NCBI RefSeq assembly: GCF_002813775.1
Contig: NZ_CP020370.1
Coordinates: forward strand, 4,055,501 to 4,119,500
Reading direction: 5' to 3'
Length of the DNA: 64,000 nucleotides
Source: Candidatus Thiodictyon syntrophicum
GTDB lineage: Bacteria > Pseudomonadota > Gammaproteobacteria > Chromatiales > Chromatiaceae
This document shows positions 1-64,000 of the stretch, in pieces (position 1 is the first letter of the stretch; each line of letters opens with the position of its first letter). The notes under the pieces were generated by a model that saw nothing but the letters and a program-made list of their open reading frames with translations, was not told the DNA's origin and ran no database searches. Position numbers and translations under genes: made by a program.

Positions 1-174
1 GAGGAAGGGGCAATCCCCACACTGGTCGCATTCCAGGGCGAAGCCGCCCAGCGCGGCGGTACGACAGTCCAGGATGTGATGACAGACCTGCCATTGGTGC
101 GGGCTCAACGGGTGATGTTCGGCATAACCGGACAGGCACGCCGCCATGACCGCTTGCAGGGAGGTATTAGCCAT
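1..174 (-). CDS. IS91-family transposase, N-terminal part (runs off the window)
   Basis: Reading leftward from the ATG at 174-172 gives 58 in-frame codons with no stop before the window edge. The peptide holds HHPLSPHQWQVCHHI followed by the paired cysteines ECDQCGDCPF, the zinc-binding region at the N-terminus of IS91-type HUH transposases (single-strand, rolling-circle-like transposition). Its ATG overlaps the TAA stop of the upstream recombinase gene (ATGGCTAA), so the two are translationally coupled, as in IS91 elements that carry an accessory tyrosine recombinase. The catalytic HUH and tyrosine motifs lie outside the window and cannot be judged. Confidence 0.8.
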   Translation of the reverse strand, partial: MANTSLQAVMAACLSGYAEHHPLSPHQWQVCHHILDCRTAALGGFALECDQCGDCPFL

Positions 175-1033
175 GGCCGGCCTCCAATTGGGCAAGCAGG
201 TCCAGGGTCCCTTCGCCCTCGCTGGCACTGGGCAGCCAATGCACATAGCGCAGGGTGGTCTGGATGCTGCGGTGGCCCATCAACCGTTGCAGGCGCTCCA
301 CCGACAACCCGCCCGCCAATTGATGGGTGGCGTAGGCGTGGCGCAGCCCATGGATCCCGCCGACCGTGGTTACGCCGGCCTGGCGCTTGGCGTCGGTGAA
401 GGCCTTCTGCAAGCCGGTCGGCGACAGCGGCGTCCCGGCGCGCCCGGCGAACAGCCAATCCGCTGGCCGATAGAGGCGCCAATAGTCCCGCAACGCCTCC
501 AGCAGGGTCGGTGAGAGTGGGACCAGGCGGTCCTTCGCCCCCTTGCCCTGGGTGATCCGCAGCAGTCGGCGCTCGCCGTCGATGTCCTGCACCCGCAGGG
601 CCAGGACTTCGCTCAGGCGCAGTCCGCAGCCATAGCAGACCGTCAACATCATGCGGTAACGCGGATTGTCGCAGGCGGCCAGGATGGCGGCGACCGCGCC
701 GCGGGTGAGCAGCTCCGGGATGCGCTGCGGGCGCTTGGGTAAGGTGACCTCCAGGTCGACCGTCGGCCAGCCGAGCACCCGCAGATAGAAGAAGCGGATG
801 CCGTTGTACATCAGCCGCACGCTGGCCGGGGCCAAACTGCGCTGCACCACCAGATGCTCGAAGTAGCGCGTGAGATCGGCGTGCTCCAGGGTGTCCGGGG
901 AGCGCCGGGTGAATTTGGCGAGGTCACGCACCGCGTCGAGATAGCTTTCGTGGGTGCGCGGCGAGAAGCCATGCATCTGCATGGCCGTGATCATCTGCTG
1001 ACGCAGGGGTGTCATCGTCTGGTTCTCGGTCAA
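167..1033 (-). CDS. Tyrosine recombinase (IS91-associated integrase)
   Basis: A 288-residue protein with the two-domain layout of tyrosine recombinases: an N-terminal SAM-like core-binding domain (about residues 10-90, SPRTHESYLDAVRDLAKF) and a C-terminal catalytic domain. Catalytic landmarks are the first Arg in CGLRLSEVLALRV, HGLRHAYATH (H-x-x-R) and MGHRSIQTTLRYVHW with the His and nucleophilic Tyr, so the active site looks complete. It resembles integron integrases but lacks the extra helix segment of IntI, and no attC array is seen. It is followed by an overlapping IS91-type transposase start, which makes it an accessory gene of that element rather than a phage or integron integrase. Confidence 0.85.
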   Translation of the reverse strand: MTENQTMTPLRQQMITAMQMHGFSPRTHESYLDAVRDLAKFTRRSPDTLEHADLTRYFEHLVVQRSLAPASVRLMYNGIRFFYLRVLGWPTVDLEVTLPKRPQRIPELLTRGAVAAILAACDNPRYRMMLTVCYGCGLRLSEVLALRVQDIDGERRLLRITQGKGAKDRLVPLSPTLLEALRDYWRLYRPADWLFAGRAGTPLSPTGLQKAFTDAKRQAGVTTVGGIHGLRHAYATHQLAGGLSVERLQRLMGHRSIQTTLRYVHWLPSASEGEGTLDLLAQLEAGHG

Positions 1034-1181
1034 CGACCCGGAGTGGGCCGTTACGAGTGTGGACGATGGGGGACGGGGCGGGGCCGCGGGTAACCGTGGG
1101 ACGGCTGGGCTTATCCGCGCTTCATTCGCTATTCAATGGCGCTGCGGGATGGCCGCGGAAGGCCCCGCGGAGCGGATTAGT

Positions 1182-1433
1182 TCAACAAATAGTTAGTCTG
1201 CGCGATCTATTTAGAATTAGGATGATTGGAACACCACCCAAAAAACTGAAAACGTAGCTAACGATCCCAATGCTCAACGTGACGGGTATTAGTTTCGCCG
1301 CGTATCCGGGACCCTGGTCTGTATACCCAGACACGAGAAGCATCGCAGAAAGAAAAAGCACAGGGACGATTAATGGCGCAAGGATCGCCGCGAAGATCGT
1401 TCTGCGTCGATGCGAAACGCTGGACATATGCAT
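1182..1433 (-). CDS. Small membrane protein, probably truncated
   Basis: The 83-residue ORF starts with a basic N-terminus (SHRRRTIFAAIL) followed by one strong hydrophobic helix (residues 14-34) and a second one (about 50-73) ending FSFLGGVPIILILNRSRRL. That ending resembles the middle of longer polytopic inner-membrane proteins. The stop codon falls in a GTTCA stretch exactly where the IS91-like DNA seems to begin, so the ORF may be a gene cut short by that insertion. No ribosome binding site is seen on this strand and no family can be named. Confidence 0.35.
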   Translation of the reverse strand: MHMSSVSHRRRTIFAAILAPLIVPVLFLSAMLLVSGYTDQGPGYAAKLIPVTLSIGIVSYVFSFLGGVPIILILNRSRRLTIC

Positions 1434-1658
1434 AGGAGGTTGACAATTATCTATTTTGAAGGTCTGCCGATATTATTAGTTGCGGCTGTTTGCTGAGGCA
1501 TATCTCCCTGAAAGCGGCGCACAGTCGACGCTTGGCCTTGCCTAAAGCCCCAATCGATATTCAGGGGCATCGGGGTCACGTCTTGCGTTTTTCCTAGCCG
1601 AAGGCACCGAGGCAAAAAGATCACGGTAGGACGGCCAGTTACCCGGCCGCCCCCGTAC

Positions 1659-1692
1659 AGATCCCGGCGTGCGGAACTACCGCACCGGGCTC
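1659..1692 (-). ncRNA. Group II intron domain V
   Basis: A 34-nucleotide hairpin on the minus strand starting GAGCCCGGTGCGG and closing CCGCACGCCGGGATCT. It carries the AGC catalytic triad at positions 2-4 and has the size expected of domain V. It lies 43 nt after the maturase stop codon and is followed by a GC-rich domain VI-like stem. This is the best single RNA-level evidence that the surrounding 2.1 kb is a real group II intron. Confidence 0.8.
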
Positions 1693-1734
1693 TTCGAAGT
1701 TACTCGCTTCGCACATGGCGACATAGGCTGATAC

Positions 1735-3009
1735 TCAGAAGCTGTGGCAGATGCGTGGACGTTGGAGCTTGAAGACCGTGATCAGCTTGGCGAAGCCCTC
1801 CCAATTGTAGCTCCGGCGCTGACTGCGGCTGTTCAACAGGCGGTAGAACATCCGTGTGACCTGATAGAAGAAGTCAGCGATGCTGTCGAAGTTACCCCGG
1901 ATACCGTAGTAGTTGTAGTACCCACGCAGCTTCGCATTGAGCGCCGCGAAGAACTTGTCCTTGCGCATCCGGCAGTGTTCACGACACCATGCCTGGAAGT
2001 TCGCCAGGGCGGCCCGGTATTTCGTCCGTGCCGTGCGGAGCTTGAGCGCGGGTTTCCCCCAGCGACCACGCCCCCAACGGAACTCGAATCCCAGGAATTC
2101 AAAGCTGCCGCTCTTCTGCCAGTCCTGACGAGAGAACCTGATCAGGTGCGTCTTCTCCTCCGCGACCTCTAAGCCGAACGACTTCATCCTTTCGCCAAGC
2201 GCTCGATAAAAGCGCTCGGCATCGGACTCGCACTCAAAAGCACACACGAAGTCATCCGCGTACCGACACAGGTATGCCTTTCCTTTACAACACACCTTGA
2301 CGGTTTCCTCAAACCACACATCCAATGCATAGTGAAGATAGATGTTCGCCAACATCGGTGAAACGATTCCGCCTTGCGGCGATCCCGTCTGCGGGTGTAT
2401 TACGCGTCCATCCGTCTCCAATATGCCTGCCTTCAGCCACTTGCGGATGAGGCGCAGAAAGGGCTCGTCGTCTATCCGCTTCTTCAACAGATCAATCAAT
2501 TTGTCGTGATCGATCCGGTCGAAAAAGCTGCGAATATCCGCCTCAACCAGGAAGTGATAACGCCCGCTTCTCAGCTCGGCGCTCAGGTCCCGGACCGCAT
2601 CCAGAGCACCGACGTTGGGCCGGTAACCATAGCTGCAAGCCAGGAAATCCTCCTCATAGATCTCTTCCAGAATCTTGGTCACTCCCATCTGCAACACTTT
2701 GTCCGCGATGGCCGGTATCCCCAAGGGCCGCAACTTCCCATTGAGCTTGGGGATGTATCTCCTGAGCACCAGCTTGGCCCGATACCAACCCCCTCTGACT
2801 GCTTCCACGAGCGCTCCTACATGCTCCTCCAAGTGCTGCTCATACGTCCGCGCGTCTTGACGGTCGACACCGCAGGCCGCACGTTTGTTGATCAGCCTCC
2901 AGCAGGCCAGTAGGTACCCTACGCTCAGCAGACCAATCAGATTCTGGAAGCGATGGGCCTTGTCCGATGCCGCCTTCTTCGCTAGTCCCAACAGGGAGGT
3001 TTGCTTCAT
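1735..3009 (-). CDS. ltrA: Group II intron reverse transcriptase/maturase
   Basis: A 424-residue RT with fingers motifs (PKLNGKLRPLGIPAIADKV), the palm motif SPQGGIVSPMLANIYLH and the catalytic CRYADDFV near residue 250. It ends with the maturase-specific (GIIM) domain LNAKLRGYYNYYGI (about residues 350-390). No HNH endonuclease domain follows, so it belongs to the endonuclease-less maturases whose introns insert using host-provided primers. The protein helps its own intron RNA fold, splice and retrohome. QGxxxSP in motif 4 and the GIIM domain separate it from DGR and retron reverse transcriptases. Full length and apparently intact. Confidence 0.95.
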   Translation of the reverse strand: MKQTSLLGLAKKAASDKAHRFQNLIGLLSVGYLLACWRLINKRAACGVDRQDARTYEQHLEEHVGALVEAVRGGWYRAKLVLRRYIPKLNGKLRPLGIPAIADKVLQMGVTKILEEIYEEDFLACSYGYRPNVGALDAVRDLSAELRSGRYHFLVEADIRSFFDRIDHDKLIDLLKKRIDDEPFLRLIRKWLKAGILETDGRVIHPQTGSPQGGIVSPMLANIYLHYALDVWFEETVKVCCKGKAYLCRYADDFVCAFECESDAERFYRALGERMKSFGLEVAEEKTHLIRFSRQDWQKSGSFEFLGFEFRWGRGRWGKPALKLRTARTKYRAALANFQAWCREHCRMRKDKFFAALNAKLRGYYNYYGIRGNFDSIADFFYQVTRMFYRLLNSRSQRRSYNWEGFAKLITVFKLQRPRICHSF

Positions 3010-3853
3010 GGATCGGCTCGACTTGTCCGGGTGAAGTTTCCTTTGTTGGCTGCGTAACTTCGCCGACCCCTTCCCCTGGTACGTGGCTTTCCCACGCGCG
3101 GAGTACTATGAGTCGGTCTGACTCCCCACCAACTTCCGGCTGCCCTCCCTTCGCGGTCGGTACAGCTTCCCCGACAGGCCGGCTCCAGGCTTCGGTCTAA
3201 CTCTGTATCAGGGTTTCCCCTTGCGTGTCTCACGAACCGCATGCCCTACCTTTGCCTCCGGGAGCCGATGGGGCCTCCCAAGTTCTCAACGTTTCTCTTC
3301 TTGCATGCCAGGCATTCACAACCCCGACAGGCCCTCCGAATCTCACCATGACGTGACCTTAGGAGCAATGTTTGTTTTCTCTGTTGTCTGCCTGGTTTCC
3401 CGGCAGTGCCACACGATCATGCCCATCGTCCGCCTAACGATTCTTCTGTGTTGGCTTCCAGTGTCTTGACGCTGTCGCCGCCTGCTTTGTCGTCATTAAC
3501 GAGGCTAAAATTGCTTCAGGGTGGCGCGGACACCCCTCTGGCCTACAAGATTCGCTGTGTACGCTTCACCTCAGTCTTGCCACAGATTCCTTCCCATAAC
3601 AGCGCTATCCGCCCTGGGCGCAACACTCGCTACGGGTGGGTGGTTAGCCCTTACGAGGAATCACTTCCGATCCCTCTCCCGACCGGGACTTGCACCCGGC
3701 AAGAAACGCCAAGCTTCGCTTGGCGCACCAAGACCTGACCCCACTCCCCGTGACCCCACTCCCCCGCGTGAATGAACGCGGCGACGGACGCGAGGTCTTC
3801 CGCCTTGCTCAGCAAGAGATGCTGCGAGAATATACAATGCCTGACCCCGCTCT

Positions 3854-4486
3854 CTACTTCGGGACATCGCCTCCGTCTCTCTTTGCCCTGCGCTTCTCGT
3901 CAATATGCCATGAGCCCATAAGAATCACATGATCGCTCACATACCACGCCTGGTCTTGTATTAGCCAGGTATCCGGTATGCCCGCATCGAATAACCTGAA
4001 TAGGGAAGGCAAGAGAGAAATAACTGCATCGATCTCGAAATCAATTCTTCGTCTTGGCGCCCATGATAACCACGTATAGCCAAAGGTCCCGTTAGCACCC
4101 GCACGCTCACCCTTGGATAACCTGAAATAGGCTGGCGCATAGGCCACAATCGCCTGCTCGCGCGGTATTTCTTCGGTACCAAATTGCCGACGGCAAATAA
4201 TCGGCAGTGCAGCGAAATCAATCATGAAGAATGGACGGCCCCTCTTGTCGAAACGTATCTGTACGGTTGCCCATTGCGGGCCGCGGCGCCGCTGGAGTGG
4301 GATTTCGTTATGGGAAACCTCTTTCGGGTCCCCCGCGGCAAAATCGTCAAACCACTCAAAGCCATTCATCTCGAATTGCGGTACAATACGATTGATCACC
4401 TGTTCAGCGAGGTAGCGAGTGTGTTCCGCTTGTTTCGCGCGCCAACGGTCGAATCGTCCACGTTGTCCACTCATAACAGTTGCCAA
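3854..4486 (-). CDS. Probable immunity protein for the RHS nuclease toxin
   Basis: A 210-residue soluble protein with no signal peptide, whose ATG lies only 2 bp after the stop of the giant RHS gene, the usual place for a polymorphic-toxin immunity gene. It is acidic/aromatic-rich with motifs WATVQIRFDKRGRPFFMIDFAALP and TFGYTWLSWAPRRR in a region that looks like a beta-rich core. I do not recognise a named immunity family with certainty. The function is inferred from position, strand, size and the lack of any other partner. A role in toxin folding or export is a less likely alternative. Confidence 0.65.
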   Translation of the reverse strand: MATVMSGQRGRFDRWRAKQAEHTRYLAEQVINRIVPQFEMNGFEWFDDFAAGDPKEVSHNEIPLQRRRGPQWATVQIRFDKRGRPFFMIDFAALPIICRRQFGTEEIPREQAIVAYAPAYFRLSKGERAGANGTFGYTWLSWAPRRRIDFEIDAVISLLPSLFRLFDAGIPDTWLIQDQAWYVSDHVILMGSWHIDEKRRAKRDGGDVPK

Positions 4487-4488
4487 TA

Positions 4489-7400
4489 CTATTTTAGCGC
4501 GGCAGCCGGCCCTGCCGCGGCAATTCCGGAGACCGTAGGATAGTTCCAGTAATGAACGTTCAGATCATCGCCCAAGTTCCCGGCCGCTGTCCGCTGCGGA
4601 CTGGACAAGTTAGAAGTGCCGAACTTGGACTCAACGAACGTGCCGTTGGAAAGCCTGAAATCAAAGGTTGACTTCCCGACGCCGTTCTCGGCGTGACGGA
4701 CATACGATTGCCCAGTCGCTCTTAGACCGAGCGCACTCAACCCTTCCCCAATAGCACCTTTCGTCTGATTCGAGAGATAGCTCTTGGCAGCAGTCGGAAG
4801 AACTGCGCCGACAACCTTGCCACCAACAGCACCGATAGCTGAGTCGATAGCTAAACCAGCAGGGTGAAAGCCATCGCCGTTGATCGCATGGGCCGTTAAA
4901 TTGCTTGCTGCACTTGCGACAGCACCCGCACATGCGGGACCGCAAGTCGTCGCGGCAACGCCTCCCGCTGCACCACCGACGACTGAACCGGCATAGTCCG
5001 AAAAGGAGCTAACTTGTCCATGAATCAAATCTGACCCAGCCTGGAACACCAGACCGCCGACTCCGCCAACAATTGCTGCAGCGGCCTGCATTGCAAACTC
5101 ACCTGACGGATCGGTGGAGTTGACCGGATCATTCCCGACATAGGCATACAGATTGAGATCATCCGCATACCCGATCGGGTCGGTCTGCAGGAACCGCCCC
5201 AGCGTCGGCGAGTAGAATCTGGCCTTGTAGTGATAAAGCCCAAGCTGAGCGATGAGCTGCTGGCCGGTGTAGCGGAAGCGGACCCCGGACGACGCGTTGG
5301 GCTCGCCGAACGGTCCGTAGCTGTAGGCGGCGGTAGATGTCCCGGCGCCGTTGGCGGTGGCGACGACACTGCCCAAGTGGTCGGCATAGAGCCAGGACTT
5401 GTTGGCGGTGGTCACACCCTCATAGGCGACCACGGGTTCATCGAGACCGGGACCATGGACGTAGCGGCGCAGCAGGTTACCGGCGCTGTCGTACTCGGCG
5501 ACCAGGTCGGTACCGTCGTAGAGCAGGTTGGTGACGGCGCTGCCGATGGCGCTCTGACGTAACCGTCCCAGGGCGTCGTAGCTAAGGGTAGCAGCCAGAC
5601 CCGTCTTGGTGGCGGTCTTGAGCCGATTGTCGAGGTCGTAACCGTAGCTCCAGGTGCCGTCGCTGGTCAGGTTGGCATTGGCGTCGTAGCCTGGGGTCGC
5701 GGCCCCGGCCTTGGTGTACTGGTTGAGGCCATTGGCGATGTAGGCAGCCGTGCCGTTGACCGCGCCGCCCCACTGGTAGGCGTCGTTGTTCCAACTGTGG
5801 CCCGTCAACTCGCCAGCCTGATTGCGGGTGTAGGTATAGGTCAGGTCCTGGGCCGTGCCGGTCAGGTTGTGGGCGATGGTGGCCAGGGCCGACTGGGGGT
5901 TGTAGCTGTAGCTGGTGGCCGTGCCATTGCCCAAGGTCGCCGTGGTGCGCCGTGAGAGGTCGTCGTAGGCGTAGGTCACCAGGGCGAGGCTGCCCGACTC
6001 CTTGATGACGGTCGGACGGTTGAGGGCATCGTAGGCGGTGGTCACATAGAAGGCGGTGGCCTCCGGCCAGGTGGTGCGGGTGCGGTTGCCGGCCGCATCG
6101 TATTGGAAGCCGAGCGTCTTGCCCCCGGCGGTGGTACTGGTGAGACGCCCGGCGTTGTCAAAAGCGTCAGTGATGCTGTAGCTGCCGTTGGCGAAGCTGG
6201 CGGCGGTCCGCCGGCCAAGCAGGTCATAGGCGAAGCCGACGTTGTCCGCAATTGCGGGGTAGGTGCGGCTCACCAGCCGATCGAGGTTGTCGTAGGCCAG
6301 GGTAACGGTCTGGCCGCTGCGTTTGCGCAGGCTCGTGACATTGCCCGCGGCGTCATAGCCGTATTGCTCGAAGTCGGTCGCCGCGGAGGTCCCGCCGCCC
6401 GCCGGGTTGGGGAACAGGGTCTTGACCTTGCGGTCGTGTCCGTCGTATTCGTCGGTAGTCAGGTTACCCTTGGCATCCTGCACCGTGGCCTGCCGGCCGT
6501 TTGCCGTATAGGTATAGGTGGCATAGGTCTGGGCGAGTGCGGTGCCCACCGCTCGCCTGATCGCCTGCACGCTCCCGTCGAGGTTGTAGAGGGTCTCGGT
6601 GACCCGTGGGCCGCCCTGCGCGGGCGTCAGGCTCAGGGTCACGCGGACCTGGCGGTCGAGCGCATCGTACCCATAGGTCGCTACTGCCACCGGGGCAGCG
6701 GCGGTGGGACAGGTGGTAGCGCCCGCGGTTTGACCCGGCCCCCACACCTGGGTGAGCTTGCCGCTGGGGCTGTAGGTGCGGCAGGAGACCGCCCATTGGG
6801 TGCCGATTTGCGCCGCGGCGCGTACCAGGCGACCGTCCGCGTCATGGGCGTGGCGGGTCTGCTTGCGCAGTGCGTCAGTAGTTTGGACGAGTCGGCGCTC
6901 GGCGTCGTAGGCCATGGCGGCGGTGTCAGGGACATCGGTCCGCGGCCCGTTGACCCCGGTGAGGTTGCCACTGGCGTCGTATGTAAAGGCGGTGACCAGA
7001 TTGAGCTTGCCGGTGCCGGCATCGACCGTAACCGTCTTGGGGACGAACCGGTTGGCGGCGTCATAGGCGGTGGCTGTGACCACCGAGTTGGCCGCGCTGG
7101 TCTTCTGCGTCACCGTGGTCGGCAGGTAGAAGGTCGGGTACCCGGCAGCGGAGAAGCTGCTGTAGGCGTAGGTCGTCGCTGGGGCCACGCCCGCGGCGTC
7201 GGTTGGTTGAGTCACGCTGAGCGGTAGACCCTGGGGCGTATAGGTATAAGTGGTCCGCTGACCACGGGGATCGGTCAGGCTCGCCGGCTGGTTGAAACTG
7301 GCCTCGTAGGTCGTGCTGGTGGTGAGTGCGGCCAGGCCGGAACCAGGTTTGGCGATCTGAGTCAGGGTCTTGCGGTTGTGGGTGCAGCGCTTCTGACTGG

Positions 7401-10400
7401 CGCAGGGGGCGTCGTCATAGGTGTATTCGAGGCTGTTGCCCTCGGGCAGGACCGTCTTGATCACACGTCCCTGGCCGTCATAGCGGTTGGTGGTGACGCG
7501 CCCCAGGGGATCGATGGCCCTCAGCACCTTGCCAAAGCCGTCGGGGTAACTGACGAGGCTGCGCCCCAGCGGCCCCAACTCCTCGGACCGGGAGCCGGCG
7601 AAGTAATAGGTATAGGCCTGGCCGTTGGCGTCGCTCTGGGTCTGCACCCGGCCCAGGCTATCATAGACGTTGGTCACGAAGGCGACCGTCGGGTTGCTGG
7701 GATAGTACAGCTTGGTCAGGCGCCCGGGCAGGTCGTACTGGAAGCTGGTGGTCTTGGCCGCGGCATCGGTGTAGGTGACCAGATTGCCGCTGGTGTCGTA
7801 GGCGTACTTGACGGTGCGGGTGCCGTCAGAGACCTGCGTCACGCGGCCCGCTGCATTCGTCAGGGTGAGGGTCCGTCCCAGGCTGTTCTGCACCCTGGTC
7901 AGGTCGTTACCGGTGTAAGTGAATTTGACCTGGAGGCCGCTCGGATCAACGAAGCTCGCGAGACGGCCGGCGGTATTGAAATTGAGGTTCGCCTTATGGC
8001 GCGTCTCATAGCTGTAAGTGCCGTCGGGATTCTTGATCAGGCGCGCCGGATTGCCGGGCGGCGCATTGTAGGTGCCGTCGGGGAGTCGGACGAAGACCTC
8101 ACCGTTCAAACCCTGGCGCACGGTGACCGTGTTGTCGAGTAACTGGTCGCCAAACCAGCGCTGGCCGAGGGTTGCAATGACCAGCTTGTCCAGCGGCTTG
8201 GCGGGGTCGGCGAGCAGATCGAGCGCGACCCGCTGCTCGACGATGCTGGTGACCGCATCCAGGGCCGAGTCCTCACCCAGGCCCTGGAAACCGTCCGAGC
8301 CCAGGCCTGCATCCAGCGCGAAATTGTGGGTCCAACCCCGACCCAGTGGCCCCGGCTGAGTCCGCAGGCCGGAGCTGTAGAGGCGCTCGAAGCCGAGCGA
8401 TCGCGGAAACTCCCCCAGGCCAAGGGTGATGTCTTGGTGGGTATAGAGGTAGTGACCCTTGGTCATGTCGATGGGCTCGCCGAAGGCGTGGCCCGTCGAC
8501 TGCAGGTAGTTGCCGAGCGGGCTGCTGGTGTTGTCGAGCACATTGGGGGCGAACACGACTGGCAGTTGCGGCAGCGTCGAGAACCCCCCGGCGAGGCCGC
8601 CGCCGATGATCGCGCCGATGCTGGAGCCGCCGGCACCGATCAGGAGGTCGAAATAGCCGGCCCCGGACCAGGTGCCCTCCGTGAGGTCGCAACGTTTCGG
8701 CAAGATCAGCCGGTGACCCGCATTCACCGCGGCCTGGAAGGCCCCGAGCCGGGACGTGCAGGCGACCAGATTGGGTTTGACGGCAGTGGCGTAGTTGCTC
8801 GCGGTCGCGTCGTAGATCGGCTGGTTGCCGGCGGCGGCGAGGTCGATCAGCTTGACGGTGGAGACCGCGCTCACCCCGGCGGTCTGCTGCACCGTGGTCG
8901 ACTCGAAGATGCTCAGGTGCATCGCCATGCTGAAAAAGGCCGTCGTTTCCTTGGCGGGGTCGGCACTCTGACTGACGACGCTGACCATGTTCCCGGGCAG
9001 GTCGACATACGAGGCAGTGTTGAACCCGGCGATGCCGACCTGGTGGTGGAGCAGGGTGGTAGTCCTGGCCAACTGGTCGCCGATGGCGTCCGAACGATTG
9101 ACCTGGGCGATCCAGGTCGCGGAGAGCGCCGCGAGGCTTGAGCCCAGGACCGCCTCCGAGCTATCCGTATTGCCTGCGGCCCTGGCCTCATCGAGTTGGT
9201 TTCGATACCGCTCGACCAAGCCGCGCCCGGCCGGTCCCCAGCCATTGCCGATCAGGAAGGTCCCGCCGGCCTGGATCTGCTGACTGAAAGTCTGGTTCGT
9301 ACCGGTAGAGGCATAGGCACCGTGGGCGATGGTAAAGGTGACGCTACCGACGGTGCCGCGTGTCACCGCCGTGCCGGTCCCCTGCACCACGCCGTCGAGT
9401 TTCAGCACCGGCCGATTGGCGCTGTCATAGCTGATGGTCAGACGCTTGCCGTAGATCGCATCGGAGCTAAAGGTGGCGTCGAGGCCTTGATACTGCAGGC
9501 GCAGGGTGGGCTTGTGGCCGGCCGGGATCTCCGTCCACTCGGTGACGGCGACCACGGTGTCCTGGTATGGCAGGCTGGTCTGGCGCAACGTCCTGCCGTC
9601 GTGGGGGACGATGCTGGTACCGCCGACGACATCCTCCAGCGCTGCGGTCGGCAGATTGGCCCGCAGGTAGTTCGTCAGGGTGGTGGCATAGGCGGTCAGA
9701 TTGGCGCGGATGACGTTACGGTTGAGCGCCTGGACCGACGACGCGGTCACGGTCGCGCCGCTCTTGGCCTGGGTCAGGTAGGTGGCGGCGTTGTAGCCGC
9801 TGGCCGCTGCCAGATCGATCCCGGCCTTGCTCGTGTGGGGTTTGAAGCTGGGGTCGAAATAGTAATTGGTGCCCCCGATGTTCGCCTTGACCCAGAGGTG
9901 ATCGATCTTGATGCTGACCAGCGCCGCGGCCGAGCCTGGACAGCTACCCGCGGCGGTGGCCGTCACGGCTGCGATCGGCACCTGACCCTGGGCCAACAGG
10001 TTGATGACGGCGCAGACCTTGGCGGTATCGACCCCCAGCCAATCACGGACCTGGGCCGCGGTCAGGTTGATCCGCCCCTTGACATAGTTGGCGGTATAGC
10101 CCGCCTGGCGCAGCAGCGACACCATCAGGGCCGCCTGGTCGAAGGCGGTGCCCCGGTTGTCGAGCACCGCCCCCAAGGCGCCCTTCTGGGCGCCCCAGAT
10201 GGGGTAGTAGTCGATCCCGTTGCGCACGTACTCGTAGATCAGGTCGGGGTCGTTGCGCAGTGCCCGCGCCAACTCGACGATGGACGCGGGGCCGGCGGGC
10301 GCCTCCTGGCCTGCCAGGCCCATCGGTCCCACGGCGGTCGCGGCACCTGGCACGGACCTTGCCGTGGGCACCGTGAGGTTCAGGTCAGCGGGGATCAGGC

Positions 10401-10665
10401 GGGCGGCGATAGCCTGCTCGGACTCAAAGGGCGTCACCGGCGCCAGGATGGCCCGGTTGACGCCCGGCACCGCCGCGACCGGGGACGTGAGGCCGCGCAT
10501 CGCCTGGAGTGCGGCTGGACTCGCGGACGGACTGACGGACGACCCCGAGGTCACCACCGGCGTATCAGACCAAAAGGCGACATTGCCTTCCGCCCGGACG
10601 GTGGCCGAGAACCATGCGATGAGCAGCCCCAGGGCCGCACCAACCCACCCACGCTTTGAAGACAT
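4489..10665 (-). CDS. Secreted RHS/YD-repeat polymorphic toxin with C-terminal nuclease domain
   Basis: A 2058-residue protein. Residues 1-26 form a Sec signal peptide ending SATVRAEG. A transglutaminase-like domain follows (about 135-300, DHLWVKANIGG and YYFDPSF), but the usual Cys position reads GTAFDQ, so it is probably not an active protease. A DUF6531-type segment (about 728-800) leads into dozens of YD repeats (about 860-1780), which build the RHS cocoon. The RHS core reads LGRFLQTDPIGYADDLNLYA and ends NDPVNSTDPSG near 1855. The variable C-terminal 200 residues include a hydrophobic Gly/Ala stretch and then EGLSALGLR, STFDFRLSNGT and FVESKFGTSNL, the E...D...ExK pattern of PD-(D/E)XK nuclease toxins. 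An immunity candidate follows 2 bp downstream. Confidence 0.9.
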   Translation of the reverse strand: MSSKRGWVGAALGLLIAWFSATVRAEGNVAFWSDTPVVTSGSSVSPSASPAALQAMRGLTSPVAAVPGVNRAILAPVTPFESEQAIAARLIPADLNLTVPTARSVPGAATAVGPMGLAGQEAPAGPASIVELARALRNDPDLIYEYVRNGIDYYPIWGAQKGALGAVLDNRGTAFDQAALMVSLLRQAGYTANYVKGRINLTAAQVRDWLGVDTAKVCAVINLLAQGQVPIAAVTATAAGSCPGSAAALVSIKIDHLWVKANIGGTNYYFDPSFKPHTSKAGIDLAAASGYNAATYLTQAKSGATVTASSVQALNRNVIRANLTAYATTLTNYLRANLPTAALEDVVGGTSIVPHDGRTLRQTSLPYQDTVVAVTEWTEIPAGHKPTLRLQYQGLDATFSSDAIYGKRLTISYDSANRPVLKLDGVVQGTGTAVTRGTVGSVTFTIAHGAYASTGTNQTFSQQIQAGGTFLIGNGWGPAGRGLVERYRNQLDEARAAGNTDSSEAVLGSSLAALSATWIAQVNRSDAIGDQLARTTTLLHHQVGIAGFNTASYVDLPGNMVSVVSQSADPAKETTAFFSMAMHLSIFESTTVQQTAGVSAVSTVKLIDLAAAGNQPIYDATASNYATAVKPNLVACTSRLGAFQAAVNAGHRLILPKRCDLTEGTWSGAGYFDLLIGAGGSSIGAIIGGGLAGGFSTLPQLPVVFAPNVLDNTSSPLGNYLQSTGHAFGEPIDMTKGHYLYTHQDITLGLGEFPRSLGFERLYSSGLRTQPGPLGRGWTHNFALDAGLGSDGFQGLGEDSALDAVTSIVEQRVALDLLADPAKPLDKLVIATLGQRWFGDQLLDNTVTVRQGLNGEVFVRLPDGTYNAPPGNPARLIKNPDGTYSYETRHKANLNFNTAGRLASFVDPSGLQVKFTYTGNDLTRVQNSLGRTLTLTNAAGRVTQVSDGTRTVKYAYDTSGNLVTYTDAAAKTTSFQYDLPGRLTKLYYPSNPTVAFVTNVYDSLGRVQTQSDANGQAYTYYFAGSRSEELGPLGRSLVSYPDGFGKVLRAIDPLGRVTTNRYDGQGRVIKTVLPEGNSLEYTYDDAPCASQKRCTHNRKTLTQIAKPGSGLAALTTSTTYEASFNQPASLTDPRGQRTTYTYTPQGLPLSVTQPTDAAGVAPATTYAYSSFSAAGYPTFYLPTTVTQKTSAANSVVTATAYDAANRFVPKTVTVDAGTGKLNLVTAFTYDASGNLTGVNGPRTDVPDTAAMAYDAERRLVQTTDALRKQTRHAHDADGRLVRAAAQIGTQWAVSCRTYSPSGKLTQVWGPGQTAGATTCPTAAAPVAVATYGYDALDRQVRVTLSLTPAQGGPRVTETLYNLDGSVQAIRRAVGTALAQTYATYTYTANGRQATVQDAKGNLTTDEYDGHDRKVKTLFPNPAGGGTSAATDFEQYGYDAAGNVTSLRKRSGQTVTLAYDNLDRLVSRTYPAIADNVGFAYDLLGRRTAASFANGSYSITDAFDNAGRLTSTTAGGKTLGFQYDAAGNRTRTTWPEATAFYVTTAYDALNRPTVIKESGSLALVTYAYDDLSRRTTATLGNGTATSYSYNPQSALATIAHNLTGTAQDLTYTYTRNQAGELTGHSWNNDAYQWGGAVNGTAAYIANGLNQYTKAGAATPGYDANANLTSDGTWSYGYDLDNRLKTATKTGLAATLSYDALGRLRQSAIGSAVTNLLYDGTDLVAEYDSAGNLLRRYVHGPGLDEPVVAYEGVTTANKSWLYADHLGSVVATANGAGTSTAAYSYGPFGEPNASSGVRFRYTGQQLIAQLGLYHYKARFYSPTLGRFLQTDPIGYADDLNLYAYVGNDPVNSTDPSGEFAMQAAAAIVGGVGGLVFQAGSDLIHGQVSSFSDYAGSVVGGAAGGVAATTCGPACAGAVASAASNLTAHAINGDGFHPAGLAIDSAIGAVGGKVVGAVLPTAAKSYLSNQTKGAIGEGLSALGLRATGQSYVRHAENGVGKSTFDFRLSNGTFVESKFGTSNLSSPQRTAAGNLGDDLNVHYWNYPTVSGIAAAGPAAALK

Positions 10666-10748
10666 CGCTATCCCTTCCTCGAAATTAAGATGGGGACATC
10701 CAAGACCACCCGCACTGGCAGGTGGTCCGGCAGACCGCTCGCTTGCGC

Positions 10749-12104
10749 TTAGCGCCGGCCCTCGATACGCAAACCCCAGACATTGCGATTCGTCGAATTC
10801 CCGGCGTGTTCAACGGAGAGCACGGCGGGTAATCCGGCCGGCAATGGGATGGCCCAGGGCAGGCCCCAAGCGCCCGCGCCGGTAAGGGCGACCGGTGCCT
10901 GGAGGGCGCCGTCGAGCCGCACCCGGAGTTCATTGCCGTAGGTCACATCGAAAAAGCGCAAGTCCAACTCCGTCGGCACCTTGGTCGGCGGCAGCAGCAC
11001 GCTCAGGGCATCGTGGCGCTGCCGAGCGGTCGCCTGGTCGGGCAGCCCATCGCCCAGGGCCGTGTCCCCGGGGAGCACCCGGTCGATCCGCAGGCCCCAG
11101 GGCTCCAGCGGGCCGAACCGATTGCCAATCAGCAAACGGTTGTCACCGGGCGCCAGTCGTTCCGGGGCGAGCCAGAGGTGGTAGGGCGCGCCCCAACTGC
11201 GATCACCGCCGCGCGGCAGGTCGACCAAAGGCTCATCATCAAGGGTGATGGCGATTTCCCCGTCACTATTGGCGTCCCAGCCCGCCAGTTCGATCAGGTA
11301 CCCGGCCGCCTGGCCCCGTCCGTCACTGCCGAGGTGCAGTTCGATGCCATCGGGATGGGTCAGGTCGCCGCCGGGCAGTCCGTATTGATTGCCCCAGACG
11401 CTGCCAAAGGCGTAAAGCCCGAGGCGGGTAACGCCCCAGACGGCGCTCGCGTCGCGGGGCGCGAGCGTGACGGCGTTCTCCGCGGGAATCTGCAACGCGG
11501 CCGGGAGCAGCCACAGGCTCGGGGTGCCCCAGGTCCCATCGCGGGCTTCACTGAGATAGCCGAGCAGCGTGCCATTGAGCCAGAGGCCGACCTCGTCGGC
11601 CGCGTCAATGGCATAGCCCTGGACATGCAGCAGACGGTCGTGACCGTCACCGATAAAGGTCGCGGTGAGCGCGCGCTCCAAGTGCTCGCTGCGGTCGTTC
11701 CAGCCGTAGATGCCGGGGTCTTCGCCGACGGCGGGAAGGCGCACGGTGCCGGTCGCCGCCTCGACGATGCCCGTTGCCGTGGCGGTTGCGCTCGGGCTCG
11801 CCCGCTGAGTAGTCGCGGGTGCGGGCACTGCCGCCTTCATCGCGACGGCCGCCGCACCGGTCACCGCCATGCTGGAACGATTACCCGCGGCGTCATACAC
11901 ATACGCGATGACGGCACCGTTGGTATAGGCGACCCTGGTCAGGCGCCCCAGGGTGTCGTAGGTGTAGGCGGCAGACCCGGCCGACACCGGACCGGCGAGG
12001 GACACGAGGATCAACCCCATGGAGCGAAGCCCCCTGTTGCGCAAGGCGCCCGATGGAACCTGCTTTCGTTGCGTGTGCGGGGACAGCGAAGTTGATAAGC
12101 CCAT
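10749..12104 (-). CDS. Secreted YD-containing protein with three related beta-rich repeats, upstream of the RHS toxin
   Basis: About 451 residues, 83 bp upstream of the RHS gene on the same strand. Two ATGs are available: the one at 12104 lies 6 nt after a perfect GGAGG, whereas the ATG at 12110 abuts it, so 12104 is preferred. A signal peptide (MGLILVSLAGPVSAG) is followed by a single YD unit (YTYDTLGRLTRVAYTNG). Three tandem units of about 100 residues follow, each with LxxDxxxxxxLDG-like strands and a closing WG[LV]R[IL] (WGVTRLGLY, WGLRIDR, WGLRIEG). This suggests sugar- or protein-binding beta-sandwiches. The family is not recognised. It may be an export or surface-docking partner of the RHS protein, inferred only from the operon. 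Confidence 0.7.
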   Translation of the reverse strand: MGLSTSLSPHTQRKQVPSGALRNRGLRSMGLILVSLAGPVSAGSAAYTYDTLGRLTRVAYTNGAVIAYVYDAAGNRSSMAVTGAAAVAMKAAVPAPATTQRASPSATATATGIVEAATGTVRLPAVGEDPGIYGWNDRSEHLERALTATFIGDGHDRLLHVQGYAIDAADEVGLWLNGTLLGYLSEARDGTWGTPSLWLLPAALQIPAENAVTLAPRDASAVWGVTRLGLYAFGSVWGNQYGLPGGDLTHPDGIELHLGSDGRGQAAGYLIELAGWDANSDGEIAITLDDEPLVDLPRGGDRSWGAPYHLWLAPERLAPGDNRLLIGNRFGPLEPWGLRIDRVLPGDTALGDGLPDQATARQRHDALSVLLPPTKVPTELDLRFFDVTYGNELRVRLDGALQAPVALTGAGAWGLPWAIPLPAGLPAVLSVEHAGNSTNRNVWGLRIEGRR

Positions 12105-12110
12105 TGTCAT

Positions 12111-12538
12111 CCTCCGCTCGGTGCAGGCGTGCGCTTCGTCAGGTGCCGAGATCAGGGTCGGACTTGGGTGGCAGGCAAATGCGCCACAGCCGACGGACTT
12201 GCCGACGCTGCCGCAAGGAGGCCAGTCGCACTTTCACGACCTTTGAGGGATGTTATCGCGAGTCAACAGGCGTTGTAAAGTTCCCGCAGGTCTGGATAAC
12301 GTTGATTGACGATTGTTTTTCCACCCCTTGGCGGAGTCCGACCGAATCCGGGCAGCGCGCGGCGGCGTGCGAGACCGGCAAGCAGAAAGCGATCCCGGCA
12401 GCCTGTCGGACCTTCCCGCTGCCGGGTGGCGCGGGTCCCGGTACAATTGGGCCATCACTCTTGAGGGCCGGTGCCGATGAGCCACGTCCGAGCGATCGAC
12501 CGCGACCTGGACCTCCTGCGGCCGCCTTCGGTATAGGA
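12111..12538. other. Intergenic region without a supported gene
   Basis: This 428-bp stretch lies upstream of the YD/RHS operon, so its left end should contain that operon's promoter. On the plus strand a 19-codon ORF starting MSHVRAIDRDLDLLRP (from 12477) looks like the beginning of a lost gene but stops at once. No strong hairpin, repeat or RNA gene was recognised. Confidence 0.4.
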
Positions 12539-13006
12539 CTACTCCGCAACCGGGTAGGGTGCGCCGGCCGTCCCGGCCGTCATACAGGCGCCGCTGCCTT
12601 GAATGTAGTCCAGGCGCCGCTCCAATTCCGCCAGGCGCGCCCGCGCCACGATGAGATCGTTGGCAGCGTCCAGCGGGAGCCCCCCGAAGAGTTCCCGCAC
12701 GATACGGGTCTGCAGGTCGCGCGCCGCGGCCACCTGACCGGGCAGACACCACTGCGCGCCCCGCAGTACCAGGGTCTCCAGGTGCCCCTGGGCCAGTTGG
12801 CGCTGGGTGTCGAGTTCCTGCCAGGTCGGGTCCGGGGGTCGCAGACACCCGGTGCATTTCGGCCGGTCGGGACGGTGCCGTTCCGCCATGCCGCCGCTGC
12901 CGGGCGGGGGCCACCAGGTGCAGCCCGACAGGATGCAGGCGGTCAGGGTCCAGGACAGCAGCACCTGGATCGGGACCCGCGCCCGGACCCGGACGCGGCC
13001 CCTCAA
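12539..13006 (-). CDS. Putative lipoprotein linked to the STAS gene
   Basis: A 155-residue protein starting at TTG (13006), overlapping the STAS stop by 4 nt (TTGA). A basic n-region is followed by a hydrophobic stretch ending in the lipobox ILSGC near residue 29, so it is probably lipidated and envelope-anchored. The C-terminal half (ARDLQTRIVRELFGGLPLDAANDLIVARARLAELERRLDYIQ) is strongly helical and likely coiled-coil. Four further cysteines are present (KCTGC, WC, AC). No named family is recognised. Coupling to a STAS protein at the end of an exopolysaccharide cluster suggests a role in controlling or assembling polymer export. Confidence 0.65.
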   Translation of the reverse strand: MRGRVRVRARVPIQVLLSWTLTACILSGCTWWPPPGSGGMAERHRPDRPKCTGCLRPPDPTWQELDTQRQLAQGHLETLVLRGAQWCLPGQVAAARDLQTRIVRELFGGLPLDAANDLIVARARLAELERRLDYIQGSGACMTAGTAGAPYPVAE

Positions 13007-13350
13007 GCACGCTCCTCCGGCGGCTCCGGCCGGACCACCACCCGCTGGTTGACCGGTATGACATTGGTGATGCGCAGCAGCGCCAACAGGTCATGGGGTT
13101 GACCGGTCACGCCGATCAGCTCCAGCGTCCGCTTCAGGCCCACCAGCCGTTTGTGCAGGAACACCAGGGCCCCGGCGCCGGAGGAGTCCATGAAGGTCAC
13201 GCCGCTCAAGTCGACGACCACGTCCCCGCCGCCTTCCGTCAGGACCCTCTCGAATTCAGTGCGGGTGACGGGGGCGCTTACCGCGTCGAACTCGCCCTCC
13301 AGCACCACCACCGCGACATCACCGGGTTGTTTGTATATGTTGATTTTCAA
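13003..13350 (-). CDS. STAS-domain anti-sigma factor antagonist
   Basis: A 115-residue single-domain STAS protein. It begins MKINIYKQPGDVAVVVLEGEFDAV and has the phosphorylation loop VTFMDSSGAGAL, with the conserved Ser in DSSG that a partner kinase of the SpoIIAB/RsbW type would modify. Such proteins switch partner proteins by phosphorylation-dependent binding. No anti-sigma kinase or PP2C phosphatase is in the window, so the partner must be elsewhere. It lies 147 bp downstream of the GT2 gene, on the same strand as the polysaccharide cluster. A 15-residue C-terminal tail is Pro/Glu-rich. Confidence 0.88.
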   Translation of the reverse strand: MKINIYKQPGDVAVVVLEGEFDAVSAPVTRTEFERVLTEGGGDVVVDLSGVTFMDSSGAGALVFLHKRLVGLKRTLELIGVTGQPHDLLALLRITNVIPVNQRVVVRPEPPEERA

Positions 13351-13497
13351 TTCACTACTCCAAGTCGACCAGGGGCGGGGCCAGGGCCCCGGATCACCGA
13401 ACGGGTCTCACCCAAGGACAGGCCCCGGATGACCCGACGCCGCCGCCCGGCGCACGCGCGCGGCCGCTTCGCACCCATCAGGCCCGCGTCCCGCACC

Positions 13498-14745
13498 TCA
13501 GGTCCCCGGCGTCTCGGGGGCCGGGGTGGCGAGCGCCAGGTTGGCCCGGCGCCAGCGCCCGCGCTCCAACCCCAACAGATAACGGACCGAGCCCACCAAC
13601 CCCACCAGGTGGCCCTGTACGAGATAATGCAGCGCCTGCAGCGGCCAGACGACCCGGGCCGGGCCGATCCGTTGTACCACGAAGGCCGTCAGATAGACGA
13701 CGGCCTGGACCAAAAACAACGCCAGGAAGACCCGCGAATGGACGGCCAGCACGGCACTGCCGCCCAGCAGCAGCAGCAGCAGGAAGGGCATCAGCGCGCG
13801 CAGGGCCTTGCCGGAGGCGAAGACGAAGGCCACCCCGCGCAGCGAGGGGCGCAGCAGGGCACCCAAGCGCACCAACTGCTGCATGTTGCCCGCCGCGATC
13901 CGGCGGCGGCGCGAACGATCGAGATCCAAGCCGGCGGACTCCAGTTCCAGGGCCAGGATGCGCGGCTCATAGAGGGCCCGATAGCCGCGGGCGACGATCC
14001 GCATGGGCAACATGAAGTCGTCATTGATGACATCCAGATCCAAGGGCTCGAACAGGTCCCGCCGGATCATATAGAAGGCCCCATGCACACCCATGGTGGA
14101 ACCGAGTGCCCCCTCCTTCCGCTTGATCTCGCTCTGGTACTGCCAGTACAGGCTCTCCCCGCTCTGGTGCCCCACTTGCGGGTGATAGGAGCCGAACAGC
14201 CGGTAGGACCCGGTGATCACACCGACCTTGGGGTCCTGAAAACAGTCGGCGGCGACCAGGAGGGCATCGACCGAGACCAGGGCCGAGACATCGCTCAAGG
14301 CCAGCAGGTCGCAATCGATGTTGGGGATGACGTGGTTGAGCACCGCCACCTTGCCGCGATTCTGACGAAACTCCAGAATCTGCAGGGACAGGTCCCGGCA
14401 CTCGGGCTCGCGGGCCACCCGCCAGGCGCGCTCCGCCGTGGCGTCGGTGCAGCCGTCGCAGGCCAGGACCACGCGCAGCCGATCGCTCGGGTAATCCAGC
14501 ATCGCCAGATTACGCAGCTTGTCTGCCACATGATCTTCCTCGTTGTAGGCCGGTATCACGATGGCGACCACCGGGCGCTCGGCATCCGCCGCCGCCGGCC
14601 GGTAGGCCCGCTGGGGCAGTGCGACCGGCGGGGTCTCCTTCCGCCGGTCGGCGAGCCACTTGAGCAGGAGCGGATAGCCCAGGTGGTGATAGACCACCAG
14701 GACGCCGGCCAGCAGGGTCAGGATTGTAAGGATGGTGTGCGACAT
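13498..14745 (-). CDS. Membrane glycosyltransferase, family 2
   Basis: A 415-residue processive-type GT2. It has an N-terminal membrane helix (residues 4-24), the GT-A start VVAIVIPAYNEEDHV (about 61-75), nucleotide-sugar residues LACDGCTDAT, the metal-site region LLALSDVSALV and the acceptor motif INDDFMLPM. A QXXRW-like segment follows (SRRRRIAAGNMQQLVRLG), then three C-terminal membrane helices. It would add sugars to a lipid-linked or growing polysaccharide on the cytoplasmic face of the inner membrane. It is the downstream partner of the GT4 and chain-length genes in the same direction, after a 104-bp gap. Confidence 0.9.
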   Translation of the reverse strand: MSHTILTILTLLAGVLVVYHHLGYPLLLKWLADRRKETPPVALPQRAYRPAAADAERPVVAIVIPAYNEEDHVADKLRNLAMLDYPSDRLRVVLACDGCTDATAERAWRVAREPECRDLSLQILEFRQNRGKVAVLNHVIPNIDCDLLALSDVSALVSVDALLVAADCFQDPKVGVITGSYRLFGSYHPQVGHQSGESLYWQYQSEIKRKEGALGSTMGVHGAFYMIRRDLFEPLDLDVINDDFMLPMRIVARGYRALYEPRILALELESAGLDLDRSRRRRIAAGNMQQLVRLGALLRPSLRGVAFVFASGKALRALMPFLLLLLLGGSAVLAVHSRVFLALFLVQAVVYLTAFVVQRIGPARVVWPLQALHYLVQGHLVGLVGSVRYLLGLERGRWRRANLALATPAPETPGT

Positions 14746-14849
14746 CGCGGATAGTTCTTCGGTCTGGGCGGTGCGGATGCGGGTGCGGAGTCATGACCGG
14801 CCCCCGCGGGTCTTAATTAACGCAACTTTACACAGATTCCGGCGCAACA

Positions 14850-15929
14850 TCACTCATAGAGCGCAGTGTAGGCGTCGACCATGGCGCGCGCATCGCCGTG
14901 TTCCAGCACGAAGCGCCGCGGGTCCCCCCGGCCGCCCTGACCGAGTTGCCCGGCGAGCGCGGCGGCGAGCGCGGCGGCGTCCGCGGGCGGGACCAGGCGT
15001 CCGGTACGCGGGCACACCGTCTCCGGCGCCCCGCCCACCTCGGTCACCACCACCGGAACCCCGCAGGACTGGGCCTCCAGGGGCGACAAGGGCATCCCCT
15101 CGGCCAGCGAGGGCAGGCAGAAGAGATCCAGCGCCCGGTAGAAACCGATCATGTCATCGACCCGCCCCAGAAAATGGACCCGCGCCGCCAGCCCCAGGCC
15201 CTGCGCCTGGGCGCGCAGGGCCGCCTCCTCCTCGCCGCCGCCGGCCAGGACCAACGCGACCCCCGGGGGGAGCCGCGCCAGGGCCTCGAGCAGGAAGCGA
15301 TGCCCCTTGACCGGATGCAGGCGGGCGGCGCAGCCGATGAGCGGCGCGGCGGGCGGCAGGGCCGACCCACACCCCAAGGCCGCCCGGGCGGCCGCCCGGT
15401 CACCGGGGGTGAAGCGGGTGGTATCGATCCCGTTGCGGATGACCTGGACCGGCCAGCCGGGCAGGTGTCCGCGCACCGCAACCGCCACCTGCGCCGAGTC
15501 GGCGACCAACCGGGGTCGCACCAGGGTCAGGATCAGCCGCTGGAGGCGTCGCCGCCGCGGGTCGCGCAGGTGCCAGGCGTCATGCTCGGTATGGACGATG
15601 CGCGGCACCCCGGCCAGCCGGGCCGCCAGGCCGCCGTAGATCAGCGGCCCCACATGGTGGGTGTGCACCGCGTGCGGCCGCACCCGGCGCAGGTACCGCC
15701 ACAGGGCCCACCAGACCCCGACCCGCCACCCCGGACCCTTGGCGAAAAACTCCAGTGGCGCAGCGGTCTCGGCCAGTCGCGGCCAGGCGGCGCGGGACAC
15801 CGCCGCACTGCCCTCCAGACTCAGGATGCGGGTATCCTGACCCGCCGGCGCCAGGCGCGCCAACTCCAGGACCAGCGTCTCGATACCGCCGGGCCGCAAA
15901 TGCTGTACCACCTGACAGACCCGGGTCAT
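14850..15929 (-). CDS. Glycosyltransferase family 4
   Basis: A 359-residue GT-B enzyme. The N-terminal Rossmann half begins CQVVQHLRPGGIETLVLELARL. The C-terminal half contains the donor-binding IGCAARLHPVKGH and the E-x7-E motif region CLPSLAEGMPLSPLEAQSCG, so it is a retaining transferase using a nucleotide sugar. The ATG overlaps the stop of the chain-length gene (ATGA), showing translational coupling. Substrate cannot be told from sequence. The protein is soluble or peripheral and likely builds the repeat unit of the exopolysaccharide. Confidence 0.9.
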   Translation of the reverse strand: MTRVCQVVQHLRPGGIETLVLELARLAPAGQDTRILSLEGSAAVSRAAWPRLAETAAPLEFFAKGPGWRVGVWWALWRYLRRVRPHAVHTHHVGPLIYGGLAARLAGVPRIVHTEHDAWHLRDPRRRRLQRLILTLVRPRLVADSAQVAVAVRGHLPGWPVQVIRNGIDTTRFTPGDRAAARAALGCGSALPPAAPLIGCAARLHPVKGHRFLLEALARLPPGVALVLAGGGEEEAALRAQAQGLGLAARVHFLGRVDDMIGFYRALDLFCLPSLAEGMPLSPLEAQSCGVPVVVTEVGGAPETVCPRTGRLVPPADAAALAAALAGQLGQGGRGDPRRFVLEHGDARAMVDAYTALYE

Positions 15930-17440
15930 GCGCTGGCCCTCCGCTTGAGTACCGGCACCGGTTTCAAGACCGGCGGCGCCGGTGTCTCCACCGCCGCCGG
16001 GGGCTTCAGGGGCGGGATCCGGGCCAGCATCGGGACGCCGTCCCCGGTCAAGGCCTCCAACGCGCGGCGACTGCGGATGGTGGAGTCCAGGAGCTCGAGC
16101 ACGGTCGCCAGACTCACGCCCAAGGCCAGGCCGGCAAAGACACCGCCCAGCACGAACACGATGGTCGGCAGATTGGCCGACGCTTGGGGGGTGAAGGGCG
16201 CATCGACGACCTTGATGCGTTCGGACTGCTCGAACTGCCCGAGCTGGCTGGTCACGTTCGCCCGCTCCCGGCGCGCCTGAAGGTCCTCGTAGACATCGCG
16301 CTGGACCTTGATGTCGCGTTCCATCTCCTTCATTTTCTGCGCCACGGTCCCGGTGTCGCGGGACTTCAGCTCCCCCGCCTTCAAGTCCGAGCGCAGCCGG
16401 TCGAGCTCGCGCTCCAGCGTCTCGACCTGGGTCTTGGCGGTCGAGTAGCGGTCCAACTGGGAGACCAGCAGATTGTTGACCGAGCGGGCGTCATCCACCC
16501 CGGAGGTACCGACCGGGGTGTTGAGCATCCGCTCGATGTCGGCCGTCTGGTCGTTCTCCGCCATCAAACGCAGCCGTTCCGCCTCCAGCCGCTCCAACTG
16601 GCGCGTCACCCCCTGCACCTTGGAGTGCTTGGCGGTGTAGCGGGCACTGAGCAGGGCCAGTTCGCCGCGTAATTCGATGATCTGTTTCTCCAGTTGACCC
16701 ACCACCGGGTTGTTGCGCGCGAGCTGCCGGCCGATGCTCGCCATGGTTTCCTGCGCGCCCGCCAGTTCCAACTCCTTCTTGGAGATGTCGAGCCGCAGTT
16801 GCGCCAGGCGCGCCATGTTTTGCGAGAAAAACTCGGGCAGCCCATCGCTGTTGGCGTCCCGGAACTGGGCCATCTTGCGCTCCAGGACCTCCAGCACGTC
16901 GCGTTGCCGTTTGATCTGCGCCTCCAGAAAGTCCACCGACGACTTCAGTGCGGAGCGTTCCGGGGCCATGATCTGTTCGACGAACTGGTCGCTGATCCCT
17001 TGCAGGATGGCCTTCATGTTCGTGGCGGCGCGGGCGTCGAAATTGATGCGCAGCATGTCTTTGCCGATGAACGACACCCCCAGGCCCCGATTCAGCTCAC
17101 CGATCTTGCTCTCCCGTTTGCGTTCGTAGTCGGGACCCGGCTTGACCAACCCGAGTTTATCGACCACGGTGCCGATCACCTGACGGCTCTTGAGCAACTC
17201 GGCGAGACCCGCCTTGCGGTCCGACAGGGACACCGGTACCCCCAGGTCCTTCATGATCGGATTCTGCAAGGCGGTCTCCACGATGAGGAGCGAGGTGTGG
17301 CTCTGGAACTTGGGCGGCGTCTTGTAGCCGACGACGCCGCCCAGCATCGGCATCAACAACATCGGCACTATCACAACATAGCGCTGCCGCCAACCGGCCG
17401 CCAGGATATCGTAGAGCTTATGAGAGAGATCGGCTGCCAC
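15926..17440 (-). CDS. Polysaccharide chain-length determinant (Wzz/GumC-like)
   Basis: The open frame extends to 17578, but its first 46 residues are an Arg-rich low-complexity stretch. The GTG at 17440 (VAADLSHKLYDILAAGW) is the likely start, giving 504 residues. Membrane helix 1 is YVVIVPMLLMPMLGGVVGY. A long periplasmic domain follows with heavy coiled coil (about 170-400: SSVDFLEAQIKRQRDVLEVL, LERELDRLRSDLKAGELK). The second helix (TIVFVLGGVFAGLALGVSL) is near the C-terminus, with no BY-kinase domain. It resembles chain-length proteins of Wzx/Wzy or exosortase-linked exopolysaccharide clusters and sets polymer length at the inner membrane. Confidence 0.88.
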   Translation of the reverse strand: MAADLSHKLYDILAAGWRQRYVVIVPMLLMPMLGGVVGYKTPPKFQSHTSLLIVETALQNPIMKDLGVPVSLSDRKAGLAELLKSRQVIGTVVDKLGLVKPGPDYERKRESKIGELNRGLGVSFIGKDMLRINFDARAATNMKAILQGISDQFVEQIMAPERSALKSSVDFLEAQIKRQRDVLEVLERKMAQFRDANSDGLPEFFSQNMARLAQLRLDISKKELELAGAQETMASIGRQLARNNPVVGQLEKQIIELRGELALLSARYTAKHSKVQGVTRQLERLEAERLRLMAENDQTADIERMLNTPVGTSGVDDARSVNNLLVSQLDRYSTAKTQVETLERELDRLRSDLKAGELKSRDTGTVAQKMKEMERDIKVQRDVYEDLQARRERANVTSQLGQFEQSERIKVVDAPFTPQASANLPTIVFVLGGVFAGLALGVSLATVLELLDSTIRSRRALEALTGDGVPMLARIPPLKPPAAVETPAPPVLKPVPVLKRRASA

Positions 17441-17681
17441 TTGAAGTCTTCGCCGACGGTTGATCGCTGATCCCGGCCAGGGTCCCGCGCGGCGCCTGGT
17501 GCCGCGGCCCGACCGGCACCGGGTTGTTTTCGCCCGCCGCCGCGACGGTCCCATAGAGTAACCGCCGCGACTCGACACGACACGACACCCATAGTATCGG
17601 ACCCCGTGCGCGCCCTGTCCGTTCCCGCGGTCAGGTTTCCGGTGAATGATATCGTTTTTTTTTCGCGGATTGATGCCGACA

Positions 17682-18821
17682 TCAGCCTAGGGCCGCGAGC
17701 AGCGCCGCCGCCTCGGCCGCGCGCGCCGCCCAGGACTCACCCGCCACCCGGGCGCGGCGCGGCGCCGCGCTCGCCGCGGGCTCCCGGTGGGCAGCCTCCA
17801 GGGCGGCGGCAAAGGCCGCCGGTCCGGCGGCCACGCCCACCAGGTCCCGGTAGCCGTCCAGCCACGGGAAGTCGGTGCTTACCACCGGCCGACCGGCCGC
17901 CAGATATTCCCTCAACTTAAGCGGATTGGCCGCACGCATCGTCTCGCCGTCACGAAATGGCAGGAGCGACACACTCCAATGCTGACAATAGCCCGGCAGG
18001 TCCCGATAGGGGCGCGGTCCGGCCAGGGTGACATTCCCCAGGGCCTTCAAGGCGGAGACCTCGGTCTTCACGGTCCCGATCAGGAAGAAGTGCCAGGCGG
18101 GCAGGAGCCGCGCCACCGCGGCGAGCAGGTCCGTATCCACCCAGTCCTCCAGCATGCCGAAAAAGCCCGCCACCGGACCGGCCCGCGGGAGATCGGGGGC
18201 CGGCGCGACCGGGGTACTGAACAGGTCGAAGTCCACCCCCTGGAGCAGCAGCCGCGTCTTGGCCGGGGGAAAGCGCGCGGCCAGGGGACCGCTCACGACG
18301 AACACCAGGTCCGCGAGCCCGACCAGTTCGCGCTCCATGGCCAGGACCGGGGCATGGTCGACCCCCGCCAGGGCACCGAAGTCGTCCCCGCAGAAATACA
18401 CCACCGCGTGCTCGCCCAGCGTGCCCACCACCTCCACCGCGGTCGGCAGCGAGGTCCACAGGAGCGGCTCGCGCAGCCCATGGGCGGCGGCGGCACGCGC
18501 CACCTGGGACCCGAGCACACGGCGATTGAAGGCCCGGGCCAACGGGTTGCCCGGCCACGGCAGGGCGCGCGGCGCCAGGACCGGGAAGGGCGGCGGCTCG
18601 CCCGTCGTCCCCGGCGGCCGGGCACCGCCCCCCGCGCCGGCCAGCATGGCGCGGACCTTGCGCCACAGACGCCCCAGGTCATGGGCGCAGAGGCGCGGCC
18701 GGCGCATACCGATGGAGTTGACCCACAGCACCCGGCGATCCCGGGCCAGGTGGCGCACCAGGTGCTGGGTACTGCTGGGCAAACCGCCCCAGTCCTCGCC
18801 GAAGACGATCAGGTCACGCAT
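17682..18821 (-). CDS. Glycosyltransferase (GT1/GT4-like)
   Basis: The open frame reaches 18890, but the upstream 23 codons are part of a repeated leader sequence also found before the acetyltransferase gene. The ATG at 18821 (MRDLIVFGEDWGGLPSSTQH) is therefore the preferred start, giving 379 residues. The fold is GT-B: an N-terminal half with LARDRRVLWVNSIGMRRPR, and a C-terminal half with FFGMLEDWVDTDLL, FFLIGTV and LLPFRDGETMRAANPLKLREYLAAGRPVVSTD. These features match the group of transferases often found in O-antigen and exopolysaccharide loci. It is probably the first gene of a transcript with the chain-length protein 241 bp downstream. Confidence 0.82.
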   Translation of the reverse strand: MRDLIVFGEDWGGLPSSTQHLVRHLARDRRVLWVNSIGMRRPRLCAHDLGRLWRKVRAMLAGAGGGARPPGTTGEPPPFPVLAPRALPWPGNPLARAFNRRVLGSQVARAAAAHGLREPLLWTSLPTAVEVVGTLGEHAVVYFCGDDFGALAGVDHAPVLAMERELVGLADLVFVVSGPLAARFPPAKTRLLLQGVDFDLFSTPVAPAPDLPRAGPVAGFFGMLEDWVDTDLLAAVARLLPAWHFFLIGTVKTEVSALKALGNVTLAGPRPYRDLPGYCQHWSVSLLPFRDGETMRAANPLKLREYLAAGRPVVSTDFPWLDGYRDLVGVAAGPAAFAAALEAAHREPAASAAPRRARVAGESWAARAAEAAALLAALG

Positions 18822-18830
18822 CACGCTGCT

Positions 18831-18886
18831 TGGCTCCGGTGGAAAGTCCGTCGGGATTGTCAGTGATCGCCGACGGGCAAGCAACC
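18831..18886 (-). repeat. Leader repeat, copy 1
   Basis: A roughly 55-bp sequence just upstream of a glycosyltransferase start recurs at 21412-21469 upstream of the acetyltransferase start, in the same orientation relative to the gene. The shared core on the minus strand reads GGTTGCTTGCCCG, then GATCACTGACAATCCC, then CACCGGAGCC. Being at the same distance class from two start codons, it may be a shared untranslated leader or regulatory site. Confidence 0.55.
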
Positions 18887-18937
18887 ACAACCGGCCGGGG
18901 CGCGCCTGGCGGGCGCCGGACGGGCGGGCCGCCCAGT

Positions 18938-19045
18938 TGTCGTTGTCGTCGTCGTTGTCGTTGTCGAAATCGAGGTTATCGTAGCCCCCGGATTCTCTCG
19001 ATCGGTCCGATTACGATTACGACAACGACAACGACAACGATCGTG
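18938..19045. repeat. Hexanucleotide inverted-repeat element, copy A
   Basis: (GTTGTC)n-type repeats on the left are followed by a unique core containing ATCGAGGTTATCGTAG and GGATTCTCTCG, then GATTACGATTACGACAACG and inverted (GACAAC)n repeats. The two sides pair into a long hairpin. The core matches copy C (24558-24683). It separates a glycosyltransferase from the flippase gene. Confidence 0.75.
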
Positions 19046-19097
19046 TTTGACTTGTTCCTGATCTGTTACTTAACAGGACAAATCCGGGACGACCCGG

Positions 19098-20561
19098 TTA
19101 ATCCTGTCTACGTACTCGATCTCCCGCCGGTTCTCGCATCGTGTCGGGCCTTGCGCCCCGCGGCACCAGGACCGAGCGCCCGGTGACATAGGCCAGCGCG
19201 GTCATCAGGGCCAGCACCGCCGCGGCGGCCCCCACCAGCGCGACCGGGCCGACCCCCGTCAAGCGGGTCGCGAAGCCATAGGACGCCGCCAGATAGACCG
19301 CGAACAGGACCGCAACGGCGGACACCGGATAGGGCAAGGGCCGGCGGCGCTGGCTCAGGCGGTAGCTCAGCACCAGACGCAGGGCGGCCCCGGCCGTGAG
19401 GGCCAGGATCAGGCCGGGGAAGCCGAAGCGGGGGATCAGGGTGAAGAGCCCCGTCACCGTCACCGCGGCGGCGGCATACTGGATGATCATCTGCTCATGG
19501 CTGCGCTCCCCCAGGAACAGGCCCATGGACGTCAGGTCCGCGACGCTGCGCATCAAGAGGACCAGCAGCAGCGCGCTGGTCCACCAGGCCGGGACCGCGA
19601 AGGCCGCACCGAAGAGCACATCGAGCAGCAGCGGATTGAGCAGCGACACCGTGGTGCAGAGCAGAAACTGGAGCAGGATCCCCAGGGTCGCGTAGTAGAC
19701 CAGCCGCCGCTCCCCGTCCGGGCCCGCCAGCAACCGGTAGCGCTGGGCGCCCCACCACAGGCCGAAGGGCTGGAAGGCGATCACGCACAGCACGAACAGC
19801 TTCACCGCCGCCGCATAGTGACCATAGTCCAGCGGGTCCAGGTGCGCGGCCAGCACCCAGCGCTCCATCCCGTTCATCATGAAGGCGGCCACCCCGCTGC
19901 CCAGGATGGGCAGGCCGAAGAGCAGCAGCGGGCGCACCGCCCGCGGCTCCAGGGCGATGCCGCTGTCGCGAATCTGCTGCACCACCGCCACGCAGGCCAT
20001 CAGGCAGGCCGACCCGGCGCTCACCGCCATGATGCCGAAGATGCCGTAGCCCAGATAGACGGCGATGACGTTCCCGCCCGCCTGCAGGAGTGCGTAGACG
20101 ACCATAAAGCTCGCATAGGCCGCCGCCCGGTCCTGCATCCGCAGGATCACGTTGGGCAGGGCGATCCAGGCCGAGGCCACCCCCGCGAGCATCGCCAGGC
20201 GGAGCAGGTCCGCCTCCTGAGCGCCCGGCAGCACCCGCGCGAGCCAGGGCGCCACGGCCAACAGGGCACCCAGGAACAGCAGACCACAGAGCAGGGTAAG
20301 CCCGAGCCCGTTGGCCTTGGCCGCCCGCGCGTCCAGCGGCGCCCCGGGGGCGGACCGCTCGTCGGTGCTGGCGTAGCGCAGCACCGCCTCCATGATCCCG
20401 AAACCGGCCAGCAGACCCACCGCCTGGGTGGCGGTCACCAGGAGATCGAGCCGCCCGAACTCCACGGGACCCAGGACCCGCGCCACATAGGGCAGGGTCA
20501 GGAAGGAGACGCTGCGCATCAGCACATAGCTGCCGGCGTAGATCAGGGTCGACTTGATCAC
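19098..20561 (-). CDS. Polysaccharide flippase (Wzx-like, MOP superfamily)
   Basis: A 487-residue polytopic inner-membrane protein with about 12-14 hydrophobic helices. It begins IKSTLIYAGSYVLMRSVSFLTLPYVARVLGPVEFGRLDL, the characteristic opening of oligosaccharide flippases. It would move lipid-linked repeat units from the cytoplasmic to the periplasmic leaflet for polymerisation. It is followed 83 bp upstream on the same strand by a hexapeptide acetyltransferase and is downstream of it in transcription. The C-terminal tail after the last helix is Arg-rich. Confidence 0.92.
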   Translation of the reverse strand: MIKSTLIYAGSYVLMRSVSFLTLPYVARVLGPVEFGRLDLLVTATQAVGLLAGFGIMEAVLRYASTDERSAPGAPLDARAAKANGLGLTLLCGLLFLGALLAVAPWLARVLPGAQEADLLRLAMLAGVASAWIALPNVILRMQDRAAAYASFMVVYALLQAGGNVIAVYLGYGIFGIMAVSAGSACLMACVAVVQQIRDSGIALEPRAVRPLLLFGLPILGSGVAAFMMNGMERWVLAAHLDPLDYGHYAAAVKLFVLCVIAFQPFGLWWGAQRYRLLAGPDGERRLVYYATLGILLQFLLCTTVSLLNPLLLDVLFGAAFAVPAWWTSALLLVLLMRSVADLTSMGLFLGERSHEQMIIQYAAAAVTVTGLFTLIPRFGFPGLILALTAGAALRLVLSYRLSQRRRPLPYPVSAVAVLFAVYLAASYGFATRLTGVGPVALVGAAAAVLALMTALAYVTGRSVLVPRGARPDTMREPAGDRVRRQD

Positions 20562-20644
20562 GGGCGGCAGCGGCAGGGCGCGGTGGAGTTGCGGCCCATC
20601 ATCCGGCGTTCAGTGCCGCGCCCGGGCATTGTTCGTCGGCGCCT

Positions 20645-21394
20645 TCATGCGCGGTGTGCGTCGCCTGATCCGCCCGGCGGGGGTGCGGCGGGCGCGAGCG
20701 GGCGAATCACCCGCGCCGGCACCCCGCCCGCCAGCACCAGCGGCGGCAGGTCCTTGGTGACCACGCTCCCGGCGGCCACCACCGTACCCCGGCCGATGCG
20801 CACCCCCGCCATGACCGTCACACCGGTCGTCAGCCACACGTCGTCCTCCAGGATGATGTCGCCGACCTGATCCTCGGTCTCCGCCAGGCCTTGGGCCCGC
20901 GCCGCGGGGTCCAGCGGATGGCCCGGATAGCCGGCCAGGAAGCACTGCCCGGCCAGGCGCACATTGTCACCCAGGACCACCCGGCGACCCACCGCGATCG
21001 TGTTCTGCCAGCCGATATCCACGTTCGACCCCACCTCCAGGCTGGGCGTGGCCGTCCCGCTGGTCCGCCCGGACAGGGTGGTGATGCCCGACACCCGGCA
21101 GTCCGCACCCAGACGGATGCGCAGAGCGCCGGTCACCAGCGGCATCCCGCTGTAGAGATAGAGCCGCGGTGCCGGCCCCTCCAGTTGGCTCTTGAACAGC
21201 GGCGTGTAATAGAACACGCGCAACAGATTGGCGAGCGCCGCGAGGCTGCCGCGATGCAAGTGATAGAGGGCGCGGTGCAGCCCGGGGATCACGGGGACCT
21301 CGAAGGTCCGCGCCGCCCTGGCGAGCCGATACAGCAGGCGCGAGACCGGATGGTCCCGGCGCTTGACCCAATGTTTGAGGGTTCCGACGGCCAT
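20645..21394 (-). CDS. Hexapeptide-repeat acyltransferase (LbH family)
   Basis: The ATG at 21394 (MAVGTLKHWVKRRDHP) gives 249 residues. The frame upstream of it is the leader repeat and should not be translated. After a helical N-terminus, the C-terminal half is a left-handed beta helix built from hexapeptide repeats (LGADCRVSG, VGSNVDIGWQNTIAVG, IILEDDVWLTTGVTVMAGVRIG) ending GTVVAAGSVVTKDLPPLVLAGGVPA. This is typical of serine/sugar O-acetyltransferases of the WcaF/VatD kind that use acetyl-CoA. It probably decorates the exopolysaccharide. The Pro-rich tail is not part of the fold. Confidence 0.88.
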   Translation of the reverse strand: MAVGTLKHWVKRRDHPVSRLLYRLARAARTFEVPVIPGLHRALYHLHRGSLAALANLLRVFYYTPLFKSQLEGPAPRLYLYSGMPLVTGALRIRLGADCRVSGITTLSGRTSGTATPSLEVGSNVDIGWQNTIAVGRRVVLGDNVRLAGQCFLAGYPGHPLDPAARAQGLAETEDQVGDIILEDDVWLTTGVTVMAGVRIGRGTVVAAGSVVTKDLPPLVLAGGVPARVIRPLAPAAPPPGGSGDAHRA

Positions 21395-21411
21395 GGGGTA
21401 GGGGTAGCGGG

Positions 21412-21469
21412 GCTCCGGTGGCGGCAAGACGGCGGGGATTGTCAGTGATTGTCGGCGGGCAAGCAACCG
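21412..21469 (-). repeat. Leader repeat, copy 2
   Basis: Second copy of the sequence at 18831-18886, ending 17 bp before the acetyltransferase ATG. It shares GGTTGCTTGCCCG, AATCACTGACAATCCC and CACCGGAGCC on the minus strand with a few substitutions. In both places the ORF remains open through it by chance. Confidence 0.55.
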
Positions 21470-21471
21470 GC

Positions 21472-21541
21472 ACGGGAGTCGGGGCGTCCCGACACGGGAG
21501 CCGGGGCGTCCCGGCACGGGAGCCGGGGCGTCCCGCCCCGG
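21472..21541. repeat. Short GC-rich tandem repeat
   Basis: Three near-identical copies of a roughly 23-bp unit with the core GGGAGCCGGGGCGTCCCG lie between the leader repeat and hexanucleotide element B. A related GGCGAGGCGTCCCG borders element D at 28250-28264, so the unit may belong to the edge of that element family. Confidence 0.5.
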
Positions 21542-21587
21542 GCGGGCGCCATCAGAACTGATGTGGCGAGCGAGATCCCGGGTACCC

Positions 21588-21634
21588 TGTCGTTGTCGTA
21601 ATCGAATAATCCGACCACGACAACGACAACGACG
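21588..21634. repeat. Hexanucleotide inverted-repeat element, copy B
   Basis: TGTCGTTGTCGTAATCGAA, then TAATCCGACCACGACAACG and further GACAAC units. Its core is the reverse complement of copy D (28268-28331), apart from a missing GATTAC, so B and D are the short type in opposite orientation. It separates the leftward acetyltransferase from a rightward glycosyltransferase. Confidence 0.75.
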
Positions 21635-21704
21635 CCCGGTCCGTCAGGCATAATCTCGAATGGTCGCTTAAGCCAAAGGACTCGATCCACGACGGGGGCA
21701 TTGC

Positions 21705-22814
21705 ATGCGTATCCTCTATGTACTCTTCAACGCCCCGCCCCTGCACTCGGGTCGGGCGCGCCAGGCCCTGATGCTCGCGGCCGAGTTGAACACCCGCCCC
21801 GGGGTCCGGGTCCAGGCAATCTCACTGGACCAGGGACCGACGATCCCCCCGCCCTACCCGCCGCCCCTGCGCCGACGCCTGGACGTGTGGCAGGCCAAGC
21901 GGGTATGGCGGGCCGTGCTGCTCTGCTGCCTGCGCGAACGCATCCAGGCCGTACACTTCCATGGGCACAACTATGTCGTCCACCTGACCCCGCTACTGCG
22001 CCTCTTGGGCATCCGGGTCTTCCTGCACATGACGCAGAAGGGCCACGACGACCCGGCCACCCTGCTCGACGGGCGGGGCAGCCGGCTGCAGCGCCTGGCG
22101 CTGCGGCAACTCTCCGCCTGGATCGTCCAGAACCCGGACGACCTGGTGGCGCCCGCCCGCCCGCGCCTGGTCAACATCCCCAATGCCGTCGCCCCGCCCC
22201 GGCCCCGCCCGCCGGACACCGGGGGCCGGACCCTGGTCCTCTCCGGCGTGGTCTGTCCGCGCAAGGGCCAATTGGAGGTCCTGCGCCTCTTTGCCGCCTT
22301 ACCGGAGGTGGTGCGTGCCGGCCTGCGCCTGCGTTTAGCGGGTTCGCTCACCGACGACTACTGGGAATACGACGCCGACTATGTGGCCCAGTGCCAGGCG
22401 GTCGCGGCGACCATTCCCCAGGCGGCGCTGCTCGGCCACCTCACTAAAGAACAACTGCTGGACGAACTGTCCGCGGCCCACTATTTCTTCGCCATCTCCG
22501 GCGTCGAGGGCCTCTCCAACGCCTATCTCGAGTGCCTGAACCAGGGGCTCCTGCCCATCGTCTACGCCCATCGGCACGACCCCCTGTTCGACACCCTGGG
22601 CCTGACCGGCGACCTGATCCGGATCCCCGCCGATGACCCGGCCGCCGGGGCCGCGGCCTTGGCCGCGGCACTCGCCCAAGGCCCCTGGTCGGAGCGGCTC
22701 GCGCTGGACCTGCAGGCGCGGGTGGCGGCCGGTTTCGGGCTCACGCGGATCGCCGATCGACTCTTGGCACTGTATCGGGACCCGGGGACGGCGCTCATGA
22801 CGAGTCCCGGCTGA
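21705..22814 (+). CDS. Glycosyltransferase family 4
   Basis: A 369-residue GT-B enzyme, the only plus-strand gene in the polysaccharide cluster. The N-terminal domain begins MRILYVLFNAPPLHSGRARQ. The C-terminal domain has LVLSGVVCPRKGQLEVL and FFAISGVEGLSNAYLECLNQGLLPIVY, where the second Glu of the usual E-x7-E pair is present in the GLSNAYLE segment. It probably transfers a sugar to the exopolysaccharide repeat unit in the cytoplasm. Its promoter must lie between element B and 21704. The last residues (DPGTALMTSPG) are not part of the fold. Confidence 0.88.
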   Translation: MRILYVLFNAPPLHSGRARQALMLAAELNTRPGVRVQAISLDQGPTIPPPYPPPLRRRLDVWQAKRVWRAVLLCCLRERIQAVHFHGHNYVVHLTPLLRLLGIRVFLHMTQKGHDDPATLLDGRGSRLQRLALRQLSAWIVQNPDDLVAPARPRLVNIPNAVAPPRPRPPDTGGRTLVLSGVVCPRKGQLEVLRLFAALPEVVRAGLRLRLAGSLTDDYWEYDADYVAQCQAVAATIPQAALLGHLTKEQLLDELSAAHYFFAISGVEGLSNAYLECLNQGLLPIVYAHRHDPLFDTLGLTGDLIRIPADDPAAGAAALAAALAQGPWSERLALDLQARVAAGFGLTRIADRLLALYRDPGTALMTSPG

Positions 22815-23056
22815 GCGCGCCCGCGCTTGCAGCCACAAGCCGCAAGGCACCAGTACCGCACGCTGGAAATGCTCGGACCATTGACCGCACCGCGACCCTG
22901 GGGTGCGCCGTGCGCCCCATGGTGCCAACCGAAACCCTGGCCGCGGCGATCGACCGCAGCCGCTCAAGGTGCGCACGGCGCACCCTGCGCCACTGGTCCG
23001 GGCACTTCCATCATGCGCGACTAATCACTGTCTCGTCGCCCGGTCTTGCCGCCGCG
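22815..23056. other. Convergent intergenic region
   Basis: This 242-bp gap lies between two convergently transcribed genes. It is GC-rich, contains short imperfect palindromes (for example GTGCGCCGTGCGCC), and shows no gene, no hexanucleotide element and no clear terminator with a T-tract. Confidence 0.35.
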
Positions 23057-24514
23057 TTACCGCTTGGCACGGCCCGCCTTGAGCCGCGCCCGGAGCCGCT
23101 CCAGGCGACTGGGTTTCTTCGGCGCCGCCGGCACCGCCTTGCCGTCCTGCGCGCCGTAACTGTCCTCCAGGAACTGGGCGATGGAGATCACGAAGGCGGC
23201 GGCGATATAGATGGGCCAGGTAAAGCCCATGGTCAGGAAGGAACCCGAGACCGCGGTCCCCACCAGCCCCATCAGTGCCCCCTGGGTCGCCACGCTCACC
23301 GCCGGCGAGATGGTCGCGGCGTGACGGTCTACGGTCTTCATATTCCTGATGCCGGAGCGGATCAGGCCGACGAAAAGGGTGATGAAGAAGATGAATCCGA
23401 TATAGCCGCTCTCGGCCAGGACGCCGAACCAGGTGCTGTGCACGGCATGGTTGAGGCCGTCCCACTTCGGGGTGAAGGCATAATAGTTGCTGTAATAGCT
23501 GTGCAGGCCGACGCCGAAGATGGGATAGGCGGTGGCCATGCCGATGGCCGCCTCCCAGGCGTGCAGACGCTGCTCCGAGGAGGTATCGAGGCCGCCGTCC
23601 GAGGACTGGGCGGTCTTGCGGCTCCCCACTCCCGCGGCCACGTACAGCACCATGGCCGCCAGCCCCCCGCCGCCGACGAACAAGAGCTTGTTCTTGACAT
23701 AGCGCCAGCCGTAGAGCCCGAACACCGACATCACCCCCAACAAGGCCCCGCGGCTCTGGGTGGCGAGGATCGCGTACATCAGCATCACGATCCCCACGAG
23801 CCCCAGCAACCGGTTGAAGAACCCGGTACGCGCGGTGAGCACGAAGGCGACGGCAAAGCTCAAGGGGAACTGGAGCACCGAGGACAGGTCGTTCGGGTCG
23901 CCGAGCGAGGAGTCGATCTCGCGGCCGATCGTCACGCGCGTCTCCTCCACCAGCCCGATCCCGTTGAGTTTGTTGTAGATCGCGACATAGGCAATGGCGA
24001 TACCGGAGATCACTATCATGCGCACCCCAAGCAGAAAGTCCTTTTCCTCACGCAGCAGCCAGGCGACGATGAAAAGCATCAGCACGATCTTGGAATAGAC
24101 CTGGGTATAGTAGTTCTGGGCCTCCGCGACATTGGTTGCCAGGGGCACGCCGACGGTGATGAGGACGATGAAGATCGTCAGTGGGGTGAACTCGAAGCGC
24201 CAATAGGGCTTGATGGTCTCGGCGATGAAAATGTTCCAGAACAGAACGCTGATGGCCGCGAGCGACAGCAGCTTGGGGATCTTGAGCTGATAGAGCAGCG
24301 GGAAGGCCTCGTGCAGCCGGAAGAAGGAGAAGCACACGAACAGCAGCACCACCAGCACCGGGGCGCGAAAGACGCCGATGACCGCGAGCGGGACTATGGC
24401 GATGATAAAGGCCACCGCCGGGTTCGGCAGCCCCCGCCAGGCCAGCCAGACCAGCAGACAGGCCGCCACGGCGATGATGATCTGGCGCCACTTGGTGTCG
24501 GTCGGGATACGCAT
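23057..24514 (-). CDS. O-antigen ligase/polymerase-like membrane protein (Wzy_C domain)
   Basis: A 485-residue protein with about 11-12 membrane helices. The large periplasmic loop between residues 330 and 400 carries GVGLHSYYSNYYAFTP and AVHSTWFGVLAESGYIGF, the conserved His/Glu region of O-antigen ligase and Wzy_C proteins. It belongs to the set seen with exosortase-type exopolysaccharide loci and would polymerise or transfer undecaprenyl-linked units in the periplasm. The last 45 residues are Lys/Arg-rich (KPSRLERLRARLKAGRAKR), a positively charged cytoplasmic tail. Confidence 0.88.
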   Translation of the reverse strand: MRIPTDTKWRQIIIAVAACLLVWLAWRGLPNPAVAFIIAIVPLAVIGVFRAPVLVVLLFVCFSFFRLHEAFPLLYQLKIPKLLSLAAISVLFWNIFIAETIKPYWRFEFTPLTIFIVLITVGVPLATNVAEAQNYYTQVYSKIVLMLFIVAWLLREEKDFLLGVRMIVISGIAIAYVAIYNKLNGIGLVEETRVTIGREIDSSLGDPNDLSSVLQFPLSFAVAFVLTARTGFFNRLLGLVGIVMLMYAILATQSRGALLGVMSVFGLYGWRYVKNKLLFVGGGGLAAMVLYVAAGVGSRKTAQSSDGGLDTSSEQRLHAWEAAIGMATAYPIFGVGLHSYYSNYYAFTPKWDGLNHAVHSTWFGVLAESGYIGFIFFITLFVGLIRSGIRNMKTVDRHAATISPAVSVATQGALMGLVGTAVSGSFLTMGFTWPIYIAAAFVISIAQFLEDSYGAQDGKAVPAAPKKPSRLERLRARLKAGRAKR

Positions 24515-24557
24515 GGACGCCTCAGGCCGGGACGACAGGGATTGCTTTAAGCGCCAT

Positions 24558-24683
<126 letters not shown>

Positions 24684-24718
24684 TTGCATTTGTGTTTTAC
24701 TTGACCTGGACTCACTAC

Positions 24719-25750
24719 TCAGCCACCGGCAGGCCGCCAGCCGGCCTCCCGATAGACCTCCAGGAGGCGCGGCAGGACCGCCTCCGGGGTATAGCGGGCA
24801 GCAATCGTGGCCTGCGCCGCGCGGCTGCACGCGACCCGGCCCGCCGCGTCCAGGTCCGCCCAGGCGCGGACCGCCGCGGCGAAGGCCGGCAGGTCGAGCG
24901 GCGGCACCAGCCAGCCGTTGCGCCCCGCGTCGATCAGGCCCGGCAGGCCGCCGACCGCGAAGGCGGCCACCGGCACCCCGTGGGCCATCGCCTCCAGCGC
25001 GGCCATCGGCAGGCCCTCGTGACGCGACGTCATGCACAGGAGCCCGATCTCATCCCAGACCCCTGCCATCGAAGGCTGCTGGCCGGCGAAGCGCACCCGC
25101 GGGTAGGCGGCCCGCAGCTCGGCACCCAGGGGACCGTCCCCGTAGAGCACGAACTCGACCCCCGGCACCTGCCCGCTCAGGCGACAGAAGAGATCCGGGC
25201 CCTTCTCATGGCTGAGGCGCCCGACGAAGGCGGCCGCCCGCGGCCACCGCGTCGGCCCCGCCGCCAGGGGTACGAAGTTGTCGATCACCCGGGTCCGGCG
25301 GGGCAGCCGGTCGGCGATCGGCCGACTCACCGCCACGATGCCGCCGGCAAGCCCGGCGGTCGCCCGGTCCAGGATGTTGTAGTAACGCACCATCCCCGGA
25401 CCCGGCTCGCCGGCATGGTAGGTACTCACGCAGGGGAACCCCCCCAGGCGGGCCGCGACCCGGCCGAAGACCCCCACCTTATAGCCATGGGTGTGCAGCA
25501 GCCCGGGCGGCACCGCGGCCAGGGCGGCGCGCAGACCCCGCCAGCCGCCCGCGAGTACATCGCAGGCGATCCCCTGCCCGGCCAGGGCCGCCGCCATGGG
25601 GTGGGGGCCGTGGTCCTTGAGAAAGACCACCCGCACCGGCATATTGCGGGCGTGCAGGGCGGCGGCCAGGGTCAGCACATGGGACTCGACCCCGCCGAAA
25701 CTGCGGCTGTCCAGCAGCAGCCAGATGGCCCCCGGGGCGGCCGGGCTCAT
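24719..25750 (-). CDS. Glycosyltransferase family 4
   Basis: A 343-residue GT-B enzyme. The N-terminal half contains [23 protein letters not shown] and the acceptor-side [14 protein letters not shown]. The donor half has [29 protein letters not shown] and [22 protein letters not shown], giving the E-x7-E arrangement of retaining GT4 enzymes. Being at the upstream end of the minus-strand polysaccharide genes, it is likely transcribed first. It is separated from the ligase gene by hexanucleotide element C and from the divergent garA gene by about 200 bp. Confidence 0.9.
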
Positions 25751-25799
25751 GGCCGCACCAGCGCCGTCCGGTCGGACCGGTCGCTGCCCGCCGGGGCCA

Positions 25800-25835
25800 T
25801 TGATAGGTTTAGGCGATCGTAACGATATTTATAAT
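25800..25835 (+). promoter_or_regulatory. Possible sigma-70-type promoter of garA
   Basis: A perfect TATAAT stands at 25830-25835 in an AT-rich pocket about 118 bp upstream of the garA start. No good -35 box lies at the ideal distance (TTGATA at 25800 is 24 bp away), so an activator such as OxyR may be needed. The surrounding GATCGTAACGAT is a small palindrome. Evidence is sequence resemblance only. Confidence 0.35.
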
Positions 25836-25952
25836 CCATTTTCCGAATCATTCCCCCTTCCGTATAGTGCACCACATGGGCGGGGTCATCCCGCGCCGAG
25901 ACTTGACGAGCCGCGGCTCAGCAACCCCTTATCAACCCAGGAGACCTCAGAA

Positions 25953-26693
25953 ATGTTAGAAGATCGTACCGGAAAGCGCGTCCCGCAGGTAGTGTTCCAC
26001 ACCCGTCAGGGGACCGAGTGGGTGGACGTGACCACCGACCAGGTGTTCGCCGGCAAGACCGTCGTGGTCTTCTCCCTGCCGGGGGCCTACACCCCCACCT
26101 GCTCCTCGTCCCATGTGCCGCGCTACAACCAGTTGGTCCCGGCCTTCAAGGCGGCGGGGGTCGACACGGTGGTCTGCCTCTCGGTCAATGACACCTTCGT
26201 GATGAACGAGTGGCAGAAGGCCCAGCACGCGAACGCCATCACCTTCCTCCCGGACGGCAACGGCGAATTTACCGCCGGCATGGGGCTCCTGGTCGACAAG
26301 GCGGACCTGGGCTTCGGCAAGCGCTCCTGGCGCTACTCCATGCTGGTGCGCGACGGGGTGGTCGAGCGCATGTTCATCGAGCCGGACCTGCCGGGCGACC
26401 CCTTCCAGGTCTCCGACGCCGACACCATGCTCGCCTATGTGGCACCCAAGGCACCCAAGCCCTTGGACGTGACGGTCTTCAGCCGCAACGGCTGCCCCTT
26501 CTGCGCCAAGGCCAAGGCCGCTCTGCAGGAGGCCGGCATCGTCTACGAGGAGCTGGTGCTCAACCGCGACTACACCGACGAGACCCTGCGCGCGGTCGCC
26601 GGGGCGTCCAGCGTGCCCCAGGTCTACATCAACGGCGAGTTGATCGGCGGGTCCGACAAGCTGGCCGAGTGGCTGGCCAAGCGCGCGGCCTGA
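25953..26693 (+). CDS. garA: Peroxiredoxin-glutaredoxin fusion, glutathione (amide)-dependent peroxidase
   Basis: The ATG at 25953 follows CAGGAGACC and gives 246 residues. Residues 1-160 are a Prx5-type peroxiredoxin with the peroxidatic Cys in [14 protein letters not shown]. Residues 172-245 are a glutaredoxin with active site [10 protein letters not shown] and the GSH-binding SVPQVYING and GGSDKL. The fused glutaredoxin recycles the peroxidatic Cys with a glutathione-type thiol, reducing H2O2 and organic peroxides. In Chromatium such a chimeric peroxidase is encoded next to glutathione amide reductase, and the same order is seen here with garB 173 bp downstream. The start of the open frame further upstream is not credible. 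Confidence 0.92.
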
Positions 26694-26703
26694 CGGAAGC
26701 AGG

Positions 26704-26833
26704 TTTCTCACCAAGACACAAAGACGCCAAGGGCATTGGGTTCGCTGTCAGCGGTGCGCCGTTCACCCCCGGGATCGACTGGCCCGCACCGCGACTTCGT
26801 TCTTGATGCTCCGCGTCTTTGCGTCTGCGCGTG
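26704..26833. repeat. CACAAAGAC/TTTGCGTC paired repeat between garA and garB
   Basis: TCTCACCAAGACACAAAGAC at the left and GCGTCTTTGCGTCTGCGCGTGAG at the right form loose inverted copies of a repeat also present at 29263-29397 and 42300-42600. About 80 bp of unique sequence lies between the arms. It sits inside the presumed garA-garB operon and could form an mRNA stem. Confidence 0.55.
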
Positions 26834-26866
26834 AGCAAATCCCCAAATACCCCGGAGCACCACGCA

Positions 26867-28246
26867 ATGAGCCAACACTTCGATCTGATCGCCATCGGCG
26901 GCGGCAGCGGCGGCCTGGCGGCGGCTGAGCAGGCCGCCCAACTGGGGCGGCGGGTCGCGGTCATCGACCCGGGCCCCCTGGGCGGGACCTGTGTCAACCG
27001 CGGCTGCGTGCCCAAGAAGGTCATGTGGTACGCGGCGCAATTGGCCCAGGCGGTGCGCGACGGCGCTGGTTTCGGCGTGCGCACCAAGGACCAGTATTTC
27101 GACTGGTCGACCCTGGTCGGCGGGCGCAACCAGTTCGTCGAGCGCATCAACGACTACTGGGACGGCTATGTGAAGCAGGAAGGCATCACCGACATCAGCG
27201 GTCATGCGCGCCTGGTCGATGCCCGCACCATCGAGGTCGAGGGCAACCGCTACAGCGCCGACCACATCGTGATCGCCACCGGCAGCCGCCCCCTGGTCCC
27301 GCGGATGCCCGGGGCCGAGCTTGGCATCACCTCGGACGGTTTTTTTGAACTCGCGCAGCAGCCGCGCCGCGTCGCGATCATCGGCGGCGGCTATGTCGGC
27401 GTCGAATTGGCCGGCGTGCTGCGCGCGCTGGGCTCGGAGGTGACCGTGGTCGCCCTGGAGGAGCGCGTGCTGTGGCTCTTCGACCCGATGGTCGGTGAGG
27501 CCCTGGCCCAGACCATGAGCCGGGACGGCATCCGCCTGGGTCTCCAGTTCGAGGTCTCGGCGCTGGAGCGGCGGGCCGACGGGCTGGCGCTGATCCCGCG
27601 CACCGGCGAGCCGCTGACCGGTTTCGACACCATCATCTGGGCCGTGGGCCGGGCGCCCAACAGCGCCGACCTGGGCCTGGAGGCGGCCGGGGTCGAGGTC
27701 GCGCCCAACCGACTGATCAAGGTCGACGCCTTCCAGAACACCAACGTGGCAGGCGTCTATGCCATCGGCGACGTCACCGGCCGCGAGCCGCTGACCCCGG
27801 TCGCCATCGCCGCCGGCCGCCGCCTGGCGCGGCGCCTGTTCAACGGCGAGACCGAGCTGAAACTCGACTACGACAACGTCCCCACCGTGGTCTTCTCCCA
27901 CCCGCCGGTCGGCCGGGTCGGTCTCACCGAGCCGGAGGCCCGCGCCCGCTACGGCGACACCCTGACCGTCTACGAGACCCGCTTCACCCCCATGCGCTAT
28001 GCGCTCAACGAGCACGGCCCCGAGACCGCCATGAAGCTCGTCTGCACCGGTCCCGAAGAGCGCGTGGTCGGCATCCATCTCATCGGCGACGGGGTCGACG
28101 AGATGCTCCAGGGCTTCGCCGTGGCGCTCAAGATGGGCGCCACCAAGGCGGATCTGGACGACACCGTCGCCATCCACCCGACCAGCGCGGAGGAACTGGT
28201 GACGCTGAAGGTCCCGGTGCGGCGGCCCGGCGATGCCTTACCCTGA
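26867..28246 (+). CDS. garB: Glutathione amide reductase-like flavoprotein disulfide reductase
   Basis: The ATG at 26867 after CCCCGGAGCACC gives 459 residues. It contains the FAD fold ([15 protein letters not shown]), the redox-active disulfide [14 protein letters not shown], the NAD(P)-binding [19 protein letters not shown], the [13 protein letters not shown] and the C-terminal catalytic His-Glu segment [14 protein letters not shown]. It is therefore a complete pyridine nucleotide-disulfide reductase. In Escherichia coli Gor two arginines after the second glycine motif bind the NADPH phosphate. Here those positions read Leu and Trp ([14 protein letters not shown]), with Glu residues nearby, which predicts NADH preference as reported for Chromatium GarB. 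Together with garA it forms a peroxide-reducing system. Confidence 0.9.
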
Positions 28247-28267
28247 GGGAGGCGAGGCGTCCCGCCC

Positions 28268-28331
28268 GTCGTTGTCGTTGTCGTAATCGTGGTCGGATTA
28301 TTCGATTACGACAACGACAACGACAACGAAA
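28268..28331. repeat. Hexanucleotide inverted-repeat element, copy D
   Basis: CGTTGTCGTTGTCGTAATCG, a short core GTGGTCGGATTATTC, then GATTACGACAACGACAACG and one more unit. Nearly perfect inverted arms predict a stable hairpin. It follows the garB stop by about 20 bp, where it could end transcription, and it is the reverse orientation of copy B. Confidence 0.75.
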
Positions 28332-28424
28332 GCGTACCCGGGCCCTCAGTCGCCACATCAGTTCCGATCGAACCCCCTGCCCGCATCCTTGACGAAATGA
28401 AAATCCAATTTTATTCTCGTCAGG

Positions 28425-29245
28425 ATGTACATCCAACGCACCCTGAGCCCCACCCTGCGCGAGGCACTCGCCGCCTTCCCGGCGGTCCTTCTGACCGGTC
28501 CGCGCCAGTCCGGCAAGACCACCTTCCTGCGCCAGGAATACGGTGATCGGTGCGACTATGTCACCTTTGATGACCCCCTGGAGCGTGACTTCGCCCGCGG
28601 CGACCCGCTGGGCTTCCTGAACCGCTTCAAGGACCGGCCCCTGATCCTGGACGAGATCCAGTACCTGCCGGAGCTTCTTCCCTATCTCAAGATGCGCATC
28701 GACGCCGGGGCCTCACCAGACAGCCAGGCGCTCGGCCGCTGGCTGCTGACCGGCTCCCAGCAGTTCGAGCTGATGCGCCCTATTTCCGCAACTTCGGCAA
28801 GCGGCTGATCAAGAGCCCCAAACTCTACTTCCTGGACGCGGCGCTCGTGACCACCCTGACCCGCCAGCCCGACGGCGCGGCGGCCCTGGCCGGTCCCCTG
28901 GGCGGCGCCTTGTTCGAGGGCTGGGTGGTGACCGAGGCGATCAAGGCCTTCGCCGCCCGCGGGCGCAAGCCGGACCTCTTCTACTGGCGCACCCACGACG
29001 GACTGGAGGTCGACCTGCTGATCCAGGTCGGCACCCGACTGCACCCCGTCGAGATCAAGCTCACCGCGACCCCGACCGCGCGGCATCTGGACCCGCTGAA
29101 CCGGCTCAAGGCCCTGATGGGCGCCGAGTCCGCGCCGGAGGGCCTGCTGGTCTGCACCACCGAGGAGGAACGCGCGCTGCCGGGCGGCAACCGGGCGATT
29201 CCCTGGCAGCGGTTCCCGGAGTGGATCGCGGGGTTGCTTGGCTGA
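28425..29245 (+). pseudogene. AAA ATPase with DUF4143 domain, internal deletion and frameshift
   Basis: The first 120 codons (to about 28780) encode MYIQRTLSPTLREALAAFP, Walker A TGPRQSGKTTF, Walker B-like PLILDEIQYLPELLPYLK and LTGSQQFELM. A different frame then resumes at YFRNFGKRLIKSPKLYFLD and continues to 29245 with LFEGWVVTEAIKAF and the DUF4143 nuclease-like end DLFYWRTHDGLEVDLLIQVG ... VEIKLTAT. Intact homologues are about 380-400 residues, so roughly 110-130 residues are missing at the joint near 28780. The gene is inactivated. Homologues are common accessory ATPases of unclear, possibly defence-related, role. Confidence 0.85.
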
Positions 29246-29262
29246 CCCAAAATCCGGGAATT

Positions 29263-29397
29263 GCTCACACAAAGACACAAAGAACACAAAGAAAAACAAA
29301 TCATTGAAGGCGTTGGGCCGATCACCGCACGGGTGATCTCCTCGACCTACATATCGCGTTGAAGATCTTTGTGATCTTTGTGTCTCTGTGTGAGAAA
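29263..29397. repeat. CACAAAGACACAAAG paired repeat
   Basis: GCTCACACAAAGACACAAAG and a further ACACAAAG unit on the left, and CTTTGTGATCTTTGTGTCTC plus TGTGTGAG on the right, form an inverted pair around about 80 bp. Same family as 26704-26833 and 42300-42600. It lies between two decayed genes. Confidence 0.6.
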
Positions 29398-29418
29398 TGC
29401 TCTTCCTGGGCTGACTGG

Positions 29419-29682
29419 TTACTGCATCTGGCAAACGCGGTCGAAGATCGCCATCGCGACTTGAGCACAGACGGCCCTGACCGCCCCCCAATGGTGCCAG
29501 CGCGGATCGAGGTTCTTATATTCCGCAAGTGTGGGCTCGACCTCGTCCAGGTCATAGGGCAGCGGTCGGCATCGCGTGAAAAACGGTGCCCGACGTGGAT
29601 GGCCGCGGCCGTGCCGCCGACCAGCACCGCATCCGGCAGGATACGCTGCAAGCGGGCGGCGGACGACAGCACGGTCTCCCAC
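29419..29682 (-). pseudogene. Nucleotidyltransferase (AbiEii/MNT-like) remnant
   Basis: One frame encodes SSAARLQRILPDAVLVGGTAAAIHVGHRFSRDAD, a typical nucleotidyltransferase start. A second frame directly after encodes LPYDLDEVEPTLAEYKNLDPRWHHWGAVRAVCAQVAMAIFDRV, a typical C-terminus. The middle of the gene is absent and the reading frame changes at the joint (about 29572-29580), so this is an inactive remnant of a gene that would normally be near 250-280 residues. It immediately follows the stop of the upstream partner fragment (29683), the arrangement of a two-gene toxin-antitoxin pair. Confidence 0.7.
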
Positions 29683-30064
29683 TCAGGCAAGGTGCGCGTC
29701 GGCATAGTGCATCCAGAAGTGATAACGCTGGGCATAGGGGTCAGCGGGCCTTGATCATAAATCCGCCCACCCCGTTCAGCCCCGAGGCATCCGACCCCTT
29801 GCAGAACATGGCCTTGTGCGCGAATACCCACATCAAGAGGACAGTCTTGGGCGGATTTATGATCAAGGCCGGGTCAGCGACCCGGGCCAGGCAGATGCGC
29901 CGGATTTGTTCCAGCACGTGCCGATCAGCGAGCGCGGCGCGGCGCAGTTCGGCCCAATCGTCCCAGCGCCCGCGGGCAATCACATCGTCGATCGCGGCGA
30001 GGGTCAGTGGCTCATGGGTCAGGTGGCGGTGGAGCATACTGATTGCCAGGTTGAGGTGGAGCAC
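29683..30064 (-). pseudogene. Partner gene fragment, interrupted by a MITE-like element
   Basis: Coding remains LHLNLAISMLHRHLTHEPLTL, AAIDDVIARGRWDDWAELRR and DRHVLEQIRRICLARVADP. Here a 124-bp inverted-repeat element (29747-29870) intervenes. If the element and one copy of its 9-bp target duplication are removed, the frame continues ADPYAQRYHFWMHYADAHLA and stops at 29683. The 5' end is also missing: upstream of about 30064 the sequence becomes repeats. It is the usual upstream neighbour of AbiEii-like nucleotidyltransferases. Its own biochemical function is not known to me. Confidence 0.7.
29747..29870. mobile_element. 124-bp MITE-like element with perfect 23-bp terminal inverted repeats
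   Basis: The left end 29747-29769 starts GGCCTTGATCATAAATCC, and the right end 29848-29870 is its exact reverse complement over 23 bp. Both sides are flanked by the 9-bp direct repeat GGGTCAGCG (29738-29746 and 29871-29879), a target-site duplication. No transposase is encoded, so it is non-autonomous. Removing it restores the frame of the host gene. Related ends are visible at 31727-31820 and at 30071-30092. Confidence 0.85.
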
Positions 30065-30102
30065 GGCACCGGCCTTGATCCAGGTTCCGGCCGCCGACGC
30101 CC

Positions 30103-30190
30103 ACCGGAGGTCGAGGCTTCAGCCGGTGGGCGCGCAATTACAGACCTGTGCCGGGGTCGGGCACGGGTCCGGCTGAAGCCTCGACCTCCG
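30103..30190. repeat. CCGGAGGTCGAGGCTTCAGCC inverted pair (family P)
   Basis: ACCGGAGGTCGAGGCTTCAG at 30103 and its inverted copy at 30169-30190 flank about 40 bp. Single or paired copies also occur near 31961, 48780, 57150, 58128 and, inside a coding region, 62073-62147. A dispersed hairpin-forming repeat of this genome. Confidence 0.7.
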
Positions 30191-30251
30191 ATTGACTGGG
30201 CTGGCGCTATGTTGAGCGCAAGCATAGCGCGGCCGGGCGGGTCAGCCCAGG

Positions 30252-30301
30252 AGTCCAAGGCTTCAGCCTTGGAGGACCGGCAAGGCTGAAGCCTTGGACT
30301 C
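30252..30301. repeat. GAGTCCAAGGCTTCAGCCTTGG palindromic repeat (family Q)
   Basis: GGAGTCCAAGGCTTCAGCC is followed by an inverted copy ending GAAGCCTTGGACTCC, making a stable cruciform. Further copies stand at 52312-52366 and 55821-55877. The palindromic half AAGGCTTCAGCCTT is shared with family P through GGCTTCAGCC. Confidence 0.7.
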
Positions 30302-30333
30302 CTGGGGGCGCGGCCTGGGGCACCGCGGGGCCG

Positions 30334-30382
30334 GACCGCCCGCGCCTTGCGCTCGCCCTGCTCGCTCCCTGCGCGGGCAGTC
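30334..30382 (-). other. Hairpin downstream of FGE variable region 1
   Basis: Arms GACCGCCCGCGC and GCGCGGGCAGTC pair with one G-T position around a 25-nt loop rich in GCTCG. The same hairpin follows the other two FGE genes at 58217-58266 and 61083-61132. In studied DGRs a hairpin or cruciform just after the variable region helps retrohoming. Its position here, some 40 bp past the conserved block, fits that role. Confidence 0.65.
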
Positions 30383-30394
30383 AGGCCCCGCTCC

Positions 30395-31510
30395 CTAGCC
30401 GGCTGGCCTGGCCTGCCTTAGCTCGGGACCTAGGGCAAGCCGGAAACCGTCGAAGAGGTGGCGGAGGCCGGGGGCGAAGTGGGAGCGGTACGCGGAGCGC
30501 AGGTCCCGCGCCCCGTAGAACCAACTGCCGCCGCGCAGGACACGACACCCGCCTGAGGCAGGACCGCCAGGGTCGGCGATTGGCCCCGCCTCATAGTGCC
30601 CAAACCACCAATCCTGACACCACTCGCAGACGTTGCCGTGCATCTCGCACAGGCCCCAGGGGTTAGGCGGGAGGCTGCCTACCGGAACTGTCTTGTCAAC
30701 GTAGTTGGCCTGGCCGGTCGAGAGGGTCTCGCCGAAGTGGAAGGGGGACGCAGTCCCGGCCCGGCAGGCGTATTCCCACTCTGCCTCCGTGGGCAAGCGA
30801 TAGGGCCGACCGGTCTGCGCAAACAGCCATTGGCAGTAGGCCAGCGCGTCGTCCCAGGTCACATCGACGACGGGACGGCGACCGCGACCCCAGCCCTCAT
30901 CGCCCTTGTCCCGCCCGGTGGCGGCACAAAAGGCGTCGTAATCGTCGAAGGTGACGGCATAGCGCCCGATGGCAAAGGGGCGGGAGATGGTCACCGGATG
31001 CTGGGGGCCTTCAAAGTCAAAGCGCTGCGCCTCCCCCGCCGGCGAACCCATGAGGAAGCGGCCGGCGGGGATGATAACCATCTCGGGACCCTGGTCGATC
31101 ACCATCGCGGCCTTTCCTAAGACCCCGGCAAAGAAACTTCGTGGCAGTTTCACTGGCGAATTAAGGGGATCACGGAAGACGACGGGCCGCCCCAGGGCCT
31201 GGGCGACGGACCGTTGCAGCTCCTGGACCTTGGCGGCGGGCCAGCCGTGGATGTCCGGTAACTCGGGCGCCACCGGCGGGGGCGGTGTCTCCACCCGCCG
31301 CACCGGACCCGCACCCAGCATCTCCGCGGCGAATCGCTGTGCGGCGCGCAGATCGTCCGGCACCAGGATCGGGTAGACCTCAATGATCTGCGCGTCCGAC
31401 TCGCCGGCCGCCTGGCGCTCCAGGATCGAGCGCACGGTGATCCGCGTCCCGGCGACAATCGGCTCGCCTTTCATAATGTTGGGGTCAGATACGATCTTCC
31501 GGCCAGTCAT
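30395..31510 (-). CDS. DUF433-FGE/C-type-lectin fusion protein with DGR-like variable region
   Basis: A 371-residue protein whose ATG follows GGGAGACCCACG. Residues 5-60 form a DUF433 domain (IVSDPNIMKGEPIVAGTRIT, ILERQAAGESDAQIIEVYP), normally a small antitoxin-like winged-helix module. Residues 140-365 are an FGE-sulfatase/CLec domain: MVIIPAGRFLMGSPAGEAQR, PYRLPTEAEWEYACRAGTA, NPWGLCEMHGNVCEWCQDWW and RVLRGGSW. The end (SWFYGARDLRSAYRSHFAPG, GFRLALGP) has the layout of DGR-diversified CLec proteins, with almost every exchangeable codon NNC. It is probably a ligand-recognition protein rather than a true formylglycine enzyme. Fusion to DUF433 is unusual. Confidence 0.88.
   Translation of the reverse strand: MTGRKIVSDPNIMKGEPIVAGTRITVRSILERQAAGESDAQIIEVYPILVPDDLRAAQRFAAEMLGAGPVRRVETPPPPVAPELPDIHGWPAAKVQELQRSVAQALGRPVVFRDPLNSPVKLPRSFFAGVLGKAAMVIDQGPEMVIIPAGRFLMGSPAGEAQRFDFEGPQHPVTISRPFAIGRYAVTFDDYDAFCAATGRDKGDEGWGRGRRPVVDVTWDDALAYCQWLFAQTGRPYRLPTEAEWEYACRAGTASPFHFGETLSTGQANYVDKTVPVGSLPPNPWGLCEMHGNVCEWCQDWWFGHYEAGPIADPGGPASGGCRVLRGGSWFYGARDLRSAYRSHFAPGLRHLFDGFRLALGPELRQARPAG
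30421..30538 (-). other. DGR-like variable region 1 with terminal conserved block
   Basis: A 118-bp segment from CTGCGCGGCGGCAGTTGG to the conserved 28-bp block at 30421-30448 (GGTTTCCGGCTTGCCCTAGG and eight more bases). Fourteen codons between them differ from the two sister genes, and here thirteen read NNC (TTC, TAC, GAC, TAC, TCC, CAC, TTC, GCC, CTC, CAC, CTC, TTC, GAC) and one GGG. Constant codons between them are unchanged. This matches adenine-directed mutagenesis of AAC codons in a template repeat. Confidence 0.8.
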
Positions 31511-31994
31511 CGTGGGTCTCCCATGTTGCGTTCAAGTCGCGGGATGAAATGGTCCTTGAGGCATTTCACGGCCCCCGGCCATCGGTGAGCCCAGTGCCGA
31601 TGATCCGCCTGACCGTCATGCCGATGTTCCCCTGCGCCTGCGGTTTTCGCGCGGCGATTTTACCGCCCCGGGGCAGGGCCGCGGCAAGTCATCCGCCTCG
31701 CGGGCGGTCAGGCGGCGACGCGCGTCGGCCTTGATCATAATCCCGGCCACTGCGCTGACCGCGAGGCCGCTGGTCCGCTATGCGGACCGATCACGGCCGG
31801 CCGGAACGATGATCCAGGCCGCCGCGTCCGGCTAACGGCCATGGCGCCCGCGCCACCCCGAAAGATGAAAGTTGCGGGCGCCATGGCCGTTCCCTCACCC
31901 CGCCCTCTCCCAGAGGGAGAGGGGGAATTGGAGCGCGCTCCCGGCGCGACTTTCACGGTAAAGCCTCGACCTCCGGTCCGTGGTATGTCCGCAC
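31511..31994. other. Repeat-rich intergenic region
   Basis: No gene is supported. It holds a 94-bp element at 31727-31820 whose ends (GGCCTTGATCATAATCCC and GATGATCCAGGCC) resemble the 29747-29870 MITE, with a GGTCCGCTATGCGGACC REP in its middle. It also holds an 18-bp perfect inverted repeat (31834-31851 with 31874-31891, AACGGCCATGGCGCCCGC), a CCCTCTCCCAGAGGGAGAGGG palindrome near 31907 and a family P half-site at 31961. Confidence 0.6.
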
Positions 31995-32915
31995 TCAATT
32001 CCCCTCCCGCAACTCCTTGACCTGCGCCTCGCTCAAGCCGGTCTTCTCGGCCAGCAGCCGGTCATCGGTGATCAGCCCCAGGAGGCTGCGGGCAATGCGC
32101 AGTCGCTCCTGCTGCTGCCCTTCCTCTCGGCCCTCCTCCCGGCCCTCCTCCCGCCCCAATTTCAGCCCCTGGTGCATCCCCCAGCCATAGGATGACTGCA
32201 CCATGCTCGCCTGCTGGTGCAGATCGTCCTGATAACGCTCATAGGCCTGCCGTTCGGCCTCCGGGAGCCGCAGGATATCCAACTGCTCCTTGGCCTCTTG
32301 CAGTCCCCGCGCCCGGAAGCCGTCCGGCACCTCCTCGTGCTTGAGGAAATAGATCCACTCGTCCAGGGAGTCGCGGGCCACGTCGTCGAACTGGTTGACC
32401 TTGATCAGATAGTATTCCGGGAACAGCGCATGGGGTTCCTGGCGCCGGTAAAGGTCCTGCTGCGCCTCGCTCAGTTGCAATTCATCGTGGCGATGCATCC
32501 CGATAAAGCGGGTGGCGCCGTGATAGACATAATCTTCGCCCTGCCCCAGGTCGAAATACAGAATACTGACCGAGATGACCTTGACGACCTCGCCATAGGG
32601 CTGGCCCTCCTGGAGGTTTTCCACCAAGGTGCGCGCCGTACTGTGCAGAATCCGCTGCAAATAGTCGAACTGCCGCTGGTACTGCACCTCAATGAGGATG
32701 ATCTCGCCGCCGGCATTGCGCGCCTTCAGGTCCACCCGGTTCTGTTTGTCGAGCGCCGTATCCTTGTTGCTTTCGCCCTCCAGGACTTCGAGGATCTGAA
32801 TGTCCTCGCGCAGCAGCTCGCTCAAGAACCCTTCAAGGATGCCGAAGTGGGCCTTGCTGCGCAGGAGGCGCTTCATCGCCCAGTCGAAGCTGATCAGGCG
32901 GCGGGGGCGGGTCAT
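31995..32915 (-). CDS. Rpn family PD-(D/E)XK nuclease / transposase-like protein
   Basis: A 306-residue protein. The N-terminal nuclease core has FDWAMKRLLRSKAHFGILEGF, NRVDLKARNAGGEIILIEVQ (D...E-x-Q catalytic pattern) and LYFDLGQGEDYVYHG, typical of the Rpn/PDDEXK_2 family. The C-terminal third has an REEGREEGREEG run followed by QQQERLRIARSLLGLITDDRLL and a short helix-turn-helix-like SEAQVKELRE that is common in this family. Such proteins are abundant in Chromatiaceae and act as recombination-promoting DNA nucleases in E. coli. It stands alone between two intergenic regions. Confidence 0.88.
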   Translation of the reverse strand: MTRPRRLISFDWAMKRLLRSKAHFGILEGFLSELLREDIQILEVLEGESNKDTALDKQNRVDLKARNAGGEIILIEVQYQRQFDYLQRILHSTARTLVENLQEGQPYGEVVKVISVSILYFDLGQGEDYVYHGATRFIGMHRHDELQLSEAQQDLYRRQEPHALFPEYYLIKVNQFDDVARDSLDEWIYFLKHEEVPDGFRARGLQEAKEQLDILRLPEAERQAYERYQDDLHQQASMVQSSYGWGMHQGLKLGREEGREEGREEGQQQERLRIARSLLGLITDDRLLAEKTGLSEAQVKELREGN

Positions 32916-33322
32916 GGGCGTGGGCCCGCGTATGGCGCCGGCTGGTCGCGGCGGCGTCGTTGCGTGATAGTTGATGTCATCGTCGCTGCTGCCTTGGGTT
33001 GATGCTTGGGATCAAGAGGGGTGGGCGGACGGTAGGGTGTTCATTCTGCGCCTCTGGGAGCACAAGTCCGTCATGCGTTTTCTGTCGCGCCAAGAGGCAT
33101 AAGTACCATTTGTAATCAGTTGCTTACGCCCAATGTGCGCACCGGAAGGCGGGGGACGAAAAACTGCATGAAATGGCTCAGATTGAACAGCCTAGGCGGA
33201 CGGGGCCTTTGAATACCCAGGAAGATCAGTTTAGCCGCAAATTAACAAAAATAATCGAAGACTTAGCGTTTACAGCATGTTAACCGTCCGGATGACGCCC
33301 GCGATGATGCTAACCAGCAGAT
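32916..33322. other. Intergenic region with no recognised feature
   Basis: This 407-bp region separates the Rpn gene from the PIN-like/ATPase pair. Its right half is less GC-rich than the surroundings (for example AATTAACAAAAATAATCG near 33239) and carries no ORF of note, no member of the repeat families seen elsewhere and no clear promoter. Confidence 0.4.
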
Positions 33323-33829
33323 TTATTTGCGCCGCCGTGGAATCTCCGGCGGTGCCGCGGGCTCGTAGCCCTTCAAGCCCAGGTCACCAGTCAGAATCTC
33401 CACTCGGCAACTGGGTGCATGGTATTCCGCCACATCCTTGATGGTGATGTCCCCCATGGATATTTGCTTGGCGGCCAGCGCCGGCCAGGTATCAGCCAGG
33501 GTCTTGAGCCTTGCGGACGACCAAAGCTCCGACTGATGGGCGAAGGCGGCCCAGGGTGTCTCTTCATCCGCACTCTTGCGGATCAGATCAGCCAAGGCGT
33601 CCGCCCGCTCCTTGCGGCTACGGGGCGCTTGGGCGATGTGATTGCCGGTTTCGATGATCGAGGCCAAGGGCAGGACAAAAGTGGTGCCCGCTCGCGCCTC
33701 GGCGTGAATCTTCTCATCCACTCGCGGGCGGTCCCAGCGATCGTGGTCTGGACCGCAGGTCTCTTTCCCAGGGACATCCAGCCAGACGCAGAGAATGCTG
33801 GTATCGATGATCAGGACTTTGCGCATCAA
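33323..33829 (-). CDS. PIN-like domain protein paired with an AAA ATPase
   Basis: A 168-residue protein starting MMRKVLIIDTSILCVWLDVP, with the first acidic residue of a PIN nuclease fold. A later conserved acidic pair lies in SMGDITIKDVAEYH and EILTGDLGLKGYEP. The middle contains VLPLASIIETGNHIAQAP, where the Glu matches the second metal ligand of PIN domains. Its start overlaps the stop of the ATPase gene by 4 nt, so the pair is co-translated. PIN-like nucleases next to OLD/AAA_21-type ATPases are found among predicted defence systems. That role is inferred. Confidence 0.72.
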   Translation of the reverse strand: MMRKVLIIDTSILCVWLDVPGKETCGPDHDRWDRPRVDEKIHAEARAGTTFVLPLASIIETGNHIAQAPRSRKERADALADLIRKSADEETPWAAFAHQSELWSSARLKTLADTWPALAAKQISMGDITIKDVAEYHAPSCRVEILTGDLGLKGYEPAAPPEIPRRRK

Positions 33830-35097
33830 TCACCGCCCTGTTCAATAGCCGATTCAATACGCCCTGCCGTGGCCAGTTGGCCCAACGCTCCCCCGGCCAT
33901 TAGTTTCGGCAACTGTTTGATATCTTCCAGTTGAGTCAGGCGGCTGGCCCCGGTGACGCTATCGCGGTGGGCTACGGTGATGAAGGGCAACATCCGGACT
34001 CCGGCGGCGTCCAACAGCGCCGGGTTGTGGGTCGTGACGATGACGTCGATGCCACGCTCCTTGCCCAGGGTCCGCAGCATCTCGATCAAGAGACCGGCGC
34101 GGGAGGGGTGAAGCCCGTTGTCCACGTCCTCGATGACCAGCAGGCTGCCGGGGGGGCGGATCAACATTGCCGTGACGATGGCAAGATAGCGCAGGGTGCC
34201 GTCGGACATGCCGCGGGCATCGATTTCGTGACTGGCGGCGCCTTCCCAGCCTTCCTCGCAATAGAGCATGGCGTCGGTACTGAGCCTGCCGACGGGCTCG
34301 GCCCAGACGCGTTTGATATCCCGCTCTGGAAGGGTCTTGAGATAGCGGGTCAGGGTTTGCTCAACCGCGGTATGGCGCTGCGGATCGAGGGCGGCGACGA
34401 CACCCGCGAGGTTGGCACCGTCAGCCATCAAGCGCTCCGACAACGCCGAATAGTTCCGCATCTGACTTGGGATGGGATCGAAAACGAAGATCTGATTCAA
34501 GTGTTGCGCAACGAGCCTTGCCGCGTCAGCCGCTTCCATTTCTCGGATCAAACCGTCCACCACTGGCAGGATACTGGAGACACGGCCCAAAATAGCGAGT
34601 TGCGTCGGTGGACGAGCGCTACCCGCGTGGATCGCGTAACCTCCGACGGTAATCCCTTGCTCGCGCGCGGTCACTGCGGCTTTCGTTGGTTGCCGCCAAA
34701 TCAGCGGCTTCTCGGCGGCCGCTGCCGCGCCCGACGCATACGCGATCTCGGTCAGCTCCTCGTCGACCGTTTCCGTCGTCACGCCCTCCGTTCGGACCCT
34801 GATCCGATAACGAAGGTCCTGGCGTTCGGAAACGCCGATCAGCACCTCCAGCGTGAACTCCAGCGCCGGCCTGCGGCAGATCCACTCCGCTCCACCCCGG
34901 AGCGGAGACAGGGCATCGTTGCCTTTGATCGCTTGATCGACGTCGATACCCGACGCGATCCGCTGCAGGAACGACAGCGCTTCCAACAGATTGGACTTAC
35001 CACTGGCATTGGTGCCGATGACGATCGTAAGCGGGTCGATATAGAGGGTCGCGTGATCGAAACTCTTCCACTGTGCGACCCGAAGTTCTTTGATCAT
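33826..35097 (-). CDS. AAA_21-type ATPase (SMC/RecF-like)
   Basis: A 423-residue ABC-like ATPase. It starts MIKELRVAQWKSFDHATLYI, with Walker A IGTNASGKSNLLEALSFL, a signature-like ARGMSDGTLRYLAIVTAML, Walker B SLLVIEDVDNGLHPSRAGLL and the switch His in VIVTTHNPALLDAAG. The coiled-coil arms of true SMC proteins are replaced by a short insertion (about 90-280). No TOPRIM domain follows, unlike OLD nucleases, so the nuclease activity is likely supplied by the overlapping PIN-like gene downstream. The pair is a good candidate for a two-gene anti-phage or toxin system. Confidence 0.85.
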   Translation of the reverse strand: MIKELRVAQWKSFDHATLYIDPLTIVIGTNASGKSNLLEALSFLQRIASGIDVDQAIKGNDALSPLRGGAEWICRRPALEFTLEVLIGVSERQDLRYRIRVRTEGVTTETVDEELTEIAYASGAAAAAEKPLIWRQPTKAAVTAREQGITVGGYAIHAGSARPPTQLAILGRVSSILPVVDGLIREMEAADAARLVAQHLNQIFVFDPIPSQMRNYSALSERLMADGANLAGVVAALDPQRHTAVEQTLTRYLKTLPERDIKRVWAEPVGRLSTDAMLYCEEGWEGAASHEIDARGMSDGTLRYLAIVTAMLIRPPGSLLVIEDVDNGLHPSRAGLLIEMLRTLGKERGIDVIVTTHNPALLDAAGVRMLPFITVAHRDSVTGASRLTQLEDIKQLPKLMAGGALGQLATAGRIESAIEQGGD

Positions 35098-35149
35098 CGG
35101 CTTCTACCTTTGACAGGGGGCGAATGCGGTGGGCCTGACCACCCGCGCC

Positions 35150-38100
35150 TTAGGTTCCGGCATCCACGCCGGGACGCTGCTCGCCAAGCATCCGCAAGGC
35201 CGTCGGGAGCGGGGACTGGCCGGGCAGCGCCTCGTCCGCCCGCCCCCGCTGCCCCCGCGGCACCAGCCGCCGCAGCAGGCGCAGCAGGTCATCGACATAG
35301 GTGAAGACGACCGGGATGACCAGCAGGCTCAGGAAGGTCGAGGTAATGAGCCCGCCGATGACTGCAATCGCCATCGGGGAGCGGAAGCTCGGTTCGGCGC
35401 CGAGCCCGAGCGCCACCGGCAACATGCCGGCGCCCATGGCGATGGTGGTCATGACGATGGGGCGGGCGCGTTTGTGGCAGGCGTCCAGGATGGCGGGGCG
35501 GCGCTCCATCCCGCGTTCGCGCCGCGCCACGATGGCGTATTCCACCAACAGGATGGAGTTCTTGGTGACGATGCCCATCAGCATCAGGACGCCAATGATG
35601 GACGGCATGGAGAAGCTGTTGTGGGTCAGCAGCAGGGCGATGAAGGCCCCGCCCAATGAGAGCGGGAGCGCGGTCAGGATAGTGACGGGTTGCAGGAAGT
35701 CATGGAAGAGCAGGACCAGCACCACATAGATACAGAGCACGCCGATCAGCATGGCGGTGCCGAAGGAGGCGAAGAGCTCATTCATGCGCTGGGCGTCGCC
35801 CTGCGCGATCCGGGTCACGGCGGGCGGCAGGTCCTGGAGCGCGGGCAGGGCCTCGGCCTCGTCCAGGACTGAACCGAAGAGGCGCCCGCCGAGTTCCACA
35901 TCAATGGTGACGGTCCGCATCCGGTCCACCCGGTCGATCTGGGCCGACCCGCTGCCGAGCGCGAGCGCCGCCACCGCGGAGAGCGGCACCGAACCGGTCG
36001 TGGCCGGGACGCGCAACTGGGCGATGGCGTCAAGGTCCGTACGCAGCGACCGGTCCAGGCGCACGCGGATGGGGATCTGGCGCTGCGGCAGGTTGAGCTT
36101 GGGCAGGTTGACCTTGAAGTCACCGGAGGTCGCGACCCGCACCGCGCCGGCCAGGGCGGAGGTGGTCACACCCAGGTCCGCGGCGCGGGCGAAATCGGGC
36201 CGGATCTGGATCTCCGGGCGCTGCAGGCTGGCCCCGGAGGTCACGTTGCCGATCCCCTGCAGGGTACGCAGGTCCCGCACCACCGCCTGCGCGGCGGTGG
36301 CGAGCGCGTTGGGGTCGTCGCTCGCCAGCGTAATCTGGAGCTTCTCCCCGCTCTGGCCGGCGCCGATGGAGACCCGGGTGCCGGGGAGTACCCGCAGGCG
36401 CTCGCGGACCTCGCGCTCGATCTGCGGCTGGGTACGGGCGCGGTCGTGCCGATAGATGAGCTTCAGGCTCAGGTTCGCCAGGCGCACGTCCTTGGCCGCG
36501 CCGTCCCCCATCGGACCGGCACCGGAGGCGCTGCCCACCGCTGTGAAGATGCCGGTGACCTCCGGGACGGGCGCGATCAGCCGCCGCGCCTGCTGCGCCG
36601 CGCGTCGCGTGTCGTCCAGTGAACTGCCGGGCGGCAACTCCAGCTTGACGCTGAAGAGTCCGCGGTCCGCCGCCGGTACGAAGCCCTTGGGCAGCAGCGG
36701 GATCAGTTGCATGGACCCGACGAAGAACGCGATGGCGACCAGCGCGGTCGTCTTGCGATGGTCCAGGCACCAGCCGGCGGCGGCCAGATAGCGGGTCATG
36801 ATAAAGCTGTCGGTATTGCCCTCCGGATGGGGCTTCAGGAAATAGGCGGCCATCATGGGGGTCAGCAGGCGCGCCACCATGAGCGAGGCAACCACCGCCA
36901 CCGCGGCGGTGATCCCGAACTGGACGAAGAACTTGCCCGGCACCCCGCCCATGAAGGCGGTCGGCAGAAAGACCGCGACCAGGGTGAAGGTGGTCGCGAT
37001 GACCGCAAGCCCGATCTCGTCCGCCGCCTCCATCGCCGCCTGGAAGGGCGGTTTGCCCATGCGCAGGTGACGCACGATGTTCTCGATCTCGACGATGGCA
37101 TCGTCCACCAGGATGCCGACCACCAGCGCCAGGGCGAGCAGGGTCAGGACGTTCAGGCTGAACCCCAGCACCAGCATGACGGCGAACGTAGGGATGATCG
37201 AGAGCGGCAGGGCGACGGCCGCGATCAGGGTGGCGCGCCAGTCACGCAGGAACCACCAGACCACCAGGATCGCCAGCAGCGCGCCCTCGTAGAGCAGTTC
37301 CATGGACCCCAGGTAGTTGTCATACACCGGGTCGACGGTGTTGTAGGCCTCCCGGATCTGTACCTGGGGGAACAGGACGCCCAGGTGATCCAGGGCCGCC
37401 TTGACCGCCCGCGCGACCGCCACCTCGCCGGCCCCCTTGATCCGGGTCACCTCGAAGGCGACCACCGGGGCCTCGTCCAGCAGGGCGTAGGAGCCGCGCT
37501 CGGCAAAGCTGTCGCTGATGGTGCCCAAGTCCTGCAGGCGCACCCGGCGACCGTCCGGCAGCGGAATCGTCAACTCCGCGATCCCGGCCACGGTGTCCAC
37601 GGCGCCTAAGCTGCGCACCGACTGCACGGCCCCGCCGATGTCCCCGCGCCCGCCGGAGGCGTCCTGCTGGACGCGCTTCAACTGGGCGGAGATGGCCTCG
37701 GCCGTCACCCCCAGCGACTGCATCCTGGCGCTGTCGAGATCCACATGGACCTCCCGATCCACGCCCCCCACCCGTGCCACCCGGCCCACTCCCTTGACCG
37801 CCAGCAGCGCCTTGGCGACCTCGTTGTCGACGAACCAGGACAGGGCCGACTCGTCCATCCGCGGGGAGGCCACGGTATAGGTCGCGATGGGCGAGCCGGC
37901 GGTGGTGACCTTGGAGACGATCGGGTCCGTCATGTCCTGCGGCAGGTCGGCGCGCACACTGTCGACCGCGTTGCGCACCTCGTTCAGGGCCACCTCGGTG
38001 TCCTTGTCGATCTGGAACTCGACCCGGATGGTGGCGGAGCCGTCGGCAACGGTGGTGCGGATATGCTCGATGCCGCCCAGCGAGGCGATCTGGTCCTCGA

Positions 38101-38299
38101 TCTTACGCGCGACCTCGGTCTCCAGTTGGGTCGGGTCCGACCCCTCCAGGCTCGCGTTGATGGTGATGGTGGGGAGTTCGACGTCCGGGAAGTTCTGAAT
38201 CGGCAGGGCCCGGAACCCCATGATCCCGAAGATCGTCAGGAGCCCGAACAGGAGGATGGCGGGGACCGGGTGACGGATGGACCAGGCGGAGACGTTCAT
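35150..38299 (-). CDS. RND efflux pump, inner-membrane transporter (AcrB/HAE1 family)
   Basis: A 1049-residue resistance-nodulation-division transporter of full length. It has MNVSAWSIRHPVPAILLFGL at the first membrane helix, two large periplasmic domains and twelve predicted helices. The proton-relay region is around LALVVGILVDDAIVEIENIV in helix 4, and a second set reads LMLMGIVTKNSILLVEYAI in helix 10. It exports amphiphilic drugs or metabolites with proton import, with the adaptor encoded directly upstream (38447-39595). No outer-membrane channel gene is present, so a TolC-like protein must come from elsewhere. The C-terminal tail after the last helix is Arg/Gly-rich. Confidence 0.94.
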   Translation of the reverse strand: MNVSAWSIRHPVPAILLFGLLTIFGIMGFRALPIQNFPDVELPTITINASLEGSDPTQLETEVARKIEDQIASLGGIEHIRTTVADGSATIRVEFQIDKDTEVALNEVRNAVDSVRADLPQDMTDPIVSKVTTAGSPIATYTVASPRMDESALSWFVDNEVAKALLAVKGVGRVARVGGVDREVHVDLDSARMQSLGVTAEAISAQLKRVQQDASGGRGDIGGAVQSVRSLGAVDTVAGIAELTIPLPDGRRVRLQDLGTISDSFAERGSYALLDEAPVVAFEVTRIKGAGEVAVARAVKAALDHLGVLFPQVQIREAYNTVDPVYDNYLGSMELLYEGALLAILVVWWFLRDWRATLIAAVALPLSIIPTFAVMLVLGFSLNVLTLLALALVVGILVDDAIVEIENIVRHLRMGKPPFQAAMEAADEIGLAVIATTFTLVAVFLPTAFMGGVPGKFFVQFGITAAVAVVASLMVARLLTPMMAAYFLKPHPEGNTDSFIMTRYLAAAGWCLDHRKTTALVAIAFFVGSMQLIPLLPKGFVPAADRGLFSVKLELPPGSSLDDTRRAAQQARRLIAPVPEVTGIFTAVGSASGAGPMGDGAAKDVRLANLSLKLIYRHDRARTQPQIEREVRERLRVLPGTRVSIGAGQSGEKLQITLASDDPNALATAAQAVVRDLRTLQGIGNVTSGASLQRPEIQIRPDFARAADLGVTTSALAGAVRVATSGDFKVNLPKLNLPQRQIPIRVRLDRSLRTDLDAIAQLRVPATTGSVPLSAVAALALGSGSAQIDRVDRMRTVTIDVELGGRLFGSVLDEAEALPALQDLPPAVTRIAQGDAQRMNELFASFGTAMLIGVLCIYVVLVLLFHDFLQPVTILTALPLSLGGAFIALLLTHNSFSMPSIIGVLMLMGIVTKNSILLVEYAIVARRERGMERRPAILDACHKRARPIVMTTIAMGAGMLPVALGLGAEPSFRSPMAIAVIGGLITSTFLSLLVIPVVFTYVDDLLRLLRRLVPRGQRGRADEALPGQSPLPTALRMLGEQRPGVDAGT

Positions 38300-38324
38300 A
38301 GAAACCTATACGCCGCAAAGAGAG

Positions 38325-38460
38325 TGAAGAAAAGTATTAGCCGCAAATGAACGCAAATGGACGCAAATCAAGAAAAGAATTCGGCGGCATCGTTGATAGG
38401 ACCACCCCTGCTCATTTTATTCCTCTTCATTTGCGTCCATTTGCGTTCATTCGCGGCTAA
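38325..38460. repeat. GCAAATGAACGCAAATGGACG paired repeat
   Basis: TATTAGCCGCAAATGAACGC plus AAATGGACGCAAATCAAG (38335-38373) and the inverse TTCATTTGCGTCCATTTGCG plus TTCATTCGCGGCTAA (38428-38460) form long inverted arms around about 55 bp. They occupy the whole gap between the adaptor and pump genes and overlap the last codons of the adaptor. A separate sequence family from the CACAAAG repeats but with the same architecture. Confidence 0.65.
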
Positions 38461-39595
38461 CCTTCTTCTCTTCGACGCCCGCCGGCGCCGCAGCGGACTC
38501 CACCCGCACTAGGTCCCCATCGGCCAGGAAGGCCCCGCCGCTCTCCACCACCCGCGCCGCCGCGTCCAGGCCGGACAGGATCTCGACCTGGCCGGCGCTG
38601 CGGCGTCCGGTTTCGACCTTGCGCTGGGCGACCCGGTCGTCGGGCAGGACCTCGAAGACAAAGCTCGTGCCGTCGCGCAGGACCACCGCGGATTCGGGCA
38701 GGGTCAGGGCCGGGCTGGCCCCGAGCCGGATGGTCCCCTGGGCGAACATCCCGGGACGCGCCGGACCCGCGGCCGGCAGGTCGACATAGACCAGGCCGTA
38801 GCGGGTATTGGCGTCCAGGGTGGGGGCGGCGATACGCACCTTGCCGGTGACAGTCTCCCCGCCCGGCAACTGGATCAGGGCCTCCTGGCCGGGACGGACC
38901 TGGGCGAGTTGCTGAGCGGTGAGCTCGGCGCGCCACTCCACCCGCCCCTGGCGGACGATGCGGAAGAGTTCGGTCCCGGCCTGCACCACGGTCCCCAGGG
39001 TCGCGGCGCGGGCCGCGATGACCCCGTCGTCCACCGCCAGGACGCGCGTCTGACTAAGGCGAATCCGCTCCATCTCGAGGGCCGCCTCCGCCGCCGCCAG
39101 GTTGGCCTTGGCCGCCTCCTCCGCGATCAGGTATTGGGTCATCTGCTGCTCGGACATGGCCCCCTTGTCCTTGACGCTGCGCGCCCGATCGCCATTGGCC
39201 CGCGCCTCCGCCAGCGCCGCCCGCACCTGGGCCACGCGCGCCTCCTGTTGCGCCAGCGACGCCTTCACCGTGTCCTGATCCAGGCGCGCCAACACCTGAC
39301 CGTGCCGGACCCGGTCGCCCACGTCCACCGCCACCTCCACCACGCGCAGGCCCCCGGTCTCGGCGGCGATCACGCCCTCCTGCCAGGCAAAGAGCCCGCC
39401 GCTCGCCTCGATCAGTCGCGGCCAATCCGCGGTGCGGGGCGCGACCAAGGTCACGGCCAGGGCCGGATGGGGCAGCGGCTTGGGCGCGGCCTTGGCGCCC
39501 GCGTGGTCGGCCCCGACCTTTCCGTAGGACACCAGGGCGGCCAGCAGGCCGATGGCGCCCACCGCGAGCAGGATCAAACCGGTCTTCGCCTTCAT
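38447..39595 (-). CDS. RND efflux periplasmic adaptor (membrane fusion protein)
   Basis: A 382-residue HlyD/AcrA-type adaptor. An N-terminal membrane anchor (LILLAVGAIGLLAALVSYG) is followed by a split biotinyl-lipoyl domain (VVEVAVDVGDRVRHGQVLARLD and DGVIAARAATLGTVVQAG). Between them is a coiled-coil hairpin (VKASLAQQEARVAQVRAALA to LEMERIRLSQTR), then beta-barrel and membrane-proximal domains. It bridges the pump to an outer-membrane channel. The ATG overlaps the stop of the TetR gene by 4 nt, and the last codons fall inside the GCAAATG repeat, so the very C-terminus (AGVEEKKVSRE) is repeat-encoded. Confidence 0.93.
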   Translation of the reverse strand: MKAKTGLILLAVGAIGLLAALVSYGKVGADHAGAKAAPKPLPHPALAVTLVAPRTADWPRLIEASGGLFAWQEGVIAAETGGLRVVEVAVDVGDRVRHGQVLARLDQDTVKASLAQQEARVAQVRAALAEARANGDRARSVKDKGAMSEQQMTQYLIAEEAAKANLAAAEAALEMERIRLSQTRVLAVDDGVIAARAATLGTVVQAGTELFRIVRQGRVEWRAELTAQQLAQVRPGQEALIQLPGGETVTGKVRIAAPTLDANTRYGLVYVDLPAAGPARPGMFAQGTIRLGASPALTLPESAVVLRDGTSFVFEVLPDDRVAQRKVETGRRSAGQVEILSGLDAAARVVESGGAFLADGDLVRVESAAAPAGVEEKKVSRE

Positions 39596-40374
39596 AGGGA
39601 TACTCCAGTGTCGCGGCGTGGGACCCGCAACCGGTCCAGCCCGTCAGCACGGCAGTTAGGGGCGCCGGGCGGCGGCCCGGCACGGTCGGGGATCGTGAGG
39701 CCAATGGCGCGGCAGATGAGGTCGGTCACAGTGCCGGTGAGTTGGTCCAGACGCTCCGGCGTCGCCTGGTCCCACCCCAATTGGCGCCCGAGGATGGGGC
39801 GCGTGAACGCCAGGCTCACCATGTGTCCGTGCAGCACATTGGCCGTGAGCCGGACCAACTCGGACGCCGGTGCCAGCCCCCAGGCGGAGCCCACCACCTG
39901 CGCCAGGAGTTGCAGCACCGGCTCGACGCGACGGCGGTAGAGCAGGTCGAAGAGTTCGCCGGGAAAGGCAAGCTCCCGCGCCACCAGGACGCTGAACCAG
40001 CGCAGGTGCTCGAAGGCCGAGAGGCGCCCCAAGACCCCGCGGGCCAAGGACTCCACCGCCGCCGCCAGCAGGACCGGATCGGACCCGGCGCGCCCCAGCA
40101 GGGCGGTCACCTCCTCGATCTGCCGCGCGAAACACCCCTCGTCCTCGTCCAGCACGGTGGCGAAGATGGTGTGATAGAGCCCCTGCTTGCTGCCGAAGTG
40201 ATAGTTGACGGCGGCGACGTTCACCTGCGCCGCGGCGCTCAGGTCGCGCACCGAAACACCCCGGAAGCCGTGCTCCGCGAAGAGCTTGAGCGCGGTCTCG
40301 ATGATGCGGCGGCGGGTTTCGCCGGTGCGCGGGTCCAGGGGGCGACTGGCGAGGGCCTGTTCGAGTGGGGGCAT
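39592..40374 (-). CDS. TetR-family regulator with CerR-like C-terminus
   Basis: A 260-residue repressor. The DNA-binding helix-turn-helix is at residues 20-65 (TRRRIIETALKLFAEHGFRG, VRDLSAAAQVNVAAVNYHFG, SKQGLYHTIF). The remainder is a helical ligand-binding domain of the DUF1956 type, with a longer C-terminal tail than usual (about 35 residues, Pro/Arg-rich). It is the first gene of a tetR-adaptor-pump operon with 4-nt overlaps, so it likely represses its own operon and is released by a pump substrate. A palindromic operator candidate is at 40430-40439. Confidence 0.9.
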   Translation of the reverse strand: MPPLEQALASRPLDPRTGETRRRIIETALKLFAEHGFRGVSVRDLSAAAQVNVAAVNYHFGSKQGLYHTIFATVLDEDEGCFARQIEEVTALLGRAGSDPVLLAAAVESLARGVLGRLSAFEHLRWFSVLVARELAFPGELFDLLYRRRVEPVLQLLAQVVGSAWGLAPASELVRLTANVLHGHMVSLAFTRPILGRQLGWDQATPERLDQLTGTVTDLICRAIGLTIPDRAGPPPGAPNCRADGLDRLRVPRRDTGVSL

Positions 40375-40429
40375 GGACGGCGGCAGGTGCTGGATCAGCC
40401 GCTAAGTCTACTCCATCGCTGCGGTATTT

Positions 40430-40439
40430 CAAACGTTTG
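40430..40439. promoter_or_regulatory. Candidate operator of the TetR regulator
   Basis: The perfect palindrome CAAACGTTTG, with partial extension ATTTCAAACGTTTGTTTG, lies 56 bp upstream of the regulator's ATG in an otherwise GC-rich region. Palindromes of this kind are typical TetR-family sites. The link to this regulator rests on position only. Confidence 0.45.
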
Positions 40440-40638
40440 TTTGGTTACAGCGTGGAGGCCGGACCCCGGGCGGCCCTGATCAATCCTTGACCGCCTTCGC
40501 CAAGCCCCTGTTCGTCAAGCCACCTGACAGCTTCGGCACAGGTTATCCACAGAAGCGGCCACTGCACATGTGGACGACCTCGCGGCGAAGCCGTCTCCCC
40601 GCCCCAATCGTGGTCACCCGCTCAGGCGCGCGGTCGCC

Positions 40639-40695
40639 GGTCCGCACAGCGGACCCTACGGGGACGGAGCCACCGTAGGGTCCGCTGTGCGGACC
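40639..40695. repeat. REP pair (BIME) downstream of hsdM
   Basis: Two inverted copies of the GTAGGGTCCGCTGTGCGG repeat (40639-40661 and 40673-40695, 23 bp each, perfect complement) are separated by 11 nt, forming a strong stem just after the hsdM 3' end (40719). Same REP as the arrays around the RAYT gene at 59.4-60.9 kb. A TTATCCACAG sequence at 40544 is probably incidental. Confidence 0.8.
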
Positions 40696-40718
40696 ATCCC
40701 CGCCGCCTGGAACGAAGA

Positions 40719-42271
40719 TCAAGGGCCGCGCAGTTCTGCCAGCACCGCGGCGATCTCCCGCCCCTTCTGTTCGATGAAATCCAAGAGCTCGTCAGGTGTG
40801 CGCGCATCACTGGCGTCCGACCGATTGGGATTGACCGCCTTGAGGTCGTAGAGCTGGTTCTCGATGTCGTCGGCCTTGCCCTCCAGGGTGCGTGCCTCCT
40901 TGGTCAGGGCGCCAAACCGCGCCTGCGCCGCGGTGATGGCGGCCTCGTCCTGGTCCTTGCGCGCCGTCGCCTTGAGCTGTTGCAGGCGCTCACCGAACGG
41001 CGCCGCCTCGCGTCGTTTGACCTGTGCCTGGTCGCGGTAGGGCTGCGCCTGCGCCTTGAGCTGGTCGCGCCGGGCGGCGAGATCGAGCGTCCAACTGAAG
41101 GGGCTGTCGGCACGGGTTGCGAGCAGCTTCAGAAAGCCGCAATCGTCCTCGATCGCCGCTCCCTGGTCGTCCGTGACCGGCAGCCCCGCGCTGTCCAGGC
41201 GGGGCACCGGCCGGTGCTCGAAGGTCGCCCGGGTCAGGGGCCTGGTCTTCGACACCTTGATATCCGACAGGTCGTAGTACCAGATCCGCTCGCTCGGGCG
41301 CCCGCTCCGAAAGAATAGCAAATTGGTCTTGACCCCGGCGCCGGCCTGGGTGAAGACCCCGCCGGGCAGGCTCAGGATGCACCAGAGGTCGAACTCATCG
41401 AGCAGCTTGCGCTTGGTCTTGATGAAGGCGTCCTCGTTGGTACGGAACAGCAGTCCCTCGTCGACCACGATGCCGCAGCGCCCGTCCCGCGGGTCCAGGC
41501 TGTTCATCAGAAGGTCTGTTCCTTGAGTTGCTCGCGCTCATCGGGGCTGCCGGTGCCGGCATCCAAGGCGCGCAGCATGTATTGATAGGCCTCCGCCAGA
41601 AAGCCGCCGGTACCGCAGCCGGGGTCGTAGACGGTCTCGCCGATTTGCGGGTCCAGGACTTCGATCACCACCCGCACCACCACGCGCGGGGTGAAGAACT
41701 GACCGCCGTCGTTGTTCTTCTCCCCCATCTTGAGCAGCAGGCCCTCATAGACCTGTGACAGGGCGAAGACCTGGGTCTGATCGATGCGCTCGTTGCGCAG
41801 TTCATGGACCTTGTCGAGCACGTCGCGGAAGTTCTTCTCGGTGTCGATGCGGGTGCGTTCCACACCGCGCATGATCTCGCTGATCAGCTTTTGCCGCACG
41901 CTGGCCTCGGGTTGGGTTTCGAGGGCCTTGAGGTGCGGCAAAAGCTCCTGATTAACGAAAGCAAAGAAGGCACCTTGTGGCTTGTCCTGCAGTGCGCGAC
42001 GCTGGGTGCCGTCCGGAGCGCCCCAATCGCGCCAGCGGTACGGCGCCGTGAGTGACGGCAGGAAGCTGCGCCCGAGGATGGCGCTCTCGCGCTGCTCGCG
42101 CTGCTCGGTCTCGTCCAGGACGCGCAGGAACAGGATCCAGGTCAGTTCCGGGACATACTGCACGGCGCTGGTGACATTGCCGCGGCGCATGATGTCACAG
42201 ATGGCCTTGACCGCTTGGTCGACTGATTGACGGCTCGCCAGGGGCTTGCCGTTGGGGGCCTGCTTGGCCAT
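40719..42271 (-). pseudogene. hsdM: Type I restriction-modification methyltransferase, inactivated by an internal deletion
   Basis: The first part (41507-42271) has the HsdM N-terminal domain (RQSVDQAVKAICDIMRRGNV), then GGQFFTPRVVVRVV and SAM motif I YDPGCGTGGFLAEAYQYM, and ends in KEQTF with TGA. The second part restarts at 41507 (MNSLDPRDGRCGIVVDEGLL) and continues through the C-terminal domain and coiled coil to 40719. Missing between them are about 90-100 residues that in homologues contain the catalytic NPPF motif and the segment up to GGRCGIVVDEGLLF. The enzyme therefore cannot methylate adenine. It is downstream of hsdS on the same strand with 347 bp of repeats between. Confidence 0.85.
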
Positions 42272-42618
42272 GTCATTACCTATATCGCTTAAGATGTCTC
42301 ACGCCAAGGCGCCGTAGGATGGGTAGAGCGCAGCGAAACCCATCGTTTGCGCTGGTCAACAGCAAGATCACACCAAGACGCGAGGAAGTATAAGAATTCT
42401 CTCACAAAGACACAAAGACGCAAAGAAGAAAAGGAATGATCACGCCAAGGCGCCAAGCTCGCCAAGAACGAGAAGGTGATCGCCGCTCCGGGGAACGAGA
42501 AGAACGGTGTCACGCGGAGGCGCGGAGACGCAGAGAGAATCAAGACACTCTCTTCTTTGCGTCTTTGCGTCTTTGCGTGAGACTCTTCTCTCTTGCAAAG
42601 TTGCGGATACCGCGAGGG
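42272..42618. repeat. Nested CACAAAGACGCAAAG / TTTGCGTCTTTGCGTG repeats
   Basis: Between hsdS and hsdM lie CTCACAAAGACACAAAGACG, CACGCCAAGGCGCCAAGC, CACGCGGAGGCGCGGAGACG and, in the opposite sense, CTTTGCGTCTTTGCGTCTTT followed by GCGTGAGAC. Left and right sets pair over about 200 bp. It is the largest member of the family also found at 26704 and 29263, and it now separates two genes that normally overlap or abut. Confidence 0.65.
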
Positions 42619-43818
42619 TCACAGGGCACCGGAGAAGGCTTGGCGAAGGAGTACGGAGGGAATATCAGCGAACCCCAAGACCTCCTCGCTGACCAACTTC
42701 CGTAACGAGGCCGCGGAATCGATGCGCGCATCCAACAGGAGGCTGATTTGCTTTTGGCGGTTGATGTCGGGTAAGCGAACTTTCAGATTCCGCAAGTCGC
42801 TCGAGTTGATAGAAACCTGTCCAATCGCACGCTTGGCGACGCCCCGCAAGGCTTCTCTGACGCGGCGCGTCGCCAATTGCTGCACCATAAACAGCGGATC
42901 GACCTCCGGCACAAAGCGGAGCCGTATCAGCATATTCTCGAAGAAGTAGCTGCTTTCTGCATCCGACACGATCCCTGATTTACCGACTTGTTCGTAGCTG
43001 TTGACTCGACTTACCAGGAGATCGCGAGCCTGCAATCGGAACTTCTCCTTTTCGTCATCAGCGAGTATCACACTCGCCAGTTCCTTATGGTTGAGGCGCC
43101 AAGTCCCGTTATCGACGTTATACATCCGGATCAATGGCTCTCCTGAACCATAGAATTCAGCCTTCTTGTACAGGCCGTTCTGTACTATTAGTGCCAAGTC
43201 TCCGAGGCTGAACTCCTGCCACTCATCCGCCTCCTCAGTCTCAAACACCTCGCGCAGATAGGCGGCCGTCAGGGCACTGGCGGCCTGAAGACGTTCGGCG
43301 CTGACTTGCCGTCCTCGCTCGACCACCGCGAGTCGCGTCTTCAGGGCTTGGGCGATCCGCTGCTGCTGCGGCAGCGGGGGTAGCGGAATCTCAAAGGCTT
43401 CAAACTCTGGTTTGTTGATATGCTTCATCGTAGCGCCATGAGTTTGCTTCCTGATTTCCCCCATCACTTCCCGGAGAGCATAGTAGAGATATTGACGGTC
43501 GACTGACGACGTTTTTTCGACTACCTTGAATATATGCTGGTTCAAGATTGCTTCGCCCCTGTGCCAAATGAAGGCATCCAAAGAGGCGGACCAGGAAACA
43601 AGGAGATCTCCAGCGCGGATTAAATTTCTTTCGTCGACCGATCCCGTATAGAAATTGAAAGGCGCTGATGGGTCCGTCAGATTCTGTATTCTTATGATTG
43701 GCCGGCCGGTCGTTCCCCAATCGCTTGGCTTAAATGGTCTTCCGTTAATGTAGGTCGCCAGGTCTCCAAGCCGCGCCATGGGCCAATCACCCATAAGGTC
43801 TCTCCCAATATCAGGCAC
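42619..43818 (-). CDS. hsdS: Type I restriction-modification specificity subunit, start rewritten by an IS
   Basis: A 399-residue protein with two target-recognition domains, each followed by a conserved coiled-coil helix: MARLGDLATYINGRPFKPSD ... IPLPPLPQQQRIAQALKTRL (residues 14-190) and EFSLGDLALIVQNGLYKKAE ... VRLPDINRQKQISLLLDARI (215-390). It determines the recognition sequence of the complex. The present frame opens with GTG at 43818, which lies inside the IS terminal repeat. Before insertion the gene began ATGAGCGTTGATATTGGG, overlapping the hsdR stop. Internal Met9 or Met14 could also serve. Base composition is less GC-rich than neighbours, as is usual for hsdS. Confidence 0.9.
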   Translation of the reverse strand: MPDIGRDLMGDWPMARLGDLATYINGRPFKPSDWGTTGRPIIRIQNLTDPSAPFNFYTGSVDERNLIRAGDLLVSWSASLDAFIWHRGEAILNQHIFKVVEKTSSVDRQYLYYALREVMGEIRKQTHGATMKHINKPEFEAFEIPLPPLPQQQRIAQALKTRLAVVERGRQVSAERLQAASALTAAYLREVFETEEADEWQEFSLGDLALIVQNGLYKKAEFYGSGEPLIRMYNVDNGTWRLNHKELASVILADDEKEKFRLQARDLLVSRVNSYEQVGKSGIVSDAESSYFFENMLIRLRFVPEVDPLFMVQQLATRRVREALRGVAKRAIGQVSINSSDLRNLKVRLPDINRQKQISLLLDARIDSAASLRKLVSEEVLGFADIPSVLLRQAFSGAL

Positions 43819-44976
43819 TGGTTCAGTTTAATTCCTGTTTACAAGACATTGAAATATATGTAATATATCTAGTTCGGCGCGGGTTTCCGTCACTTTTTGA
43901 ATAAGTGAGAACTTCTTGAACGGACAATGGACATGCCCTCATTGCAATTCACAGAATTGTCGGCATCACAAGACGTATCAAACCGGTCATAACGGTACGC
44001 GTTTGCTGTGGCGATGTCAAAGTTGCAATAGGCTCTTTTCCGAGACCAAAGCCACCCTTATCGAGGGGCTCAGGAAACCGACCAGCTTCATCATTCAAGT
44101 GCTCAAAACGCGCACTGAGGGGATCGGCTTGAACGCCGCCTGCCGGGCCTTCGCGATTGCGAAGAATACGTTGCTCCTATGGGAGCGTCGCCTGGCCGAT
44201 TGCAAGGATGTGCTGGTCATATATGCCCTGACGCACACCTTTATTGAGCAACTGATCGAAGGTGATGAGCTTTATACGAAAGTGAATAGGAATGTCCCCC
44301 CGGAGGATTGTGAAGGCTGGACGATCGTACTGATGGAAAGGGCAAGTCGATTTATCTGGGCGCTTCAGTGCGGGAAAAAGGATCGCAGCCTATTTTCATA
44401 TGCCATACAAATACTTAGAGATGTCATCCTGCGTACTGGCGATGTCACTCTAGTCACCGACGGGGAACGTCGGTATGGCAATCTCCTGTTTGAAATTTGC
44501 CACGAAGTATTGCGAACCGGAAAACGCGGCCGCCCACCGAAAGTGCTTCGTCGCGGTGTGAAGGTGCGCCTTAAGAATAAAGGGAAAGGAACTGATAGAA
44601 CGGGGCACTCGCGTCCCAAATACGAAACCCCTCATCCGGAGCATCCAGAAACCGATCAAGATGTGACGCCAGCCGATATTCATGCTAATCATTTGGAAGC
44701 ATCGAACGCTTCATTTCGGCGAAAGAATTCTGCTTATCGCCGCCGAACGAATACGTACGCGAAGAGCATTTCTGGTTTGCAAAGAACATTGGATATGTTG
44801 TGGATTGTCCATAACTTTATTCGCAGCCACTTCACGACAAAACAGGTTCCTGCGGTGGCTCTGGGGATTCTCCAGCAGGGACTCTCGTGGGATGAGGTCC
44901 TTAGAGTTCGACAGCCCAGGTTATAAAAATACTACAAAAACATAAGGATAAGGAAGAACCAAACTGAACCAGTGCC
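43814..44976 (+). mobile_element. IS1/IS1595-like insertion sequence, 1163 bp, complete
   Basis: Terminal inverted repeats start GGCACTGGTTCAGTTT at 43814 and end with the exact complement at 44976. The repeat continues less perfectly for several more bases. The 8-bp direct repeat CAATATCA flanks both sides (43806-43813 and 44977-44984). The element is clearly less GC-rich than its surroundings, marking recent arrival. It encodes one DDE transposase and separates hsdR from hsdS at their original overlap. Confidence 0.93.
43916..44926 (+). CDS. IS1/IS1595-like DDE transposase
   Basis: A 336-residue protein starting at TTG. An N-terminal zinc ribbon (CPHCNSQNC ... WRCQSCNRLFSE) and a helix-turn-helix region (RTEGIGLNAACRAFAIAKNT) are followed by the DDE core: IEGDELYTKV, LVTDGERRYGNLL and LEASNASFRRKNSAYRRRTN. 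The second acidic residue is in TDGERRYG and the final Glu in LEASNASFR. Size, zinc ribbon and the 8-bp target duplication fit the IS1/IS1595 superfamily. No frameshift or stop interrupts it, so the element may be active. Confidence 0.9.
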   Translation: MNGQWTCPHCNSQNCRHHKTYQTGHNGTRLLWRCQSCNRLFSETKATLIEGLRKPTSFIIQVLKTRTEGIGLNAACRAFAIAKNTLLLWERRLADCKDVLVIYALTHTFIEQLIEGDELYTKVNRNVPPEDCEGWTIVLMERASRFIWALQCGKKDRSLFSYAIQILRDVILRTGDVTLVTDGERRYGNLLFEICHEVLRTGKRGRPPKVLRRGVKVRLKNKGKGTDRTGHSRPKYETPHPEHPETDQDVTPADIHANHLEASNASFRRKNSAYRRRTNTYAKSISGLQRTLDMLWIVHNFIRSHFTTKQVPAVALGILQQGLSWDEVLRVRQPRL

Positions 44977-44988
44977 CAATATCAACGC

Positions 44989-47076
44989 TCATGCCGAAAA
45001 CATCCTCTCTTTCGCCTCCCGCACCAAAGCCGCCGGATCTCCCCCAGCCTCCAGCGCCGCAAACCCGCCCGCCGCCACGAAGGCCGGCGAGGCGAATACA
45101 TGGGTCGATTCCAGCCCCTCGGTGCCGCTGTGCTCGAACTGCGCGACGATGGCGCGCACGGCCGCCGCGGTCTGGGGCGGCAGGCCGTCGAGCCAGTCCT
45201 CGTTCTTGATCAGGAAGGCCTGGACCCGGTTCTGGCGGGTGCGGGGCCTGATGTGGAAGCCGAGATCGCCCAGGACATCGTAAAGGTCATAGTCGGCCAT
45301 CTGCTCGACGGCCCGCAGCGTGGCGGGGGGATGGCCGCCGCGGACCAGTTTGTCGATCAGGGCGCGGCGCTCCTGCGGTTCGGCCCAGCGGGCGCGGAAG
45401 TCGGCCAGGGTCGGGGCCTGCGCAAGCAATTGAGTCGCCAGGCGCTGCTTGTAGACCGTCAGCAGTATCGGCTGATCGCGGCCGTCCTCCTGCCCGAGCA
45501 CGTAGCGGTTCTTGCCATCGACGCTGACGTCAAAGCCGTCGACCACGATCACCGGCTCTGGATCGGCCCCGCCATCCCCATCGCCATCGCCGGGCTCGCG
45601 CGGGTCGGTGAAGAACTCGGCGCCGAACAGGTCGGTGGCGTCGGTGTAGTCGTAGACATGGAACATGAGCTTGCCGCTCGCCTCATCGATGCGAGTGCCG
45701 CGGCCGACCATCTGATAGAAGCTGATGGGTGAGCGCACATAGCGGAAGAAGACGACATTGCGCAGCCGGGGCACGTCGACCCCGGTGCTGAGCAGGTCCA
45801 CCGTGGCGGCGATGAAATAGCGGCTGTTGGCGCCGCGGAAGTCGGCCAGGAGCTTGCTGCCCTGGCTGGCGGCGGTGCACTTGAAGGCGTAGTCCTCGAC
45901 CGGTTTACGGCCCAGCTCCTTGCACCACTGCACATAGCGGTTGCCGATCGCGGCCACTACGGCATCGGCATGGCTGTCGCGGGCGCAGAAGATGACGGTC
46001 TTTTGCTCGGGGCCGCCGGTGGCGAGCAGGTAATCGAACAGGTCCGCGCACATGGCGGTGACCCGGTCCGGGAGCATGACAAGGTCCTCGAAGCTGGGGG
46101 CCGCGTAGCGCTCGCGGACCTGGGCCTCGGAGACCCGCTGCCCCGTGAGTGCGTCACGGGGGTTGCGTGCCATGACCTCGGCGATGGTGAGGCCGGTCTG
46201 GTCCAGGTTGACCCGGCCTTTGTCGATCTGGCACACGGCCAGATAGCCGTCCTCCATGGCCTGGGCCATGTCGTACTCGTAGACCGGTTCGCCGAAGTAC
46301 CTGCGGTTGTCGGCGGTGATCTGTTCGGCCTCGTCGATCTCGGCCGCGACGGCGGGCTCGATGGCATCGCGGGGCTTGCCGAGCCGCAGGCGGCGCGGGG
46401 TGGCGGTGAGGCCGATGTGCACGGCGTTGGGGTAGACGGCGATGAAGGTCTTGCCCACCCCGGTGGCCATGGTGAGCAGGGCGCGTATGGCATCATTGGT
46501 GTTGGCGCAGTGGGCGATCTTCTCCAGGATGGCGCGAATGGCCGCGTCCTGGTAGTAGCGGCGGCCGTCCTCACCACCCGGGTAGGGTTGCAGCAGGGGC
46601 TGGGCGGCGGCATCCGTCAAGGCGAAGCCCATGCCGGCCTCGTAGCGCTCGCGCAGTTCCTCTGGGGTGGGGAACTCGGCCATTGGCCGCGGCTGGCTGA
46701 TCCGGCCGGTGAAGCGGTCGAACTCGACGAACAGGTGTCCGTTGGTCGCGTAGACGAAGGGGACGTTCAGGCGTTTGGCGCGGCTGTAGCCGCGGCTCTG
46801 CTGCATCCCGTGACCGGGGGGCAGTCCCTCGTGTTTGGCCTCGACCAGCGCCAGGGCCAGCGGTTGACCGGCGCCGCCGGCCAGGATGCGCAGCGTGTAG
46901 TCGACCCGGCCCTGGGCCCGGCGGCGGGGCTTGCCGGCGATGATCTCGATGGTGCCGGCGCAGACCTCGCGCTTGATCATGCCCTGCTCTTGCAGCCAGC
47001 CGCGCCGACGCAGGGCGGGATTGATGAGTTCGATGCGGGTGTCGGCCTCGCTGCGGCGGTTGGCGGGTGGGACCAT
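44989..47076 (-). CDS. hsdR: Type I restriction enzyme R subunit with internal deletion of the DEAD-box segment
   Basis: The likely start is the ATG at 47076 (MVPPANRRSEADTRIELINP), giving 695 residues. It has an N-terminal nuclease domain (VDYTLRILAGG ... LALALVEAKHEG), Walker A LTMATGVGKTFIAVYPN, then directly AVHIGLTATPRRLRLGKP (motif III). It continues with helicase motifs KTVIFCARDSHAD, LLSTGVDVPRLRNVVFFR, QMVGRGTRIDE, and the C-terminal domain. In homologues roughly 100 residues with Walker B (D-E-x-H) lie between motifs I and III. Here they are absent without breaking the frame. Translocation and cleavage should be lost. Its TGA originally overlapped the hsdS ATG. Confidence 0.88.
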   Translation of the reverse strand: MVPPANRRSEADTRIELINPALRRRGWLQEQGMIKREVCAGTIEIIAGKPRRRAQGRVDYTLRILAGGAGQPLALALVEAKHEGLPPGHGMQQSRGYSRAKRLNVPFVYATNGHLFVEFDRFTGRISQPRPMAEFPTPEELRERYEAGMGFALTDAAAQPLLQPYPGGEDGRRYYQDAAIRAILEKIAHCANTNDAIRALLTMATGVGKTFIAVYPNAVHIGLTATPRRLRLGKPRDAIEPAVAAEIDEAEQITADNRRYFGEPVYEYDMAQAMEDGYLAVCQIDKGRVNLDQTGLTIAEVMARNPRDALTGQRVSEAQVRERYAAPSFEDLVMLPDRVTAMCADLFDYLLATGGPEQKTVIFCARDSHADAVVAAIGNRYVQWCKELGRKPVEDYAFKCTAASQGSKLLADFRGANSRYFIAATVDLLSTGVDVPRLRNVVFFRYVRSPISFYQMVGRGTRIDEASGKLMFHVYDYTDATDLFGAEFFTDPREPGDGDGDGGADPEPVIVVDGFDVSVDGKNRYVLGQEDGRDQPILLTVYKQRLATQLLAQAPTLADFRARWAEPQERRALIDKLVRGGHPPATLRAVEQMADYDLYDVLGDLGFHIRPRTRQNRVQAFLIKNEDWLDGLPPQTAAAVRAIVAQFEHSGTEGLESTHVFASPAFVAAGGFAALEAGGDPAALVREAKERMFSA

Positions 47077-47341
47077 GGCGTGAGGCGTCCTGCTGGGTGA
47101 GGTCGGTGGCGGGGTGACGACGGGGGTCGCGGTTCTTCGGTCAATATATCGCACGCGGCGGCAGACCGACATGGGATCGCACCGGGGTGCGGCGCTGACG
47201 GGCTCACGCGGCCTGCGCCGGCGGCCGTCCCGCCCGGTCTGCGGCCGCTACGTCCTTGGCAATGCCTGGCCAACTGTGCCATTGTTGGCACCCGGCGGAG
47301 ACGACCATGACCACGATGAACCCATCGGAGATCATTGTAAG

Positions 47342-47662
47342 GTGGATCAAACACATGAAGACCAGTTGAGCGAGATCGTTCGCCGCATTGTGGCGGTCAG
47401 CGACCCGCGACGGATCATCTTGTTCGGTTCGCAGGCGCGCGGTGATGCCGCACCGGATAGCGATTTCGACCTCTTGGTCGTCAAGGACGAGGTTGAGTCG
47501 CCGCGGGCCGAGTCCGGACGGATTTATCGCGCACTGGCGGGCTTGAGCATCCCCGTGGATATCGTGGTAACGCGCTCGGACTATGTTCTGGCTCATCGCG
47601 ATGTCGTCGGGACCGTCGTGCGCCCGGCGTTGCGTGAGGGTAAGGTGCTGTATGCCAGATGA
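47342..47662 (+). CDS. mntA: MNT-type nucleotidyltransferase antitoxin
   Basis: A start at GTG 47342 (VDQTHEDQLSEIVRRIVAV) gives 106 residues, the normal size. It has the minimal nucleotidyltransferase motif RIILFGSQARGDAAPDSDFDLLVV (G-S-x9-D-x-D) and a later acidic residue in IPVDIVVTRSDY. In MNT/HEPN pairs this enzyme adds AMP to the HEPN toxin and silences it. The downstream HEPN gene overlaps by 11 nt. A short ORF (MTTMNPSEIIVRWIKHMKTS, from 47307) in another frame overlaps the start region and could be a leader. The pair is divergent from hsdR. Confidence 0.85.
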   Translation: MDQTHEDQLSEIVRRIVAVSDPRRIILFGSQARGDAAPDSDFDLLVVKDEVESPRAESGRIYRALAGLSIPVDIVVTRSDYVLAHRDVVGTVVRPALREGKVLYAR

Positions 47663-48071
47663 ACCTGACGAAGTCGTCGGCAATCTTGTAGCCGAGTGGC
47701 TGCGACGGGCACAGGCCGACATGTCCGTCGCGTCGCTGACCGATGACGAGCGTATCGCACCGGAAATCGTGGCATTTCATGCACAACAAGCCGTGGAAAA
47801 ATTGCTCAAGGCGCTGTTGGTCCTGCGGCAGATAGATTTCCCGCACACACACGCGATCGGCGCCCTCCTGGCGCTCTGCGAAAAGGCCGGATTCTCCGAT
47901 ACGCAAGACGTGATCGAAGCCAGCAGCTTGACCCGCTATGCAGTCGCTGCCCGCTATCCAGGCGAGGACGAACCTGTAAGCCGTCAGGAGGCGAGAGAGG
48001 CGGCGACCCTGGCGGGTCGGGTCGTCGCTTGGGGTTTGGCGCAGATTCCGGCAGACGTCAAGGAGCGATAG
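47652..48071 (+). CDS. hepT: HEPN-domain toxin
   Basis: The ATG at 47652 overlaps the nucleotidyltransferase stop by 11 nt, giving 139 residues of helical HEPN fold: VAEWLRRAQADMSVASLTDD, FHAQQAVEKLLKALLVLRQI, and SLTRYAVAARYPGEDEPVSR. The last segment replaces the common R-x4-6-H RNase motif with RYPGE, as in the HEPN family typical of pairs with MNT proteins, where activity is controlled by AMPylation of a Tyr. It probably acts as an RNase under stress or phage attack. Placed beside a type I restriction locus, it fits a defence island. Confidence 0.85.
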   Translation: MPDEPDEVVGNLVAEWLRRAQADMSVASLTDDERIAPEIVAFHAQQAVEKLLKALLVLRQIDFPHTHAIGALLALCEKAGFSDTQDVIEASSLTRYAVAARYPGEDEPVSRQEAREAATLAGRVVAWGLAQIPADVKER

Positions 48072-48105
48072 GCTGATGCTGAGGTCGGGATCTGCGCCGG
48101 GATCA

Positions 48106-48564
48106 TCAGGCGAAGACGCCGTGCTCGATGCGCCCCAGCGTATCCATCACACCCTCGGCGCCGATGTCTGTATCCAGCAAGCTCAGCGGGGTGACTCCGC
48201 CGAGCGAGGCATTAATCGACTTGAGCCACGCGATGTTCGCGTCCAGGTTCGCGAAGACCTCTTCACCGCGCGCCACCACGCGTGCCAGACGCAGCAGCCG
48301 GGACGACTCCTCGCTGTTGAGCCTGCCCTCGCGCTTGCGCCGCGCCAGGGTACGCTCGGGAATGCCCACGGCATTCGCCAACTCGGCCTGGGACAGGTGG
48401 GTCAGTCTGGTCAGGGCATCCACGGCGCCGGTGGGGATGCCGCGGCGAATGACCGCCACCCAGTCGAGCGCCGAGCGGGGGATGGCGGCCAGGACGCGCT
48501 GACCGCCGAGCAGGTCATCGACCGCGAGGGAAGGCGTAGCCGATAGTGCAACCGCGGGGGACAT
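48106..48564 (-). CDS. Xre/MbcA/ParS-type antitoxin without visible RES toxin
   Basis: A 152-residue protein with GGAG eight bases before the ATG. An N-terminal Xre-like helix-turn-helix (VIRRGIPTGAVDALTRLTHL, SQAELANAVGIPERTLARRK) is followed by the MbcA/ParS toxin-binding domain (SEESSRLLRLARVVARGEEV ... LGGVTPLSLLDTDIGAEGVM) and the usual end DTLGRIEHGVFA. In intact loci a RES-domain NAD-degrading toxin follows at once or overlaps. Here only 34 bp remain before the convergent HEPN gene ends, so the toxin has been lost or never accompanied this copy. Confidence 0.85.
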   Translation of the reverse strand: MSPAVALSATPSLAVDDLLGGQRVLAAIPRSALDWVAVIRRGIPTGAVDALTRLTHLSQAELANAVGIPERTLARRKREGRLNSEESSRLLRLARVVARGEEVFANLDANIAWLKSINASLGGVTPLSLLDTDIGAEGVMDTLGRIEHGVFA

Positions 48565-48940
48565 GGATCATCTCCGAAAAAGGCCAGATGGCAGCTAGTA
48601 TAGTCATCAATAGCCGCGCGGGGAGCGCGGTATCGGAGTTGGCCGCGGCGCCGCATCGCGGCCGGAGGCCGCTCCCACAGGGTCCTTATACATGTTCCGG
48701 GGTAACGGACGAGTCTTCCTGGCCGTTAGCCGGTCGGGCGCGGGCACCGCGGATTCCAGTCGGACCGGTCGGGAACCCCCACCGGCTGAAGCCTCGACCT
48801 CCGGTTGCCGCTCGCCGGCTGCCGCTTGCCGGGCGACACCGCACTCACAGGTGCCATGACGGCGCAGGTCGGTTATGCTATCTGTCATTGAAAATTAACA
48901 TGGAACCGGTCCGGCAACGGCACCGGCCTGACCACCGAAC
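48565..48940. other. Intergenic region with family P half-site
   Basis: A 376-bp divergent gap. It contains CCGGCTGAAGCCTCGACCTC (family P, about 48783-48804), a GCCGCTCCCACAGGG-type sequence also seen at 59228, and TTATGCTATCTG near 48873 as a possible promoter piece for the L,D-transpeptidase gene. No ORF or RNA is supported. Confidence 0.45.
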
Positions 48941-50446
48941 ATGGCAACGGTACCGACCCCTGATCCCGTCTCCCCCGCCCTGATCACCACGCTGGGACCG
49001 AGCGCCCGCCGCCGGCTGCGGATCGGCGCCCGGGTCGCCCTGGCGGCGCCGCTGCTGGTGGCGCTCGGCGCCTGCACCCAGATGGCGGGCTTCGTCGCCA
49101 AGCCCGAGCCCAGACCCAAGGACGCCGCCGCGGCCGGACCCCAGGTCGCGGCCAAGCCCGCCGCGCCCGCGGAGGTGGAACCGGGACCGATCCCGCAGCC
49201 CCAGGAGAAGCCCAAACCCGGCAAGCTCTACGAGTGGGACGGCGGGGGCCGCAAGCTCACCCGGATCATCGTCAATACCGACGAGCAGAAGGCGCGCTTC
49301 TATGTCGGGGACGAGCAGGTCGGCTGGACCACGGTCGCCTCCGGGCTCAGCTCGCATCCGACCCCGGTGGGTCACTTCGAGGTCCTGGAGAAGTCCGCCA
49401 ACAAGCGCTCCAACCTCTACGGCAAGGTGTTGGGCAAGGGCGGCCGGGTACTGAGCACCAATGCCAAGGCGGGCCGCGGTCAGTTCCCCTCGGGGGCACG
49501 CTTCGAGGGCGCCAGCATGCCCTACTACCTGCGCATCACCTACGACGGCGTGGGCCTGCACGCGGGTCCGATCCCGCGCCCGGGCCACCCCGCGTCCCAC
49601 GGCTGCATCCGCCTGCCGGCCAAGTTGGCCCCGGTGCTCTTCGAGCACGTCGGCGTCGGCACCCAGGTGAGTGTGGTCGGCAGCGGTCCGGATTACGGCA
49701 ATTACGCCGCCAAGCAACGCGCCTACGCCGCCGAACGGCTTGCCCAGGCGCAGGAGCGCAAGGAGGTCGAGGCGCGTGTGCGCGCCCAGGCCGCCGCGAG
49801 CGACGCGACGCTCCCCGCGCCCGGCCCCGCCGAACCGGTCATCGCCATGGCCGAGCCCGCCGAGCGCCCCGCGCTAAGCCCCATCGCCAAGCCCGAACCC
49901 GCCGCCGCGCCCCGCCCGGAACCGGCCAGCCCAGCACTGGAGACGCCGCGCGAGCGTGCACCCGCCGCCGCGCCGCGCCGCACCGCCGAGGCCACCGTCT
50001 CCCGGCCGCGACCGGTCGCGACCCGCATGCGGCCGGCGCGCGCCGCCCGCCCGGCGGTCGCCCTGGCCGCGAACACCCCGAGCCAGGCCAGCCCCGCCGT
50101 AGTCGCACCGGATCAGGACCAGCCGCAGGCCGCGGCGTCCGACGCCGCCCCGCCCCCGGTCGCCGCGGTCCCCGCAGCGACGGCGCCGACCGCGCAACCG
50201 GCCGCAGCCCCGGCCCCGGCCGAACCGCCGCCCACCAGTCCGCCCGCGGTCGCCCCAGTCGCCGCGGCCACCCCGCCCAGTCCCCCGCCGACCCCGGCGC
50301 CCGCGCCCGCCGCCCCCGCCCCCAAGGCACCGGAGCCGGTCGCCAAGGCACCGCAGGTCGCGGCCGAGCCGCCCGCCGCGCCCGCGGCGGCACCGGAACC
50401 CGCCCAGCCGTCGGCCGCAACCGCAGACAAGGCCGCCGGGGGTTGA
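48941..50446 (+). CDS. L,D-transpeptidase lipoprotein with long Ala/Pro-rich tail
   Basis: A 501-residue protein. An Arg-rich n-region, hydrophobic stretch and lipobox LVALGAC (Cys near residue 46) mark a lipoprotein. A YkuD domain occupies about residues 105-250 with the active-site motif HASHGCIRLP-like (PASHGCIRLPAKLAP) and HAGPI upstream, so the catalytic His and Cys are present. It cross-links peptidoglycan or attaches lipoproteins to it. The remaining 250 residues are low-complexity Ala/Pro/Glu/Arg, probably an extended periplasmic spacer, as in other Chromatiales enzymes. The translation start is uncertain because no clear ribosome binding site precedes it. Confidence 0.9.
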   Translation: MATVPTPDPVSPALITTLGPSARRRLRIGARVALAAPLLVALGACTQMAGFVAKPEPRPKDAAAAGPQVAAKPAAPAEVEPGPIPQPQEKPKPGKLYEWDGGGRKLTRIIVNTDEQKARFYVGDEQVGWTTVASGLSSHPTPVGHFEVLEKSANKRSNLYGKVLGKGGRVLSTNAKAGRGQFPSGARFEGASMPYYLRITYDGVGLHAGPIPRPGHPASHGCIRLPAKLAPVLFEHVGVGTQVSVVGSGPDYGNYAAKQRAYAAERLAQAQERKEVEARVRAQAAASDATLPAPGPAEPVIAMAEPAERPALSPIAKPEPAAAPRPEPASPALETPRERAPAAAPRRTAEATVSRPRPVATRMRPARAARPAVALAANTPSQASPAVVAPDQDQPQAAASDAAPPPVAAVPAATAPTAQPAAAPAPAEPPPTSPPAVAPVAAATPPSPPPTPAPAPAAPAPKAPEPVAKAPQVAAEPPAAPAAAPEPAQPSAATADKAAGG

Positions 50447-50529
50447 GGCTGGCCGGCGGCGATCGGTGTCCATGACCAGTTCGCCCCAGACAAACCCGCA
50501 CTGCCATTAGATCAAGCCGCACGGCTACC

Positions 50530-50623
50530 GGGAGCGCCGCACCCCAGTGCGGCGCGGCCTCTGCTCGATCCACACCGGCGGGATTAACCGCGAGATCGCG
50601 CCGCACTGGGGTGCGGCGCTCCC
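50530..50623. repeat. 94-bp hairpin repeat (family R), copy 1
   Basis: 26-bp perfect inverted arms (50530-50555 starting GGGAGCGCCGCACCCCAG, and 50598-50623) surround a 42-nt loop with CACACCGGCGGG and CGCGAG. A second copy of identical length is at 58023-58116. The flanks carry CACTGCCATTAGATC and ATAGCAGTGAC, the CTGCCATTAAG border that also flanks family Q copies, so R and Q may be cargo of one composite repeat. Confidence 0.75.
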
Positions 50624-50692
50624 AGGGCCGGACCGGCAGTGAGGCTTAGCGCGATAGCAGTGACGCGGGAGCCTGGGAACGAGAAGATCGGT

Positions 50693-51220
50693 TCAATCGC
50701 CCTCGAACTCACAGAGTGCGAACACCTTCTGTCCGTGCTTTTCGAGCCGCGCGCGCCCGCCGAGATCGGGCAGATCGATGACGAAACAACACTCCACGAG
50801 CGTGCCGCCCATGTTCTCGATCAGCTTGCAGGCGGCCTCGGCCGTGCCGCCGGTGGCAATCAGGTCATCGACCAGCAGCACCCGCTCGCCTTGGGACACC
50901 GCATCGACATGCATCTCGATGCGGTCGGTGCCGTATTCGAGGTCATAGTCGTGGCCGACGGTCTCGGCCGGCAGCTTGCCCTTCTTGCGAATCGGCACGA
51001 AGCCGACCCCCAGTTGATAGGCCAGGGCCGCGCCGATGATGAACCCGCGCGCCTCGATACCGGCCACGCGGTCGATCTTCGCGCCGGTATAGCGGTTGAC
51101 CAATTCATTGATGGTGACGCGAAAGCCGACGGGGTCCTTGAGCAAGGTCGTGATGTCGCGAAACATGACGCCCGGCTTGGGATAATGGGGAACGGTGCGA
51201 ATACGCGACTTGATGGGCAT
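50693..51220 (-). CDS. apt: Adenine phosphoribosyltransferase
   Basis: A 175-residue enzyme converting adenine and PRPP to AMP. It has [20 protein letters not shown] at the N-terminus, [20 protein letters not shown] and the PRPP-binding loop [20 protein letters not shown]. Length and motifs are standard. It lies 29 bp downstream of the methylthioadenosine phosphorylase gene on the same strand, so adenine released there can be salvaged directly. Confidence 0.96.
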
Positions 51221-51249
51221 AGGGGTCTTCCGGCAACGGTTGGGAACGG

Positions 51250-52143
<894 letters not shown>

Positions 52144-52577
52144 TGACTCCTCCGAAACGTGATTGCCAACCGGCCCGAGAGGGTACACCATTTCGCCGAT
52201 CCCGGTCATCAGCCGGGGGAGTCGCGGCACCGCGGGCCGCCGCCGGGGGTCCTGGACTCCCCCACCTTAAAGGACACTGGCGTTAAGTTGAGCGCCGCGG
52301 CCCAAGCGCCTGGAGTCCAAGGCTTCAGCCTTGGAGGGCGCCAAGGCTGAAGCCTTGGACTCCAGGCAGAGGCGCCGGGCTGGCGCCCCGGCGGGCGCGG
52401 TGGGCCGCCAAGCCCACGGCAGCGCCGAGGCAGCGGTACGATCCGCCGGCGATCGACACGAATTTTCGCGGAGAAATTGACCTGTATGAGCCCGGTCTGA
52501 TATACATTCACGGTTTTTTCGGCCCTCAGCTGGCCGCGCCCGGGCGCGGCCGCGAACAACCTAGGCAGGCATTGGCA
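52144..52577. repeat. Intergenic region with family Q palindrome
   Basis: The centre (52312-52366) is a family Q unit: GGAGTCCAAGGCTTCAGCC, a short GGCGCC joint, and the inverted GAAGCCTTGGACTCC. It is flanked by TTAAAGGACACTGGCGTTAA. The right part, before the cytochrome gene, has a reduced-GC pocket around 52456-52515 (GAATTTTCGCGGAG, TATACATTCACGG) that probably holds the cytochrome promoter. Confidence 0.6.
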
Positions 52578-53222
52578 ATGACGAACAACTGGCTCAAGGC
52601 GATTTCGGCGGCGGTCCTGGTGGCGGGCGGGGTCTCGGGGGCGGTCGCGTCGACCGCCGAGCCGACGCAGCCGGTCGGTGATCCCACGGCGGGCGAGGCC
52701 AAGGCGGGCGTGATCTGCGTCGCCTGCCACGGCCCCATGGGCAACAGCATCAACCCGGAGTGGCCCAAGCTGGCGGGTCAGCACCCGGAGTACATTTACA
52801 AGCAAATCATGGATTTCAAGGGCGGTAGGCGCGAGAACGTCCTGATGACGGCACAGGCCGCCGCGCTGAGCGAGCAGGACGCGCGCGACATGGCCGCCTA
52901 CTATGCCAAGCAGACCCAGAGCGGCGGCGTCGCCGATCCCGCCGCGGCCGTGCTGGGCGAGCGCATCTACCGCGGCGGCAACCCGGAGTCCGGGGTACCG
53001 GCCTGCAGCGGCTGTCACGGCCCGGCCGGCCTGGGCGAGGGGCTCTCGAAGTTCCCGCGCATCTCCGGCCAGCAGGCCGCCTATGTGAAGCTGACCCTGG
53101 GCTATTTCCGCGCCGGTACCCGGGCCAACGACCCCAACGGGATGATGCGCGGGGTGGCCGCCCGGATGACGGAGCCGGAGATCGCCGCCGTGTCGCAGTA
53201 CATTCAGGGACTCGGGCAATAA
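52578..53222 (+). CDS. Dihaem cytochrome c4
   Basis: The ATG at 52578 gives 214 residues. A Sec signal peptide (LKAISAAVLVAGGVSGAVAS) is followed by two class I cytochrome domains, each with a haem site: CVACH (with MLxx-type ligand region MTAQAAAL) and CSGCH (ligand Met in NGMMRGVAARM). The protein is periplasmic, possibly membrane-associated, and carries electrons to terminal oxidases or the photosynthetic reaction centre chain in purple sulfur bacteria. Monocistronic in appearance, with its own upstream gap. Confidence 0.93.
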   Translation: MTNNWLKAISAAVLVAGGVSGAVASTAEPTQPVGDPTAGEAKAGVICVACHGPMGNSINPEWPKLAGQHPEYIYKQIMDFKGGRRENVLMTAQAAALSEQDARDMAAYYAKQTQSGGVADPAAAVLGERIYRGGNPESGVPACSGCHGPAGLGEGLSKFPRISGQQAAYVKLTLGYFRAGTRANDPNGMMRGVAARMTEPEIAAVSQYIQGLGQ

Positions 53223-53439
53223 CCCGGGAGCAATTCAGGCCGCGGTCGTCGGGGGGTGCCGGAGCGGCCCTGCGGTGGACCGCGCACGGGGGCGCCCGCG
53301 GGTCTTCGGGGGCCGTCGTTTCCCGCGCGTGGGAGGCCAGGCTCGCGCCGGGGCGGGAGGCCCCCGCGGGCCCGGCCCCCGGGCGGGGGCCGTGTTAGCC
53401 GGCCGCCCCGACCATGCACCGCCCGCACCGCCGGCCGCC

Positions 53440-54270
53440 ATGCAGCAAATCAAACTGCTGAGCTACAACGTCCAGGGCGGGATCTACTCGCGCAAGTACA
53501 GCGACTATGTGACCAACAGTTGGAAGCACCTGCTGCCCCACCCGGAACGCCTGGTCAACCTGACCCGGATCGCCCAACTGATCCAGCAGTTCGACGTAGT
53601 CGGCGTCCAGGAGGTGGACGCTGGCAGCCTGCGCAGCGCCAATGTCGACCAGATCCAGTACCTGGCCCGTCAGGCGGCCTTCCCCTACTGGTACCACCAG
53701 GTCAACCGCGACCTGGGACCCTTTGCCCAGCACAGCAACGGGCTCCTGAGTCGGCTGCGCCCGGGTCCGGTGACCGAGCACAAGCTCCCCGGGCTCCCGG
53801 GGCGCGGTGCCGTGGTGGCCGAACTCCCGCTGGCCGACGGCGGCCACTTGGGTGTGGGCATCGTCCATCTGGCGCTCGGCTGGCGCGCCCGCAAGCGCCA
53901 GCTCGACTACCTGGCCGAGGTGGCGCAGGCGCATCCGCTGCTGGTCCTGATGGGCGATTTCAATTGCGATTGCGACTCCCGCAGCCTGCGCGCCATGGTC
54001 CGGCGCACCGGGATGCAGGGATTGAACCGCGAACTCAAGACCTTCCCGAGCTGGCGCCCGCGCCGCACCCTGGACCACATCCTGGTCTCGGCCCCGCTGC
54101 GCATCGTCAGCGCCCATGTGATCGACTACCCCCTGTCCGACCACCTCCCGCGCAGCATGACGCTCGCCCTGCCGGCCGGCCGCCACTTCGCGGAACCGGC
54201 GCAACTGCGCGGACAGGCGTTCAATCCTGTACGAAAAAGTGACGCCAGCCCGAGCCGCACGCGTCGGTGA
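53440..54270 (+). CDS. Endonuclease/exonuclease/phosphatase (EEP) family protein
   Basis: The ATG at 53440 (MQQIKLLSYNVQGGIYSRKY) gives 276 residues. The Arg/Gly-rich upstream extension is discarded. EEP motifs are LLSYNVQGG, VVGVQEVDAG (metal-binding Glu), LVLMGDFNCDCDS (Asp-Asn), RTLDHILVS and YPLSDHLP (Asp-His), a complete catalytic set. The protein lacks a signal peptide and has no DNA-repair-specific elements, so it may act on nucleic acid, phospholipid or sugar phosphates. Its 3' end overlaps the convergent gene at 54221-54787 by 50 nt. Confidence 0.85.
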   Translation: MQQIKLLSYNVQGGIYSRKYSDYVTNSWKHLLPHPERLVNLTRIAQLIQQFDVVGVQEVDAGSLRSANVDQIQYLARQAAFPYWYHQVNRDLGPFAQHSNGLLSRLRPGPVTEHKLPGLPGRGAVVAELPLADGGHLGVGIVHLALGWRARKRQLDYLAEVAQAHPLLVLMGDFNCDCDSRSLRAMVRRTGMQGLNRELKTFPSWRPRRTLDHILVSAPLRIVSAHVIDYPLSDHLPRSMTLALPAGRHFAEPAQLRGQAFNPVRKSDASPSRTRR

Positions 54271-54787
54271 GCAGGTCCAACAGCCGGCCGGTCGGCACCG
54301 CCTCCCCGGGGAAGACCTCCTCGACCATGACGAACAGGCGCCCGTAACCGCCCTGCTCCTTCCAATCCCAGCGCCAGGGCGGGCGGGTCTCGCCACAGGT
54401 GGTGCAGGTCAGCCCGGGCAGGGGGCGCTCCGGCGACTCCAGGATGCGCCGCCGCCACTCCAGCAGACGGGAGCGGCAGCCCGGGCAGCGCGGCGGCCGG
54501 GTATTGCGGCCCCAGCGCAGGCGCGGGGCCGCGGTGAGTGCCGAGAAATGCACATGGCAGAAGGCGGCGCCCGGGTCCGGCCCCGGGGCGGCGGCGATGG
54601 CCACCGCGCACCCGCTGAAGGCGAGCAGGCTCAGGAAATTGCGCCCGACGCTGAAGGCCCCGCGCCGGCCCGGCAGGGGCTCGCCGATAAAGCCGGACTG
54701 CGACAGGGCCGCCGCCAGCAGGGCCGCATCGGGACCGGCGACGGGATCGCTGGTCGTCAGGACCAGCCGTCCGGTATGGTTGGGCAT
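54221..54787 (-). CDS. Hypothetical protein with C-terminal zinc ribbon
   Basis: The ATG at 54787 (MPNHTGRLVLTTSDPVAGPD) gives 188 residues. The N-terminal half is Ala/Gly-rich with LLAAALSQSGFIGEPLPG and LLAFSGCAVAI. The C-terminal half contains two Cys pairs, RCPGC and TCTTCGE, spaced as in a zinc ribbon, followed by WRWDWKEQGGYGRLFVMVEE and DACGSGWRHFFVQD. I do not recognise a family. A role in nucleic acid or protein binding is possible. It overlaps the EEP gene tail to tail and diverges from the transglycosylase gene. Confidence 0.7.
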   Translation of the reverse strand: MPNHTGRLVLTTSDPVAGPDAALLAAALSQSGFIGEPLPGRRGAFSVGRNFLSLLAFSGCAVAIAAAPGPDPGAAFCHVHFSALTAAPRLRWGRNTRPPRCPGCRSRLLEWRRRILESPERPLPGLTCTTCGETRPPWRWDWKEQGGYGRLFVMVEEVFPGEAVPTGRLLDLLTDACGSGWRHFFVQD

Positions 54788-54864
54788 GACTGCGTTCCCG
54801 TGTCGAATGGCATCAGGTATGCTAACAGATCGCTGCCCGGACGAACCCAACGCGGACCATCGCC

Positions 54865-55749
54865 ATGCGCCTGCGCACCCATCGGCATCTCACCGGCCGC
54901 ATCTTAAGCGGCTGCGCGCTCACCCTTGCGGCACTCGCCCTGGTGTCACTGGAGGCCGCCGCGGATGCGGCCTTCACCAAGGCCTATGCGACCGCGGACA
55001 AGCGCCAACTGACCGAGTGGGGGCGCCGCTTCCAGCACGGCGAGGGCGTCGCCGCCAGCCTCGACAACGCCATCCGGCTCTACTGCAAGGCCGCCAAACA
55101 GGGCGACATCAACGCCCAGTATTATCTGGGCTACCTCTATGCCAACGGCACCGGGGTGCAGCGCGACGAGGAACTGGCGGCGGCCTGGCTGCACCTGGCC
55201 GCGGCCCAAAACGACCCCCAGTCCAAGCGCATCCTGACCATGCTGGGCTATGCCAAGCGGCCCAAGCGCCAACCGATCTGTGCCCTGACCGACGGCCGCG
55301 ACGCCCTGCGCCCGCCGTCGCCGCCCCTGGGGCCGCGGCCGGGCATGGGCCCCACGCGCACCCAACCGGCCACGGGGCCGATCGCCGACCTGGTCCGGGG
55401 ACTGGCGCGGGAATACCAGCTCGACCCCAACCTGGTGCTCGCCGTGATCGAGACCGAGTCCAACTTCAACCCCCGCGCCCAGTCCCCCAAGAACGCCCAG
55501 GGCCTGATGCAACTGATCCCCGCCACCGCGCAGCGCTTCGGCGTGCGCGATGTCTGGGACCCGGAGCAGAACCTGCGCGGCGGCATGGCCTACCTGCGCT
55601 GGCTGCTCGCCCACTTCAACGGCGACGTGCGCCTGGCGCTCGCCGGCTACAACGCCGGCGAGGGGGCCGTGGCGCAGCACGGCGGCGTGCCGCCCTTCAC
55701 CGAGACCCGCGACTATGTGGCGCGCATCATGCGCAAGCTCGGGCCCTGA
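54865..55749 (+). CDS. Lytic transglycosylase with Sel1-like repeat
   Basis: A 294-residue exported protein. A signal peptide (about residues 1-33, LTLAALALVSLEAAADA) is followed by a Sel1/TPR-like pair (WGRRFQHGEGVAASLDNAIR, YYLGYLYANGTGVQRDEELA). A linker leads to an SLT domain (about 175-290) with the catalytic Glu in LVLAVIETESNFNPRAQSPK, then AQGLMQLIPATAQRFGV, YLRWLLAHFNGDVRLALAGYN and YVARIM. It cleaves peptidoglycan glycan strands in the periplasm. The Sel1 part probably mediates partner binding. Confidence 0.92.
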   Translation: MRLRTHRHLTGRILSGCALTLAALALVSLEAAADAAFTKAYATADKRQLTEWGRRFQHGEGVAASLDNAIRLYCKAAKQGDINAQYYLGYLYANGTGVQRDEELAAAWLHLAAAQNDPQSKRILTMLGYAKRPKRQPICALTDGRDALRPPSPPLGPRPGMGPTRTQPATGPIADLVRGLAREYQLDPNLVLAVIETESNFNPRAQSPKNAQGLMQLIPATAQRFGVRDVWDPEQNLRGGMAYLRWLLAHFNGDVRLALAGYNAGEGAVAQHGGVPPFTETRDYVARIMRKLGP

Positions 55750-55786
55750 CCCGGTGCGCGGCCCCGGGCCCGGCAGGCGTCTCCTC

Positions 55787-55919
55787 ACTGCCATTAAGTT
55801 AAGCGCCCCGCCACCCATGGAGTCCAAGGCTTCAGCCTTGGAGGAGAGCGCCAAGGCTGAAGCCTTGGACTCCAGTTGCAGGGAGCCGGCTCCGCGCGTG
55901 CGGCTTAACCTGATGGCAG
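55787..55919. repeat. Composite intergenic repeat with family Q core
   Basis: Outer inverted borders CACTGCCATTAAGTTAAGCG (55789) and GGCTTAACCTGATGGCAGTG (55902) enclose a family Q palindrome (55821-55877). The same outer border occurs near 50502, 57990 and 60288. The right border supplies the ATG (55913) of the next gene, so that gene's first codons are repeat-derived. Confidence 0.7.
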
Positions 55920-56736
55920 TGAAGTTTCTCCTGGGGTGGGGGGGCCTGGCCCTGGTCGGCCTGGCGGCACCGGTCAGCGGCGCGCCCGAGGCCCCCGCGG
56001 CAATGCCGGCCCCCGCCGGCCCCGCCCTGGACGACCCAACCGCCAGCCCCCTGCTCGACCGCCACTACCAGGCCGGCGACCCGGGCCAGCCCCCCCGCCC
56101 ACCCCGCCGCCCGGCCGCGAGGTCTTCACCCGGCGCTTCGAGATCGTCCACGCCGCCGCCGTCACGCCCGGCATGCGGGTCGCCGCCATCGGGGACGGCG
56201 ACGGACTCATCGCCGCCCTGTTCGCCCGCGCGGTCGGCCCCGAGGGGGTGGTCTATGGAGTCGTCCAGGCGGGGGACGGCGCCGTGGAGCGCATCGCCGG
56301 GCTCAACCGGGTCGTGCGCGACTACCGGGTCCCCAACCTGATCCCCACCCTCGCCACCGCGGCCGACACCGGGCTGCCGGCCGCCGGCATCGACCTCGCC
56401 TTCATCGCCACCGACGGGCAGCGGTCCGCCGACCCGCGCCCACTGCTCGACTCCATCCACACGGCGCTCGTCCCCTACGGCACCCTGATCCTCGTCGCCG
56501 CCCGCCCCGCGGCCGGGTCCAGGCGCACCGGACCGCCCGCCGCCGCCGCCCGGGAGGCACTCATCGCCGCCGTGCGGGCCGCCGGGTTCCGCCTGGTGGA
56601 AGAACCCGGATTCCTGCGCGAGAACGAGTTCCTGCGCTTCGAGAGGATCGGGGAGGAGCCCGCCGCGGAGGCTGGCAGCAGTCCGGCGGCGGCCGGCACG
56701 CCAACAGGTCAGGTGCAACCGCACATGGAAAGATAA
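55913..56736 (+). pseudogene. Exported methyltransferase-like protein, frameshifted
   Basis: One frame begins MAVKFLLGWGGLALVGLAAP (a good signal peptide) and reads to DRHYQAGDPGQPPRP. The domain then continues in another frame from EVFTRRFEIVHAAAVTPGMR to 56736. The shift falls in a C-rich run at about 56085-56100, where an indel or a sequencing error is plausible. The domain has the layout of class I SAM methyltransferases, but the glycine motif reads AAIGDGDGLIAALFARAVG and the usual acidic and YHHF-like positions are altered, so it may not bind SAM. The C-terminus is GFRLVEEPGFLRENEFLRFE. Intact relatives are about 230-270 residues. Confidence 0.65.
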
Positions 56737-57209
56737 AGGCCGGAAGAATGGTTATCCACAGATGAACACAGATGAACACAGATGATCCAAGAAAGGACAG
56801 TCATCCACGGATGAACACAGATTAACACAGAGAATTCATTGACTTACGCTTGGTCTGCGGCTCGCCTCGCCGGCGATGACGACATCAGCGATAGGCGCAC
56901 GACAATTCAAAGAAAAGCTGTGTTCATCTGTGGATTGTTCTTCTCGTTCCCACGCTCCCGCGTGGGAATGCCGTGCGGGCGCTCCGCGTCCGGTCTTCGC
57001 ACTGGACGCGGAGCGCCCGCACTTGCTCCCACGCGGGAGCGCAGGAGCGTGGGAGCCAGCGGCCAGCAGCGAGGCCGCGGCGGCTTGCGCGGTCGCGTCG
57101 CTGCGCGACCGGCACGGTCTCGCCGCGGGCGGCGGTGTGACCGCAGTCGAACCGGAGGTCGAGGCTTCAGCCGGACGGGCGGCCGACGTGGAGCGCGCCA
57201 CCCAGGGCC
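56737..57209. other. Repeat-filled intergenic region
   Basis: It contains direct GATGAACACA repeats (TTATCCACAGATGAACACAG, ACAGATGAACACAGATGATC, CACGGATGAACACAGATTAA; 56752-56830). A long GC hairpin follows whose arms read GCGGGCGCTCCGCGTCC and GGACGCGGAGCGCCCGC (about 56976-57024), with a CGTTCCCACGCTCCCGCGTGGGAA palindrome at 56945. A family P half-site lies at 57151. No gene is supported. Confidence 0.6.
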
Positions 57210-57491
57210 TCAGGCCGCCAGGTCCCGCACGGCCGCCTCCAGCACCTCCTGCGCAACCCCCCGCGCGCGCAGGGCCTCGAGCAAGCGTGCCGTCGGGTCC
57301 GCACCATAGAGCGCCTCGTCGCGGCGCAGCCCTTCGCTCAAATAGGACTTCAACAGCGTCTGGTACCCGGAAAACCCCTTGTGCGGGGCCAGGGCCTTCA
57401 GCGACTCCACCACGTCCACCGGGATGCGCAGCGTAATCGTGGTCATCGGCCGCTCTTTCGTCAGCCGTTTCTGCAAGCGTTCAGAGAGCAT
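57210..57491 (-). CDS. BrnA/CopG-like antitoxin
   Basis: The ATG at 57491 overlaps the end of the toxin gene by 11 nt, giving 93 residues. After a basic start (MLSERLQKRLTKERPM) comes a ribbon-helix-helix: TTITLRIPVDVVESLKALAP, then KGFSGYQTLLKSYLSEGLRR. A helical toxin-binding tail follows (ARLLEALRARGVAQEVLEAA). It should bind and neutralise the BrnT-like toxin encoded directly upstream and repress the operon through DNA binding. A second in-frame ATG (M16) before TTITLRIP is an alternative start. Confidence 0.82.
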   Translation of the reverse strand: MLSERLQKRLTKERPMTTITLRIPVDVVESLKALAPHKGFSGYQTLLKSYLSEGLRRDEALYGADPTARLLEALRARGVAQEVLEAAVRDLAA

Positions 57492-57774
57492 AGAGCGCCT
57501 CCTCTTCAGGTTCCGCGCGCCGCGCGGAGATGATGCGGATGTGCGAGGCGGTGACTTCGATGTGCACCACATACAGTAACCGACCGGTCGCGCCGAACCC
57601 GATGGCCGCGTCCCGCGCCTCATCGTTGCGGGCGGCATCCACCAGCACGAAGAGCGGATCGGCAAACACCGCCGCGGCGTCCTCGAAGCGCACCCGATGG
57701 GTTCGCCAGTTCGTCGCGGCCTTGGCCCGATTCCAGACGAACAGGTCGCCGTTGCGCTCGAACGCGATGTCCAT
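57481..57774 (-). CDS. BrnT-family toxin
   Basis: A 97-residue protein of the BrnT fold (RelE-like RNase). It has FERNGDLFVWNRAKAATNWR (F-x-W-D/N-x-x-K-x-x-x-N-x-x-K/R-H family start), VRFEDAAAVFADPLFVLVD, then RLLYVVHIEVTASHIRIISA and RRAEPEEEALY, with the conserved I-R-I-I-S-A-R-R catalytic strand and Arg pair. It inhibits translation by cutting RNA when not bound by the antitoxin. Toxin first, antitoxin second with overlap is the standard BrnT/BrnA order. Confidence 0.88.
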   Translation of the reverse strand: MDIAFERNGDLFVWNRAKAATNWRTHRVRFEDAAAVFADPLFVLVDAARNDEARDAAIGFGATGRLLYVVHIEVTASHIRIISARRAEPEEEALYAL

Positions 57775-58238
57775 TGATGGGAATCTAGCAGACGTATTTA
57801 CTTTGTCAATATAAACCCCCGTGGGAGCCAGCGTATTCCTGATAACGCATCAGGGGATCAAGTCCTTTAGAGTCCATAAGGGGTCTCCGAGGTCGTCGTC
57901 AAGGTGGCAAGGATATCACCCTGCCCGCCCAGACTTAGCAATGCGCCTCGTCGCGCCCCGCGGGACCTTCTCGTTCCCACGCTCCCGCGTCACTGCCATC
58001 AAGTTAAGGCGCAGTGGCCACTGGGAGCGCCGCACCCCAGTGCGGCGCGGCCTCTGCTCAAGCCACACCGGCGGGGTTATCCGCGAGATCGCGCCGCACT
58101 GGGGTGCGGCGCTCCCAGGCCATGCCGCACCGGAGGTCGAGGCTTCAGCCGGACGGGGCGACGGCGGGGCCTGGGGTTGGGGTGGGACCGGCGCCTCCTC
58201 ACGCCCCGCGGGACCTGACCGCCCGCGCCTTCCGCTCG
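57775..58238. repeat. Intergenic region with family R, P and border repeats
   Basis: An AT-richer pocket just left of the toxin start (57775-57820, GTATTTACTTTGTCAATATA) is the likely toxin-antitoxin promoter. Then come a CGTTCCCACGCTCCCGCGT palindrome half (57972), the CACTGCCATCAAGTTAAGG border (57990), the second 94-bp family R hairpin (58023-58116) and a family P half-site (58130-58153). No gene is supported. Confidence 0.65.
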
Positions 58239-58266
58239 CTACCGCTCGCTCCCTGCGCGGGCAGTC
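58217..58266 (-). other. Hairpin downstream of FGE variable region 2
   Basis: Arms GACCGCCCGCGC and GCGCGGGCAGTC as at 30334-30382, with a loop of TTCCGCTCGCTACCGCTCGC type. Here the FGE gene's stop codon (58239-58241) lies within the loop, so the left arm in transcription order is translated (ERGRTARAGSER). Confidence 0.65.
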
Positions 58267-59195
58267 CGGCCCCGCTCCCTGCCTGGCTGCCCGGCCTGCC
58301 CTGCCGGCCTGGGCTCGGGACCTAGGGCAAGCCGGAAACCGTAGTCGCGGTTGCGGTTGCCGGGGCCGAGGCGGCCGCGGTACGCAGAGCGCAGGCCCTG
58401 CGCCACGTTGGCCCAACTGCCGCCGCGCAGCACACGCCACTCGCCAGAGTCAGGCCCAACCGGATCGGTAGCCGGACCGGACGGATAGTCGCCATACCAG
58501 TCACTGCACCACTCCCAGACGTTGCCGTGCATCTCATACAGACCCCAGGGGTTGGGGGGCAGGGAGGCGACGTCCAGGGTCTCTTCCCGATACAGCCCCT
58601 TGCGGTCGCCGCGGTAGGGGTAGTTGCCGTTGTAGTTGGCCTGCTCCGGGCTGAGGTCGTCGCCGAAGGAGAAGGGGCCGGTGGTGCCGGCGCGGCAGGC
58701 GTATTCCCACTGCGCCTCGGTCGGCAGTCGCAGGTGCTGGTCGGACGCTTGGTCAGCATCGACCCCGCCCAGGCGTCGGGTCGCACGCCGGCCCGCAAAG
58801 GCCGCAAGCTCGGCATCGAGCCGCTCGATGAAGCCCTGCACGTCATCCCAGGAGACGTTCTCCACCGGCCGCCGCTCGCCCTTGAAGTCGCTCGGATTCC
58901 CGCCCATCACCGCCTGCCAGAGGGCCTGGGTGCAGGCGGTGTCCGCCAGCCAGAAGCCGCGGGTCAGCAGCACCGGGTGCCGGCGCTCGTCACTGGAGCG
59001 CCCGTGCTCGCCTTCGGGCGAGCCCATCAGAAAGGGCTCAGGCGTCGGCGGTATCCACCGGAAACCCTGGCGCGCGCCCTTGTAGGTGAAGGCCTGCCAG
59101 AGGCCGAAGGGGTCCTCGCCCCAGTCGCTCGCCCAGGGGGCGGGGAACTGGTCGGGGGGCGGACCCGGGGGTGGCGAGGGGGGCGGACCGGTCAC
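58239..59195 (-). CDS. FGE/C-type-lectin-fold protein with DGR-like variable region, possibly 5'-truncated
   Basis: The frame is open to 59822, but the upstream part translates REP repeats. The first sensible start is GTG 59195 (VTGPPPSPPPGPPPDQFP), giving 318 residues. A Pro-rich linker leads to the FGE domain: GFRWIPPTPEPFLMGSPEGE, RHPVLLTRGFWLADTACTQA, LRLPTEAQWEYACRAGTTGP, NPWGLYEMHGNVWEWCSDWY and RVLRGGSWANVAQGLRSAYR. Full-length relatives carry a large N-terminal domain like the gene at 61047, so this copy may have lost it through the REP array. The end (RNRDYGFRLALGPEPRPAG) includes the variable region and runs into the hairpin. Confidence 0.8.
   Translation of the reverse strand: MTGPPPSPPPGPPPDQFPAPWASDWGEDPFGLWQAFTYKGARQGFRWIPPTPEPFLMGSPEGEHGRSSDERRHPVLLTRGFWLADTACTQALWQAVMGGNPSDFKGERRPVENVSWDDVQGFIERLDAELAAFAGRRATRRLGGVDADQASDQHLRLPTEAQWEYACRAGTTGPFSFGDDLSPEQANYNGNYPYRGDRKGLYREETLDVASLPPNPWGLYEMHGNVWEWCSDWYGDYPSGPATDPVGPDSGEWRVLRGGSWANVAQGLRSAYRGRLGPGNRNRDYGFRLALGPEPRPAGQAGQPGRERGRTARAGSER
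58313..58430 (-). other. DGR-like variable region 2 with terminal conserved block
   Basis: A 118-bp segment aligned without gaps to those at 30421 and 61175. The exchangeable codons read GCC, AAC, GTG, GGC, TAC, GGC, CGC, CTC, GGC, AAC, AAC, CGC, GAC, TAC. Three of them are still AAC, the codon expected in a template. The 28-bp block 58313-58340 is identical in all three genes. Confidence 0.8.
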
Positions 59196-59429
59196 TGATC
59201 GGGCACCCGGCGCGCGGCGCGGCGCGGCCGCAGGCCGCTCCCACAGGGATCGGTGAGGCGGCGGCAACCCGCGCACCAACAAGAGGGCGGCCGGACGGCG
59301 AGCCTTCGGGGGGCATCCGCTACCCCTACCAACACACCGCCGGCCCTTTGCTTTTCGCCTGCGCCCCCCGCAATGGCAGGGCGGCAGGACCGGATGGCGG
59401 TCTGGTCCATGGGGCGGCATCCGCCGCCC

Positions 59430-59681
59430 GGTAGGGTCCGCTGTGCGGACCGGACACCCTCGCGGCCAACCGCAACGGCGGCGGTTCCGCGTTGCTGGTC
59501 CGCGCAGCGGACTACGGCAGCCGGAGCGACGGGCCACCCGTAGGGTCCGCTGTGCGGACCGAACACCTCCGCGGCCAACTGCAACGTCGGCGGTTTCGCG
59601 TTGCGGCTGGTCCGCGCAGCGGACCCTACGGGACCCGCCCGGACCGACGGGCCATCCGTAGGGTCCGCTGTGCGGACCGAA
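59430..59681. repeat. REP/BIME array on the 3' side of the RAYT gene
   Basis: Five copies of GTAGGGTCCGCTGTGCGG or its inverse GGTCCGCGCAGCGGACC (at about 59431, 59498, 59540, 59609 and 59657) alternate in orientation with 40-70 bp spacers, typical BIME arrangement. The stretch 59196-59697 contains nothing else supported, apart from a GGCCGCAGGCCGCTCCCACAGGG-type sequence near 59225. Confidence 0.85.
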
Positions 59682-59697
59682 GACCGCATCAGGTCCC

Positions 59698-60258
59698 TCA
59701 CCCCGGCTCCCCGAACTCATCCGCCAAGTCGCCGAATTCCAGCGCCGAGCAACCCCAATCCGCCGGATAGACACCGGCCCGCAGATACCGGTGAAACGAG
59801 GACCAGGGCCATTGCACCGCACGGGCCGCGTACCCGTGCTTCACCGGGTTGTAATGGAGGTAATCCAGGTGGTTGGCGAGGTCCTGCTCGCCCCGGATGC
59901 AGTGCTCCCAGCATTTGCGTTGCAACACCCCGCGGCGCCGATGGCGCCGCCGCGAGGCGGACACGGGCTGTTCCGCCCCGCCGCCGGCCAGCCACGCCTT
60001 GGTGAATTCCTTCTTGATCCAACCGATACGCCGCGGATAGGCGCAATCGCCCGCCGGCAGTCGCCACAGCGTATGCAGATGGTCCGGCAACAACACCATG
60101 GCGATGATCTCAAAGGGCCAGGTCTGCCGACAGTCGCGCAGCACCGGGCGCAGGATGGCCCGGCCCAACGGCGACGCCAGGATCGGCGCCCGCCCTTCGG
60201 TGACCAGGGTAAAGGCATAGGTCCCGCCGGGCACGAAGACACGCCGCCAATTGGACAT
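59698..60258 (-). CDS. REP-associated tyrosine transposase (RAYT)
   Basis: A 186-residue TnpA_REP protein. It starts MSNWRRVFVPGGTYAFTLVT. The HUH pair is in VLLPDHLHTLWRLP, the conserved WIKKEFTKAWL and RGVLQRKCWEHCIRGEQDLA follow, and the catalytic Tyr region is HLDYLHYNPVKHGYAARAVQ with WPWSSFHRYL. Such single-domain Y1 HUH enzymes cut at REP hairpins and are thought to spread them. REP arrays flank it on both sides (59430-59681 and 60364-60930), which supports it as the source of the REPs seen throughout the window. It appears intact. Confidence 0.93.
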   Translation of the reverse strand: MSNWRRVFVPGGTYAFTLVTEGRAPILASPLGRAILRPVLRDCRQTWPFEIIAMVLLPDHLHTLWRLPAGDCAYPRRIGWIKKEFTKAWLAGGGAEQPVSASRRRHRRRGVLQRKCWEHCIRGEQDLANHLDYLHYNPVKHGYAARAVQWPWSSFHRYLRAGVYPADWGCSALEFGDLADEFGEPG

Positions 60259-60363
60259 CCGCGGGACCCTCGGGTGGGAGGATAGGTGCCATTAGTTTAG
60301 CCGCCCGGGGCTGCGTTGCGTGGGGCGATGCCGTCGATCGGCGGTTGCGGGGTGCTTTGCTCC

Positions 60364-60930
60364 CTGGGTCGGCCCACCGTAGGGTCCGCTGCGCGGACCG
60401 CTGCATCCAAGACGCCCGATAGCCGCCCTGGAGATGGTCCATACGGCGCAATCAAGGGCGGGGGCACCGCGAGGGGCGGTCCGCACAGCGGACCCTACGG
60501 CGCTGCACCCGCGATGCCCGATGACCGCCCTGGCGATGGTCCAGACGGCGCAATCAGGGGCGGGGGCACCGCGAGGGGGCGGTCCGCGCAGCGGACCCTA
60601 CGGCGCTGCACCCACGACGGCGGATGACCGCCCTGGCGATGGTCCAGACGGCGCAATCAGGGGCGGGGGCGCCGCGAGGGGCGGTCCGCATAGCGGACCC
60701 TACGGGGCTGCACCCGCGACGCCGGATGACCGCCCTGGAGATGGTCCGCACGGCGCAATCAAGGGCGGGGGCACTGCGAGGGGTGGTCCGCACAGCGGAC
60801 CCTACGGCCCGTAGGGTCCGCTGTGCGGACCGCTGCACCCGCCACGCCCGATGACCACCCGCGAAGATGGTCCGCGCGGCACCAGCAAAGGCGGGGCAGC
60901 GCGGGGGTGGTCCGCGCAGCGGACCCTACG
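60364..60930. repeat. REP array with 102-103-bp tandem units
   Basis: Four consecutive units start at 60425, 60527, 60630 and 60732 (GCCCTGGNGATGGTCC), and a degenerate fifth is near 60855. Each holds CGGCGCAATCANGGGCGGGG and one REP (GGTCCGCACAGCGGACCC). The fourth unit contains an extra inverted REP, making it about 21 bp longer. The region 60259-60801 has no gene. The right end cuts into the HRDC-like gene start at about 60932. Confidence 0.88.
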
Positions 60931-61050
60931 GCGACCAGCGACCAGATGCCGGTCGACCGACAGGGTGCGGTATTGACCGAGCAGGCGATTGAGGTCCTCG
61001 GTCTGGGCATCCGGCTCCTGGACCGGGATCTGAAAGAATCGGTATTTCAT
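60802..61050 (-). pseudogene. Truncated 5' end of a DGR-type HRDC accessory gene
   Basis: An ATG at 61050 follows AGGAGG at 10 bp and overlaps the FGE stop (ATGA). The first 39 codons encode MKYRFFQIPVQEPDAQTEDL, then NRLLGQYRTLSVDRHLVAG. I recognise this as the N-terminal segment of the HRDC-domain proteins that accompany DGR reverse transcriptases. The identification is from memory of the family, not from a search. From about 60933 the frame continues only through REP sequence (RVRCADHPRA...) to a stop at 60802. The HRDC domain itself, and any avd or RT gene beyond, are missing, replaced by the REP array. Confidence 0.6.
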
Positions 61051-63998
61051 GTCCGCGTGCCTCCTGAGGTCCCGCGTGGCCTGACCGCCCGCGCCTTCCG
61101 CTCGCTCGCGCTCGCTCCCTGCGCGGGCAGTCCGGCCCCGCTCCCTGCCTTTGTCCCATTTCCTGCCTGGCCGGGCTCGGGACCTAGGGCAAGCCGGAAA
61201 CCGCAGTAATGGCCGCGGTCGCCGGGGACGCAGTGGAAGCGGGACGCGGAGCGCAGGCGCCGCGCCTCGTCGGCCCAACCGCCGCCGCGCAGCACACGCC
61301 CCTCGCCTGAATCAGCACCCTCAGGATCGACCACCGGACCGGTCGGGTAGTCCCCGAACCAGTCCTGACACCACTCATCGACATTACCGTGCATTTCGTA
61401 GAATCCCAAAGGGTTGGGAGGAAGGGAGCGGACAGCGACCGTTTCGCTGCCATTGTTTGCCAGCTTCGGATCGAAGTCGTCGCCGAATGAGTAGGCGGTC
61501 ATCGTGCCCGCCCGGCAGGCATATTCCCACTCGGCCTCGGTCGGAAGGCGAAACCGTAGGGTCCGCTGTGCGGACCTTTCTGCGGCATCCGGCAACGCCG
61601 GATCGACCGGCGCACCCAGCGAGGCGGCCAGTTCGGCATTCAGGCGCTCGATGAAACCCTGGACTTGCTCCCAACTGACCTGCTCGACCGGCCGTTGCGG
61701 TCCCTTGGCATGGCTGGGATTCTCGCCCATCACCGCCTCCCACAGGGCCTGGGTGCAGGCGGTTTCGGCCAGCCAGAAGCCGCGGGTGAGGATCACCTCG
61801 TGCTGAGTTTCATCGTCGAATCGGCCCTTCTCGGTCGGCGGCGAGCCCATCTGAAAGACGCCGGGCCAGACCCGCCGCAGGCCGATGGGAACGCCCTTGA
61901 TCGCGATCTCCAACCGCAGCCCATACCGATCGCGGGTCAGGGTCCGCCCAGTGCCCGCCGGGACCAGTCCAACCGACCGCAACGCCCTGAATTGCTGCAC
62001 GTCGATAAAGGTGCCGTGGCGATTCAAGGGCAGGCCGTCATGATCGTTGCGGCCGACACGTCGGCGTCGCGCACCGGAGGTCGAGGCTTTAGCCGGACCA
62101 GGGCCGCGCAGACGCGCCGTCGACCGGCTAAAGCCTCGACCTCCGGTCTTCTTCTGGTGGCCGGAACGGCGATCAAGGTCCCAGGGCGCATCCAGCGCCG
62201 CGCGAACCGGCAATCCGGGCCAGCGCAGCCACTCCAGGGGCGCGCACCAGTAGGCGCGCCGCTCGCCGTGGCCGTCGGTGAACCCGACGAAGAGCCCGTC
62301 GCCGTCGCGCCCCAGGGTGTGGGCCCAGGCGGGCCTGTCCATGGGCGCGATCAGCAGTTCCTCGAAGTCGGTGCGCAGGCGCCAGCCGGCCGCGTTCAGC
62401 GGCAGTGCGCTGGCGCCCCCGTTGGCCGGGTCCAGCCCCAGACTCTGCCAGGGGGCGCCGCCGCGGTTCTCCTGCGCATCGACCACGGGCCAGCCGGTAG
62501 GCATCTGGGAAACCACCGGGCTGCCGCTGCCGAAGGTCTCGGCGGGCGCCGCCGTGGACTCCCATTCCAGCCAGTCGCCGCGCTGGACCAGGCGCCAGGA
62601 GTGGGGTCGCTTGGGGCGGCCCGCGGCGGCCTGCGCACGGTAGATGTCGAAACCGGCGGGGTTCACGGAGCCTGAACGTTCGGCCTCGGGGTGGGCCAAC
62701 AGCCAGAGCCGATGGGAACTGGGGCTATGGTCCCAGGCGGCCCGGTCCAGGTGTCCGGCATGACTGGTGATCCAGGCCCCGAGCCAACGGGCGTGCTCGC
62801 CCTCGGCAGCGGCCTCGGTCAGGGCCGCCGCCACCTCCTGGTAGAAGGCCTCGGCCTCGGGGTCGGTGCGGCCGTGCGCCGCCGCCTGGAGCGCTCGCTC
62901 CTCCATGCGTTGTGAGCGCGTGCTGCCCTGTCCCTGCTGGGCGCGGATCAGGGCCCAGGCGAGGCGGCGCTCGTCCTCGTCGCCGGTAGTGGGAAAGGCC
63001 GCGCGCAGGCGCCCGAGTTCGGTGAGGTCGCCGGGGAGTAACGCGAAATCACCGGCGGTGAAGGCCGGATGCTGCCAGGCGGCGGCCTCACTGCCGGCGT
63101 CGGCCAGGTGCGCGGGCAGGCGGTGGCGCAGGTGCCGGAGCAGCGCCGGGCGGATGGCGACGCAGGCGCTGAGCAGGGTGAGCAGCAGGCGCGCCCCCGG
63201 GTCCTCTTGGATGGCCGCCGCCAGGTCCAGGGTTTGCGCAGGCCAGGGCCGCGGTCCGCCGGGCCGGGCGGGGATGCGGCTGCCCCGGTCCAGTGCCACC
63301 GGAAAGTAGAGCCCGGCCAGTTCCGGGTCCCACCAGCGGGGCGGACAGGGGGTCAGCACGACGGGGCGCCGACCGGTCCCGGCCAGTCGCCGGCCGAGCC
63401 GAACCCAGGCCTGGCGCTGGGCGGCGGTGCCCAGGCAGCCCAGGTCACCGGCGATCAGCACCGGGATGTCGGCGGCGGGCGGCACATAGGGGCGCGGCGG
63501 ACCCCAGGCCCCGGCCTCCCAAGGTTGAACGGGGCCGTCCGGCCCCTGGTCCATCCGCAGAATCTCCAGGCCAGTCCCGCCGCGCAGTCGCGGCAGGGCG
63601 GTCTTGAGTGCGTTGAAGTCGCCCCAGAAGGGGTAGAGCCGCGGGTGCAGGTCGAGGATGAGCTGACCCGCGGGGGCCCAGCGTTGACCCTTGAGGCGCG
63701 GTAGCCGCCGCAGGGGTTGGATGCGGCAGCAGGCCGCCACCAGCCGCGGCAGGTCGATACGGTTGCGCTCGGCCAGGTCGCCCAGGGCGGCGCGCAGGAA
63801 GGGCCAGAGACGCGGCCAGGGGATCAGGGGGGGCGGCGGACCCAGGGGCGCGACCGGCGGCTCTGGTTCGAGTTCAGGCTGCGGATCGGGTACTGCCAGT
63901 GGCGGCGCGAGCGTGCGACACTCGACAACGCGGTACTGGCGGTGGCATGGCGCGGCGGTTGCGGTTAGCGTCTCGCCTACGTGTGCCATGGCACGCAC
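61047..63998 (-). CDS. Large FGE/C-type-lectin-fold protein with DGR-like variable region (may extend beyond the window)
   Basis: At least 983 residues. The frame is open to the window edge, and candidate starts are GTG 63998 or ATG 63989. After a Pro-rich linker the N-terminal 550 residues have Rossmann- or vWA-like strands (IPVLIAGDLGCLGTAAQRQA, GRRPVVLTPCPPRWWDPELA) and a helical part of unknown family. The C-terminal FGE domain (about 690-940) has GVFQMGSPPTEKGRFDDETQ, LPTEAEWEYACRAGTM, NPLGFYEMHGNVDEWCQDWF and RVLRGGGWADEARRLRSASR. Two dispersed repeats are embedded in frame (62073-62147 and 61554-61576). The last 40 residues are hairpin-encoded. The stop overlaps the HRDC-like start. 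Confidence 0.85.
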   Translation of the reverse strand: MRAMAHVGETLTATAAPCHRQYRVVECRTLAPPLAVPDPQPELEPEPPVAPLGPPPPLIPWPRLWPFLRAALGDLAERNRIDLPRLVAACCRIQPLRRLPRLKGQRWAPAGQLILDLHPRLYPFWGDFNALKTALPRLRGGTGLEILRMDQGPDGPVQPWEAGAWGPPRPYVPPAADIPVLIAGDLGCLGTAAQRQAWVRLGRRLAGTGRRPVVLTPCPPRWWDPELAGLYFPVALDRGSRIPARPGGPRPWPAQTLDLAAAIQEDPGARLLLTLLSACVAIRPALLRHLRHRLPAHLADAGSEAAAWQHPAFTAGDFALLPGDLTELGRLRAAFPTTGDEDERRLAWALIRAQQGQGSTRSQRMEERALQAAAHGRTDPEAEAFYQEVAAALTEAAAEGEHARWLGAWITSHAGHLDRAAWDHSPSSHRLWLLAHPEAERSGSVNPAGFDIYRAQAAAGRPKRPHSWRLVQRGDWLEWESTAAPAETFGSGSPVVSQMPTGWPVVDAQENRGGAPWQSLGLDPANGGASALPLNAAGWRLRTDFEELLIAPMDRPAWAHTLGRDGDGLFVGFTDGHGERRAYWCAPLEWLRWPGLPVRAALDAPWDLDRRSGHQKKTGGRGFSRSTARLRGPGPAKASTSGARRRRVGRNDHDGLPLNRHGTFIDVQQFRALRSVGLVPAGTGRTLTRDRYGLRLEIAIKGVPIGLRRVWPGVFQMGSPPTEKGRFDDETQHEVILTRGFWLAETACTQALWEAVMGENPSHAKGPQRPVEQVSWEQVQGFIERLNAELAASLGAPVDPALPDAAERSAQRTLRFRLPTEAEWEYACRAGTMTAYSFGDDFDPKLANNGSETVAVRSLPPNPLGFYEMHGNVDEWCQDWFGDYPTGPVVDPEGADSGEGRVLRGGGWADEARRLRSASRFHCVPGDRGHYCGFRLALGPEPGQAGNGTKAGSGAGLPAQGASASERKARAVRPRGTSGGTRT
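61083..61132 (-). other. Hairpin downstream of FGE variable region 3
   Basis: Same arms as at 30334 and 58217 (GACCGCCCGCGC and GCGCGGGCAGTC), here within the coding region: it encodes part of the C-terminal extension LPAQGASASERKARAVRPRG. The outer bases GGCC...GGCC extend the stem. Confidence 0.65.
61175..61292 (-). other. DGR-like variable region 3 with terminal conserved block
   Basis: 118 bp. Exchangeable codons read GCC, GAC, GAG, CGC, TCC, TTC, CAC, TGC, GTC, GAC, GGC, CAT, TAC, TGC. The 28-bp block at 61175-61202 is identical to the other two copies. Two further A-containing codons vary by a single base: AGT to GGT in the GGSW/GGGW motif, and CAG or CGG before codon four. Confidence 0.8.
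61554..61576. repeat. REP inside the FGE coding region
   Basis: One full REP unit (GTAGGGTCCGCTGTGCGG core) lies within the FGE gene, encoding RSAQRTLRF just before RLPTEAEWEY. The sister gene at 58239 has a shorter REP-free joint (SDQHLRLPTEAQ) here. The frame is kept. Confidence 0.85.
62073..62147. repeat. Family P inverted pair inside the FGE coding region
   Basis: Perfect 24-bp arms at 62073-62096 and 62124-62147 (core GGAGGTCGAGGCTTTAGCC) around 27 nt, translated in frame as TGGRGFSRSTARLRG ... AKASTSG. The same repeat is intergenic elsewhere (30103-30190), so this is an insertion into an ORF that stayed open. Confidence 0.85.
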
Positions 63999-64000
63999 TT

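What the first reader, a model, noticed from the sequence alone, without database searches (positions are those of the whole stretch)
30421..61292. Three FGE/C-type-lectin genes carry variable regions with the codon signature of a diversity-generating retroelement
The 118-bp 3' segments at 30421-30538, 58313-58430 and 61175-61292 align without gaps. Fourteen codons vary. In them 38 of 42 triplets are NNC (one of the others is CAT, three are the GGG/GTG/GAG set), and the differences sit in the first two bases. Intervening codons are unchanged except TCC/TCT, AGT/GGT and CAG/CGG. Position nine is GCC/GGC/GTC and position three GGG/GTG/GAG, exactly what single-adenine mutagenesis of GAC and GAG would give. 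An identical 28-bp block follows each. CLec/FGE proteins are the best known DGR targets. Inference: a trans-acting DGR elsewhere in the genome diversifies at least these three loci.
Basis: partly seen in the sequence, partly recalled or inferred. Interest (0 to 1): 0.95.

Follow-up and report, generated by a model that had tools for sequence, protein, structure and literature searches.

The report
Orphaned hypermutation targets, template lost
Three genes in this purple sulfur bacterium carry the marks of a natural protein-hypermutation machine, but in this genome the machine has been replaced by a transposase and repeats, while a close relative still has it intact, so the genes look like frozen leftovers.

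Summary
Three 118-bp minus-strand segments at the 3' ends of FGE/C-type-lectin genes align without gaps; 22 of their 26 variable columns fall on adenines of one or both of two template repeats (TRs) found in congeners. The genome is the complete Thiodictyon syntrophicum Cad16; three more genes of the family lie elsewhere in it. The cause lies inside the window. In congener G004 an accessory gene, a DGR reverse transcriptase and the TR sit between the same two target genes; its two VRs differ from that TR at 16 of 22 adenines and 0 of 92 other bases. In the window this core is replaced by REP-like repeats and a REP-associated tyrosine transposase; a 37-codon stub remains on one side and homology resumes within about ten bases past the TR on the other. 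So these are former DGR targets, orphaned and probably frozen. A related cassette sits in place of the RT in a second DGR lineage (Rhabdochromatium).

The parts
30421..30538 (-). VR1, including the 28-bp 3' block at 30421-30448
   Evidence: differs from the G004 TR at 15 of 22 A and 6 of 92 other sites
30395..31510 (-). remote target gene: DUF433 + FGE domain, 371 aa
   Evidence: DUF433 1.8e-17; FGE-sulfatase 4.1e-50
58313..58430 (-). VR2, including the 28-bp 3' block at 58313-58340
   Evidence: 11 of 22 A and 5 of 92 other sites differ from the G004 TR
58239..59195 (-). short (FGE-only) former cis target gene, about 318 aa from a GTG; the start is my choice, the open frame runs to 59822
   Evidence: FGE-sulfatase 1.8e-41
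59301..59432 (-). flank that follows the TR in G004; homology resumes here, within about ten bases past the TR
   Evidence: 97% identity over 132 bp
59433..59697 (.). REP-like inverted repeats (GGTCCGC..GCGGACC type) in place of the TR
   Evidence: limits by eye
59698..60258 (-). REP-associated tyrosine transposase (RAYT), 186 aa, in place of the DGR reverse transcriptase
   Evidence: NF047646, 164.6 bits, cut-off 80; Pfam Y1_Tnp below its cut-off
60259..60939 (.). array of REP-like inverted repeats
   Evidence: limits by eye
60940..61050 (-). 37-codon stub of the DGR accessory gene (HRDC-like; label recalled)
   Evidence: 91.9% identity to residues 1-37 of the G004 protein
61175..61292 (-). 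VR3, including the 28-bp 3' block at 61175-61202
   Evidence: 15 of 22 A and 5 of 92 other sites differ from the G004 TR
61047..64000 (-). long former cis target gene (N-terminal part without Pfam match, C-terminal FGE); the open frame runs on to 64274, beyond the window
   Evidence: FGE-sulfatase 4.5e-38

Best explanation
The three segments are variable regions of a diversity-generating retroelement of the MoxR-ATPase conflict-system type. The ancestral order was MoxR-like ATPase, long target (VR3 gene), HRDC-like accessory gene, DGR reverse transcriptase, TR, short target (VR2 gene); the same VR-bearing FGE end sits on other proteins elsewhere (VR1 gene and three more), which were presumably rewritten in trans. 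The RT copied the TR RNA with errors at adenines and the copy replaced the VR upstream of the shared 3' block (mechanism taken from known DGRs, inferred here). In this genome a REP/RAYT cassette has taken the place of the accessory-gene tail, the RT and the TR, so the six targets are orphaned and their sequences probably frozen since the last rewriting. Shown: the VR pattern, the intact core in a congener, its replacement here, no TR found. Inferred: that rewriting has stopped in living cells, and that the proteins are sensors.
For: 22 of 26 variable columns on adenine sites of one or both congener TRs. G004, syntenic with 96% identical flank, has RT and TR between the same two targets, and its two VRs differ from the TR at 16 of 22 A and 0 of 92 other bases. 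Window VRs: 15, 11, 15 of 22 A against 6, 5, 5 of 92 others (Fisher P 3e-9, 3e-6, 9e-10). Homology to G004 stops at 60940 and resumes at 59432, with repeats and a RAYT between. No TR by five searches of the own genome. RAYT orthologues (74-86%) at the same locus in G002, G003 and G007, none in G004. G002 keeps a TR beside the RAYT, with a base at codon 6 that none of the 23 other rows shares. In-frame RT, TR and VR in the same order in Contendobacter, RT 75.5% identical.
Against: No strain-level or population data for this species; other cells could keep an intact core, as reported for Thiohalocapsa PB-PSB1. The window VRs carry few lesions (3 of 16 non-A differences from the G004 TR are singletons, the other 13 lie at codons where the two congener TRs also differ), so loss could be recent. 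One of 11 RT matches (C2:266743, 60 of 205 positions) was not examined. Similarity searches list at most 40 matches per genome. G004 is the nearest relative by flank yet has the core, while more distant species share the RAYT, so one simple vertical loss does not fit.
Confidence: 0.87

Rival explanations
1. One reading: the loci are being diversified now, in trans, by a complete DGR elsewhere in the genome.
For: Three DGRs with IGxxxSQ RTs and their own TRs are present, and trans activity is reported for PB-PSB1.
Against: Their TRs do not match the constant positions of these VRs, and no fitting TR was found in 3 contigs.
Confidence: 0.06
2. No DGR: ordinary paralogues whose ends are kept alike by gene conversion, with positive selection at some codons.
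For: The six copies share the block after the VR, so exchange among them is possible and could still shuffle them.
Against: Variable columns coincide with adenines of a separate TR in a congener, and synonymous change is nearly absent in the VR but common upstream.
Confidence: 0.02
3. Allele swap rather than simple loss: the core and the REP/RAYT cassette are alternative contents of one locus, exchanged by recombination between lineages.
For: G004 and the window are 96% identical in one flank but 88% and 77% in the target genes, while more distant species share the RAYT at the same place.
Against: The break points differ (accessory-gene stub of 37, 66, 67 residues in window, G002, G003, no match in G007), which looks like erosion. 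The RAYT tree is poorly supported (2 of 8 inner branches).
Confidence: 0.2

Closest known systems
Thiohalocapsa PB-PSB1 DGR 8 and clade 5A DGRs (Dore et al. 2024, PMC10907252; abstract, passages and sections 6, 7, 13, 18 seen)
   Same: MoxR-like ATPase beside a long target with an N-terminal extension without known domain, a second CLec-only target, RT between; repeat arrays that replaced the RT or TR at other PB-PSB1 loci.
   Different: Here the replacing cassette is REP-like repeats with a RAYT gene, it recurs in several species, and accessory-gene stub and post-TR flank remain. Clade membership of the RT was not tested with a tree. Thiodictyon is not named in the main text.
VMAP / MoxR ternary conflict systems (Kaur et al. 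2020, PMC7159879; passages only)
   Same: MoxR-like ATPase with a DGR-diversified FGE-type sensor; Lamprocystis is named for the vWA-MoxR system.
   Different: No vWA domain matched in the long target here; Thiodictyon is not named.
DGR-A, DGR-B and DGR-C of the same genome
   Same: FGE targets, IGxxxSQ RT, TR with A at variable sites.
   Different: Complete, with TRs of different sequence from the window family.

Membership tests
DGR (variable regions) | VR differs from a TR at adenines of the TR, not elsewhere | tested here: met
   Against the TR of a congener: 15, 11, 15 of 22 A; 6, 5, 5 of 92 non-A. The own TR is not found, so the strict test on own TR cannot be made.
DGR (variable regions) | VR at the 3' end of a C-type-lectin/FGE domain | tested here: met
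   Pfam FGE-sulfatase in all six genes
DGR (complete, active element) | TR present | tested here: not met
DGR (complete, active element) | Cognate IGxxxSQ RT present | tested here: not met
   Nearest RT in the own genome is 51% identical to the G004 one and has another TR; replaced at the locus
DGR (complete, active element) | VR diversity among cells or strains | not testable with these tools
   one genome per species held
RAYT / REP element | Y1-type REP-associated transposase flanked by REP palindromes | tested here: met
   NF047646 above cut-off; inverted repeats on both sides. Pfam Y1_Tnp is below its cut-off (20.1 against 23).

The most novel reading that the evidence does not exclude
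REP/RAYT cassettes repeatedly replace the reverse-transcriptase core of DGRs in purple sulfur bacteria (two DGR lineages in two genera, from inside the accessory gene to near the TR) and act as a switch that freezes a hypermutated receptor repertoire, perhaps reversibly, by exchange with core-bearing strains.
Probability: 0.15. Interest if true: 0.7.

Novelty: new member of a known kind. Interest (0 to 1): 0.5.

Why it matters
Template codons predicted from the variable regions alone were found in a relative, and the loss of the machine can be placed to within bases. The genus gives a series (core intact; RT lost with TR left; both lost) in which one can ask what becomes of hypermutated receptors once hypermutation stops, and whether REP/RAYT elements are a common way for DGRs to die. 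It also shows that a VR signature alone does not prove an active DGR.

Tried and rejected
Looked for a TR for these VRs among the genome's other DGRs: DGR-A (C1:2.23 Mb), DGR-B (C1:3.50 Mb) and DGR-C (C1:2.97 Mb) each have a TR of their own, none fitting. DGR-B's VR shows 4 of 99 non-A mismatches over the 122 bp compared, 0 within 90 bp. The RT inside the window (about 2080-2754, minus) is group II-like by motif. The TR-VR scan of L061 (RT at C1:5.51 Mb) found none.

Considered that this RAYT occurs only at DGR loci: not so. With a cut at E 1e-55, 10 of 210 family genomes have a match; of the seven at 66% identity or more (the window's included) five are at DGR loci and two (G151, G197) show no FGE, accessory gene, RT or MoxR match in the 11-14 kb fetched; the three at 51-53% show none either. 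The RAYT tree is too weak to order the insertions. In the 80 MoxR loci kept of 215, a RAYT match lies in 6, five of them without an RT match, one (L151) with; 18 of 80 have an RT match and 16 of those 18 a TR-VR pair by scan, so RAYT is no general substitute for the RT.

Error found and mended: my query for the short target was translated one base out of frame, so the hits called FGE or vr2 there are not used; one search repeats the search in frame (FGE match in 71 of 80 loci, 18 of 18 with an RT). Rows dropped: one search compares only copies with a GGT(T/C)TCCGGC anchor and fewer than 60 mismatches, so the more distant hits (L083, L086, L087, L089) are not in it. The label HRDC is recalled; the one homologue scanned (DGR-A) had no Pfam family and the G004 protein was not re-sent after frame errors.

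Full report
What was checked. The three 118-bp segments exist as stated, on the minus strand, gap-free, ending in an identical 28-bp block. In the 90 bp before the block 17 codons differ, 16 of them in positions 1-2. Variable columns by codon position are 10/14/2, while 162 aligned codons upstream in the same genes give 65/66/109; synonymous change is in 1 of 14 identical-residue codons in the segment and in 47 of 72 upstream. Ordinary paralogues do not diverge like this.

Where it is. The window is G000:C1:4055501-4119500 of a genome of 7,738,984 bases in 3 contigs, C1 being 6,837,296 bases long. The same two numbers are printed for Thiodictyon syntrophicum Cad16, a complete chromosome with two plasmids, growing as single cells or aggregates (PMC5944118, passages). 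The words retroelement and reverse transcriptase do not occur in the main text of that paper, and a search for Thiodictyon with diversity-generating retroelement found 0 papers.

The genome's own DGRs. Of 11 RT matches I looked at 10; three have an IGxxxSQ motif, and the eleventh (C2:266743, partial) was not examined. DGR-A (L053) has a TR at 8088 and two VRs that differ at 13 and 14 of 26 A and 0 of 98 other sites; DGR-B (L059) has a TR at 4839 and a VR with 12 of 23 A and 4 of 99 other differences (12 and 0 within 90 bp); DGR-C (L060) has a TR with two VRs, 9 and 17 A and 0 other differences in 90 bp. None of these TRs fits the window VRs (for A and B; C's TR is seen). Three further genes carry the window's VR family, at C1:1396040, 1187749 and 1504431; the first codes for a TIR + FGE protein. 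No TR of this family appears. The six best matches of the genome to VR1 and to the G004 TR are the six VR genes, next after them another FGE gene or the DGR-A TR; a VR pattern with up to 3 mismatches finds the six only, and a TR pattern finds none.

The missing core in relatives. All 8 genomes held for the genus have a match to VR2; the TR pattern finds 2 of 8. In G004 the contig L092 is syntenic with the window (96% over 3.4 kb of flank, 88% in both target genes, 77% in the N-terminal part of the long one). It holds long target, accessory gene, RT with PIGSLTSQ and YMDD, TR and short target. Its two VRs each differ from the TR at 16 of 22 A and 0 of 92 other bases, and keep the T of the template's AAT codons. 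The window VRs differ from that TR at 15, 11 and 15 of 22 A and at 6, 5 and 5 of 92 other sites (Fisher P 3e-9, 3e-6, 9e-10). With both congener TRs, 22 of 26 variable columns fall on 23 adenine sites of 90 (P 6e-16).

How the core was lost. Homology of the window to G004 runs to 60940, inside the accessory gene with 37 codons left, and resumes at 59432, within about ten bases past the TR. Between lie about 1.5 kb of REP-like inverted repeats and a 186-aa REP-associated tyrosine transposase. Congeners form a series. Its TR has a base at codon 6 that none of the 23 other rows shares, and 5 and 4 non-A mismatches to its two cis VRs, hence looks decayed. G003 and G007 have the RAYT and no RT or TR match at the locus; in G003, whose locus is split over two contigs, repeats run straight into the last bases of the TR and its flank. 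G005 has both targets adjacent and no RT, accessory gene or RAYT match between. All but G000 are drafts of 210-910 contigs, so absences there are weaker evidence. G004 lacks the RAYT orthologue (best match 44%, elsewhere).

A second case. Rhabdochromatium marinum DSM 5261 (L214) has another MoxR-target locus (MoxR 49.5% identical) in which an accessory-gene fragment is followed by a RAYT 68% identical to the window's and then by a TR; that TR has 14 of 26 A and 4 other mismatches to its VR, and a TAG in its reading frame. So the same kind of replacement is seen in another DGR lineage. It is not a rule: two of the seven closest RAYTs of the family are not at DGR loci. Searches of the paper library for diversity-generating retroelement with REP-associated tyrosine transposase, RAYT or Lamprocystis gave 0, 2 and 1 papers. 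In one of the two RAYT papers the word is a list entry among neighbours of RTs (one passage); the other I saw in the listing only. The Lamprocystis paper I saw in passages.

Function. The long target lies beside a MoxR-like ATPase (AAA_5, 5e-12) and a TIR + phosphoesterase protein, both just beyond the window. This is like the clade 5A DGR loci of Dore et al. 2024 (PMC10907252; abstract, passages and sections 6, 7, 13, 18 seen), who propose that such targets are antigen sensors and report that repeat arrays replaced the RT or TR at some PB-PSB1 loci. Of 80 MoxR-related loci kept from other genomes 18 have an RT match, 16 of these with a TR-VR pair. In Contendobacter (L138) the order is the same and the RT is 75.5% identical to that of G004. 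So the window's loci are most likely DGR-made sensors whose diversification has stopped; that they are expressed or sense anything is not shown.

Verdict. As repeat-driven loss of DGR parts is already in print, I file this as a new member of a known kind; the recurring RAYT in the place of the RT is the least expected part.

Noticed in passing
L053 5835-9351, L059 2862-4960, L060 about 2860-6960 (own genome C1:2.23, 3.50 and 2.97 Mb): Three complete DGRs in the same genome, with their own TRs and VRs that differ (within 90 bp) at TR adenines only; one has an Avd-like gene by eye.
   Followed up: partly
L214 8355-9737: Rhabdochromatium marinum DGR with RAYT in place of the RT and a decayed TR left behind (4 non-A mismatches, in-frame TAG).
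   Followed up: partly
window 62031-62178: About 147 bp with a dispersed repeat (GGAGGTCGAGGCTT type) interrupt the alignment of the long target gene with G002, G003 and G004, yet the frame stays open.
   Followed up: no
L054 2974-4197: Remote target of the same VR family that is a TIR + FGE fusion protein.
   Followed up: partly
window 1735-3009, minus: Group II intron-like reverse transcriptase (QGGIVSP, YADD).
   Followed up: no
window 30395-31510: The VR1 gene fuses DUF433 to the FGE domain and lies next to a PD-(D/E)XK nuclease family transposase gene (31995-32915).
   Followed up: no
L148, L177, L189: TR-VR pairs by scan beside MoxR genes without an RT match to my two RT queries; possible further core losses or distant RTs.
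   Followed up: no
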